From Siphonodentalium dalli (lineage: Eukaryota; Mollusca; Scaphopoda; Gadilida; Siphonodentaliidae), in NCBI GenBank assembly GCA_032622095.1, contig CP136063.1:271863426-271927425 (forward strand): a stretch of DNA of 64,000 bases, given 5' to 3'. The first letter of the stretch is position 1. The number at the start of each line of letters is the position of its first letter. The translations under genes and the position numbers were made by a program. Shown here piece by piece: positions 1-64,000 of this stretch. The notes under the pieces are model-generated. The model ran no database searches. It was not told the DNA's origin and saw only the letters and a list, made by a program, of their open reading frames with translations.

Positions 1-570
1 TTACAAATAAAGAACGCTCATTGTTCGTCTATTCCTGGTATGTTACAAATAAAGAGCGTTCATCGTTAGTCTATTCCTGGTATGTTACAAATAAAGAACG
101 CTCATTGTTAGTCTATTCCTGGTATGTTACAAATAAAGAGCGTTCATCGTTAGTCTATTCCTGGTATGTTAGAAATAAAGAACGCTCATTGATTGTCTAT
201 TCCTGGTATGTTACAAATAAAGAACACTCATTGTTAGTCTATTCCTGGTATGTTATAAATAAAGAGCGTTCATTGTTAGTCTATTCATGATATATTACAC
301 ATAAAGAACGCTCATTGTTAGTCTTACTCCTGGTATGTTACAAATAAAGAACGCTCATTGTTAGTCTTACTCCTGGTATGTTACAAATAAAGAGCGTTCA
401 TTGTTAGTCTTACTCCTGGTATGTTACAAATAAAGAGAGTTCATTGTTAGTCTATTCCTGGTATGTTACAAATAAAGAACCCTCATTGTTAGTCTATTCC
501 TGGATTGTAACCAACAAAGAACGTCCATTGTTAGTCTTATTCATGGTATGTTACAAATAAAGAACGCTCA

Positions 571-882
571 TTGTTAGTCTATTCCTGGTATGTTACAAAT
601 AAAGAGCGTTCATCGTTAGTCTATTCCTGGTATGTTACAAATAAAGAACGCTCATTGTTAGTCTATTCCTGGTATGTTACAAATAAAGAGCGTTCATTGT
701 TAGTCTATTCCTGGTATGTTACAAATAAAGAACGCTCATTGTTTGTCTATTCCTGGTATGTTACAAATAAAGAACGCTCACCGTTAGTCTATTCCTGGTA
801 TGTTATAAATAAAGAGCGTTTATTGTTAGTCTATTCCTCGTTTGTTATAAATAAAGAGCGTACATTGTTAGTCTATTCCTGA
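571..882 (+). other. 103-codon open tract class; probably not a gene
   Basis: Always lies 281 bp after the end of a 159- or 187-codon tract and closes at CCTGATATATTACAC. Same class at 4,134-4,445, 5,907-6,218, 9,640-9,951, 12,180-12,491, 18,075-18,386, 19,848-20,159, 23,581-23,892, 26,121-26,432, 29,639-29,950, 32,179-32,490, 34,463-34,774, 39,290-39,601, 41,830-42,141, 47,589-47,900, 52,035-52,346, 57,794-58,105 and 61,094-61,405. Confidence 0.75.
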
Positions 883-1198
883 TATATTACACTTAAAAAA
901 CGCTCATTGTTAGTCTTACTCCTGGTATGTTACAAATAAAGAGCGTTCATTGTTAGTCTTACTCCTGGTATGTTTCAAATAAAGAATGTTCATTGTTAGT
1001 CTATTCCTGGTATGTTACACACAAAGAGCGTTCATTGTCAGTCTACTCATTGTATATTACCAATAAAGACCGTCCCTTGTTAGTATATTCATGGTATGTT
1101 ACAAATAAAGATCGTTCATTGTTAGTCTTATTCCTGGTATGTTACAAATAAAGAGCGTTCATTGTTAGTCTTACACATTGTATGTTACAAATAAAGAG

Positions 1199-1240
1199 CG
1201 TTCACTGTTAGTCACCTCCTGACAAATAACCAATACTGAG
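1199..1240. repeat. Divergent CACCTCC marker monomer (one of 24)
   Basis: A 42-bp monomer whose middle reads CACCTCCTGACAAATAACC then AATACTGAGC. Compared with the consensus it lacks GTATGTT after CCTG and gains CCAATAC before the GAGC core, so a 7-bp loss and a 7-bp gain cancel. Its CACCTCC element starts at 1213, 4732, 6549, 10282, 12778, 18673, 20490, 24223, 26719, 30281, 32778, 35105, 36163, 39932, 42428, 43404, 44462, 48231, 50137, 52633, 53609, 54667, 58436 and 61692. It is the best single landmark for counting cassettes. Confidence 0.9.
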
Positions 1241-2602
1241 CGTTCATTGTTAGTCTATTCCTGGTATGTTACCAATAAAGATCATTCATTGTTAGTCTTA
1301 TTCCTGTGATGTTACAAATAAACAGCGTTAATTGTTAGTCTATTCTTGGTATGTTACAAATAAAGAGCGTTCATTGTTAGTCTTACTCCTGGTATGTTAC
1401 AAATAAAGAACACTCATTGTTAGTCTATTCCTGGTATGTTATAAATAAAGAGCGTTCCTTGTTAGTATATTCATGGTATGTTACAAATAAAGATCGTGCA
1501 TTGTTAGTCTTATTCCTGGTATGTTACACATAAAGAGCGTTCATTGTTAGTCTACTCATTGTATATTACCAATAAAGAGCGTTCCTTGTTAGAAAATTCA
1601 TGGTATGTTACAAATAAAGATCGTTCATTGTTAGTCTTATTCCTGGTATGTTACAAATAAAGAACGCTCATTGTTAGTCTATTCCTGGTATGTTATAAAT
1701 AAAGAGCGTTCCTTGTTAGTATATTCATGGTATGTTACAATTAAAGATCGTGCATTGTTAGTCTTATTCCTGGTATGTTACACATAAAGAGCGTTCATTG
1801 TTAGTCTACTCATTGTATATTACCAATAAAGAGCGTTCCTTGTTAGAAAATTCATGGTATGTTACAAATAAAGATCGTTCATTGTTAGTCTTATTCCTGG
1901 TATGTTACAAATAAAGAACGCTCATTGTTAGTCTATTCCTGGTATGTTACAAATAAAGAGCGTTAATTGTTAGTCTATTCCTGGTATGTAACCAACAAGG
2001 AACGTCCATTGTTAGTCTTATTCATGGTATGTTACAAATAAAGAGTGTTCATTGTTAGTCTTACTCCTGGTATGTTACAAATAAAGAACGCTCATTGCTA
2101 GTCTATTCCTGGTATGTTACAAATAAAGAGCGTTCATTGTTAGTCTTATTCCTGGTATGTTACAAATAAAGAACGCTCATTTTTAGTTTTATTCCTGGTA
2201 TGTTACAAATAAAGAGCGTTCATTGTTAGTCTATTCCTGGTTTGTTACAAATAAAGAGCGTTTATTGTTTGTCTATTCCTGGTATGTAACCAACAAAGAA
2301 CGTCCATTGTTAGTCTTATTCCTGGTATGTTACACATAAAGAGCGTTCATTGTTAGTATATTCATTGTTTGTTACCAATAAAGACCGTTCATTGTTAGTC
2401 TTAGTCATGGTATGTTACAAATAGAGAGCGTCCCTTGTTAGTATATTCATGGTATGTTACACATAAAGATCGTTCATTGTTAGTCTTATTCCTGGCATGT
2501 TACAAATAAAGAGCGTTCATTGTTAGTCTTACACATTGTATGTTACAAATAAAGAGCGTTCATTGTTAGTCTATTCCTGGTTTGTTACAAATAAATAACG
2601 CT

Positions 2603-2620
2603 CATTGTTATATAGTCTAT
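2603..2620. repeat. 46-bp monomer with TATA insertion (one of 10)
   Basis: CATTGTTA is followed by an extra TATA before GTCTATTCTTGG, giving the only +4 length class. TATA starts at 2611, 8033, 14091, 16552, 21974, 28032, 37683, 45982, 56187 and 63005. It is always preceded by a TAAATAACG monomer. A TATATA string in an AT-rich satellite is no evidence of a promoter. Confidence 0.88.
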
Positions 2621-3373
2621 TCTTGGTATGTTACAAATAAAGAGCGTTCATTGTTAGTCTTACTCCTGGTATGTTACAAATAAAGAACGCTCATTGTTAG
2701 TCTATTCCTGGTATGTTATAAATAAAGAGCGTTCCTTGTTAGTATATTCATGGTATGTTACAATTAAAGATCGTGCATTGTTAGTCTTATTCCTGGTATG
2801 TTACACATAAAGAGCGTTCATTGTTAGTCTACTCATTGTATATTACCAATAAAGAGCGTTCCTTGTTAGAAAATTCATGGTATGTTACAAATAAAGATCG
2901 TTCATTGTTAGTCTTATTCCTGGTATGTTACAAATAAAGAACGCTCATTGTTAGTCTATTCCTGGTATGTTACAAATAAAGAGCGTTAATTGTTAGTCTA
3001 TTCCTGGTATGTAACCAACAAGGAACGTCCATTGTTAGTCTTATTCATGGTATGTTACAAATAAAGAGCGTTCATTGCTAGTCTTACTCCTGGTATGTGA
3101 CAAATAAAGAACGCTCATTATTAGTCTTACTCTTGGTAGGTTACATATAAAGAGCGTTGATTGATAGTCTATTATTGGTATGTTACATATAAAGAACGCT
3201 CATTGTTAGTCTTACTCCTGGTATGTTACAAATAAAGAGTGTTCATTGTTAGTCTTACTCCTGGTATGTTACAAATAAAGAACGCTCATTGCTAGTCTAT
3301 TCCTGGTATGTTACAAATAAAGAGCGTTCATTGTTAGTCTTATTCCTGGTATGTTACAAATAAATAACGCTCA

Positions 3374-3853
3374 TTGTTAGTCTATTCCTGGTGTGTTACA
3401 AATAAAGAGCGTTCATTGTTAGTCTATACCTGGTATGATACAAATAAAGAGCGTTCATTGTTAGTCTACTCATTGTATATTACCAATAAAGAGCGTTCCT
3501 TGTTAGAAAATTCATGGTATGTTACAAATAAAGAACGCTCATTGTTCGTCTTTTCCTGGTATGTTACAAATAAAGAGCGTTCATCGTTAGTCTATTCCTG
3601 GTATGTTATAAATAATGAGCGTTCATCGTTAGTCTATTCCTGGTATGTTACAAATAAAGAACGCTCATTGTTAGTCTATTCCTGGTATGTTACAAATAAA
3701 GAGCGTTCATCGTTAGTCTATTCCTGGTATGTTACAAATAAAGAACGCTCATTGATTGTCTATTCCTGGTATGTTACAAATAAAGAACACTCATTGTTAG
3801 TCTATTCCTGGTATGTTATAAATAAAGAGCGTTCATTGTTAGTCTATTCATGA
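3374..3853 (+). other. 159-codon open tract class; probably not a gene
   Basis: Like the 187-codon class but two monomers shorter, with FSWYV and VINNERSS variants. Same class at 11,420-11,899, 17,315-17,794, 25,361-25,840, 31,419-31,898, 41,070-41,549, 51,275-51,754, 59,574-60,053 and 60,334-60,813. Confidence 0.75.
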
Positions 3854-5062
3854 TATATTACACATAAAGAACGCTCATTGTTAGTCTTACTCCTGGTATG
3901 TTACAAATAAAGAACGCTCATTGTTAGTCTTACTCCTGGTATGTTACAAATAAAGAGCGTTCATTGTTAGTCTTACTCCTGGTATGTTACAAATAAAGAG
4001 AGTTCATTGTTAGTCTATTCCTGGTATGTTACAAATAAAGAACCCTCTTTGTTAGTCTATTCCTGGATTGTAACCAACAAAGAACGTCCATTGTTAGTCT
4101 TATTCATGGTATGTTACAAATAAAGAACGCTCATTGTTAGTCTATTCCTGGTATGTTACAAATAAAGAGCGTTCATCGTTAGTCTATTCCTGGTATGTTA
4201 CAAATAAAGAACGCTCATTGTTAGTCTATTCCTGGTATGTTACAAATAAAGAGCGTTCATCGTTAGTCTATTCCTGGTATGTTACAAATAAAGAACTCTC
4301 ATTGTTTGTCTATTCCTGGTATGTTACAAATAAAGAACGCTCATCGTTAGTCTATTCCTGGTATGTTATAAATAAAGAGCGTTTATTGTTAGTCTATTCC
4401 TCGTTTGTTATAAATAAAGAGCGTTCATTGTTAGTCTATTCCTGATATATTACACATAAAGAACGCTCATTGTTAGTCTTACTCCTGGTATGTTACAAAT
4501 AAAGAATGTTCATTGTTAGTCTATTCCAGGTGTGTTACACATAAAGAGCGTTCATTGTCAGTCTACTCATTGTATATTACCAATAAGAGCGTCCCTTGTT
4601 AGTATATTCATGGTATGTTACAAATAAAGATCGTTCATTGTTAGTCTTATTCCTGGTATGTTTCAAATAAAGAGCGTTCATTGTTAGTCTTACACATTGT
4701 ATGTTACAAATAAAGAGCGTTCACTGTTAGTCACCTCCTGACAAATAACCAATACTGAGCGTTCATTGTTAGTCTATTCCTGGTATGTTACCAATAAAGA
4801 TCATTCATTGTTAGTCTTATTCCTGTGATGTTACAAATAAAGAGCGTTAATTGTTAGTCTATTCTTGGTATGTTACAAATAAAGAGCGTTCATTGTTAGT
4901 CTTACTCCTGGTATGTTACAAATAAAGAACGCTCATTGTTAGTCTATTCCTGGTATGTTATAAATAAAGAGCGTTCCATGTTAGTATATTCATGGTATGT
5001 TACAAATAAAGAGCGTTCATTGTTAGTCTTATTCCTGGTATGTTACAAATAAATAACGCTCA
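3374..5062. repeat. 1,689-bp cassette
   Basis: Opens with CTGGTGTG after a TAAATAACG monomer. Open tracts lie at 3,374-3,853 and 4,134-4,445, separated by a frame-closed stretch containing 43-bp monomers. The CACCTCC marker is at 4,732. It ends with the unusual GTTCCATG near 4,976. Confidence 0.88.
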
Positions 5063-8000
5063 TTGTTAGTCTATTCCTGGTTTGTTACAAATAAAGAGCG
5101 TTCATTGTTAGTCTATACCTGGTATGATACAAATAAAGAGCGTTCATTGTTAGTCTACTCATTGTATATTACCAATAAAGAGCGTTCCTTGTTAGAAAAT
5201 TCATGGTATGTTACAAATAAAGAACGCTCATTGTTCGTCTATTCCTGGTATGTTACAAATAAAGAGCGTTCATCGTTAGTCTATTCCTGGTATGTTACAA
5301 ATAAAGAACGCTCATTGTTAGTCTATTCCTGGTATGTTACAAATAAAGAACGCTCATTGTTCGTCTATTCCTGGTATGTTACAAATAAAGAGCGTTCATC
5401 GTTAGTCTATTCCTGGTATGTTACAAATAAAGAACGCTCATTGTTAGTCTATTCCTGGTATGTTACAAATAAAGAGCGTTCATCGTTAGTCTATTCCTGG
5501 TATGTTAGAAATAAAGAACGCTCATTGATTGTCTATTCCTGGTATGTTACAAATAAAGAACACTCATTGTTAGTCTATTCCTGGTATGTTATAAATAAAG
5601 AGCGTTCATTGTTAGTCTATTCATGATATATTACACATAAAGAACGCTCATTGTTAGTCTTACTCCTGGTATGTTACAAATAAAGAACGCTCATTGTTAG
5701 TCTTACTCCTGGTATGTTACAAATAAAGAGCGTGCATTGTTAGTCTTACTCCTGGTATGTTACAAATAAAGAGAGTTCATTGTTAGTCTATTCCTGGTAT
5801 GTTACAAATAAAGAACCCTCATTGTTAGTCTATTCCTGGATTGTAACCAACAAAGAACGTCCATTGTTAGTCTTATTCATGGTATGTTACAAATAAAGAA
5901 CGCTCATTGTTAGTCTATTCCTGGTATGTTACAAATAAAGAGCGTTCATCGTTAGTCTATTCCTGGTATGTTACAAATAAAGAACGCTCATTGTTAGTCT
6001 ATTCCTGGTATGTTACAAATAAAGAGCGTTCATTGTTAGTCTATTCCTGGTATGTTACAAATAAAGAACGCTCATTGTTTGTCTATTCCTGGTATGTTAC
6101 AAATAAAGAACGCTCACCGTTAGTCTATTCCTGGTATGTTATAAATAAAGAGCGTTTATTGTTAGTCTATTCCTCGTTTGTTATAAATAAAGAGCGTACA
6201 TTGTTAGTCTATTCCTGATATATTACACTTAAAAAACGCTCATTGTTAGTCTTACTCCTGGTATGTTACAAATAAAGAGCGTTCATTGTTAGTCTTACTC
6301 CTGGTATGTTTCAAATAAAGAATGTTCATTGTTAGTCTATTCCTGGTATGTTACACACAAAGAGCGTTCATTGTCAGTCTACTCATTGTATATTACCAAT
6401 AAAGACCGTCCCTTGTTAGTATATTCATGGTATGTTACAAATAAAGATCGTTCATTGTTAGTCTTATTCCTGGTATGTTACAAATAAAGAGCGTTCATTG
6501 TTAGTCTTACACATTGTATGTTACAAATAAAGAGCGTTCACTGTTAGTCACCTCCTGACAAATAACCAATACTGAGCGTTCATTGTTAGTCTATTCCTGG
6601 TATGTTACCAATAAAGATCATTCATTGTTAGTCTTATTCCTGTGATGTTACAAATAAACAGCGTTAATTGTTAGTCTATTCTTGGTATGTTACAAATAAA
6701 GAGCGTTCATTGTTAGTCTTACTCCTGGTATGTTACAAATAAAGAACACTCATTGTTAGTCTATTCCTGGTATGTTATAAATAAAGAGCGTTCCTTGTTA
6801 GTATATTCATGGTATGTTACAAATAAAGATCGTGCATTGTTAGTCTTATTCCTGGTATGTTACACATAAAGAGCGTTCATTGTTAGTCTACTCATTGTAT
6901 ATTACCAATAAAGAGCGTTCCTTGTTAGAAAATTCATAGTATGTTACAAATAAAGATCGTTCATTGTTAGTCTTATTCCTGGTATGTTACAAATAAAGAA
7001 CGCTCATTGTTAGTCTATTCCTGGTATGTTATAAATAAAGAGCGTTCCTTGTTAGTATATTCATGGTATGTTACAATTAAAGATCGTGCATTGTTAGTCT
7101 TATTCCTGGTATGTTACACATAAAGAGCGTTCATTGTTAGTCTACTCATTGTATATTACCAATAAAGAGCGTTCCTTGTTAGAAAATTCATGGTATGTTA
7201 CAAATAAAGATCGTTCATTGTTAGTCTTATTCCTGGTATGTTACAAATAAAGAACGCTCATTGTTAGTCTATTCCTGGTATGTTACAAATAAAGAGCGTT
7301 AATTGTTAGTCTATTCCTGGTATGTAACCAACAAGGAACGTCCATTGTTAGTCTTATTCATGGTATGTTACAAATAAAGAGCGTTCATTGCTAGTCTTAC
7401 TCCTGGTATGTGACAAATAAAGAACGCTCATTATTAGTCTTACTCTTGGTAGGTTACATATAAAGAGCGTTGATTGATAGTCTATTATTGGTATGTTACA
7501 TATAAAGAACGCTCATTGTTAGTCTTACTCCTGGTATGTTACAAATAAAGAGTGTTCATTGTTAGTCTTATTCCTGGTATGTTACAAATAAAGAACGCTC
7601 ATTTTTAGTTTTATTCCTGGTATGTTACAAATAAAGAGCGTTCATTGTTAGTCTATTCCTGGTTTGTTACAAATAAAGAGCGTTTATTGTTTGTCTATTC
7701 CTGGTATGTAACCAACAAAGAACGTCCATTGTTTGTCTTATTCCTGGTATGTTACACATAAAGAGCGTTCATTGTTAGTATATTCATTGTTTGTTACCAA
7801 TAAAGACCGTTCATTGTTAGTCTTAGTCATGGTATGTTACAAATAGAGAGCGTCCCTTGTTAGTATATTCATGGTATGTTACACATAAAGATCGTTCATT
7901 GTTAGTCTTATTCCTGGCATGTTACAAATAAAGAGCGTTCATTGTTAGTCTTACACATTGTATGTTACAAATAAAGAGCGTTCATTGTTAGTCTATTCCT

Positions 8001-8795
8001 GGTTTGTTACAAATAAATAACGCTCATTGTTATATAGTCTATTCTTGGTATGTTACAAATAAAGAGCGTTCATTGTTAGTCTTACTCCTGGTATGTTACA
8101 AATAAAGAACGCTCATTGTTAGTCTATTCCTGGTATGTTATAAATAAAGAGCGTTCCTTGTTAGTATATTCATGGTATGTTACAATTAAAGATCGTGCAT
8201 TGTTAGTCTTATTCCTGGTATGTTACACATAAAGAGCGTTCATTGTTAGTCTACTCATTGTATATTACCAATAAAGAGCGTTCCTTGTTAGAAAATTCAT
8301 GGTATGTTACAAATAAAGATCGTTCATTGTTAGTCTTATTCCTGGTATGTTACAAATAAAGAACGCTCATTGTTAGTCTATTCCTGGTATGTTACAAATA
8401 AAGAGCGTTAATTGTTAGTCTATTCCTGGTATGTAACCAACAAGGAACGTCCATTGTTAGTCTTATTCATGGTATGTTACAAATAAAGAGCGTTCATTGC
8501 TAGTCTTACTCCTGGTATGTGACAAATAAAGAACGCTCATTATTAGTCTTACTCTTGGTAGGTTACATATAAAGAGCGTTGATTGATAGTCTATTATTGG
8601 TATGTTACATATAAAGAACGCTCATTGTTAGTCTTACTCCTGGTATGTTACAAATAAAGAGTGTTCATTGTTAGTCTTACTCCTGGTATGTTACAAATAA
8701 AGAACGCTCATTGCTAGTCTATTCCTGGTATGTTACAAATAAAGAGCGTTCATTGTTAGTCTTATTCCTGGTATGTTACAAATAAATAACGCTCA
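5063..8795. repeat. 3,733-bp cassette
   Basis: Open tracts at 5,063-5,626 and 5,907-6,218; CACCTCC marker at 6,549; 46-bp monomer at 8,033. It contains a CATTTTTAGTTTTATTCC monomer near 7,600 that marks the entry to the 1,235-bp-like segment. Confidence 0.88.
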
Positions 8796-9359
8796 TTGTT
8801 AGTCTATTCCTGGTGTGTTACAAATAAAGAGCGTTCATTGTTAGTCTATACCTGGTATGATACAAATAAAGAGCGTTCATTGTTAGTCTACTCATTGTAT
8901 ATTACCAATAAAGAGCGTTCCTTGTTAGAAAATTCATGGTATGTTACAAATAAAGAACGCTCATTGTTCGTCTATTCCTGGTATGTTACAAATAAAGAGC
9001 GTTCATCGTTAGTCTATTCCTGGTATGTTACAAATAAAGAACGCTCATTGTTAGTCTATTCCTGGTATGTTACAAATAAAGAACGCTCATTGTTCGTCTA
9101 TTCCTGGTATGTTACAAATAAAGAGCGTTCATCGTTAGTCTATTCCTGGTATGTTACAAATAAAGAACGCTCATTGTTAGTCTATTCCTGGTATGTTACA
9201 AATAAAGAGCGTTCATCGTTAGTCTATTCCTGGTATGTTAGAAATAAAGAACGCTCATTGATTGTCTATTCCTGGTATGTTACAAATAAAGAACACTCAT
9301 TGTTAGTCTATTCCTGGTATGTTATAAATAAAGAGCGTTCATTGTTAGTCTATTCATGA
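8796..9359 (+). other. 187-codon open tract class; probably not a gene
   Basis: About thirteen in-frame 42-bp monomers, including the diagnostic residues YTWYDTNKERS, YSLYITNKERS and ENSWYVTNKERS near the start. The tract closes at TCATGA in a GATATATTACAC monomer. Same class at 5,063-5,626, 19,004-19,567, 22,737-23,300, 28,795-29,358, 33,619-34,182, 38,446-39,009, 46,745-47,308 and 56,950-57,513. Confidence 0.75.
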
Positions 9360-11419
9360 TATATTACACATAAAGAACGCTCATTGTTAGTCTTACTCCT
9401 GGTATGTTACAAATAAAGAACGCTCATTGTTAGTCTTACTCCTGGTATGTTACAAATAAAGAGCGTTCATTGTTAGTCTTACTCCTGGTATGTTACAAAT
9501 AAAGAGAGTTCATTGTTAGTCTATTCCTGGTATGTTACAAATAAAGAACCCTCATTGTTAGTCTATTCCTGGATTGTAACCAACAAAGAACGTCCATTGT
9601 TAGTCTTATTCATGGTATGTTACAAATAAAGAACGCTCATTGTTAGTCTATTCCTGGTATGTTACAAATAAAGAGCGTTCATCGTTAGTCTATTACTGGT
9701 ATGTTACAAATAAAGAACGCTCATTGTTAGTCTATTCCTGGTATGTTACAAATAAAGAGCGTTCATTGTTAGTCTATTCCTGGTATGTTACAAATAAAGA
9801 ACGCTCATTGTTTGTCTATTCCTGGTATGTTACAAATAAAGAACGCTCACCGTTAGTCTATTCCTGGTATGTTATAAATAAAGAGCGTTTATTGTTAGTC
9901 TATTCCTCGTTTGTTATAAATAAAGAGCGTACATTGTTAGTCTATTCCTGATATATTACACTTAAAAAACGCTCATTGTTAGTCTTACTCCTGGTATGTT
10001 ACAAATAAAGAGCGTTCATTGTTAGTCTTACTCCTGGTATGTTTCAAATAAAGAATGTTCATTGTTAGTCTATTCCTGGTATGTTACACACAAAGAGCGT
10101 TCATAGTCAGTCTACTCATTGTATATTACCAATAAAGACCGTCCCTTGTTAGTATATTCATGGTATGTTACAAATAAAGATCGTTCATTGTTAGTCTTAT
10201 TCCTGGTATGTTACAAATAAAGAGCGTTCATTGTTAGTCTTACACATTGTATGTTACAAATAAAGAGCGTTCACTGTTAGTCACCTCCTGACAAATAACC
10301 AATACTGAGCGTTCATTGTTAGTCTATTCCTGGTATGTTACCAATAAAGATCATTCATTGTTAGTCTTATTCCTGTGATGTTACAAATAAACAGCGTTAA
10401 TTGTTAGTCTATTCTTGGTATGTTACAAATAAAGAGCGTTCATTGTTAGTCTTACTCCTGGTATGTTACAAATAAAGAACACTCATTGTTAGTCTATTCC
10501 TGGTATGTTATAAATAAAGAGCGTTCCTTGTTAGTATATTCATGGTATGTTACAAATAAAGATCGTGCATTGTTAGTCTTATTCCTGGTATGTTACACAT
10601 AAAGAGCGTTCATTGTTAGTCTACTCATTGTATATTACCAATAAAGAGCGTTCCTTGTTAGAAAATTCATGGTATGTTACAAATAAAGATCGTTCATTGT
10701 TAGTCTTATTCCTGGTATGTTACAAATAAAGAACGCTCATTGTTAGTCTATTCCTGGTATGTTATAAATAAAGAGCGTTCCTTGTTAGTATATTCATGGT
10801 ATGTTACAATTAAAGATCGTGCATTGTTAGTCTTATTCCTGGTATGTTACACATAAAGAGCGTTCATTGTTAGTCTACTCATTGTATATTACCAATAAAG
10901 AGCGTTCCTTGTTAGAAAATTCATGGTATGTTACAAATAAAGATCGTTCATTGTTAGTCTTATTCCTGGTATGTTACAAATAAAGAACGCTCATTGTTAG
11001 TCTATTCCTGGTATGTTACAAATAAAGAGCGTTAATTGTTAGTCTATTCCTGGTATGTAACCAACAAGGAACGTCCATTGTTAGTCTTATTCATGGTATG
11101 TTACAAATAAAGAGCGTTCATTGCTAGTCTTACTCCTGGTATGTGACAAATAAAGAACGCTCATTATTAGTCTTACTCTTGGTAGGTTACATATAAAGAG
11201 CGTTGATTGATAGTCTATTATTGGTATGTTACATATAAAGAACGCTCATTGTTAGTCTTACTCCTGGTATGTTACAAATAAAGAGTGTTCATTGTTAGTC
11301 TTACTCCTGGTATGTTACAAATAAAGAACGCTCATTGCTAGTCTATTCCTGGTATGTTACAAATAAAGAGCGTTCATTGTTAGTCTTATTCCTGGTATGT
11401 TACAAATAAATAACGCTCA
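8796..11419. repeat. 2,624-bp cassette (commonest type)
   Basis: Open tracts at 8,796-9,359 and 9,640-9,951; CACCTCC marker at 10,282. This exact length recurs at 22737, 28795, 38446, 46745 and 56950, in both large families, making it the most conserved building block. The variants TATTACTGG near 9,693 and TTCATAGTC near 10,103 are shared only with the copy at 22,737. Confidence 0.9.
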
Positions 11420-13618
11420 TTGTTAGTCTATTCCTGGTGTGTTACACATAAAGAGCGTTCATTGTTAGTCTATACCTGGTATGATACAAATAAAGAGCGT
11501 TCATTGTTAGTCTACTCATTGTATATTACCAATAAAGAGCGTTCCTTGTTAGAAAATTCATGGTATGTTACAAATAAAGAACGCTCATTGTTCGTCTTTT
11601 CCTGGTATGTTACAAATAAAGAGCGTTCATCGTTAGTCTATTCCTGGTGTGTTATAAATAATGAGCGTTCATCGTTAGTCTATTCCTGGTATGTTACAAA
11701 TAAAGAACGCTCATTGTTAGTCTATTCCTGGTATGTTACAAATAAAGAGCGTTCATCGTTAGTCTATTCCTGGTATGTTACAAATAAAGAACGCTCATTG
11801 ATTGTCTATTCCTGGTATGTTACAAATAAAGAACACTCATTGTTAGTCTATTCCTGGTATGTTATAAATAAAGAGCGTTCATTGTTAGTCTATTCATGAT
11901 ATATTACACATAAAGAACGCTCATTGTTAGTCTTACTCCTGGTATGTTACAAATAAAGAACGCTCATTGTTAGTCTTACTCCTGGTATGTTACAAATAAA
12001 GAGCGTTCATTGTTAGTCTTACTCCTGGTATGTTACAAATAAAGAGAGTTCATTGTTAGTCTATTCCTGGTATGTTACAAATAAAGAACCCTCTTTGTTA
12101 GTCTATTCCTGGATTGTAACCAACAAAGAACGTCCATTGTTAGTCTTATTCATGGTATGTTACAAATAAAGAACGCTCATTGTTAGTCTATTCCTGGTAT
12201 GTTACAAATAAAGAGCGTTCATCGTTAGTCTATTCCTGGTATGTTACAAATAAAGAACGCTCATTGTTAGTCTATTCCTGGTATGTTACAAATAAAGAGC
12301 GTTCATCGTTAGTCTATTCCTGGTATGTTACAAATAAAGAACTCTCATTGTTTGTCTATTCCTGGTATGTTACAAATAAAGAACGCTCATCGTTAGTCTA
12401 TTCCTGGTATGTTATAAATAAAGAGCGTTTATTGTTAGTCTATTCCTCGTTTGTTATAAATAAAGAGCGTTCATTGTTAGTCTATTCCTGATATATTACA
12501 CATAAAGAACGCTCATTGTTAGTCTTACTCCTGGTATGTTACAAATAAAGAATGTTCATTGTTAGTCTATTCCAGGTGTGTTACACATAAAGAGCGTTCA
12601 TTGTCAGTCTACTCATTGTATATTACCAATAAGAGCGTCCCTTGTTAGTATATTCATGGTATGTTACAAATAAAGATCGTTCATTGTTAGTCTTATTCCT
12701 GGTATGTTTCAAATAAAGAGCGTTCATTGTTAGTCTTACACATTGTATGTTACAAATAAAGAGCGTTCACTGTTAGTCACCTCCTGACAAATAACCAATA
12801 CTGAGCGTTCATTGTTAGTCTATTCCTGGTATGTTACCAATAAAGATCATTCATTGTTAGTCTTATTCCTGTGATGTTACAAATAAAGAGCGTTAATTGT
12901 TAGTCTATTCTTGGTATGTTACAAATAAAGAGCGTTCATTGTTAGTCTTACTCCTGGTATGTTACAAATAAAGAACGCTCATTGTTAGTCTATTCCTGGT
13001 ATGTTATAAATAAAGAGCGTTCCTTGTTAGTATATTCATGGTATGTTACAAATAAAGATCGTGCATTGTTAGTCTTATTCCTGGTATGTTACACATAAAG
13101 AGCGTTCATTGTTAGTCTACTCATTGTATATTACCAATAAAGAGCGTTCCTTGTTAGAAAATTCATGGTATGTTACAAATAAAGATCGTTCATTGTTAGT
13201 CTTATTCCTGGTATGTTACAAATAAAGAACGCTCATTGTTAGTCTATTCCTGGTATGTTACAAATAAAGAGCGTTAATTGTTAGTCTATTCCTGGTATGT
13301 AACCAACAAGGAACGTCCATTGTTAGTCTTACTCCTGGTATGTTACAAATAAAGAACGCTCATTATTAGTCTTACTCTTGGTATGTTACATATAAAGAGC
13401 GTTGATTGATAGTCTATTATTGGTATGTTACATATAAAGAACGCTCATTGTTAGTCTTACTCCTGGTATGTTACAAATAAAGAGTGTTCATTGTTAGTCT
13501 TACTCCTGGTATGTTACAAATAAAGAACGCTCATTGCTAGTCTATTCCTGGTATGTTACAAATAAAAAGCGTTCATTGTTAGTCTTATTCCTGGTATGTT
13601 ACAAATAAATAACGCTCA
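11420..13618. repeat. 2,199-bp cassette
   Basis: Open tracts at 11,420-11,899 and 12,180-12,491; CACCTCC marker at 12,778. The first monomer reads TTACACAT rather than TTACAAAT, shared only with the copy at 25,361. A 41-bp monomer (ACCAATAAGAGCG, two A where most copies have three) lies near 12,628. Confidence 0.88.
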
Positions 13619-14853
13619 TTGTTAGTCTATTCCTGGTATGTTACAAATAAAGAGCGTTCATTGTTAGTCTATACATGGTATGATACAAATAAAGAGCGTT
13701 CATTGTTAGTCTATTCCTGGTTTGTTACAAATAAAGAGCGTTTATTGTTTGTCTATTCCTGGTATGTAACCAACAAAGAACGTCCATTGTTAGTCTTATT
13801 CCTGGTATGTTACACATAAAGAGCGTTCATTGTTAGTATATTCATTGTTTGTTACCAATAAAGACCGTTCATTGTTAGTCTTAGTCATGGTATGTTACAA
13901 ATAAAAAGCGTCCCTTGTTAGTATATTCATGGTATGTTACACATAAAGATCGTTCATTGTTAGTCTTATTCCTGGCATGTTACAAATAAAGAGCGTTCAT
14001 TGTTAGTCTTACACATTGTATGTTACAAATAAAGAGCGTTCATTGTTAGTCTATTCCTGGTTTGTTACAAATAAATAACGCTCATTGTTATATAGTCTAT
14101 TCTTGGTATGTTACAAATAAAGAGCGTTCATTGTTAGTCTTACTCCTGGTATGTTACAAATAAAGAACGCTCATTGTTAGTCTATTCCTGGTATGTTATA
14201 AATAAAGAGCGTTCCTTGTTAGTATATTCATGGTATGTTACAATTAAAGATCGTGCATTGTTAGTCTTATTCCTGGTATGTTACACATAAAGAGCGTTCA
14301 TTGTTAGTCTACTCATTGTATATTACCAATAAAGAGCGTTCCTTGTTAGAAAATTCATGGTATGTTACAAATAAAGATCGTTCATTGTTAGTCTTATTCC
14401 TGGTATGTTACAAATAAAGAACGCTCATTGTTAGTCTATTCCTGGTATGTTACAAATAAAGAGCGTTAATTGTTAGTCTATTCCTGGTATGTAACCAACA
14501 AGGAACGTCCATTGTTAGTCTTATTCATGGTATGTTACAAATAAAGAGCGTTCATTGCTAGTCTTACTCCTGGTATGTGACAAATAAAGAACGCTCATTA
14601 TTAGTCTTACTCTTGGTAGGTTACATATAAAGAGCGTTGATTGATAGTCTATTATTGGTATGTTACATATAAAGAACGCTCATTGTTAGTCTTACTCCTG
14701 GTATGTTACAAATAAAGAGTGTTCATTGTTAGTCTTACTCCTGGTATGTTACAAATAAAGAACGCTCATTGCTAGTCTATTCCTGGTATGTTACAAATAA
14801 AGAGCGTTCATTGTTAGTCTTATTCCTGGTATGTTACAAATAAATAACGCTCA
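13619..14853. repeat. 1,235-bp cassette
   Basis: Short open tract 13,619-13,819, then a stretch rich in 43-bp monomers with a 46-bp monomer at 14,091 and the AGGTTACATATAAAG variant near 14,617. No CACCTCC marker. Confidence 0.88.
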
Positions 14854-15474
14854 TTGTTAGTCTATTCCTGGTGTGTTACAAATAAAGAGCGTTCATTGTT
14901 AGTCTATACCTGGTATGATACAAATAAAGAGCGTTCATTGTTAGTCTACTCATTGTATATTACCAATAAAGAGCGTTCCTTGTTAGAAAATTCATGGTAT
15001 GTTACAAATAAAGAACGCTCATTGTTCGTCTATTCCTGGTATGTTACAAATAAAGAGCGTTCATCGTTAGTCTATTCCTGGTATGTTACAAATAAAGAAC
15101 GCTCATTGTTAGTCTATTCCTGGTATGTTACAAATAAAGAACGCTCATTGTTCGTCTATTCCTGGTATGTTACAAATAAAGAGCGTTCATCGTTAGTCTA
15201 TTCCTGGTATGTTACAAATAAAGAACGCTCATTGTTAGTCTATTCCTGGTATGTTACAAATAAAGAGCGTTCATCGTTAGTCTATTCCTGGTATGTTAGA
15301 AATAAAGAACGCTCATTGATTGTCTATTCCTGGTATGTTACAAATAAAGAACACTCATTGTTAGTCTATTCCTGGTATGTTATAAATAAAGAGCGTTCCT
15401 TGTTAGTATATTCATGGTATGTTACAAATAAAGATCGTGCATTGTTAGTCTTATTCCTGGTATGTTACACATAA
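14854..15474 (+). other. Hybrid 206-codon open tract across the 13.9-kb joint
   Basis: Identical in type to the 187-codon class up to the VINKERS monomer. It then reads on through CCTTGTTAGTATATTCATGG and a DRALLV monomer instead of stopping. The change of ending coincides with the 15,328-15,398 crossover interval, so the extra length is a product of recombination. Confidence 0.85.
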
Positions 15475-17314
15475 AGAGCGTTCATTGTTAGTCTACTCAT
15501 TGTATATTACCAATAAAGAGCGTTCCTTGTTAGAAAATTCATGGTATGTTACAAATAAAGATCGTTCATTGTTAGTCTTATTCCTGGTATGTTACAAATA
15601 AAGAACGCTCATTGTTAGTCTATTCCTGGTATGTTATAAATAAAGAGCGTTCCTTGTTAGTATATTCATGGTATGTTACAATTAAAGATCGTGCATTGTT
15701 AGTCTTATTCCTGGTATGTTACACATAAAGAGCGTTCATTGTTAGTCTACTCATTGTATATTACCAATAAAGAGCGTTCCTTGTTAGAAAATTCATGGTA
15801 TGTTACAAATAAAGATCGTTCATTGTTAGTCTTATTCCTGGTATGTTACAAATAAAGAACGCTCATTGTTAGTCTATTCCTGGTATGTTACAAATAAAGA
15901 GCGTTAATTGTTAGTCTATTCCTGGTATGTAACCAACAAGGAACGTCCATTGTTAGTCTTATTCATGGTATGTTACAAATAAAGAGTGTTCATTGTTAGT
16001 CTTACTCCTGGTATGTTACAAATAAAGAACGCTCATTGCTAGTCTATTCCTGGTATGTTACAAATAAAGAGCGTTCATTGTTAGTCTTATTCCTGGTATG
16101 TTACAAATAAAGAACGCTCATTTTTAGTTTTATTCCTGGTATGTTACAAATAAAGAGCGTTCATTGTTAGTCTATTCCTGGTTTGTTACAAATAAAGAGC
16201 GTTTATTGTTTGTCTATTCCTGGTATGTAACCAACAAAGAACGTCCATTGTTAGTCTTATTCCTGGTATGTTACACATAAAGAGCGTTCATTGTTAGTAT
16301 ATTCATTGTTTGTTACCAATAAAGACCGTTCATTGTTAGTCTTAGTCATGGTATGTTACAAATAGAGAGCGTCCCTTGTTAGTATATTCATGGTATGTTA
16401 CACATAAAGATCGTTCATTGTTAGTCTTATTCCTGGCATGTTACAAATAAAGAGCGTTCATTGTTAGTCTTACACATTGTATGTTACAAATAAAGAGCGT
16501 TCATTGTTAGTCTATTCCTGGTTTGTTACAAATAAATAACGCTCATTGTTATATAGTCTATTCTTGGTATGTTACAAATAAAGAGCGTTCATTGTTAGTC
16601 TTACTCCTGGTATGTTACAAATAAAGAACGCTCATTGTTAGTCTATTCCTGGTATGTTATAAATAAAGAGCGTTCCTTGTTAGTATATTCATGGTATGTT
16701 ACAATTAAAGATCGTGCATTGTTAGTCTTATTCCTGGTATGTTACACATAAAGAGCGTTCATTGTTAGTCTACTCATTGTATATTACCAATAAAGAGCGT
16801 TCCTTGTTAGAAAATTCATGGTATGTTACAAATAAAGATCGTTCATTGTTAGTCTTATTCCTGGTATGTTACAAATAAAGAACGCTCATTGTTAGTCTAT
16901 TCCTGGTATGTTACAAATAAAGAGCGTTAATTGTTAGTCTATTCCTGGTATGTAACCAACAAGGAACGTCCATTGTTAGTCTTATTCATGGTATGTTACA
17001 AATAAAGAGCGTTCATTGCTAGTCTTACTCCTGGTATGTGACAAATAAAGAACGCTCATTATTAGTCTTACTCTTGGTAGGTTACATATAAAGAGCGTTG
17101 ATTGATAGTCTATTATTGGTATGTTACATATAAAGAACGCTCATTGTTAGTCTTACTCCTGGTATGTTACAAATAAAGAGTGTTCATTGTTAGTCTTACT
17201 CCTGGTATGTTACAAATAAAGAACGCTCATTGCTAGTCTATTCCTGGTATGTTACAAATAAAGAGCGTTCATTGTTAGTCTTATTCCTGGTATGTTACAA
17301 ATAAATAACGCTCA
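14854..17314. repeat. 2,461-bp hybrid cassette carrying the 13.9-kb joint
   Basis: The head (to about 15,398) is the 2,624-bp type; the remainder is the type starting at 1,387. The crossover removed the usual frame-closing segment, giving the 206-codon hybrid tract at 14,854-15,474. The 46-bp monomer is at 16,552. No CACCTCC marker. Confidence 0.9.
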
Positions 17315-19003
17315 TTGTTAGTCTATTCCTGGTGTGTTACAAATAAAGAGCGTTCATTGTTAGTCTATACCTGGTATGATACAAATAAAGAGCGTTCATT
17401 GTTAGTCTACTCATTGTATATTACCAATAAAGAGCGTTCCTTGTTAGAAAATTCATGGTATGTTACAAATAAAGAACGCTCATTGTTCGTCTTTTCCTGG
17501 TATGTTACAAATAAAGAGCGTTCATCGTTAGTCTATTCCTGGTATGTTATAAATAATGAGCGTTCATCGTTAGTCTATTCCTGGTATGTTACAAATAAAG
17601 AACGCTCATTGTTAGTCTATTCCTGGTATGTTACAAATAAAGAGCGTTCATCGTTAGTCTATTCCTGGTATGTTACAAATAAAGAACGCTCATTGATTGT
17701 CTATTCCTGGTATGTTACAAATAAAGAACACTCATTGTTAGTCTATTCCTGGTATGTTATAAATAAAGAGCGTTCATTGTTAGTCTATTCATGATATATT
17801 ACACATAAAGAACGCTCATTGTTAGTCTTACTCCTGGTATGTTACAAATAAAGAACGCTCATTGTTAGTCTTACTCCTGGTATGTTACAAATAAAGAGCG
17901 TTCATTGTTAGTCTTACTCCTGGTATGTTACAAATAAAGAGAGTTCATTGTTAGTCTATTCCTGGTATGTTACAAATAAAGAACCCTCTTTGTTAGTCTA
18001 TTCCTGGATTGTAACCAACAAAGAACGTCCATTGTTAGTCTTATTCATGGTATGTTACAAATAAAGAACGCTCATTGTTAGTCTATTCCTGGTATGTTAC
18101 AAATAAAGAGCGTTCATCGTTAGTCTATTCCTGGTATGTTACAAATAAAGAACGCTCATTGTTAGTCTATTCCTGGTATGTTACAAATAAAGAGCGTTCA
18201 TCGTTAGTCTATTCCTGGTATGTTACAAATAAAGAACTCTCATTGTTTGTCTATTCCTGGTATGTTACAAATAAAGAACGCTCATCGTTAGTCTATTCCT
18301 GGTATGTTATAAATAAAGAGCGTTTATTGTTAGTCTATTCCTCGTTTGTTATAAATAAAGAGCGTTCATTGTTAGTCTATTCCTGATATATTACACATAA
18401 AGAACGCTCATTGTTAGTCTTACTCCTGGTATGTTACAAATAAAGAATGTTCATTGTTAGTCTATTCCAGGTGTGTTACACATAAAGAGCGTTCATTGTC
18501 AGTCTACTCATTGTATATTACCAATAAGAGCGTCCCTTGTTAGTATATTCATGGTATGTTACAAATAAAGATCGTTCATTGTTAGTCTTATTCCTGGTAT
18601 GTTTCAAATAAAGAGCGTTCATTGTTAGTCTTACACATTGTATGTTACAAATAAAGAGCGTTCACTGTTAGTCACCTCCTGACAAATAACCAATACTGAG
18701 CGTTCATTGTTAGTCTATTCCTGGTATGTTACCAATAAAGATCATTCATTGTTAGTCTTATTCCTGTGATGTTACAAATAAAGAGCGTTAATTGTTAGTC
18801 TATTCTTGGTATGTTACAAATAAAGAGCGTTCATTGTTAGTCTTACTCCTGGTATGTTACAAATAAAGAACGCTCATTGTTAGTCTATTCCTGGTATGTT
18901 ATAAATAAAGAGCGTTCCATGTTAGTATATTCATGGTATGTTACAAATAAAGAGCGTTCATTGTTAGTCTTATTCCTGTTATGTTACAAATAAATAACGC
19001 TCA
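17315..19003. repeat. 1,689-bp cassette, second copy
   Basis: Open tracts 17,315-17,794 and 18,075-18,386; marker at 18,673. It differs from 3,374-5,062 at 18,979 (T for G, making CTGTTATG). Confidence 0.88.
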
Positions 19004-22000
19004 TTGTTAGTCTATTCCTGGTTTGTTACAAATAAAGAGCGTTCATTGTTAGTCTATACCTGGTATGATACAAATAAAGAGCGTTCATTGTTAGTCTACT
19101 CATTGTATATTACCAATAAAGAGCGTTCCTTGTTAGAAAATTCATGGTATGTTACAAATAAAGAACGCTCATTGTTCGTCTATTCCTGGTATGTTACAAA
19201 TAAAGAGCGTTCATCGTTAGTCTATTCCTGGTATGTTACAAATAAAGAACGCTCATTGTTAGTCTATTCCTGGTATGTTACAAATAAAGAACGCTCATTG
19301 TTCGTCTATTCCTGGTATGTTACAAATAAAGAGCGTTCATCGTTAGTCTATTCCTGGTATGTTACAAATAAAGAACGCTCATTGTTAGTCTATTCCTGGT
19401 ATGTTACAAATAAAGAGCGTTCATCGTTAGTCTATTCCTGGTATGTTAGAAATAAAGAACGCTCATTGATTGTCTATTCCTGGTATGTTACAAATAAAGA
19501 ACACTCATTGTTAGTCTATTCCTGGTATGTTATAAATAAAGAGCGTTCATTGTTAGTCTATTCATGATATATTACACATAAAGAACGCTCATTGTTAGTC
19601 TTACTCCTGGTATGTTACAAATAAAGAACGCTCATTGTTAGTCTTACTCCTGGTATGTTACAAATAAAGAGCGTGCATTGTTAGTCTTACTCCTGGTATG
19701 TTACAAATAAAGAGAGTTCATTGTTAGTCTATTCCTGGTATGTTACAAATAAAGAACCCTCATTGTTAGTCTATTCCTGGATTGTAACCAACAAAGAACG
19801 TCCATTGTTAGTCTTATTCATGGTATGTTACAAATAAAGAACGCTCATTGTTAGTCTATTCCTGGTATGTTACAAATAAAGAGCGTTCATCGTTAGTCTA
19901 TTCCTGGTATGTTACAAATAAAGAACGCTCATTGTTAGTCTATTCCTGGTATGTTACAAATAAAGAGCGTTCATTGTTAGTCTATTCCTGGTATGTTACA
20001 AATAAAGAACGCTCATTGTTTGTCTATTCCTGGTATGTTACAAATAAAGAACGCTCACCGTTAGTCTATTCCTGGTATGTTATAAATAAAGAGCGTTTAT
20101 TGTTAGTCTATTCCTCGTTTGTTATAAATAAAGAGCGTACATTGTTAGTCTATTCCTGATATATTACACTTAAAAAACGCTCATTGTTAGTCTTACTCCT
20201 GGTATGTTACAAATAAAGAGCGTTCATTGTTAGTCTTACTCCTGGTATGTTTCAAATAAAGAATGTTCATTGTTAGTCTATTCCTGGTATGTTACACACA
20301 AAGAGCGTTCATTGTCAGTCTACTCATTGTATATTACCAATAAAGACCGTCCCTTGTTAGTATATTCATGGTATGTTACAAATAAAGATCGTTCATTGTT
20401 AGTCTTATTCCTGGTATGTTACAAATAAAGAGCGTTCATTGTTAGTCTTACACATTGTATGTTACAAATAAAGAGCGTTCACTGTTAGTCACCTCCTGAC
20501 AAATAACCAATACTGAGCGTTCATTGTTAGTCTATTCCTGGTATGTTACCAATAAAGATCATTCATTGTTAGTCTTATTCCTGTGATGTTACAAATAAAC
20601 AGCGTTAATTGTTAGTCTATTCTTGGTATGTTACAAATAAAGAGCGTTCATTGTTAGTCTTACTCCTGGTATGTTACAAATAAAGAACACTCATTGTTAG
20701 TCTATTCCTGGTATGTTATAAATAAAGAGCGTTCCTTGTTAGTATATTCATGGTATGTTACAAATAAAGATCGTGCATTGTTAGTCTTATTCCTGGTATG
20801 TTACACATAAAGAGCGTTCATTGTTAGTCTACTCATTGTATATTACCAATAAAGAGCGTTCCTTGTTAGAAAATTCATAGTATGTTACAAATAAAGATCG
20901 TTCATTGTTAGTCTTATTCCTGGTATGTTACAAATAAAGAACGCTCATTGTTAGTCTATTCCTGGTATGTTATAAATAAAGAGCGTTCCTTGTTAGTATA
21001 TTCATGGTATGTTACAATTAAAGATCGTGCATTGTTAGTCTTATTCCTGGTATGTTACACATAAAGAGCGTTCATTGTTAGTCTACTCATTGTATATTAC
21101 CAATAAAGAGCGTTCCTTGTTAGAAAATTCATGGTATGTTACAAATAAAGATCGTTCATTGTTAGTCTTATTCCTGGTATGTTACAAATAAAGAACGCTC
21201 ATTGTTAGTCTATTCCTGGTATGTTACAAATAAAGAGCGTTAATTGTTAGTCTATTCCTGGTATGTAACCAACAAGGAACGTCCATTGTTAGTCTTATTC
21301 ATGGTATGTTACAAATAAAGAGCGTTCATTGCTAGTCTTACTCCTGGTATGTGACAAATAAAGAACGCTCATTATTAGTCTTACTCTTGGTAGGTTACAT
21401 ATAAAGAGCGTTGATTGATAGTCTATTATTGGTATGTTACATATAAAGAACGCTCATTGTTAGTCTTACTCCTGGTATGTTACAAATAAAGAGTGTTCAT
21501 TGTTAGTCTTATTCCTGGTATGTTACAAATAAAGAACGCTCATTTTTAGTTTTATTCCTGGTATGTTACAAATAAAGAGCGTTCATTGTTAGTCTATTCC
21601 TGGTTTGTTACAAATAAAGAGCGTTTATTGTTTGTCTATTCCTGGTATGTAACCAACAAAGAACGTCCATTGTTTGTCTTATTCCTGGTATGTTACACAT
21701 AAAGAGCGTTCATTGTTAGTATATTCATTGTTTGTTACCAATAAAGACCGTTCATTGTTAGTCTTAGTCATGGTATGTTACAAATAGAGAGCGTCCCTTG
21801 TTAGTATATTCATGGTATGTTACACATAAAGATCGTTCATTGTTAGTCTTATTCCTGGCATGTTACAAATAAAGAGCGTTCATTGTTAGTCTTACACATT
21901 GTATGTTACAAATAAAGAGCGTTCATTGTTAGTCTATTCCTGGTTTGTTACAAATAAATAACGCTCATTGTTATATAGTCTATTCTTGGTATGTTACAAA

Positions 22001-22736
22001 TAAAGAGCGTTCATTGTTAGTCTTACTCCTGGTATGTTACAAATAAAGAACGCTCATTGTTAGTCTATTCCTGGTATGTTATAAATAAAGAGCGTTCCTT
22101 GTTAGTATATTCATGGTATGTTACAATTAAAGATCGTGCATTGTTAGTCTTATTCCTGGTATGTTACACATAAAGAGCGTTCATTGTTAGTCTACTCATT
22201 GTATATTACCAATAAAGAGCGTTCCTTGTTAGAAAATTCATGGTATGTTACAAATAAAGATCGTTCATTGTTAGTCTTATTCCTGGTATGTTACAAATAA
22301 AGAACGCTCATTGTTAGTCTATTCCTGGTATGTTACAAATAAAGAGCGTTAATTGTTAGTCTATTCCTGGTATGTAACCAACAAGGAACGTCCATTGTTA
22401 GTCTTATTCATGGTATGTTACAAATAAAGAGCGTTCATTGCTAGTCTTACTCCTGGTATGTGACAAATAAAGAACGCTCATTATTAGTCTTACTCTTGGT
22501 AGGTTACATATAAAGAGCGTTGATTGATAGTCTATTATTGGTATGTTACATATAAAGAACGCTCATTGTTAGTCTTACTCCTGGTATGTTACAAATAAAG
22601 AGTGTTCATTGTTAGTCTTACTCCTGGTATGTTACAAATAAAGAACGCTCATTGCTAGTCTATTCCTGGTATGTTACAAATAAAGAGCGTTCATTGTTAG
22701 TCTTATTCCTGGTATGTTACAAATAAATAACGCTCA
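19004..22736. repeat. 3,733-bp cassette, second copy
   Basis: Open tracts 19,004-19,567 and 19,848-20,159; marker at 20,490; 46-bp monomer at 21,974. The TTCATAG variant near 20,873 is shared with 6,932. Confidence 0.88.
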
Positions 22737-25360
22737 TTGTTAGTCTATTCCTGGTGTGTTACAAATAAAGAGCGTTCATTGTTAGTCTATACCTGGTATG
22801 ATACAAATAAAGAGCGTTCATTGTTAGTCTACTCATTGTATATTACCAATAAAGAGCGTTCCTTGTTAGAAAATTCATGGTATGTTACAAATAAAGAACG
22901 CTCATTGTTCGTCTATTCCTGGTATGTTACAAATAAAGAGCGTTCATCGTTAGTCTATTCCTGGTATGTTACAAATAAAGAACGCTCATTGTTAGTCTAT
23001 TCCTGGTATGTTACAAATAAAGAACGCTCATTGTTCGTCTATTCCTGGTATGTTACAAATAAAGAGCGTTCATCGTTAGTCTATTCCTGGTATGTTACAA
23101 ATAAAGAACGCTCATTGTTAGTCTATTCCTGGTATGTTACAAATAAAGAGCGTTCATCGTTAGTCTATTCCTGGTATGTTAGAAATAAAGAACGCTCATT
23201 GATTGTCTATTCCTGGTATGTTACAAATAAAGAACACTCATTGTTAGTCTATTCCTGGTATGTTATAAATAAAGAGCGTTCATTGTTAGTCTATTCATGA
23301 TATATTACACATAAAGAACGCTCATTGTTAGTCTTACTCCTGGTATGTTACAAATAAAGAACGCTCATTGTTAGTCTTACTCCTGGTATGTTACAAATAA
23401 AGAGCGTTCATTGTTAGTCTTACTCCTGGTATGTTACAAATAAAGAGAGTTCATTGTTAGTCTATTCCTGGTATGTTACAAATAAAGAACCCTCATTGTT
23501 AGTCTATTCCTGGATTGTAACCAACAAAGAACGTCCATTGTTAGTCTTATTCATGGTATGTTACAAATAAAGAACGCTCATTGTTAGTCTATTCATGGTA
23601 TGTTACAAATAAAGAGCGTTCATCGTTAGTCTATTACTGGTATGTTACAAATAAAGAACGCTCATTGTTAGTCTATTCCTGGTATGTTACAAATAAAGAG
23701 CGTTCATTGTTAGTCTATTCCTGGTATGTTACAAATAAAGAACGCTCATTGTTTGTCTATTCCTGGTATGTTACAAATAAAGAACGCTCACCGTTAGTCT
23801 ATTCCTGGTATGTTATAAATAAAGAGCGTTTATTGTTAGTCTATTCCTCGTTTGTTATAAATAAAGAGCGTACATTGTTAGTCTATTCCTGATATATTAC
23901 ACTTAAAAAACGCTCATTGTTAGTCTTACTCCTGGTATGTTACAAATAAAGAGCGTTCATTGTTAGTCTTACTCCTGGTATGTTTCAAATAAAGAATGTT
24001 CATTGTTAGTCTATTCCTGGTATGTTACACACAAAGAGCGTTCATAGTCAGTCTACTCATTGTATATTACCAATAAAGACCGTCCCTTGTTAGTATATTC
24101 ATGGTATGTTACAAATAAAGATCGTTCATTGTTAGTCTTATTCCTGGTATGTTACAAATAAAGAGCGTTCATTGTTAGTCTTACACATTGTATGTTACAA
24201 ATAAAGAGCGTTCACTGTTAGTCACCTCCTGACAAATAACCAATACTGAGCGTTCATTGTTAGTCTATTCCTGGTATGTTACCAATAAAGATCATTCATT
24301 GTTAGTCTTATTCCTGTGATGTTACAAATAAACAGCGTTAATTGTTAGTCTATTCTTGGTATGTTACAAATAAAGAGCGTTCATTGTTAGTCTTACTCCT
24401 GGTATGTTACAAATAAAGAACACTCATTGTTAGTCTATTCCTGGTATGTTATAAATAAAGAGCGTTCCTTGTTAGTATATTCATGGTATGTTACAAATAA
24501 AGATCGTGCATTGTTAGTCTTATTCCTGGTATGTTACACATAAAGAGCGTTCATTGTTAGTCTACTCATTGTATATTACCAATAAAGAGCGTTCCTTGTT
24601 AGAAAATTCATGGTATGTTACAAATAAAGATCGTTCATTGTTAGTCTTATTCCTGGTATGTTACAAATAAAGAACGCTCATTGTTAGTCTATTCCTGGTA
24701 TGTTATAAATAAAGAGCGTTCCTTGTTAGTATATTCATGGTATGTTACAATTAAAGATCGTGCATTGTTAGTCTTATTCCTGGTATGTTACACATAAAGA
24801 GCGTTCATTGTTAGTCTACTCATTGTATATTACCAATAAAGAGCGTTCCTTGTTAGAAAATTCATGGTATGTTACAAATAAAGATCGTTCATTGTTAGTC
24901 TTATTCCTGGTATGTTACAAATAAAGAACGCTCATTGTTAGTCTATTCCTGGTATGTTACAAATAAAGAGCGTTAATTGTTAGTCTATTCCTGGTATGTA
25001 ACCAACAAGGAACGTCCATTGTTAGTCTTATTCATGGTATGTTACAAATAAAGAGCGTTCATTGCTAGTCTTACTCCTGGTATGTGACAAATAAAGAACG
25101 CTCATTATTAGTCTTACTCTTGGTAGGTTACATATAAAGAGCGTTGATTGATAGTCTATTATTGGTATGTTACATATAAAGAACGCTCATTGTTAGTCTT
25201 ACTCCTGGTATGTTACAAATAAAGAGTGTTCATTGTTAGTCTTACTCCTGGTATGTTACAAATAAAGAACGCTCATTGCTAGTCTATTCCTGGTATGTTA
25301 CAAATAAAGAGCGTTCATTGTTAGTCTTATTCCTGGTATGTTACAAATAAATAACGCTCA
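22737..25360. repeat. 2,624-bp cassette, second copy
   Basis: Open tracts 22,737-23,300 and 23,581-23,892; marker at 24,223. Private base 23,595 A. Confidence 0.88.
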
Positions 25361-27559
25361 TTGTTAGTCTATTCCTGGTGTGTTACACATAAAGAGCGTT
25401 CATTGTTAGTCTATACCTGGTATGATACAAATAAAGAGCGTTCATTGTTAGTCTACTCATTGTATATTACCAATAAAGAGCGTTCCTTGTTAGAAAATTC
25501 ATGGTATGTTACAAATAAAGAACGCTCATTGTTCGTCTTTTCCTGGTATGTTACAAATAAAGAGCGTTCATCGTTAGTCTATTCCTGGTGTGTTATAAAT
25601 AATGAGCGTTCATCGTTAGTCTATTCCTGGTATGTTACAAATAAAGAACGCTCATTGTTAGTCTATTCCTGGTATGTTACAAATAAAGAGCGTTCATCGT
25701 TAGTCTATTCCTGGTATGTTACAAATAAAGAACGCTCATTGATTGTCTATTCCTGGTATGTTACAAATAAAGAACACTCATTGTTAGTCTATTCCTGGTA
25801 TGTTATAAATAAAGAGCGTTCATTGTTAGTCTATTCATGATATATTACACATAAAGAACGCTCATTGTTAGTCTTACTCCTGGTATGTTACAAATAAAGA
25901 ACGCTCATTGTTAGTCTTACTCCTGGTATGTTACAAATAAAGAGCGTTCATTGTTAGTCTTACTCCTGGTATGTTACAAATAAAGAGAGTTCATTGTTAG
26001 TCTATTCCTGGTATGTTACAAATAAAGAACCCTCTTTGTTAGTCTATTCCTGGATTGTAACCAACAAAGAACGTCCATTGTTAGTCTTATTCATGGTATG
26101 TTACAAATAAAGAACGCTCATTGTTAGTCTATTCCTGGTATGTTACAAATAAAGAGCGTTCATCGTTAGTCTATTCCTGGTATGTTACAAATAAAGAACG
26201 CTCATTGTTAGTCTATTCCTGGTATGTTACAAATAAAGAGCGTTCATCGTTAGTCTATTCCTGGTATGTTACAAATAAAGAACTCTCATTGTTTGTCTAT
26301 TCCTGGTATGTTACAAATAAAGAACGCTCATCGTTAGTCTATTCCTGGTATGTTATAAATAAAGAGCGTTTATTGTTAGTCTATTCCTCGTTTGTTATAA
26401 ATAAAGAGCGTTCATTGTTAGTCTATTCCTGATATATTACACATAAAGAACGCTCATTGTTAGTCTTACTCCTGGTATGTTACAAATAAAGAATGTTCAT
26501 TGTTAGTCTATTCCAGGTGTGTTACACATAAAGAGCGTTCATTGTCAGTCTACTCATTGTATATTACCAATAAGAGCGTCCCTTGTTAGTATATTCATGG
26601 TATGTTACAAATAAAGATCGTTCATTGTTAGTCTTATTCCTGGTATGTTTCAAATAAAGAGCGTTCATTGTTAGTCTTACACATTGTATGTTACAAATAA
26701 AGAGCGTTCACTGTTAGTCACCTCCTGACAAATAACCAATACTGAGCGTTCATTGTTAGTCTATTCCTGGTATGTTACCAATAAAGATCATTCATTGTTA
26801 GTCTTATTCCTGTGATGTTACAAATAAAGAGCGTTAATTGTTAGTCTATTCTTGGTATGTTACAAATAAAGAGCGTTCATTGTTAGTCTTACTCCTGGTA
26901 TGTTACAAATAAAGAACGCTCATTGTTAGTCTATTCCTGGTATGTTATAAATAAAGAGCGTTCCTTGTTAGTATATTCATGGTATGTTACAAATAAAGAT
27001 CGTGCATTGTTAGTCTTATTCCTGGTATGTTACACATAAAGAGCGTTCATTGTTAGTCTACTCATTGTATATTACCAATAAAGAGCGTTCCTTGTTAGAA
27101 AATTCATGGTATGTTACAAATAAAGATCGTTCATTGTTAGTCTTATTCCTGGTATGTTACAAATAAAGAACGCTCATTGTTAGTCTATTCCTGGTATGTT
27201 ACAAATAAAGAGCGTTAATTGTTAGTCTATTCCTGGTATGTAACCAACAAGGAACGTCCATTGTTAGTCTTACTCCTGGTATGTTACAAATAAAGAACGC
27301 TCATTATTAGTCTTACTCTTGGTATGTTACATATAAAGAGCGTTGATTGATAGTCTATTATTGGTATGTTACATATAAAGAACGCTCATTGTTAGTCTTA
27401 CTCCTGGTATGTTACAAATAAAGAGTGTTCATTGTTAGTCTTACTCCTGGTATGTTACAAATAAAGAACGCTCATTGCTAGTCTATTCCTGGTATGTTAC
27501 AAATAAAAAGCGTTCATTGTTAGTCTTATTCCTGGTATGTTACAAATAAATAACGCTCA
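25361..27559. repeat. 2,199-bp cassette, second copy
   Basis: Open tracts 25,361-25,840 and 26,121-26,432; marker at 26,719. Confidence 0.88.
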
Positions 27560-28794
27560 TTGTTAGTCTATTCCTGGTATGTTACAAATAAAGAGCGTTC
27601 ATTGTTAGTCTATACATGGTATGATACAAATAAAGAGCGTTCATTGTTAGTCTATTCCTGGTTTGTTACAAATAAAGAGCGTTTATTGTTTGTCTATTCC
27701 TGGTATGTAACCAACAAAGAACGTCCATTGTTAGTCTTATTCCTGGTATGTTACACATAAAGAGCGTTCATTGTTAGTATATTCATTGTTTGTTACCAAT
27801 AAAGACCGTTCATTGTTAGTCTTAGTCATGGTATGTTACAAATAAAAAGCGTCCCTTGTTAGTATATTCATGGTATGTTACACATAAAGATCGTTCATTG
27901 TTAGTCTTATTCCTGGCATGTTACAAATAAAGAGCGTTCATTGTTAGTCTTACACATTGTATGTTACAAATAAAGAGCGTTCATTGTTAGTCTATTCCTG
28001 GTTTGTTACAAATAAATAACGCTCATTGTTATATAGTCTATTCTTGGTATGTTACAAATAAAGAGCGTTCATTGTTAGTCTTACTCCTGGTATGTTACAA
28101 ATAAAGAACGCTCATTGTTAGTCTATTCCTGGTATGTTATAAATAAAGAGCGTTCCTTGTTAGTATATTCATGGTATGTTACAATTAAAGATCGTGCATT
28201 GTTAGTCTTATTCCTGGTATGTTACACATAAAGAGCGTTCATTGTTAGTCTACTCATTGTATATTACCAATAAAGAGCGTTCCTTGTTAGAAAATTCATG
28301 GTATGTTACAAATAAAGATCGTTCATTGTTAGTCTTATTCCTGGTATGTTACAAATAAAGAACGCTCATTGTTAGTCTATTCCTGGTATGTTACAAATAA
28401 AGAGCGTTAATTGTTAGTCTATTCCTGGTATGTAACCAACAAGGAACGTCCATTGTTAGTCTTATTCATGGTATGTTACAAATAAAGAGCGTTCATTGCT
28501 AGTCTTACTCCTGGTATGTGACAAATAAAGAACGCTCATTATTAGTCTTACTCTTGGTAGGTTACATATAAAGAGCGTTGATTGATAGTCTATTATTGGT
28601 ATGTTACATATAAAGAACGCTCATTGTTAGTCTTACTCCTGGTATGTTACAAATAAAGAGTGTTCATTGTTAGTCTTACTCCTGGTATGTTACAAATAAA
28701 GAACGCTCATTGCTAGTCTATTCCTGGTATGTTACAAATAAAGAGCGTTCATTGTTAGTCTTATTCCTGGTATGTTACAAATAAATAACGCTCA
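27560..28794. repeat. 1,235-bp cassette, second copy
   Basis: Open tract 27,560-27,760; 46-bp monomer at 28,032. The AATAAAAAGCG variant near 27,842 is shared with 13,901 but not with the third copy at 62,815. Confidence 0.88.
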
Positions 28795-31418
28795 TTGTTA
28801 GTCTATTCCTGGTGTGTTACAAATAAAGAGCGTTCATTGTTAGTCTATACCTGGTATGATACAAATAAAGAGCGTTCATTGTTAGTCTACTCATTGTATA
28901 TTACCAATAAAGAGCGTTCCTTGTTAGAAAATTCATGGTATGTTACAAATAAAGAACGCTCATTGTTCGTCTATTCCTGGTATGTTACAAATAAAGAGCG
29001 TTCATCGTTAGTCTATTCCTGGTATGTTACAAATAAAGAACGCTCATTGTTAGTCTATTCCTGGTATGTTACAAATAAAGAACGCTCATTGTTCGTCTAT
29101 TCCTGGTATGTTACAAATAAAGAGCGTTCATCGTTAGTCTATTCCTGGTATGTTACAAATAAAGAACGCTCATTGTTAGTCTATTCCTGGTATGTTACAA
29201 ATAAAGAGCGTTCATCGTTAGTCTATTCCTGGTATGTTAGAAATAAAGAACGCTCATTGATTGTCTATTCCTGGTATGTTACAAATAAAGAACACTCATT
29301 GTTAGTCTATTCCTGGTATGTTATAAATAAAGAGCGTTCATTGTTAGTCTATTCATGATATATTACACATAAAGAACGCTCATTGTTAGTCTTACTCCTG
29401 GTATGTTACAAATAAAGAACGCTCATTGTTAGTCTTACTCCTGGTATGTTACAAATAAAGAGCGTTCATTGTTAGTCTTACTCCTGGTATGTTACAAAAA
29501 AAGAGAGTTCATTGTTAGTCTATTCCTGGTATGTTACAAATAAAGAACCCTCATTGTTAGTCTATTCCTGGATTGTAACCAACAAAGAACGTCCATTGTT
29601 AGTCTTATTCATGGTATGTTACAAATAAAGAACGCTCATTGTTAGTCTATTCCTGGTATGTTACAAATAAAGAGCGTTCATCGTTAGTCTATTCCTGGTA
29701 TGTTACAAATAAAGAACGCTCATTGTTAGTCTATTCCTGGTATGTTACAAATAAAGAGCGTTCATTGTTAGTCTATTCCTGGTATGTTACAAATAAAGAA
29801 CGCTCATTGTTTGTCTATTCCTGGTATGTTACAAATAAAGAACGCTCACCGTTAGTCTATTCCTGGTATGCTATAAATAAAGAGCGTTTATTGTTAGTCT
29901 ATTCCTCGTTTGTTATAAATAAAGAGCGTACATTGTTAGTCTATTCCTGATATATTACACTTAAAAAACGCTCATTGTTAGTCTTACTCCTGTTATGTTA
30001 CAAATAAAGAGCGTTCATTGTTAGTCTTACTCCTGGTATGTTTCAAATAAAGAATGTTCATTGTTAGTCTATTCCTGGTATGTTACACACAAAGAGCGTT
30101 CATTGTCAGTCTACTCATTGTATATTACCAATAAAGACCGTCCCTTGTTAGTATATTCATGGTATGTTACAAATAAAGATCGTTCATTGTTAGTCTTATT
30201 CCTGGTATGTTACAAATAAAGAGCGTTCATTGTTAGTCTTACACATTGTATGTTACAAATAAAGAGCGTTCACTGTTAGTCACCTCCTGACAAATAACCA
30301 ATACTGAGCGTTCATTGTTAGTCTATTCCTGGTATGTTACCAATAAAGATCATTCATTGTTAGTCTTATTCCTGTGATGTTACAAATAAACAGCGTTAAT
30401 TGTTAGTCTATTCTTGGTATGTTACAAATAAAGAGCGTTCATTGTTAGTCTTACTCCTGGTATGTTACAAATAAAGAACACTCATTGTTAGTCTATTCCT
30501 GGTATGTTATAAATAAAGAGCGTTCCTTGTTAGTATATTCATGGTATGTTACAAATAAAGATCGTGCATTGTTAGTCTTATTCCTGGTATGTTACACATA
30601 AAGAGCGTTCATTGTTAGTCTACTCATTGTATATTACCAATAAAGAGCGTTCCTTGTTAGAAAATTCATGGTATGTTACAAATAAAGATCGTTCATTGTT
30701 AGTCTTATTCCTGGTATGTTACAAATAAAGAACGCTCATTGTTAGTCTATTCCTGGTATGTTATAAATAAAGAGCGTTCCTTGTTAGTATATTCATGGTA
30801 TGTTACAATTAAAGATCGTGCATTGTTAGTCTTATTCCTGGTATGTTACACATAAAGAGCGTTCATTGTTAGTCTACTCATTGTATATTACCAATAAAGA
30901 GCGTTCCTTGTTAGAAAATTCATGGTATGTTACAAATAAAGATCGTTCATTGTTAGTCTTATTCCTGGTATGTTACAAATAAAGAACGCTCATTGTTAGT
31001 CTATTCCTGGTATGTTACAAATAAAGAGCGTTAATTGTTAGTCTATTCCTGGTATGTAACCAACAAGGAACGTCCATTGTTAGTCTTATTCATGGTATGT
31101 TACAAATAAAGAGCGTTCATTGCTAGTCTTACTCCTGGTATGTGACAAATAAAGAACGCTCATTATTAGTCTTACTCTTGGTAGGTTACATATAAAGAGC
31201 GTTGATTGATAGTCTATTATTGGTATGTTACATATAAAGAACGCTCATTGTTAGTCTTACTCCTGGTATGTTACAAATAAAGAGTGTTCATTGTTAGTCT
31301 TACTCCTGGTATGTTACAAATAAAGAACGCTCATTGCTAGTCTATTCCTGGTATGTTACAAATAAAGAGCGTTCATTGTTAGTCTTATTCCTGGTATGTT
31401 ACAAATAAATAACGCTCA
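28795..31418. repeat. 2,624-bp cassette, third copy
   Basis: Open tracts 28,795-29,358 and 29,639-29,950; marker at 30,281. Private variants include CAAAAAAAGAG near 29,496, GCTATAAAT near 29,870 and CTGTTATG near 29,991. Confidence 0.88.
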
Positions 31419-33618
31419 TTGTTAGTCTATTCCTGGTGTGTTACAAATAAAGAGCGTTCATTGTTAGTCTATACCTGGTATGATACAAATAAAGAGCGTT
31501 CATTGTTAGTCTACTCATTGTATATTACCAATAAAGAGCGTTCCTTGTTAGAAAATTCATGGTATGTTACAAATAAAGAACGCTCATTGTTCGTCTTTTC
31601 CTGGTATGTTACAAATAAAGAGCGTTCATCGTTAGTCTATTCCTGGTATGTTATAAATAATGAGCGTTCGTCGTTAGTCTATTCCTGGTATGTTACAAAT
31701 AAAGAACGCTCATTGTTAGTCTATTCCTGGTATGTTACAAATAAAGAGCGTTCATCGTTAGTCTATTCCTGGTATGTTACAAATAAAGAACGCTCATTGA
31801 TTGTCTATTCCTGGTATGTTACAAATAAAGAACACTCATTGTTAGTCTATTCCTGGTATGTTATAAATAAAGAGCGTTCATTGTTAGTCTATTCATGATA
31901 TATTACACATAAAGAACGCTCATTGTTAGTCTTACTCCTGGTATGTTACAAATAAAGAACGCTCATTGTTAGTCTTACTCCTGGTATGTTACAAATAAAG
32001 AGCGTTCATTGTTAGTCTTACTCCTGGTATGTTACAAATAAAGAGAGTTCATTGTTAGTCTATTCCTGGTATGTTACAAATAAAGAACCCTCTTTGTTAG
32101 TCTATTCCTGGATTGTAACCAACAAAGAACGTCCATTGTTAGTCTTATTCATGGTATGTTACAAATAAAGAACGCTCATTGTTAGTCTATTCCTGGTATG
32201 TTACAAATAAAGAGCGTTCATCGTTAGTCTATTCCTGGTATGTTACAAATAAAGAACGCTCATTGTTAGTCTATTCCTGGTATGTTACAAATAAAGAGCG
32301 TTCATCGTTAGTCTATTCCTGGTATGTTACAAATAAAGAACTCTCATTGTTTGTCTATTCCTGGTATGTTACAAATAAAGAACGCTCATCGTTAGTCTAT
32401 TCCTGGTATGTTATAAATAAAGAGCGTTTATTGTTAGTCTATTCCTCGTTTGTTATAAATAAAGAGCGTTCATTGTTAGTCTATTCCTGATATATTACAC
32501 ATAAAGAACGCTCATTGTTAGTCTTACTCCTGATATATTACACATAAAGAACGCTCATTGTTAGTCTTACTCCTGGTGTGTTACACATAAAGAGCGTTCA
32601 TTGTCAGTCTACTCATTGTATATTACCAATAAGAGCGTCCCTTGTTAGTATATTCATGGTATGTTACAAATAAAGATCGTTCATTGTTAGTCTTATTCCT
32701 GGTATGTTTCAAATAAAGAGCGTTCATTGTTAGTCTTACACATTGTATGTTACAAATAAAGAGCGTTCACTGTTAGTCACCTCCTGACAAATAACCAATA
32801 CTGAGCGTTCATTGTTAGTCTATTCCTGGTATGTTACCAATAAAGATCATTCATTGTTAGTCTTATTCCTGTGATGTTACAAATAAAGAGCGTTAATTGT
32901 TAGTCTATTCTTGGTATGTTACAAATAAAGAGCGTTCATTGTTAGTCTTACTCCTGGTATGTTACAAATAAAGAACGCTCATTGTTAGTCTATTCCTGGT
33001 ATGTTATAAATAAAGAGCGTTCCTTGTTAGTATATTCATGGTATGTTACAAATAAAGATCGTGCATTGTTAGTCTTATTCCTGGTATGTTACACATAAAG
33101 AGCGTTCACTGTTAGTCTACTCATTGTATATTACCAATAAAGAGCGTTCCTTGTTAGAAAATTCATGGTATGTTACAAATAAAGATCGTTCATTGTTAGT
33201 CTTATTCCTGGTATGTTACAAATAAAGAACGCTCATTGTTAGTCTATTCCTGGTATGTTACAAATAAAGAGCGTTAATTGTTAGTCTATTCCTGGTATGT
33301 AACCAACAAGGAACGTCCATTGTTAGTCTTACTCCTGGTATGTTACAAATAAAGAACGCTCATTATTAGTCTTACTCTTGGTATGTTACATATAAAGAGC
33401 GTTGATTGATAGTCTATTATTGGTATGTTACATATAAAGAACGCTCATTGTTAGTCTTACTCCTGGTATGTTACAAATAAAGAGTGTTCATTGTTAGTCT
33501 TACTCCTGGTATGTTACAAATAAAGAACGCTCATTGCTAGTCTATTCCTGGTATGTTACAAATAAAAAGCGTTCATTGTTAGTCTTATTCCTGGTATGTT
33601 ACAAATAAATAACGCTCA
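31419..33618. repeat. 2,200-bp cassette with a one-monomer replacement
   Basis: Open tracts 31,419-31,898 and 32,179-32,490; marker at 32,778. It is one base longer than its 2,199-bp relatives because a 42-bp monomer was replaced by a 43-bp one near 32,529-32,571. Confidence 0.88.
32486..32571. repeat. Local duplication of a 43-bp GATATATTACAC monomer
   Basis: Two adjacent identical monomers with CCTGATATATTACACAT are present. The cognate at 12,486-12,570 has one, followed by a 42-bp GAATGTTC monomer. The neighbouring marker at 32,778 is 20,000 bp from its cognate, against 19,999 bp for landmarks upstream. Confidence 0.85.
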
Positions 33619-36600
33619 TTGTTAGTCTATTCCTGGTATGTTACAAATAAAGAGCGTTCATTGTTAGTCTATACATGGTATGATACAAATAAAGAGCGTT
33701 CATTGTTAGTCTACTCATTGTATATTACCAATAAAGAGCGTTCCTTGTTAGAAAATTCATGGTTTATTACAAATAAAGAACGCTCATTGTTCGTCTATTC
33801 CTGGTATGTTACAAATAAAGAGCGTTCATCGTTAGTCTATTCCTGTTATGTTACAAATAAAGAACGCTCATTGTTAGTCTATTCCTGGTATGTTACAAAT
33901 AAAGAACGCTCATTGTTCGTCTATTCCTGGTATGTTACAAATAAAGAGCGTTCATCGTTAGTCTATTCCTGGTATGTTACAAATAAAGAACGCTCATTGT
34001 TAGTCTATTCCTGGTATGTTACAAATAAAGAGCGTTCATCGTTAGTCTATTCCTGGTATGTTACAAATAAAGAACGCTCATTGATTGTCTATTCCTGGTA
34101 TGTTACAAATAAAGAACACTCATTGTTAGTCTATTCCTGGTATGTTATAAATAAAGAGCGTTCATTGTTAGTCTATTCATGATATATTACACATAAAGAA
34201 CGCTCATTGTTAGTCTTACTCCTGGTATGTTACAAATAAAGAACGCTCATTGTTAGTCTTACTCCTGGTATGTTACAAATAAAGAGCGTTCATTGTTAGT
34301 CTTACTCCTGGTATGTTACAAATAAAGAGAGTTCATTGTTAGTCTATTCCTGGTATGTTACAAATAAAGAACCCTCATTGTTAGTCTATTCCTGGATTGT
34401 AACCAACAAAGAACGTCCATTGTTAGTCTTATTCATGGTATGTTACAAATAAAGAACGCTCATTGTTAGTCTATTCCTGGTATGTTACAAATAAAGAGCG
34501 TTCATCGTTAGTCTATTCCTGGTATGTTACAAATAAAGAACGCTCATTGTTAGTCTATTCCTGGTATGTTACAAATAAAGAGCGTTCATCGTTAGTCTAT
34601 TCCTGGTATGTTACAAATAAAGAACGCTCATTGTTTGTCTATTCCTGGTATGTTACAAATAAAGAACGCTCACCGTTAGTCTATTCCTGGTATGTTATAA
34701 ATAAAGAGCGTTTATTGTTAGTCTATTCCTCGTTTGTTATAAATAAAGAGCGTTCATTGTTAGTCTATTCCTGATATATTACACATAAAGAACGCTCATT
34801 GTTAGTCTTACTCCTGGTATGTTACAAATAAAGAGCGTTCATTGTTAGTCTTACTCCTGGTATGTTTCAAATAAAGAATGTTCATTGTTAGTCTATTCCT
34901 GGTATGTTACACACAAAGAGCGTTCATTGTCAGTCTACTCATTGTATATTACCAATAAAGACCGTCCCTTGTTAGTATATTCATGGTATGTTACAAATAA
35001 AGATCGTTCATTGTTAGTCTTATTCCTGGTATGTTACAAATAAAGAGTGTTCATTGTTAGTCTTACACAGTGTATGTTACAAATAAAGAGCGTTCACTGT
35101 TAGTCACCTCCTGACAAATAACCAATACTAAGCGTTCATTGTTAGTCTATTCCTGGTATGTTACCAATAAAGATCATTCATTGTTAGTCTTATTCCTGTG
35201 ATGTTACAAATAAAGAGCGTTAATAGTTAGTCTATTCTTGGTATGTTACAAATAAAGAGCGTTCATTGTTAGTCTTACTCCTGGTATGTTACAAATAAAG
35301 AACGCTCATTGTTAGTCTATTCCTGGTATGTTATAAATAAAGAGCGTTCCTTGTTAGTATATTCATGGTATGTTACAAATAAAGATCGTGCATTGTTAGT
35401 CTTATTCCTGGTATGTTACACATAAAGAGCGTTCATTGTTAGTCTACTCATTGTATATTACCAATAAAGAGCGTTCCTTGTTAGAAAATTCATGGTATGT
35501 TACAAATAAAGATCGTTCATTGTTAGCCTATTCCTGGTATGTTACAAATAAAGAACGCTCATTGTTAGTCTATTCCAGGTATGTTACAAATAAAGAGCGT
35601 TAATTGTTAGACTATTCCTGGTATGTAACCAACAAGGAACGTCCATTGTTAGTCTTACTCCTGGTATGTTACAAATAAAGAACGCTCATTATTAGTCTTA
35701 CTCTTGGTATGTTACATATAAAGAGCGTTGATTGATAGTCTATTATTGGTATGTTACATATAAAGAACGCTCATTGTTAGTCTTACTCCTGGTATGTTAT
35801 AAATAAAGAGCGTTTATTGTTAGTCTATTCCTCGTTTGTTATAAATAAAGAGCGTTCATTGTTAGTCTATTCCTGATATATTACACATAAAGAACGCTCA
35901 TTGTTAGTCTTACTCCTGGTATGTTACAAATAAAGAATGTTCATTGTTAGTCTATTCCAGGTATGTTACACATAAAGAGCGTTCATTGTCAGTCTACTCA
36001 TTGTATATTACCAATAAGAGCGTCCCTTGTTAGTATATTCATGGTATGTTACAAATAAAGATCGTTCATTGTTAGTCTTATTCCTGGTATGTTTCAAATA
36101 AAGAGCGTTCATTGTTAGTCTTACACATTGTATGTTACAAATAAAGAGCGTTCACTGTTAGTCACCTCCTGACAAATAACCAATACTGAGCGTTCATTGT
36201 TAGTCTATTCCTGGTATGTTACCAATAAAGATCATTCATTGTTAGTCTTATTCCTGTGATGTTACAAATAAAGAGCGTTAATTGTTAGTCTATTCTTGGT
36301 ATGTTACAAATAAAGAGCGTTCATTGTTAGTCTTACTCCTGGTATGTTACAAATAAAGAACGCTCATTGTTAGTCTATTCCTGGTATGTTATAAATAAAG
36401 AGCGTTCCTTGTTAGTATATTCATGGTATGTTACAAATAAAGATCGTGCATTGTTAGTCTTATTCCTGGTATGTTACACATAAAGAGCGTTCATTGTTAG
36501 TCTACTCATTGTATATTACCAATAAAGAGCGTTCCTTGTTAGTCTTATTCCTTGTATGTTACAAATAAAGAACGCTCATTGTTAGTCTATTCCTGGTATG

Positions 36601-36620
36601 CTACAAATAAAGAACGCTCA
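33619..36620. repeat. 3,002-bp cassette
   Basis: Open tracts 33,619-34,182 and 34,463-34,774. It has two CACCTCC markers (35,105 and 36,163) about 1 kb apart, which suggests a fusion of two shorter cassettes. The left edge of the 8,299-bp family (34,837) falls inside it. Confidence 0.85.
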
Positions 36621-37241
36621 TTGTTAGTCTATTCCTGGTGTGTTACAAATAAAGAGCGTTCATTGTTAGTCTATACCTGGTATGATACAAATAAAGAGCG
36701 TTCATTGTTAGTCTACTCATTGTATATTACCAATAAAGAGCGTTCCTTGTTAGATAATTCATGGTATGTTACAAATAAAGAACGCTCATTGTTCGCCTAT
36801 TCCTGGTATGTTACAAATAAAGAGCGTTCATCGTTAGTCTATTCCTGGTATGTTACAAATAAAGAACGCTCATTGTTAGTCTATTCCTGGTATGTTACAA
36901 ATAAAGAACGCTCATTGTTCGTCTATTCCTGGTATGTTACAAATAAAGAGCGTTCATCGTTAGTCTATTCCTGGTATGTTACAAATAAAGAACGCTCATT
37001 GTTAGTCTATTCCTGGTATGTTACAAACAAAGAGCGTTCATCGTTAGTCTATTCCTGGTATGTTACAAATAAAGAACGCTCATTGTTTGTCTATTCCTGG
37101 TATGTTACAAATAAAGAACACTCATTGTTAGTCTATTCATGGTATGTTACAAATAAAGAGCGTTCATTGTTAGTCTATTACAGGTATGTTACAAATAAAG
37201 AACGTTTATTGCTAATCTTATTCCTGGTATGTTACAAATAA
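36552..37241 (+). other. Longest open tract (229 codons); probably not a gene
   Basis: A run of 42-bp monomers kept in one frame, reading a 14-residue repeat with a hydrophobic half (LLVYSWYV) and a polar half (TNKERS). It starts at TTG, has no ATG in frame, shows no signal or upstream control region, and ends when 43-bp monomers shift the frame to give LFLVCYK and a TAA. Near-identical copies lie at 44,851-45,540 and 55,056-55,745. A translated product is not excluded, but nothing in the sequence supports one beyond the absence of stops expected of a 42-bp unit. Confidence 0.75.
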
Positions 37242-38445
37242 AGAACGCTCATTTTTAGTTTTATTCCTGGTATGTTACAAATAAAGAGCGTTCATTGTTA
37301 GTCTATTCCTGGTTTGTTACAAATAAAGAGCGTTTATTGTTTGTCTATTCCTGGTATGTAACCAACAAAGAACGTCCATTGTTAGTCTTATTCCTGGTAT
37401 GTTACACATAAAGAGCGTTCATTGTTAGTATATTCATTGTTTGTTACCAATAAAGACCGTTCATTGTTAGTCTTAGTCATGGTATGTTACAAATAGAGAG
37501 CGTCCCTTGTTAGTATATTCATGGTATGTTACACATAAAGATCGTTCATTGTTAGTCTTATTCCTGGCATGTTACAAATAAAGAGCGTTCATTGTTAGTC
37601 TTACACATTGTATGTTACAAATAAAGAGCGTTCATTGTTAGTCTATTCCTGGTTTGTTACAAATAAATAACGCTCATTGTTATATAGTCTATTCTTGGTA
37701 TGTTACAAATAAAGAGCGTTCATTGTTAGTCTTACTCCTGGTATGTTACAAATAAAGAACGCTCATTGTTAGTCTATTCCTGGTATGTTATAAATAAAGA
37801 GCGTTCCTTGTTAGTATATTCATGGTATGTTACAATTAAAGATCGTGCATTGTTAGTCTTATTCCTGGTATGTTACACATAAAGAGCGTTCATTGTTAGT
37901 CTACTCATTGTATATTACCAATAAAGAGCGTTCCTTGTTAGAAAATTCATGGTATGTTACAAATAAAGATCGTTCATTGTTAGTCTTATTCCTGGTATGT
38001 TACAAATAAAGAACGCTCATTGTTAGTCTATTCCTGGTATGTTACAAATAAAGAGCGTTAATTGTTAGTCTATTCCTGGTATGTAACCAACAAGGAACGT
38101 CCATTGTTAGTCTTATTCATGGTATGTTACAAATAAAGAGCGTTCATTGCTAGTCTTACTCCTGGTATGTGACAAATAAAGAACGCTCATTATTAGTCTT
38201 ACTCTTGGTAGGTTACATATAAAGAGCGTTGATTGATAGTCTATTATTGGTATGTTACATATAAAGAACGCTCATTGTTAGTCTTACTCCTGGTATGTTA
38301 CAAATAAAGAGTGTTCATTGTTAGTCTTACTCCTGGTATGTTACAAATAAAGAACGCTCATTGCTAGTCTATTCCTGGTATGTTACAAATAAAGAGCGTT
38401 CATTGTTAGTCTTATTCCTGGTATGTTACAAATAAATAACGCTCA
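36621..38445. repeat. 1,825-bp cassette
   Basis: Contains most of the longest open tract (36,552-37,241), then a CATTTTTAG monomer near 37,250 and a 46-bp monomer at 37,683. Copies are at 44,920-46,744 and 55,125-56,949. Confidence 0.88.
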
Positions 38446-41069
38446 TTGTTAGTCTATTCCTGGTGTGTTACAAATAAAGAGCGTTCATTGTTAGTCTATA
38501 CCTGGTATGATACAAATAAAGAGCGTTCATTGTTAGTCTACTCATTGTATATTACCAATAAAGAGCGTTCCTTGTTAGAAAATTCATGGTATGTTACAAA
38601 TAAAGAACGCTCATTGTTCGTCTATTCCTGGTATGTTACAAATAAAGAGCGTTCATCGTTAGTCTATTCCTGGTATGTTACAAATAAAGAACGCTCATTG
38701 TTAGTCTATTCCTGGTATGTTACAAATAAAGAACGCTCATTGTTCGTCTATTCCTGGTATGTTACAAATAAAGAGCGTTCATCGTTAGTCTATTCCTGGT
38801 ATGTTACAAATAAAGAACGCTCATTGTTAGTCTATTCCTGGTATGTTACAAATAAAGAGCGTTCATCGTTAGTCTATTCCTGGTATGTTAGAAATAAAGA
38901 ACGCTCATTGATTGTCTATTCCTGGTATGTTACAAATAAAGAACACTCATTGTTAGTCTATTCCTGGTATGTTATAAATAAAGAGCGTTCATTGTTAGTC
39001 TATTCATGATATATTACACATAAAGAACGCTCATTGTTAGTCTTACTCCTGGTATGTTACAAATAAAGAACGCTCATTGTTAGTCTTACTCCTGGTATGT
39101 TACAAATAAAGAGCGTTCATTGTTAGTCTTACTCCTGGTATGTTACAAATAAAGAGAGTTCATTGTTAGTCTATTCCTGGTATGTTACAAATAAAGAACC
39201 CTCATTGTTAGTCTATTCCTGGATTGTAACCAACAAAGAACGTCCATTGTTAGTCTTATTCATGGTATGTTACAAATAAAGAACGCTCATTGTTAGTCTA
39301 TTCCTGGTATGTTACAAATAAAGAGCGTTCATCGTTAGTCTATTCCTGGTATGTTACAAATAAAGAACGCTCATTGTTAGTCTATTCCTGGTATGTTACA
39401 AATAAAGAGCGTTCATTGTTAGTCTATTCCTGGTATGTTACAAATAAAGAACGCTCATTGTTTGTCTATTCCTGGTATGTTACAAATAAAGAACGCTCAC
39501 CGTTAGTCTATTCCTGGTATGTTATAAATAAAGAGCGTTTATTGTTAGTCTATTCCTCGTTTGTTATAAATAAAGAGCGTACATTGTTAGTCTATTCCTG
39601 ATATATTACACTTAAAAAACGCTCATTGTTAGTCTTACTCCTGGTATGTTACAAATAAAGAGCGTTCATTGTTAGTCTTACTCCTGGTATGTTTCAAATA
39701 AAGAATGTTCATTGTTAGTCTATTCCTGGTATGTTACACACAAAGAGCGTTCATTGTCAGTCTACTCATTGTATATTACCAATAAAGACCGTCCCTTGTT
39801 AGTATATTCATGGTATGTTACAAATAAAGATCGTTCATTGTTAGTCTTATTCCTGGTATGTTACAAATAAAGAGCGTTCATTGTTAGTCTTACACATTGT
39901 ATGTTACAAATAAAGAGCGTTCACTGTTAGTCACCTCCTGACAAATAACCAATACTGAGCGTTCATTGTTAGTCTATTCCTGGTATGTTACCAATAAAGA
40001 TCATTCATTGTTAGTCTTATTCCTGTGATGTTACAAATAAACAGCGTTAATTGTTAGTCTATTCTTGGTATGTTACAAATAAAGAGCGTTCATTGTTAGT
40101 CTTACTCCTGGTATGTTACAAATAAAGAACACTCATTGTTAGTCTATTCCTGGTATGTTATAAATAAAGAGCGTTCCTTGTTAGTATATTCATGGTATGT
40201 TACAAATAAAGATCGTGCATTGTTAGTCTTATTCCTGGTATGTTACACATAAAGAGCGTTCATTGTTAGTCTACTCATTGTATATTACCAATAAAGAGCG
40301 TTCCTTGTTAGAAAATTCATGGTATGTTACAAATAAAGATCGTTCATTGTTAGTCTTATTCCTGGTATGTTACAAATAAAGAACGCTCATTGTTAGTCTA
40401 TTCCTGGTATGTTATAAATAAAGAGCGTTCCTTGTTAGTATATTCATGGTATGTTACAATTAAAGATCGTGCATTGTTAGTCTTATTCCTGGTATGTTAC
40501 ACATAAAGAGCGTTCATTGTTAGTCTACTCATTGTATATTACCAATAAAGAGCGTTCCTTGTTAGAAAATTCATGGTATGTTACAAATAAAGATCGTTCA
40601 TTGTTAGTCTTATTCCTGGTATGTTACAAATAAAGAACGCTCATTGTTAGTCTATTCCTGGTATGTTACAAATAAAGAGCGTTAATTGTTAGTCTATTCC
40701 TGGTATGTAACCAACAAGGAACGTCCATTGTTAGTCTTATTCATGGTATGTTACAAATAAAGAGCGTTCATTGCTAGTCTTACTCCTGGTATGTGACAAA
40801 TAAAGAACGCTCATTATTAGTCTTACTCTTGGTAGGTTACATATAAAGAGCGTTGATTGATAGTCTATTATTGGTATGTTACATATAAAGAACGCTCATT
40901 GTTAGTCTTACTCCTGGTATGTTACAAATAAAGAGTGTTCATTGTTAGTCTTACTCCTGGTATGTTACAAATAAAGAACGCTCATTGCTAGTCTATTCCT
41001 GGTATGTTACAAATAAAGAGCGTTCATTGTTAGTCTTATTCCTGGTATGTTACAAATAAATAACGCTCA
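38446..41069. repeat. 2,624-bp cassette, fourth copy
   Basis: Open tracts 38,446-39,009 and 39,290-39,601; marker at 39,932. It has T at 40,159 where the two later 8.3-kb copies have C. Confidence 0.88.
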
Positions 41070-44000
41070 TTGTTAGTCTATTCCTGGTGTGTTACAAATA
41101 AAGAGCGTTCATTGTTAGTCTATACCTGGTATGATACAAATAAAGAGCGTTCATTGTTAGTCTACTCATTGTATATTACCAATAAAGAGCGTTCCTTGTT
41201 AGAAAATTCATGGTATGTTACAAATAAAGAACGCTCATTGTTCGTCTTTTCCTGGTATGTTACAAATAAAGAGCGTTCATCGTTAGTCTATTCCTGGTAT
41301 GTTATAAATAATGAGCGTTCATCGTTAGTCTATTCCTGGTATGTTACAAATAAAGAACGCTCATTGTTAGTCTATTCCTGGTATGTTACAAATAAAGAGC
41401 GTTCATCGTTAGTCTATTCCTGGTATGTTACAAATAAAGAACGCTCATTGATTGTCTATTCCTGGTATGTTACAAATAAAGAACACTCATTGTTAGTCTA
41501 TTCCTGGTATGTTATAAATAAAGAGCGTTCATTGTTAGTCTATTCATGATATATTACACATAAAGAACGCTCATTGTTAGTCTTACTCCTGGTATGTTAC
41601 AAATAAAGAACGCTCATTGTTAGTCTTACTCCTGGTATGTTACAAATAAAGAGCGTTCATTGTTAGTCTTACTACTGGTATGTTACAAATAAAGAGAGTT
41701 CATTGTTAGTCTATTCCTGGTATGTTACAAATAAAGAACCCTCTTTGTTAGTCTATTCCTGGATTGTAACCAACAAAGAACGTCCATTGTTAGTCTTATT
41801 CATGGTATGTTACAAATAAAGAACGCTCATTGTTAGTCTATTCCTGGTATGTTACAAATAAAGAGCGTTCATCGTTAGTCTATTCCTGGTATGTTACAAA
41901 TAAAGAACGCTCATTGTTAGTCTATTCCTGGTATGTTACAAATAAAGAGCGTTCATCGTTAGTCTATTCCTGGTATGTTACAAATAAAGAACTCTCATTG
42001 TTTGTCTATTCCTGGTATGTTACAAATAAAGAACGCTCATCGTTAGTCTATTCCTGGTATGTTATAAATAAAGAGCGTTTATTGTTAGTCTATTCCTCGT
42101 TTGTTATAAATAAAGAGCGTTCATTGTTAGTCTATTCCTGATATATTACACATAAAGAACGCTCATTGTTAGTCTTACTCCTGGTATGTTACAAATAAAG
42201 AATGTTCATTGTTAGTCTATTCCAGGTGTGTTACACATAAAGAGCGTTCATTGTCAGTCTACTCATTGTATATTACCAATAAGAGCGTCCCTTGTTAGTA
42301 TATTCATGGTATGTTACAAATAAAGATCGTTCATTGTTAGTCTTATTCCTGGTATGTTTCAAATAAAGAGCGTTCATTGTTAGTCTTACACATTGTATGT
42401 TACAAATAAAGAGCGTTCACTGTTAGTCACCTCCTGACAAATAACCAATACTGAGCGTTCATTGTTAGTCTATTCCTGGTATGTTACCAATAAAGATCAT
42501 TCATTGTTAGTCTTATTCCTGTGATGTTACAAATAAAGAGCGTTAATTGTTAGTCTATTCTTGGTATGTTACAAATAAAGAGCGTTCATTGTTAGTCTTA
42601 CTCCTGGTATGTTACAAATAAAGAACGCTCATTGTTAGTCTATTCCTGGTATGTTATAAATAAAGAGCGTTCCTTGTTAGTATATTCATGGTATGTTACA
42701 AATAAAGATCGTGCATTGTTAGTCTTATTCCTGGTATGTTACACATAAAGAGCGTTCATTGTTAGTCTACTCATTGTATATTACCAATAAAGAGCGTTCC
42801 TTGTTAGAAAATTCATGGTATGTTACAAATAAAGATCGTTCATTGTTAGTCTTATTCCTGGTATGTTACAAATAAAGAACGCTCATTGTTAGTCTATTCC
42901 TGGTATGTTACAAATAAAGAGCGTTAATTGTTAGTCTATTCCTGGTATGTAACCAACAAGGAACGTCCATTGTTAGTCTTACTCCTGGTATGTTACAAAT
43001 AAAGAACGCTCATTATTAGTCTTACTCTTGGTATGTTACATATAAAGAGCGTTGATTGATAGTCTATTATTGGTATGTTACATATAAAGAACGCTCATTG
43101 TTAGTCTTACTCCTGGTATGTTACAAATAAAGAGTGTTCATTGTTAGTCTTACTCCTGGTATGTTTCAAATAAAGAATGTTCATTGTTAGTCTATTCCTG
43201 GTATGTTACACACAAAGAGCGTTCATTGTCAGTCTACTCATTGTATATTACCAATAAAGACCGTCCCTTGTTAGTATATTCATGGTATGTTACAAATAAA
43301 GATCGTTCATTGTTAGTCTTATTCCTGGTATGTTACAAATAAAGAGTGTTCATTGTTAGTCTTACACAGTGTATGTTACAAATAAAGAGCGTTCACTGTT
43401 AGTCACCTCCTGACAAATAACCAATACTAAGCGTTCATTGTTAGTCTATTCCTGGTATGTTACCAATAAAGATCATTCATTGTTAGTCTTATTCCTGTGA
43501 TGTTACAAATAAAGAGCGTTAATAGTTAGTCTATTCTTGGTATGTTACAAATAAAGAGCGTTCATTGTTAGTCTTACTCCTGGTATGTTACAAATAAAGA
43601 ACGCTCATTGTTAGTCTATTCCTGGTATGTTATAAATAAAGAGCGTTCCTTGTTAGTATATTCATGGTATGTTACAAATAAAGATCGTGCATTGTTAGTC
43701 TTATTCCTGGTATGTTACACATAAAGAGCGTTCATTGTTAGTCTACTCATTGTATATTACCAATAAAGAGCGTTCCTTGTTAGAAAATTCATGGTATGTT
43801 ACAAATAAAGATCGTTCATTGTTAGCCTATTCCTGGTATGTTACAAATAAAGAACGCTCATTGTTAGTCTATTCCAGGTATGTTACAAATAAAGAGCGTT
43901 AATTGTTAGACTATTCCTGGTATGTAACCAACAAGGAACGTCCATTGTTAGTCTTACTCCTGGTATGTTACAAATAAAGAACGCTCATTATTAGTCTTAC

Positions 44001-44919
44001 TCTTGGTATGTTACATATAAAGAGCGTTGATTGATAGTCTATTATTGGTATGTTACATATAAAGAACGCTCATTGTTAGTCTTACTCCTGGTATGTTATA
44101 AATAAAGAGCGTTTATTGTTAGTCTATTCCTCGTTTGTTATAAATAAAGAGCGTTCATTGTTAGTCTATTCCTGATATATTACACATAAAGAACGCTCAT
44201 TGTTAGTCTTACTCCTGGTATGTTACAAATAAAGAATGTTCATTGTTAGTCTATTCCAGGTATGTTACACATAAAGAGCGTTCATTGTCAGTCTACTCAT
44301 TGTATATTACCAATAAGAGCGTCCCTTGTTAGTATATTCATGGTATGTTACAAATAAAGATCGTTCATTGTTAGTCTTATTCCTGGTATGTTTCAAATAA
44401 AGAGCGTTCATTGTTAGTCTTACACATTGTATGTTACAAATAAAGAGCGTTCACTGTTAGTCACCTCCTGACAAATAACCAATACTGAGCGTTCATTGTT
44501 AGTCTATTCCTGGTATGTTACCAATAAAGATCATTCATTGTTAGTCTTATTCCTGTGATGTTACAAATAAAGAGCGTTAATTGTTAGTCTATTCTTGGTA
44601 TGTTACAAATAAAGAGCGTTCATTGTTAGTCTTACTCCTGGTATGTTACAAATAAAGAACGCTCATTGTTAGTCTATTCCTGGTATGTTATAAATAAAGA
44701 GCGTTCCTTGTTAGTATATTCATGGTATGTTACAAATAAAGATCGTGCATTGTTAGTCTTATTCCTGGTATGTTACACATAAAGAGCGTTCATTGTTAGT
44801 CTACTCATTGTATATTACCAATAAAGAGCGTTCCTTGTTAGTCTTATTCCTTGTATGTTACAAATAAAGAACGCTCATTGTTAGTCTATTCCTGGTATGC
44901 TACAAATAAAGAACGCTCA
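41070..44919. repeat. 3,850-bp cassette with three marker monomers
   Basis: Open tracts 41,070-41,549 and 41,830-42,141; CACCTCC markers at 42,428, 43,404 and 44,462. It spans the A/B joint at 43,136-43,165. ACTACTGG near 41,671 is a variant confined to the 8,299-bp family. Confidence 0.87.
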
Positions 44920-46744
44920 TTGTTAGTCTATTCCTGGTGTGTTACAAATAAAGAGCGTTCATTGTTAGTCTATACCTGGTATGATACAAATAAAGAGCGT
45001 TCATTGTTAGTCTACTCATTGTATATTACCAATAAAGAGCGTTCCTTGTTAGATAATTCATGGTATGTTACAAATAAAGAACGCTCATTGTTCGCCTATT
45101 CCTGGTATGTTACAAATAAAGAGCGTTCATCGTTAGTCTATTCCTGGTATGTTACAAATAAAGAACGCTCATTGTTAGTCTATTCCTGGTATGTTACAAA
45201 TAAAGAACGCTCATTGTTCGTCTATTCCTGGTATGTTACAAATAAAGAGCGTTCATCGTTAGTCTATTCCTGGTATGTTACAAATAAAGAACGCTCATTG
45301 TTAGTCTATTCCTGGTATGTTACAAACAAAGAGCGTTCATCGTTAGTCTATTCCTGGTATGTTACAAATAAAGAACGCTCATTGTTTGTCTATTCCTGGT
45401 ATGTTACAAATAAAGAACACTCATTGTTAGTCTATTCATGGTATGTTACAAATAAAGAGCGTTCATTGTTAGTCTATTACAGGTATGTTACAAATAAAGA
45501 ACGTTTATTGCTAATCTTATTCCTGGTATGTTACAAATAAAGAACGCTCATTTTTAGTTTTATTCCTGGTATGTTACAAATAAAGAGCGTTCATTGTTAG
45601 TCTATTCCTGGTTTGTTACAAATAAAGAGCGTTTATTGTTTGTCTATTCCTGGTATGTAACCAACAAAGAACGTCCATTGTTAGTCTTATTCCTGGTATG
45701 TTACACATAAAGAGCGTTCATTGTTAGTATATTCATTGTTTGTTACCAATAAAGACCGTTCATTGTTAGTCTTAGTCATGGTATGTTACAAATAGAGAGC
45801 GTCCCTTGTTAGTATATTCATGGTATGTTACACATAAAGATCGTTCATTGTTAGTCTTATTCCTGGCATGTTACAAATAAAGAGCGTTCATTGTTAGTCT
45901 TACACATTGTATGTTACAAATAAAGAGCGTTCATTGTTAGTCTATTCCTGGTTTGTTACAAATAAATAACGCTCATTGTTATATAGTCTATTCTTGGTAT
46001 GTTACAAATAAAGAGCGTTCATTGTTAGTCTTACTCCTGGTATGTTACAAATAAAGAACGCTCATTGTTAGTCTATTCCTGGTATGTTATAAATAAAGAG
46101 CGTTCCTTGTTAGTATATTCATGGTATGTTACAATTAAAGATCGTGCATTGTTAGTCTTATTCCTGGTATGTTACACATAAAGAGCGTTCATTGTTAGTC
46201 TACTCATTGTATATTACCAATAAAGAGCGTTCCTTGTTAGAAAATTCATGGTATGTTACAAATAAAGATCGTTCATTGTTAGTCTTATTCCTGGTATGTT
46301 ACAAATAAAGAACGCTCATTGTTAGTCTATTCCTGGTATGTTACAAATAAAGAGCGTTAATTGTTAGTCTATTCCTGGTATGTAACCAACAAGGAACGTC
46401 CATTGTTAGTCTTATTCATGGTATGTTACAAATAAAGAGCGTTCATTGCTAGTCTTACTCCTGGTATGTGACAAATAAAGAACGCTCATTATTAGTCTTA
46501 CTCTTGGTAGGTTACATATAAAGAGCGTTGATTGATAGTCTATTATTGGTATGTTACATATAAAGAACGCTCATTGTTAGTCTTACTCCTGGTATGTTAC
46601 AAATAAAGAGTGTTCATTGTTAGTCTTACTCCTGGTATGTTACAAATAAAGAACGCTCATTGCTAGTCTATTCCTGGTATGTTACAAATAAAGAGCGTTC
46701 ATTGTTAGTCTTATTCCTGGTATGTTACAAATAAATAACGCTCA
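44920..46744. repeat. 1,825-bp cassette, second copy
   Basis: Holds most of open tract 44,851-45,540; 46-bp monomer at 45,982. Confidence 0.87.
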
Positions 46745-49368
46745 TTGTTAGTCTATTCCTGGTGTGTTACAAATAAAGAGCGTTCATTGTTAGTCTATAC
46801 CTGGTATGATACAAATAAAGAGCGTTCATTGTTAGTCTACTCATTGTATATTACCAATAAAGAGCGTTCCTTGTTAGAAAATTCATGGTATGTTACAAAT
46901 AAAGAACGCTCATTGTTCGTCTATTCCTGGTATGTTACAAATAAAGAGCGTTCATCGTTAGTCTATTCCTGGTATGTTACAAATAAAGAACGCTCATTGT
47001 TAGTCTATTCCTGGTATGTTACAAATAAAGAACGCTCATTGTTCGTCTATTCCTGGTATGTTACAAATAAAGAGCGTTCATCGTTAGTCTATTCCTGGTA
47101 TGTTACAAATAAAGAACGCTCATTGTTAGTCTATTCCTGGTATGTTACAAATAAAGAGCGTTCATCGTTAGTCTATTCCTGGTATGTTAGAAATAAAGAA
47201 CGCTCATTGATTGTCTATTCCTGGTATGTTACAAATAAAGAACACTCATTGTTAGTCTATTCCTGGTATGTTATAAATAAAGAGCGTTCATTGTTAGTCT
47301 ATTCATGATATATTACACATAAAGAACGCTCATTGTTAGTCTTACTCCTGGTATGTTACAAATAAAGAACGCTCATTGTTAGTCTTACTCCTGGTATGTT
47401 ACAAATAAAGAGCGTTCATTGTTAGTCTTACTCCTGGTATGTTACAAATAAAGAGAGTTCATTGTTAGTCTATTCCTGGTATGTTACAAATAAAGAACCC
47501 TCATTGTTAGTCTATTCCTGGATTGTAACCAACAAAGAACGTCCATTGTTAGTCTTATTCATGGTATGTTACAAATAAAGAACGCTCATTGTTAGTCTAT
47601 TCCTGGTATGTTACAAATAAAGAGCGTTCATCGTTAGTCTATTCCTGGTATGTTACAAATAAAGAACGCTCATTGTTAGTCTATTCCTGGTATGTTACAA
47701 ATAAAGAGCGTTCATTGTTAGTCTATTCCTGGTATGTTACAAATAAAGAACGCTCATTGTTTGTCTATTCCTGGTATGTTACAAATAAAGAACGCTCACC
47801 GTTAGTCTATTCCTGGTATGTTATAAATAAAGAGCGTTTATTGTTAGTCTATTCCTCGTTTGTTATAAATAAAGAGCGTACATTGTTAGTCTATTCCTGA
47901 TATATTACACTTAAAAAACGCTCATTGTTAGTCTTACTCCTGGTATGTTACAAATAAAGAGCGTTCATTGTTAGTCTTACTCCTGGTATGTTTCAAATAA
48001 AGAATGTTCATTGTTAGTCTATTCCTGGTATGTTACACACAAAGAGCGTTCATTGTCAGTCTACTCATTGTATATTACCAATAAAGACCGTCCCTTGTTA
48101 GTATATTCATGGTATGTTACAAATAAAGATCGTTCATTGTTAGTCTTATTCCTGGTATGTTACAAATAAAGAGCGTTCATTGTTAGTCTTACACATTGTA
48201 TGTTACAAATAAAGAGCGTTCACTGTTAGTCACCTCCTGACAAATAACCAATACTGAGCGTTCATTGTTAGTCTATTCCTGGTATGTTACCAATAAAGAT
48301 CATTCATTGTTAGTCTTATTCCTGTGATGTTACAAATAAACAGCGTTAATTGTTAGTCTATTCTTGGTATGTTACAAATAAAGAGCGTTCATTGTTAGTC
48401 TTACTCCTGGTATGTTACAAATAAAGAACACTCATTGTTAGTCTATTCCTGGTATGTCATAAATAAAGAGCGTTCCTTGTTAGTATATTCATGGTATGTT
48501 ACAAATAAAGATCGTGCATTGTTAGTCTTATTCCTGGTATGTTACACATAAAGAGCGTTCATTGTTAGTCTACTCATTGTATATTACCAATAAAGAGCGT
48601 TCCTTGTTAGAAAATTCATGGTATGTTACAAATAAAGATCGTTCATTGTTAGTCTTATTCCTGGTATGTTACAAATAAAGAACGCTCATTGTTAGTCTAT
48701 TCCTGGTATGTTATAAATAAAGAGCGTTCCTTGTTAGTATATTCATGGTATGTTACAATTAAAGATCGTGCATTGTTAGTCTTATTCCTGGTATGTTACA
48801 CATAAAGAGCGTTCATTGTTAGTCTACTCATTGTATATTACCAATAAAGAGCGTTCCTTGTTAGAAAATTCATGGTATGTTACAAATAAAGATCGTTCAT
48901 TGTTAGTCTTATTCCTGGTATGTTACAAATAAAGAACGCTCATTGTTAGTCTATTCCTGGTATGTTACAAATAAAGAGCGTTAATTGTTAGTCTATTCCT
49001 GGTATGTAACCAACAAGGAACGTCCATTGTTAGTCTTATTCATGGTATGTTACAAATAAAGAGCGTTCATTGCTAGTCTTACTCCTGGTATGTGACAAAT
49101 AAAGAACGCTCATTATTAGTCTTACTCTTGGTAGGTTACATATAAAGAGCGTTGATTGATAGTCTATTATTGGTATGTTACATATAAAGAACGCTCATTG
49201 TTAGTCTTACTCCTGGTATGTTACAAATAAAGAGTGTTCATTGTTAGTCTTACTCCTGGTATGTTACAAATAAAGAACGCTCATTGCTAGTCTATTCCTG
49301 GTATGTTACAAATAAAGAGCGTTCATTGTTAGTCTTATTCCTGGTATGTTACAAATAAATAACGCTCA
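46745..49368. repeat. 2,624-bp cassette, fifth copy
   Basis: Open tracts 46,745-47,308 and 47,589-47,900; marker at 48,231; C variant at 48,458. Confidence 0.88.
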
Positions 49369-49749
49369 TTGTTAGTCTATTCCTGGTGTGTTACAAATAA
49401 AGAGCGTTCATTGTTAGTCTATACCTGGTATGATACAAATAAAGAGCGTTCATTGTTAGTCTACTCATTGTATATTACCAATAAAGAGCGTTCCTTGTTA
49501 GAAAATTCATGGTATGTTACAAATAAAGAACGCTCATTGTTCGTCTTTTCCTGGTATGTTACAAATAAAGAGCGTTCATCGTTAGTCTATTCCTGGTATG
49601 TTATAAATAATGAGCGTTCATCGTTAGTCTATTCCTGGTATGTTACAAATAAAGAACGCTCATTGTTAGTCTATTCCTGGTATGTTACAAATAAAGAGCG
49701 TTCATCGTTAGTCTATTCCTGGTATGTTACAAATAAAGAACGCTCATTG
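47844..49749. repeat. 1,906-bp tandem duplication, first copy
   Basis: Sequence from TTAGTCTATTCCTCG at 47,844 through 49,749 recurs 1,906 bp later. The length fits 45 monomers (29 of 42 bp and 16 of 43 bp). It holds the point variant GTCATAAAT (C at 48,458), which the second copy lacks (T at 50,364). Confidence 0.9.
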
Positions 49750-49806
49750 TTAGTCTATTCCTCGTTTGTTATAAATAAAGAGCGTACATTGTTAGTCTAT
49801 TCCTGA
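49369..49806 (+). other. Hybrid 145-codon open tract across the 1,906-bp joint
   Basis: The first part is the 159-codon class; the last part (SSFVINKERTLLVYS) is the end of the 103-codon class. The fusion is in frame because both partners are in 42-bp register at the exchange point. Confidence 0.88.
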
Positions 49807-51274
49807 TATATTACACTTAAAAAACGCTCATTGTTAGTCTTACTCCTGGTATGTTACAAATAAAGAGCGTTCATTGTTAGTCTTACTCCTGGTATGTTTC
49901 AAATAAAGAATGTTCATTGTTAGTCTATTCCTGGTATGTTACACACAAAGAGCGTTCATTGTCAGTCTACTCATTGTATATTACCAATAAAGACCGTCCC
50001 TTGTTAGTATATTCATGGTATGTTACAAATAAAGATCGTTCATTGTTAGTCTTATTCCTGGTATGTTACAAATAAAGAGCGTTCATTGTTAGTCTTACAC
50101 ATTGTATGTTACAAATAAAGAGCGTTCACTGTTAGTCACCTCCTGACAAATAACCAATACTGAGCGTTCATTGTTAGTCTATTCCTGGTATGTTACCAAT
50201 AAAGATCATTCATTGTTAGTCTTATTCCTGTGATGTTACAAATAAACAGCGTTAATTGTTAGTCTATTCTTGGTATGTTACAAATAAAGAGCGTTCATTG
50301 TTAGTCTTACTCCTGGTATGTTACAAATAAAGAACACTCATTGTTAGTCTATTCCTGGTATGTTATAAATAAAGAGCGTTCCTTGTTAGTATATTCATGG
50401 TATGTTACAAATAAAGATCGTGCATTGTTAGTCTTATTCCTGGTATGTTACACATAAAGAGCGTTCATTGTTAGTCTACTCATTGTATATTACCAATAAA
50501 GAGCGTTCCTTGTTAGAAAATTCATGGTATGTTACAAATAAAGATCGTTCATTGTTAGTCTTATTCCTGGTATGTTACAAATAAAGAACGCTCATTGTTA
50601 GTCTATTCCTGGTATGTTATAAATAAAGAGCGTTCCTTGTTAGTATATTCATGGTATGTTACAATTAAAGATCGTGCATTGTTAGTCTTATTCCTGGTAT
50701 GTTACACATAAAGAGCGTTCATTGTTAGTCTACTCATTGTATATTACCAATAAAGAGCGTTCCTTGTTAGAAAATTCATGGTATGTTACAAATAAAGATC
50801 GTTCATTGTTAGTCTTATTCCTGGTATGTTACAAATAAAGAACGCTCATTGTTAGTCTATTCCTGGTATGTTACAAATAAAGAGCGTTAATTGTTAGTCT
50901 ATTCCTGGTATGTAACCAACAAGGAACGTCCATTGTTAGTCTTATTCATGGTATGTTACAAATAAAGAGCGTTCATTGCTAGTCTTACTCCTGGTATGTG
51001 ACAAATAAAGAACGCTCATTATTAGTCTTACTCTTGGTAGGTTACATATAAAGAGCGTTGATTGATAGTCTATTATTGGTATGTTACATATAAAGAACGC
51101 TCATTGTTAGTCTTACTCCTGGTATGTTACAAATAAAGAGTGTTCATTGTTAGTCTTACTCCTGGTATGTTACAAATAAAGAACGCTCATTGCTAGTCTA
51201 TTCCTGGTATGTTACAAATAAAGAGCGTTCATTGTTAGTCTTATTCCTGGTATGTTACAAATAAATAACGCTCA
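49369..51274. repeat. 1,906-bp hybrid cassette
   Basis: Begins as the 159-codon-tract type and at 49,746-49,749 switches into the end of the 103-codon-tract type, giving the fused tract 49,369-49,806. Marker at 50,137. Confidence 0.9.
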
Positions 51275-51655
51275 TTGTTAGTCTATTCCTGGTGTGTTAC
51301 AAATAAAGAGCGTTCATTGTTAGTCTATACCTGGTATGATACAAATAAAGAGCGTTCATTGTTAGTCTACTCATTGTATATTACCAATAAAGAGCGTTCC
51401 TTGTTAGAAAATTCATGGTATGTTACAAATAAAGAACGCTCATTGTTCGTCTTTTCCTGGTATGTTACAAATAAAGAGCGTTCATCGTTAGTCTATTCCT
51501 GGTATGTTATAAATAATGAGCGTTCATCGTTAGTCTATTCCTGGTATGTTACAAATAAAGAACGCTCATTGTTAGTCTATTCCTGGTATGTTACAAATAA
51601 AGAGCGTTCATCGTTAGTCTATTCCTGGTATGTTACAAATAAAGAACGCTCATTG
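49750..51655. repeat. 1,906-bp tandem duplication, second copy
   Basis: The joint is confined to ATTG at 49,746-49,749. Upstream GAACGCTC belongs to the parent that continues ATTGATTG (see 51,652). Downstream TTAGTCTATTCCTCG belongs to the parent at 47,844. Within the array, homology is high everywhere, so the short shared stretch only bounds the exchange. Confidence 0.9.
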
Positions 51656-54600
51656 ATTGTCTATTCCTGGTATGTTACAAATAAAGAACACTCATTGTTA
51701 GTCTATTCCTGGTATGTTATAAATAAAGAGCGTTCATTGTTAGTCTATTCATGATATATTACACATAAAGAACGCTCATTGTTAGTCTTACTCCTGGTAT
51801 GTTACAAATAAAGAACGCTCATTGTTAGTCTTACTCCTGGTATGTTACAAATAAAGAGCGTTCATTGTTAGTCTTACTACTGGTATGTTACAAATAAAGA
51901 GAGTTCATTGTTAGTCTATTCCTGGTATGTTACAAATAAAGAACCCTCTTTGTTAGTCTATTCCTGGATTGTAACCAACAAAGAACGTCCATTGTTAGTC
52001 TTATTCATGGTATGTTACAAATAAAGAACGCTCATTGTTAGTCTATTCCTGGTATGTTACAAATAAAGAGCGTTCATCGTTAGTCTATTCCTGGTATGTT
52101 ACAAATAAAGAACGCTCATTGTTAGTCTATTCCTGGTATGTTACAAATAAAGAGCGTTCATCGTTAGTCTATTCCTGGTATGTTACAAATAAAGAACTCT
52201 CATTGTTTGTCTATTCCTGGTATGTTACAAATAAAGAACGCTCATCGTTAGTCTATTCCTGGTATGTTATAAATAAAGAGCGTTTATTGTTAGTCTATTC
52301 CTCGTTTGTTATAAATAAAGAGCGTTCATTGTTAGTCTATTCCTGATATATTACACATAAAGAACGCTCATTGTTAGTCTTACTCCTGGTATGTTACAAA
52401 TAAAGAATGTTCATTGTTAGTCTATTCCAGGTGTGTTACACATAAAGAGCGTTCATTGTCAGTCTACTCATTGTATATTACCAATAAGAGCGTCCCTTGT
52501 TAGTATATTCATGGTATGTTACAAATAAAGATCGTTCATTGTTAGTCTTATTCCTGGTATGTTTCAAATAAAGAGCGTTCATTGTTAGTCTTACACATTG
52601 TATGTTACAAATAAAGAGCGTTCACTGTTAGTCACCTCCTGACAAATAACCAATACTGAGCGTTCATTGTTAGTCTATTCCTGGTATGTTACCAATAAAG
52701 ATCATTCATTGTTAGTCTTATTCCTGTGATGTTACAAATAAAGAGCGTTAATTGTTAGTCTATTCTTGGTATGTTACAAATAAAGAGCGTTCATTGTTAG
52801 TCTTACTCCTGGTATGTTACAAATAAAGAACGCTCATTGTTAGTCTATTCCTGGTATGTTATAAATAAAGAGCGTTCCTTGTTAGTATATTCATGGTATG
52901 TTACAAATAAAGATCGTGCATTGTTAGTCTTATTCCTGGTATGTTACACATAAAGAGCGTTCATTGTTAGTCTACTCATTGTATATTACCAATAAAGAGC
53001 GTTCCTTGTTAGAAAATTCATGGTATGTTACAAATAAAGATCGTTCATTGTTAGTCTTATTCCTGGTATGTTACAAATAAAGAACGCTCATTGTTAGTCT
53101 ATTCCTGGTATGTTACAAATAAAGAGCGTTAATTGTTAGTCTATTCCTGGTATGTAACCAACAAGGAACGTCCATTGTTAGTCTTACTCCTGGTATGTTA
53201 CAAATAAAGAACGCTCATTATTAGTCTTACTCTTGGTATGTTACATATAAAGAGCGTTGATTGATAGTCTATTATTGGTATGTTACATATAAAGAACGCT
53301 CATTGTTAGTCTTACTCCTGGTATGTTACAAATAAAGAGTGTTCATTGTTAGTCTTACTCCTGGTATGTTTCAAATAAAGAATGTTCATTGTTAGTCTAT
53401 TCCTGGTATGTTACACACAAAGAGCGTTCATTGTCAGTCTACTCATTGTATATTACCAATAAAGACCGTCCCTTGTTAGTATATTCATGGTATGTTACAA
53501 ATAAAGATCGTTCATTGTTAGTCTTATTCCTGGTATGTTACAAATAAAGAGTGTTCATTGTTAGTCTTACACAGTGTATGTTACAAATAAAGAGCGTTCA
53601 CTGTTAGTCACCTCCTGACAAATAACCAATACTAAGCGTTCATTGTTAGTCTATTCCTGGTATGTTACCAATAAAGATCATTCATTGTTAGTCTTATTCC
53701 TGTGATGTTACAAATAAAGAGCGTTAATAGTTAGTCTATTCTTGGTATGTTACAAATAAAGAGCGTTCATTGTTAGTCTTACTCCTGGTATGTTACAAAT
53801 AAAGAACGCTCATTGTTAGTCTATTCCTGGTATGTTATAAATAAAGAGCGTTCCTTGTTAGTATATTCATGGTATGTTACAAATAAAGATCGTGCATTGT
53901 TAGTCTTATTCCTGGTATGTTACACATAAAGAGCGTTCATTGTTAGTCTACTCATTGTATATTACCAATAAAGAGCGTTCCTTGTTAGAAAATTCATGGT
54001 ATGTTACAAATAAAGATCGTTCATTGTTAGCCTATTCCTGGTATGTTACAAATAAAGAACGCTCATTGTTAGTCTATTCCAGGTATGTTACAAATAAAGA
54101 GCGTTAATTGTTAGACTATTCCTGGTATGTAACCAACAAGGAACGTCCATTGTTAGTCTTACTCCTGGTATGTTACAAATAAAGAACGCTCATTATTAGT
54201 CTTACTCTTGGTATGTTACATATAAAGAGCGTTGATTGATAGTCTATTATTGGTATGTTACATATAAAGAACGCTCATTGTTAGTCTTACTCCTGGTATG
54301 TTATAAATAAAGAGCGTTTATTGTTAGTCTATTCCTCGTTTGTTATAAATAAAGAGCGTTCATTGTTAGTCTATTCCTGATATATTACACATAAAGAACG
54401 CTCATTGTTAGTCTTACTCCTGGTATGTTACAAATAAAGAATGTTCATTGTTAGTCTATTCCAGGTATGTTACACATAAAGAGCGTTCATTGTCAGTCTA
54501 CTCATTGTATATTACCAATAAGAGCGTCCCTTGTTAGTATATTCATGGTATGTTACAAATAAAGATCGTTCATTGTTAGTCTTATTCCTGGTATGTTTCA

Positions 54601-55124
54601 AATAAAGAGCGTTCATTGTTAGTCTTACACATTGTATGTTACAAATAAAGAGCGTTCACTGTTAGTCACCTCCTGACAAATAACCAATACTGAGCGTTCA
54701 TTGTTAGTCTATTCCTGGTATGTTACCAATAAAGATCATTCATTGTTAGTCTTATTCCTGTGATGTTACAAATAAAGAGCGTTAATTGTTAGTCTATTCT
54801 TGGTATGTTACAAATAAAGAGCGTTCATTGTTAGTCTTACTCCTGGTATGTTACAAATAAAGAACGCTCATTGTTAGTCTATTCCTGGTATGTTATAAAT
54901 AAAGAGCGTTCCTTGTTAGTATATTCATGGTATGTTACAAATAAAGATCGTGCATTGTTAGTCTTATTCCTGGTATGTTACACATAAAGAGCGTTCATTG
55001 TTAGTCTACTCATTGTATATTACCAATAAAGAGCGTTCCTTGTTAGTCTTATTCCTTGTATGTTACAAATAAAGAACGCTCATTGTTAGTCTATTCCTGG
55101 TATGCTACAAATAAAGAACGCTCA
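51275..55124. repeat. 3,850-bp cassette, second copy
   Basis: Open tracts 51,275-51,754 and 52,035-52,346; markers at 52,633, 53,609 and 54,667. It spans the B/C joint at 53,341. Confidence 0.87.
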
Positions 55125-56949
55125 TTGTTAGTCTATTCCTGGTGTGTTACAAATAAAGAGCGTTCATTGTTAGTCTATACCTGGTATGATACAAATAAAG
55201 AGCGTTCATTGTTAGTCTACTCATTGTATATTACCAATAAAGAGCGTTCCTTGTTAGATAATTCATGGTATGTTACAAATAAAGAACGCTCATTGTTCGC
55301 CTATTCCTGGTATGTTACAAATAAAGAGCGTTCATCGTTAGTCTATTCCTGGTATGTTACAAATAAAGAACGCTCATTGTTAGTCTATTCCTGGTATGTT
55401 ACAAATAAAGAACGCTCATTGTTCGTCTATTCCTGGTATGTTACAAATAAAGAGCGTTCATCGTTAGTCTATTCCTGGTATGTTACAAATAAAGAACGCT
55501 CATTGTTAGTCTATTCCTGGTATGTTACAAACAAAGAGCGTTCATCGTTAGTCTATTCCTGGTATGTTACAAATAAAGAACGCTCATTGTTTGTCTATTC
55601 CTGGTATGTTACAAATAAAGAACACTCATTGTTAGTCTATTCATGGTATGTTACAAATAAAGAGCGTTCATTGTTAGTCTATTACAGGTATGTTACAAAT
55701 AAAGAACGTTTATTGCTAATCTTATTCCTGGTATGTTACAAATAAAGAACGCTCATTTTTAGTTTTATTCCTGGTATGTTACAAATAAAGAGCGTTCATT
55801 GTTAGTCTATTCCTGGTTTGTTACAAATAAAGAGCGTTTATTGTTTGTCTATTCCTGGTATGTAACCAACAAAGAACGTCCATTGTTAGTCTTATTCCTG
55901 GTATGTTACACATAAAGAGCGTTCATTGTTAGTATATTCATTGTTTGTTACCAATAAAGACCGTTCATTGTTAGTCTTAGTCATGGTATGTTACAAATAG
56001 AGAGCGTCCCTTGTTAGTATATTCATGGTATGTTACACATAAAGATCGTTCATTGTTAGTCTTATTCCTGGCATGTTACAAATAAAGAGCGTTCATTGTT
56101 AGTCTTACACATTGTATGTTACAAATAAAGAGCGTTCATTGTTAGTCTATTCCTGGTTTGTTACAAATAAATAACGCTCATTGTTATATAGTCTATTCTT
56201 GGTATGTTACAAATAAAGAGCGTTCATTGTTAGTCTTACTCCTGGTATGTTACAAATAAAGAACGCTCATTGTTAGTCTATTCCTGGTATGTTATAAATA
56301 AAGAGCGTTCCTTGTTAGTATATTCATGGTATGTTACAATTAAAGATCGTGCATTGTTAGTCTTATTCCTGGTATGTTACACATAAAGAGCGTTCATTGT
56401 TAGTCTACTCATTGTATATTACCAATAAAGAGCGTTCCTTGTTAGAAAATTCATGGTATGTTACAAATAAAGATCGTTCATTGTTAGTCTTATTCCTGGT
56501 ATGTTACAAATAAAGAACGCTCATTGTTAGTCTATTCCTGGTATGTTACAAATAAAGAGCGTTAATTGTTAGTCTATTCCTGGTATGTAACCAACAAGGA
56601 ACGTCCATTGTTAGTCTTATTCATGGTATGTTACAAATAAAGAGCGTTCATTGCTAGTCTTACTCCTGGTATGTGACAAATAAAGAACGCTCATTATTAG
56701 TCTTACTCTTGGTAGGTTACATATAAAGAGCGTTGATTGATAGTCTATTATTGGTATGTTACATATAAAGAACGCTCATTGTTAGTCTTACTCCTGGTAT
56801 GTTACAAATAAAGAGTGTTCATTGTTAGTCTTACTCCTGGTATGTTACAAATAAAGAACGCTCATTGCTAGTCTATTCCTGGTATGTTACAAATAAAGAG
56901 CGTTCATTGTTAGTCTTATTCCTGGTATGTTACAAATAAATAACGCTCA
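55125..56949. repeat. 1,825-bp cassette, third copy
   Basis: Holds most of open tract 55,056-55,745; 46-bp monomer at 56,187. Confidence 0.87.
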
Positions 56950-59573
56950 TTGTTAGTCTATTCCTGGTGTGTTACAAATAAAGAGCGTTCATTGTTAGTC
57001 TATACCTGGTATGATACAAATAAAGAGCGTTCATTGTTAGTCTACTCATTGTATATTACCAATAAAGAGCGTTCCTTGTTAGAAAATTCATGGTATGTTA
57101 CAAATAAAGAACGCTCATTGTTCGTCTATTCCTGGTATGTTACAAATAAAGAGCGTTCATCGTTAGTCTATTCCTGGTATGTTACAAATAAAGAACGCTC
57201 ATTGTTAGTCTATTCCTGGTATGTTACAAATAAAGAACGCTCATTGTTCGTCTATTCCTGGTATGTTACAAATAAAGAGCGTTCATCGTTAGTCTATTCC
57301 TGGTATGTTACAAATAAAGAACGCTCATTGTTAGTCTATTCCTGGTATGTTACAAATAAAGAGCGTTCATCGTTAGTCTATTCCTGGTATGTTAGAAATA
57401 AAGAACGCTCATTGATTGTCTATTCCTGGTATGTTACAAATAAAGAACACTCATTGTTAGTCTATTCCTGGTATGTTATAAATAAAGAGCGTTCATTGTT
57501 AGTCTATTCATGATATATTACACATAAAGAACGCTCATTGTTAGTCTTACTCCTGGTATGTTACAAATAAAGAACGCTCATTGTTAGTCTTACTCCTGGT
57601 ATGTTACAAATAAAGAGCGTTCATTGTTAGTCTTACTCCTGGTATGTTACAAATAAAGAGAGTTCATTGTTAGTCTATTCCTGGTATGTTACAAATAAAG
57701 AACCCTCATTGTTAGTCTATTCCTGGATTGTAACCAACAAAGAACGTCCATTGTTAGTCTTATTCATGGTATGTTACAAATAAAGAACGCTCATTGTTAG
57801 TCTATTCCTGGTATGTTACAAATAAAGAGCGTTCATCGTTAGTCTATTCCTGGTATGTTACAAATAAAGAACGCTCATTGTTAGTCTATTCCTGGTATGT
57901 TACAAATAAAGAGCGTTCATTGTTAGTCTATTCCTGGTATGTTACAAATAAAGAACGCTCATTGTTTGTCTATTCCTGGTATGTTACAAATAAAGAACGC
58001 TCACCGTTAGTCTATTCCTGGTATGTTATAAATAAAGAGCGTTTATTGTTAGTCTATTCCTCGTTTGTTATAAATAAAGAGCGTACATTGTTAGTCTATT
58101 CCTGATATATTACACTTAAAAAACGCTCATTGTTAGTCTTACTCCTGGTATGTTACAAATAAAGAGCGTTCATTGTTAGTCTTACTCCTGGTATGTTTCA
58201 AATAAAGAATGTTCATTGTTAGTCTATTCCTGGTATGTTACACACAAAGAGCGTTCATTGTCAGTCTACTCATTGTATATTACCAATAAAGACCGTCCCT
58301 TGTTAGTATATTCATGGTATGTTACAAATAAAGATCGTTCATTGTTAGTCTTATTCCTGGTATGTTACAAATAAAGAGCGTTCATTGTTAGTCTTACACA
58401 TTGTATGTTACAAATAAAGAGCGTTCACTGTTAGTCACCTCCTGACAAATAACCAATACTGAGCGTTCATTGTTAGTCTATTCCTGGTATGTTACCAATA
58501 AAGATCATTCATTGTTAGTCTTATTCCTGTGATGTTACAAATAAACAGCGTTAATTGTTAGTCTATTCTTGGTATGTTACAAATAAAGAGCGTTCATTGT
58601 TAGTCTTACTCCTGGTATGTTACAAATAAAGAACACTCATTGTTAGTCTATTCCTGGTATGTCATAAATAAAGAGCGTTCCTTGTTAGTATATTCATGGT
58701 ATGTTACAAATAAAGATCGTGCATTGTTAGTCTTATTCCTGGTATGTTACACATAAAGAGCGTTCATTGTTAGTCTACTCATTGTATATTACCAATAAAG
58801 AGCGTTCCTTGTTAGAAAATTCATGGTATGTTACAAATAAAGATCGTTCATTGTTAGTCTTATTCCTGGTATGTTACAAATAAAGAACGCTCATTGTTAG
58901 TCTATTCCTGGTATGTTATAAATAAAGAGCGTTCCTTGTTAGTATATTCATGGTATGTTACAATTAAAGATCGTGCATTGTTAGTCTTATTCCTGGTATG
59001 TTACACATAAAGAGCGTTCATTGTTAGTCTACTCATTGTATATTACCAATAAAGAGCGTTCCTTGTTAGAAAATTCATGGTATGTTACAAATAAAGATCG
59101 TTCATTGTTAGTCTTATTCCTGGTATGTTACAAATAAAGAACGCTCATTGTTAGTCTATTCCTGGTATGTTACAAATAAAGAGCGTTAATTGTTAGTCTA
59201 TTCCTGGTATGTAACCAACAAGGAACGTCCATTGTTAGTCTTATTCATGGTATGTTACAAATAAAGAGCGTTCATTGCTAGTCTTACTCCTGGTATGTGA
59301 CAAATAAAGAACGCTCATTATTAGTCTTACTCTTGGTAGGTTACATATAAAGAGCGTTGATTGATAGTCTATTATTGGTATGTTACATATAAAGAACGCT
59401 CATTGTTAGTCTTACTCCTGGTATGTTACAAATAAAGAGTGTTCATTGTTAGTCTTACTCCTGGTATGTTACAAATAAAGAACGCTCATTGCTAGTCTAT
59501 TCCTGGTATGTTACAAATAAAGAGCGTTCATTGTTAGTCTTATTCCTGGTATGTTACAAATAAATAACGCTCA
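56950..59573. repeat. 2,624-bp cassette, sixth copy
   Basis: Open tracts 56,950-57,513 and 57,794-58,105; marker at 58,436. The C variant at 58,663 is shared with 48,458. Confidence 0.88.
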
Positions 59574-60325
59574 TTGTTAGTCTATTCCTGGTGTGTTACA
59601 AATAAAGAGCGTTCATTGTTAGTCTATACCTGGTATGATACAAATAAAGAGCGTTCATTGTTAGTCTACTCATTGTATATTACCAATAAAGAGCGTTCCT
59701 TGTTAGAAAATTCATGGTATGTTACAAATAAAGAACGCTCATTGTTCGTCTTTTCCTGGTATGTTACAAATAAAGAGCGTTCATCGTTAGTCTATTCCTG
59801 GTATGTTATAAATAATGAGCGTTCATCGTTAGTCTATTCCTGGTATGTTACAAATAAAGAACGCTCATTGTTAGTCTATTCCTGGTATGTTACAAATAAA
59901 GAGCGTTCATCGTTAGTCTATTCCTGGTATGTTACAAATAAAGAACGCTCATTGATTGTCTATTCCTGGTATGTTACAAATAAAGAACACTCATTGTTAG
60001 TCTATTCCTGGTATGTTATAAATAAAGAGCGTTCATTGTTAGTCTATTCATGATATATTACACATAAAGAACGCTCATTGTTAGTCTTACTCCTGGTATG
60101 TTACAAATAAAGAACGCTCATTGTTAGTCTTACTCCTGGTATGTTACAAATAAAGAGCGTTCATTGTTAGTCTTACTACTGGTATGTTACAAATAAAGAG
60201 AGTTCATTGTTAGTCTATTCCTGGTATGTTACAAATAAAGAACCCTCTTTGTTAGTCTATTCCTGGATTGTAACCAACAAAGAACGTCCATTGTTAGTCT
60301 TATTCATGGTATGTTACAAATAAAG
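59566..60325. repeat. 760-bp tandem duplication, first copy
   Basis: Fits 18 monomers (14 of 42 bp and 4 of 43 bp). It contains the open tract 59,574-60,053 and the ACTACTGG variant near 60,176. Confidence 0.9.
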
Positions 60326-60333
60326 AACGCTCA
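59574..60333. repeat. 760-bp truncated cassette
   Basis: Contains only the 159-codon-type tract (59,574-60,053) and the frame-closed stretch after it. The rest of the cassette, including the 103-codon tract and the CACCTCC marker, is absent because of the 760-bp crossover. Confidence 0.88.
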
Positions 60334-61085
60334 TTGTTAGTCTATTCCTGGTGTGTTACAAATAAAGAGCGTTCATTGTTAGTCTATACCTGGTATGATA
60401 CAAATAAAGAGCGTTCATTGTTAGTCTACTCATTGTATATTACCAATAAAGAGCGTTCCTTGTTAGAAAATTCATGGTATGTTACAAATAAAGAACGCTC
60501 ATTGTTCGTCTTTTCCTGGTATGTTACAAATAAAGAGCGTTCATCGTTAGTCTATTCCTGGTATGTTATAAATAATGAGCGTTCATCGTTAGTCTATTCC
60601 TGGTATGTTACAAATAAAGAACGCTCATTGTTAGTCTATTCCTGGTATGTTACAAATAAAGAGCGTTCATCGTTAGTCTATTCCTGGTATGTTACAAATA
60701 AAGAACGCTCATTGATTGTCTATTCCTGGTATGTTACAAATAAAGAACACTCATTGTTAGTCTATTCCTGGTATGTTATAAATAAAGAGCGTTCATTGTT
60801 AGTCTATTCATGATATATTACACATAAAGAACGCTCATTGTTAGTCTTACTCCTGGTATGTTACAAATAAAGAACGCTCATTGTTAGTCTTACTCCTGGT
60901 ATGTTACAAATAAAGAGCGTTCATTGTTAGTCTTACTACTGGTATGTTACAAATAAAGAGAGTTCATTGTTAGTCTATTCCTGGTATGTTACAAATAAAG
61001 AACCCTCTTTGTTAGTCTATTCCTGGATTGTAACCAACAAAGAACGTCCATTGTTAGTCTTATTCATGGTATGTTACAAATAAAG
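60326..61085. repeat. 760-bp tandem duplication, second copy
   Basis: Open tract 60,334-60,813 and the ACTACTGG variant near 60,936 repeat those of the first copy. The joint lies in the 27 shared bases 60,326-60,352, bounded by G60325/T59565 on the left and by the GGTGTG versus GGTATG difference at 60,353 on the right. Confidence 0.9.
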
Positions 61086-62532
61086 AACGCTCATTGTTAG
61101 TCTATTCCTGGTATGTTACAAATAAAGAGCGTTCATCGTTAGTCTATTCCTGGTATGTTACAAATAAAGAACGCTCATTGTTAGTCTATTCCTGGTATGT
61201 TACAAATAAAGAGCGTTCATCGTTAGTCTATTCCTGGTATGTTACAAATAAAGAACTCTCATTGTTTGTCTATTCCTGGTATGTTACAAATAAAGAACGT
61301 TCATCGTTAGTCTATTCCTGGTATGTTATAAATAAAGAGCGTTTATTGTTAGTCTATTCCTCGTTTGTTATAAATAAAGAGCGTTCATTGTTAGTCTATT
61401 CCTGATATATTACACATAAAGAACGCTCATTGTTAGTCTTACTCCTGGTATGTTACAAATAAAGAATGTTCATTGTTAGTCTATTCCAGGTGTGTTACAC
61501 ATAAAGAGCGTTCATTGTCAGTCTACTCATTGTATATTACCAATAAGAGCGTCCCTTGTTAGTATATTCATGGTATGTTACAAATAAAGATCGTTCATTG
61601 TTAGTCTTATTCCTGGTATGTTTCAAATAAAGAGCGTTCATTGTTAGTCTTACACATTGTATGTTACAAATAAAGAGCGTTCACTGTTAGTCACCTCCTG
61701 ACAAATAACCAATACTGAGCGTTCATTGTTAGTCTATTCCTGGTATGTTACCAATAAAGATCATTCATTGTTAGTCTTATTCCTGTGATGTTACAAATAA
61801 AGAGCGTTAATTGTTAGTCTATTCTTGGTATGTTACAAATAAAGAGCGTTCATTGTTAGTCTTACTCCTGGTATGTTACAAATAAAGAACGCTCATTGTT
61901 AGTCTATTCCTGGTATGTTATAAATAAAGAGCGTTCCTTGTTAGTATATTCATGGTATGTTACAAATAAAGATCGTGCATTGTTAGTCTTATTCCTGGTA
62001 TGTTACACATAAAGAGCGTTCATTGTTAGTCTACTCATTGTATATTACCAATAAAGAGCGTTCCTTGTTAGAAAATTCATGGTATGTTACAAATAAAGAT
62101 CGTTCATTGTTAGTCTTATTCCTGGTATGTTACAAATAAAGAACGCTCATTGTTAGTCTATTCCTGGTATGTTACAAATAAAGAGCGTTAATTGTTAGTC
62201 TATTCCTGGTATGTAACCAACAAGGAACGTCCATTGTTAGTCTTACTCCTGGTATGTTACAAATAAAGAACGCTCATTATTAGTCTTACTCTTGGTATGT
62301 TACATATAAAGAGCGTTGATTGATAGTCTATTATTGGTATGTTACATATAAAGAACGCTCATTGTTAGTCTTACTCCTGGTATGTTACAAATAAAGAGTG
62401 TTCATTGTTAGTCTTACTCCTGGTATGTTACAAATAAAGAACGCTCATTGCTAGTCTATTCCTGGTATGTTACAAATAAAAAGCGTTCATTGTTAGTCTT
62501 ATTCCTGGTATGTTACAAATAAATAACGCTCA
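60334..62532. repeat. 2,199-bp cassette, third regular copy
   Basis: Open tracts 60,334-60,813 and 61,094-61,405; marker at 61,692. Confidence 0.88.
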
Positions 62533-64000
62533 TTGTTAGTCTATTCCTGGTATGTTACAAATAAAGAGCGTTCATTGTTAGTCTATACATGGTATGATAC
62601 AAATAAAGAGCGTTCATTGTTAGTCTATTCCTGGTTTGTTACAAATAAAGAGCGTTTATTGTTTGTCTATTCCTGGTATGTAACCAACAAAGAACGTCCA
62701 TTGTTAGTCTTATTCCTGGTATGTTACACATAAAGAGCGTTCATTGTTAGTATATTCATTGTTTGTTACCAATAAAGACCGTTCATTGTTAGTCTTAGTC
62801 ATGGTATGTTACAAATAAAGAGCGTCCCTTGTTAGTATATTCATGGTATGTTACACATAAAGATCGTTCATTGTTAGTCTTATTCCTGGCATGTTACAAA
62901 TAAAGAGCGTTCATTGTTAGTCTTACACATTGTATGTTACAAATAAAGAGCGTTCATTGTTAGTCTATTCCTGGTTTGTTACAAATAAATAACGCTCATT
63001 GTTATATAGTCTATTCTTGGTATGTTACAAATAAAGAGCGTTCATTGTTAGTCTTACTCCTGGTATGTTACAAATAAAGAACGCTCATTGTTAGTCTATT
63101 CCTGGTATGTTATAAATAAAGAGCGTTCCTTGTTAGTATATTCATGGTATGTTACAATTAAAGATCGTGCATTGTTAGTCTTATTTCTGGTATGTTACAC
63201 ATAAAGAGCGTTCATTGTTAGTCTACTCATTGTATATTACCAATAAAGAGCGTTCCTTGTTAGAAAATTCATGGTATGTTACAAATAAAGATCGTTCATT
63301 GTTAGTCTTATTCCTGGTATGTTACAAATAAAGAACGCTCATTGTTAGTCTATTCCTGGTATGTTACAAATAAAGAGCGTTAATTGTTAGTCTATTCCTG
63401 GTATGTAACCAACAAGGAACGTCCATTGTTAGTCTTATTCATGGTATGTTACAAATAAAGAGCGTTCATTGCTAGTCTTACTCCTGGTATGTGACAAATA
63501 AAGAACGCTCATTATTAGTCTTACTCTTGGTAGGTTACATATAAAGAGCGTTGATTGATAGTCTATTATTGGTATGTTACATATAAAGAACGCTCATTGT
63601 TAGTCTTACTCCTGGTATGTTACAAATAAAGAGTGTTCATTGTTAGTCTTACTCCTGGTATGTTACAAATAAAGAACGCTCATTGCTAGTCTATTCCTGG
63701 TATGTTACAAATAAAGAGCGTTCATTGTTAGTCTTATTCCTGGTATGTTACAAATAAATAACGCTCATTGTTAGTCTATTCCTGGTGTGTTACAAATAAA
63801 GAGCGTTCATTGTTAGTCTATACCTGGTATGATACAAATAAAGAGCGTTCATTGTTAGTCTACTCATTGTATATTACCAATAAAGAGCGTTCCTTGTTAG
63901 AAAATTCATGGTATGTTACAAATAAAGATCGCTCATTGTTCGTCTATTCCTGGTATGTTACAAATAAAGAGCGTTCATCGTTAGTCTATTCCTGGTATGT
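62400..64000. repeat. Right-hand tail, cassette type of the 13.9-kb family
   Basis: Matches 13,486-15,086 at offset 48,914, and 27,427-29,027 at offset 34,973. Differences seen include AATAAAGAGCG near 62,815 where 13,901 has AATAAAAAGCG, TTATTTCTGG near 63,182, and GATCGCTC near 63,927. It runs off the window. Confidence 0.88.
62533..63767. repeat. 1,235-bp cassette, third copy
   Basis: Open tract 62,533-62,733; 46-bp monomer at 63,005. The next cassette starts at 63,768 and is cut by the window end. Confidence 0.88.

Follow-up and report, generated by a model that had tools for sequence, protein, structure and literature searches.

Alpha satellite is built of ~171-bp monomers, part of which carry a CENP-B box, and the fission yeast centromere consists of a core placed between repeats of opposite orientation. 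Human alpha satellite includes 34-mer and 52-mer HORs, the 52-mer of chromosome 21 being present in two copies with 0.2% divergence, according to the accessible part of the source (PMC12385485). In Crassostrea gigas, the portion of the literature consulted gives ~40 kb, for the most abundant satellite, as the longest array (PMC8268682).

We analyzed a 64,000-bp stretch of contig C3 of Siphonodentalium dalli (C3:271863426-271927425, the window) together with its surroundings. As in human alpha-satellite HORs, diverged monomers make up near-identical units, and the 52-mer is likewise two-copy (PMC12385485, accessible part). Unlike in alpha satellite, where the same partial source gives units of at most 52 monomers, units here comprise 196-329 monomers and their length varies by event; in addition, the monomer is 42/43 bp, the exact CENP-B-box pattern has no match in the window (a weak test, with the mammalian pattern), and a centromere role is putative. 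Like Crassostrea gigas satellites, several unrelated tandem arrays are scattered on the chromosome (7 of 59 C3 samples), but in contrast to the ~40-kb oyster array (PMC8268682, as far as consulted), the array here amounts to ~2.5 Mb at apparently one locus. The arrangement also resembles the fission yeast inverted-repeat centromere, with a core flanked by opposed repeats, although here it is measured in megabases rather than kilobases, its arms share few variants, and a satellite island lies within the core.

A single satellite fills the window

The original prediction described the window as 64 kb of pure satellite, and indeed a single tandem array covers all 64,000 bases.

1..64000, forward strand: uninterrupted 42/43-bp satellite, 1,511 monomers of 116 distinct types, inside the forward arm

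All 1,511 monomers have the same orientation, with lengths of 42 bp (982 monomers), 43 bp (508), 41 bp (11), and 46 bp (10). Seventeen of the 116 distinct sequences are singletons, and window monomers differ from each other by an average of 6.1 edits (~14%). The window, which lies ~0.6 Mb in from the outer edge of the forward arm, is therefore satellite DNA in the usual sense, with monomers of a single family joined head to tail over a long distance, and sampling indicates that the arms exceed 1 Mb. Open frames of 232 codons occur on the forward strand of the window; we attribute these to the composition of the repeat, and a coding role for the satellite is unlikely.

Near-identical duplications of several sizes

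Superimposed on the monomers are the following longer features.

1387..29339, forward strand: tandem duplication with a 13,941-bp unit of 329 monomers, in roughly two copies
34837..49749, forward strand: 8,299-bp period, 196 monomers per unit
39541..59954, forward strand: 10,205-bp tandem duplication, two copies, 241 monomers per unit
3350..63783, forward strand: 40-mer landmark, 23 copies, 22 intervals

Both of the long periods predicted earlier, 13,941 and 8,299 bp, are real: positions 1387-15398 recur at 15328-29339, the copies mismatching at 2 of 14,012 bp, and positions 34837-41450 return 8,299 bp further on with a single mismatch across 6,614 bp. The 10,205-bp duplication, absent from the original prediction, repeats positions 39541-49749 with 0 mismatches in 10,209 bp. 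It overlaps the 8,299-bp series, and thus events of different length are superposed. Monomer lags of 196, 241, and 329 are strong, so that the predicted units of 196 and ~330 monomers were correct. Mean edit distance is 4.44 at lag 329, 4.71 at lag 241, and 5.12 at lag 196, compared with 6.1 (SD ~0.05) at each of nine tested lags after shuffling of the monomer order (200 shuffles per lag), and the long-lag similarity of monomers exceeds chance. The proposed layered, HOR-like homogenization agrees with these values: monomers are 6.1 edits apart, whereas the long copies differ by 0-0.015%, with 0-2 mismatches over 6.6-14 kb.

Rather than a single unit length in many tandem copies, the window shows two to three copies per unit, with unit lengths that differ. 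The description of these units as long for any satellite has to be narrowed: it holds only against the human alpha-satellite 34-mer and 52-mer records (PMC12385485, in the part accessible), for units that are two-to-three-copy duplications. Repeated spacings also occur outside the window. In the interval 41-97 kb downstream (271.968-272.025 Mb), one variant shows 17 consecutive copy-to-copy distances, 12 of which measure 3,432-3,478 bp, and in the reverse arm at 273.027-273.038 Mb three spacings of one variant equal 3,852 bp.

Seven cassettes had been proposed to tile the window without gaps; their recurrence stood but the gapless tiling did not. With the best-fitting 40-mer, a landmark selected for fit, 15 of the 22 intervals have exact cassette lengths, covering 34,691 of 60,394 bp, and 16 do so if 2 bp are tolerated. 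Intervals 1-11 measure 1689, 3733, 2624, 2199, 1235, 2461, 1689, 3733, 2624, 2199, and 1235 bp, and intervals 12-22 measure 2624, 2200, 4827, 2624, 5675, 2624, 1906, 5675, 2624, 2959, and 1235 bp, with 1906, 2200, 2461, 2959, 4827, and 5675 (twice) as the non-cassette lengths. Among nearest-copy distances of exact 100-mers, 2624 bp (3,880 pairs) and 3733 bp (2,713 pairs) are common, and 1825 bp (384 pairs), 1235 bp (249), 2199 bp (230), 1689 bp (132), and 3850 bp (91) are minor.

Two opposed arms at what is probably one locus

The whole array occupies ~271.266-274.254 Mb of the 301.4-Mb contig C3, in a 2.227-Gb genome of nine contigs. A TTAGGG-type telomere is present at the start of C3, and the insect-type telomere sequence (TTAGG)7 gave 0 matches. 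The TTAGGG-type telomere makes a plant origin unlikely, as does, more weakly, the lack of a match to the RuBisCO small subunit, for which the control responded only in a cyanobacterium; haemocyanin likewise gave no match, neither here nor in the control genomes. The flanking repeats may be of a molluscan or annelid type.

271265566-272434042, forward strand: forward arm (~1.17 Mb), from samples and edge mapping
273024414-274254210, reverse strand: reverse arm (~1.23 Mb), from samples and edge mapping
272663114-272719245: first part of the island, opening with 8 forward monomers and mostly in reverse orientation after them
from 272719265, as far as 272805485 or beyond, forward strand: forward part of the island

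The 0.59 Mb between the arms is mostly non-satellite and holds the two-way island, in which a sample at 272.70 Mb contains both orientations and the switch from reverse to forward is a single abrupt junction (272719245/272719265). The arm map was built from samples 10-250 kb apart, so that unseen interruptions and flips exist within the arms; forward monomers appear in the genome match list at 273.87-273.92 Mb, within the reverse arm, and a dispersed repeat lies within the final 22 kb of the forward arm. This layout, which derives from a single assembly, places flanks of opposite orientation around a core, a likeness to fission yeast in topology only.

The junction at which the spacer meets the reverse satellite is duplicated as direct copies with 97.3% identity over 9,180 bp, rising to 99.5% in the 3.1-kb non-satellite part, and this duplication is recent. 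Within the satellite, the copies are in register with ~0.3% mismatches up to a break near 7.8 kb. The two identities could suggest a satellite that diverges much faster than unique DNA, but position-wise alignment of the junction copies revealed the break, of about two monomers, beyond which most of the differences lie. A modest excess in the satellite persists in this alignment, with 15 mismatches in 4.7 kb versus 4 in 3.1 kb of unique sequence. The left spacer edge, part of a locally repeated and partly dispersed element, has its best copy at 272893788, in direct order and not beside the forward island, and one spacer piece has 98% copies at 272.639 and 270.718 Mb, a segmental duplication. 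A megabase palindrome, an idea prompted by mirror-like sampling, was rejected: the spacer edges beside reverse satellite are direct copies, the left spacer edge is repeated in direct order at 272.894 Mb, and no mirrored-position copy of one sampled piece was present among the 40 scored matches out of 1,060 candidates, which were mostly dispersed copies.

Near-consensus monomers (≤3 mismatches) have 20,794 matches in the genome and sampled densities predict ~20,560 at the C3 locus, and the family therefore probably resides at one locus. The forward count is ~9% above and the reverse count ~7% below expectation, with sampling noise of ~11% per arm, and the comparison is compatible with up to roughly 115 kb of the family elsewhere.

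The arms also differ in content. Exact monomer sharing between the window and outer forward samples is 0.70-0.73, and between the window and reverse-segment samples it is 0.01-0.18 in either direction, which is low but not zero; high sharing among the reverse samples is partly owed to the duplicated junction. One chosen forward-arm variant has 117 forward and 0 reverse matches, and a reverse-arm variant has 0 forward and 171 reverse matches. Both variants were picked because samples had them on one side only, and they consequently illustrate the separation rather than measure it. With low exact sharing and one-strand variants, the flanks are not near-identical.

Origin and possible function of the locus

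The locus thus has opposed arms with largely different monomer pools, and its window contains near-identical duplications of several sizes. We consider it likely that this is a chromosome-specific, probably heterochromatic satellite, homogenized by unequal exchange within, and not between, the opposed arms. In this process, one 42/43-bp repeat would have been amplified to ~2.5 Mb at an apparently single locus, and repeated unequal sister-chromatid or intra-array exchange could have produced duplications of ~3-14 kb, homogenizing repeats inside an arm. Inverted orientation would block exchange between the arms, so that each arm would drift toward its own variant set. An inversion, followed by duplication of the spacer/reverse junction, may have led to the present order. 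The cellular role is most probably that of structural heterochromatin, which is putative.

The locus may instead be the functional centromere or pericentromere of its own chromosome, with a chromosome-specific satellite, a possibility that we consider less likely than not; it is compatible with the same exchange mechanism and differs on function. The ~2.5-Mb array is the largest met on C3, where 5-Mb sampling could miss an equal one. Another tandem array occupies >400 of 601 bases in the 7 of 59 coarse samples mentioned above, and one of these seven arrays extends to both points 30 kb off and stops within 200 kb rightward. The neighborhood contains other satellites, with a 165-bp repeat at 269.0 and 270.0 Mb and a 142-bp repeat at 267.0 Mb and just past the right edge, as well as the segmental duplication. 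However, judging by the counts, the other eight contigs can carry little of the 42-bp family, all 100 matches listed for each variant (of 117 and of 171) are on C3, and the lack of an exact CENP-B-box pattern in the window argues weakly in the same direction. In an oyster, CenH3 ChIP reportedly revealed no centromere-specific repeat, although FISH with the most abundant satellite reportedly marks several centromeres (PMC8268682, in the part consulted). Because one C3 locus explains the counts within ~10%, the family speaks against a karyotype-wide centromere satellite; a chromosome-specific centromere is possible. The 165-bp satellite was also considered as a shared centromere repeat and rejected, since it forms many small forward-to-reverse islands along C1, as judged from the 100 matches listed first out of 13,099, each of them on C1, with a large cluster elsewhere possible.

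An assembly artifact is an unlikely explanation for part of the two-arm layout; in that case, joined haplotype contigs would have generated both the switch in orientation and the duplication of the spacer edge. The spacer edge is duplicated in direct order with 99.5% identity adjoining reverse satellite, and a false duplication could yield a single abrupt junction like that in the island, but the sampled pieces at the edges, island, and junction are without N, and simple copying does not account for the other spacer edge, a weak point given the locally repeated, partly dispersed nature of that edge. Further, the main arms differ in variants and can hardly be two alleles of one arm. More doubtful still is a macro-dyad metazoan centromere, in which a partly duplicated non-satellite core would be the putative CENP-A site and the two opposed megabase satellite arms would homogenize independently. 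A foldback or other TIR transposon with inner tandem repeats expanded to megabases is very improbable: the forward-spacer-reverse order fits such an element, the 165-bp islands on C1 switch orientation similarly, and a foldback element is described as the origin of a satellite in Drosophila virilis (PMC4079207, accessible part), but instead of many dispersed copies with inverted ends the count of the 42-bp family fits one locus, the only dispersed small copies among the matches listed are a pair of monomers, likewise on C3, at 270.405 Mb, and a Pfam scan of five ORFs (two from spacers) gave nothing above cut-off, with one weak match (E 0.33).

If the locus is centromeric, it would represent a centromere that is specific to its chromosome and has a core of non-satellite DNA, and if the macro-dyad arrangement is true, arm-private variants would record strand-restricted exchange. 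The locus offers a natural experiment in which one family, in one place, is split by orientation, with variants following the arm. Per-strand variant counts could here discriminate unequal crossover, which needs direct orientation, from gene conversion, which does not.

Repeat layers in the window

The window (C3:271863426-271927425, in a genome of 2,226,750,531 bases and nine contigs) is satellite throughout, as originally predicted, with Tandem Repeats Finder giving a single array of period 42 over 1-64000 and a GC content of 0.32-0.34 in 32 of 32 steps. Wrap-around alignment to the consensus, the typical sequence of the satellite unit, or monomer, yielded 1,511 monomers (982 of 42 bp, 508 of 43 bp, 11 of 41 bp, and 10 of 46 bp) with 116 distinct sequences, 17 of which are singletons. 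Within 3 mismatches of the consensus are 516 window monomers, and nine copies are exact. The closest consensus match on the opposite strand of the window still has 16 mismatches, and therefore the window holds the satellite in a single orientation.

Monomer pairs in the window differ on average by 6.10 edits. Adjacent monomers, at 6.45 edits, are more different than in shuffled order (6.11, SD 0.045), while those at lag 3 (three monomers apart) are less different, at 5.86 edits; there is a weak trimer layer of about 127 bp. The predicted higher-order units of ~196 and ~330 monomers were borne out, with 5.12, 4.71, and 4.44 edits at lags 196, 241, and 329, compared with 6.1 for shuffled order (200 shuffles per lag). 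The 13,941-bp and 8,299-bp tandem families were likewise recovered at base level, along with a 10,205-bp period.

Tandem periods in the window
1387-15398, 13,941-bp period, 2 mismatches in 14,012 bp
34837-41450, 8,299-bp period, 1 mismatch in 6,614 bp
39541-49749, 10,205-bp period, 0 mismatches in 10,209 bp

Counting exact direct repeats, those 1 kb or longer cover 91% of the window and those 8 kb or longer cover 32%. Every one of the seven predicted cassette lengths was found, but their gapless tiling did not hold: with the best-fitting landmark, a single 40-mer, they fill 15 of the 22 intervals, or 34,691 bp out of 60,394. In our reading, duplications of differing length are superposed here rather than forming a closed tiling.

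A probable single locus with opposed arms

An orientation map was built from spaced samples of contig C3.

Satellite domains of the locus on C3
271265566-272434042, forward strand, forward arm
up to 272663114, first spacer, mostly non-satellite
272663114-272719245, satellite island start, 8 forward monomers and then mainly reverse
272719265 to at least 272805485, forward strand, forward part of island
up to 273023971, second spacer, mostly non-satellite
between second spacer and reverse arm, 8 forward monomers again
273024414-274254210, reverse strand, reverse arm

The reverse-to-forward switch at C3:272719245-272719265 is an abrupt junction, its sole mark a short T run. A partly dispersed repeat has copies within the forward arm's final 22 kb and again in the second spacer, and forward monomers occur inside the reverse arm at 273.87-273.92 Mb, among the matches listed; both arms therefore contain interruptions finer than the sampling. 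The scored C3 pieces contain no N, and 27 Mb separate the array from the end of C3 (301.4 Mb). A GC-rich 142-bp repeat at C3:267000000-267001500, 4 Mb left of the array, is also found with a 35-bp repeat at C3:274254210-274260999, directly past its right edge.

Genome-wide, the consensus has 11,309 forward and 9,485 reverse matches at up to 3 mismatches, and a control pattern had zero in the same search. We used these totals because the listed positions are incomplete (nine exact window copies are missing). Sampled density (from 16 samples in each arm, 77 matches per 9,316 forward-arm bases and 81 per 10,216 reverse-arm bases), multiplied by arm lengths plus island, predicts ~10,370 forward and ~10,190 reverse matches, or 99% of those counted (forward 92%, reverse 107%), each arm's figure carrying a sampling error of about 11%. 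In two exact-variant searches, the first 100 places listed for each in contig order were all on C3 (200 of 200). Because expected and counted matches agree and the listed variant places are all on C3, the 42/43-bp family is, as far as this can tell and within error, single-locus, although some 115 kb elsewhere would escape notice.

In 59 further C3 samples, mostly at 5-Mb steps, the 42-bp family was absent. In seven of the 59, a different tandem array occupied more than 400 of the 601 bases (periods 66, 77, 174, 30, 68, 30, and 88 bp), and several more had shorter ones; tandem arrays are therefore common on C3. One of the seven was present at both points 30 kb away and over before 200 kb rightward, six were at neither point, and an all-against-all comparison matched none to another family. 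The 42/43-bp array is the largest met at a spacing between whose sample points a second of about 3 Mb could fall.

A second sizeable array, of 66-bp monomers, lies at C3:27.97-28.03 Mb, where three samples spanning 60 kb agree in strand, and is over before 28.20 Mb. A 165-bp satellite (13,099 genome-wide matches to a 36-mer with up to 2 mismatches) forms small islands on C1, forward then reverse (e.g., 113677051-113683642, 124818448-124823194, and 137156945-137171421), with the appearance of elements with inverted satellite arms; the island at 169.115-169.130 Mb is forward only, among the matches listed. C2, C4, and C5 start inside arrays of 26-, 231-, and 214-bp monomers, respectively. Among the nine contig starts only that of C3 has a TTAGGG-type array, and the final 600 bases of C3 have none.

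Rearrangement of the core and divergence of the arms

The stretches 272660000-272669157 and 273020857-273029998, which are the ends of the first and second spacers, each with the satellite that follows, are direct copies (97.3% over 9,180 bp, BLAST). Their 3.1 kb of non-satellite sequence differ by 2 mismatches and 14 gap letters in BLAST, or 4 mismatches in MAFFT, and their satellite is in register, with about 0.3% mismatches, up to a break near 7.8 kb. The forward arm ends in 4.0 kb that align to 272800702-272804757 at 95.1%. On this assembly, the spacer/reverse junction was thus recently duplicated; a false joining of haplotypes in the assembly is a possible alternative. An earlier inversion probably gave rise to the two orientations. 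The spacer piece C3:273000000-273001500 has 98% copies at 272639118-272640644 and 270717691-270719217, the latter outside the satellite, a segmental duplication around the array.

The share of monomers identical to a window monomer is 0.50-1.00 in samples of the forward arm between 271.30 and 272.15 Mb (exception, 0.27 at 271.60), and at most 0.30 in samples beyond that point (exception, 0.45 at 272.75). Reverse samples share 0.09-0.16 with the window and 0.60-0.85 with samples of the reverse island or reverse-arm start, the latter partly due to the duplicated junction. The sampled pieces L101-L103 are large and take in non-satellite sequence that was divided up as though it were monomers. Across the genome, a forward-side variant occurs 117 times forward and 0 reverse, and a reverse-side variant 0 forward and 171 reverse; because both were chosen for one-sided occurrence in samples, the zeros are confirmation rather than an unbiased estimate. 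Near-regular units exist outside the window too: among the matches listed, 12 of 17 successive spacings of the forward-side variant at 271.968-272.025 Mb are 3,432-3,478 bp (the other five are 2,164, 2,753 twice, 3,052, and 4,107), and the reverse-side variant at 273.027-273.038 Mb has three spacings of 3,852 bp.

Within the window, local duplications are near-identical; across the locus, variants fall into shared domains and separate by arm. Unequal exchange or slippage among same-orientation copies probably underlies this pattern, and such exchange cannot homogenise inverted arms unless they are rearranged. Gene conversion between the arms is not bound by orientation, but the little variant sharing between them argues against much of it.

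Possible role of the array

Among the human alpha-satellite HORs that PMC12385485 reports, none is longer than a 52-mer, which has two copies; the record before it was a 34-mer, a length that also appears in PMC8122249. The window's units of 241 and 329 monomers, each in two copies, exceed the 52-mer in monomer count. By that comparison the original description of its units as long for any satellite holds, but a two-copy segmental duplication is weaker than an HOR with many copies. In oyster, satellites are described as scattered, and CenH3 ChIP as giving no centromere-specific repeat, in the account of PMC8268682. For the S. dalli satellite, putative structural heterochromatin is the leading reading of its role, and the array is a plausible, if tentative, candidate for a chromosome-specific centromere or pericentromere.
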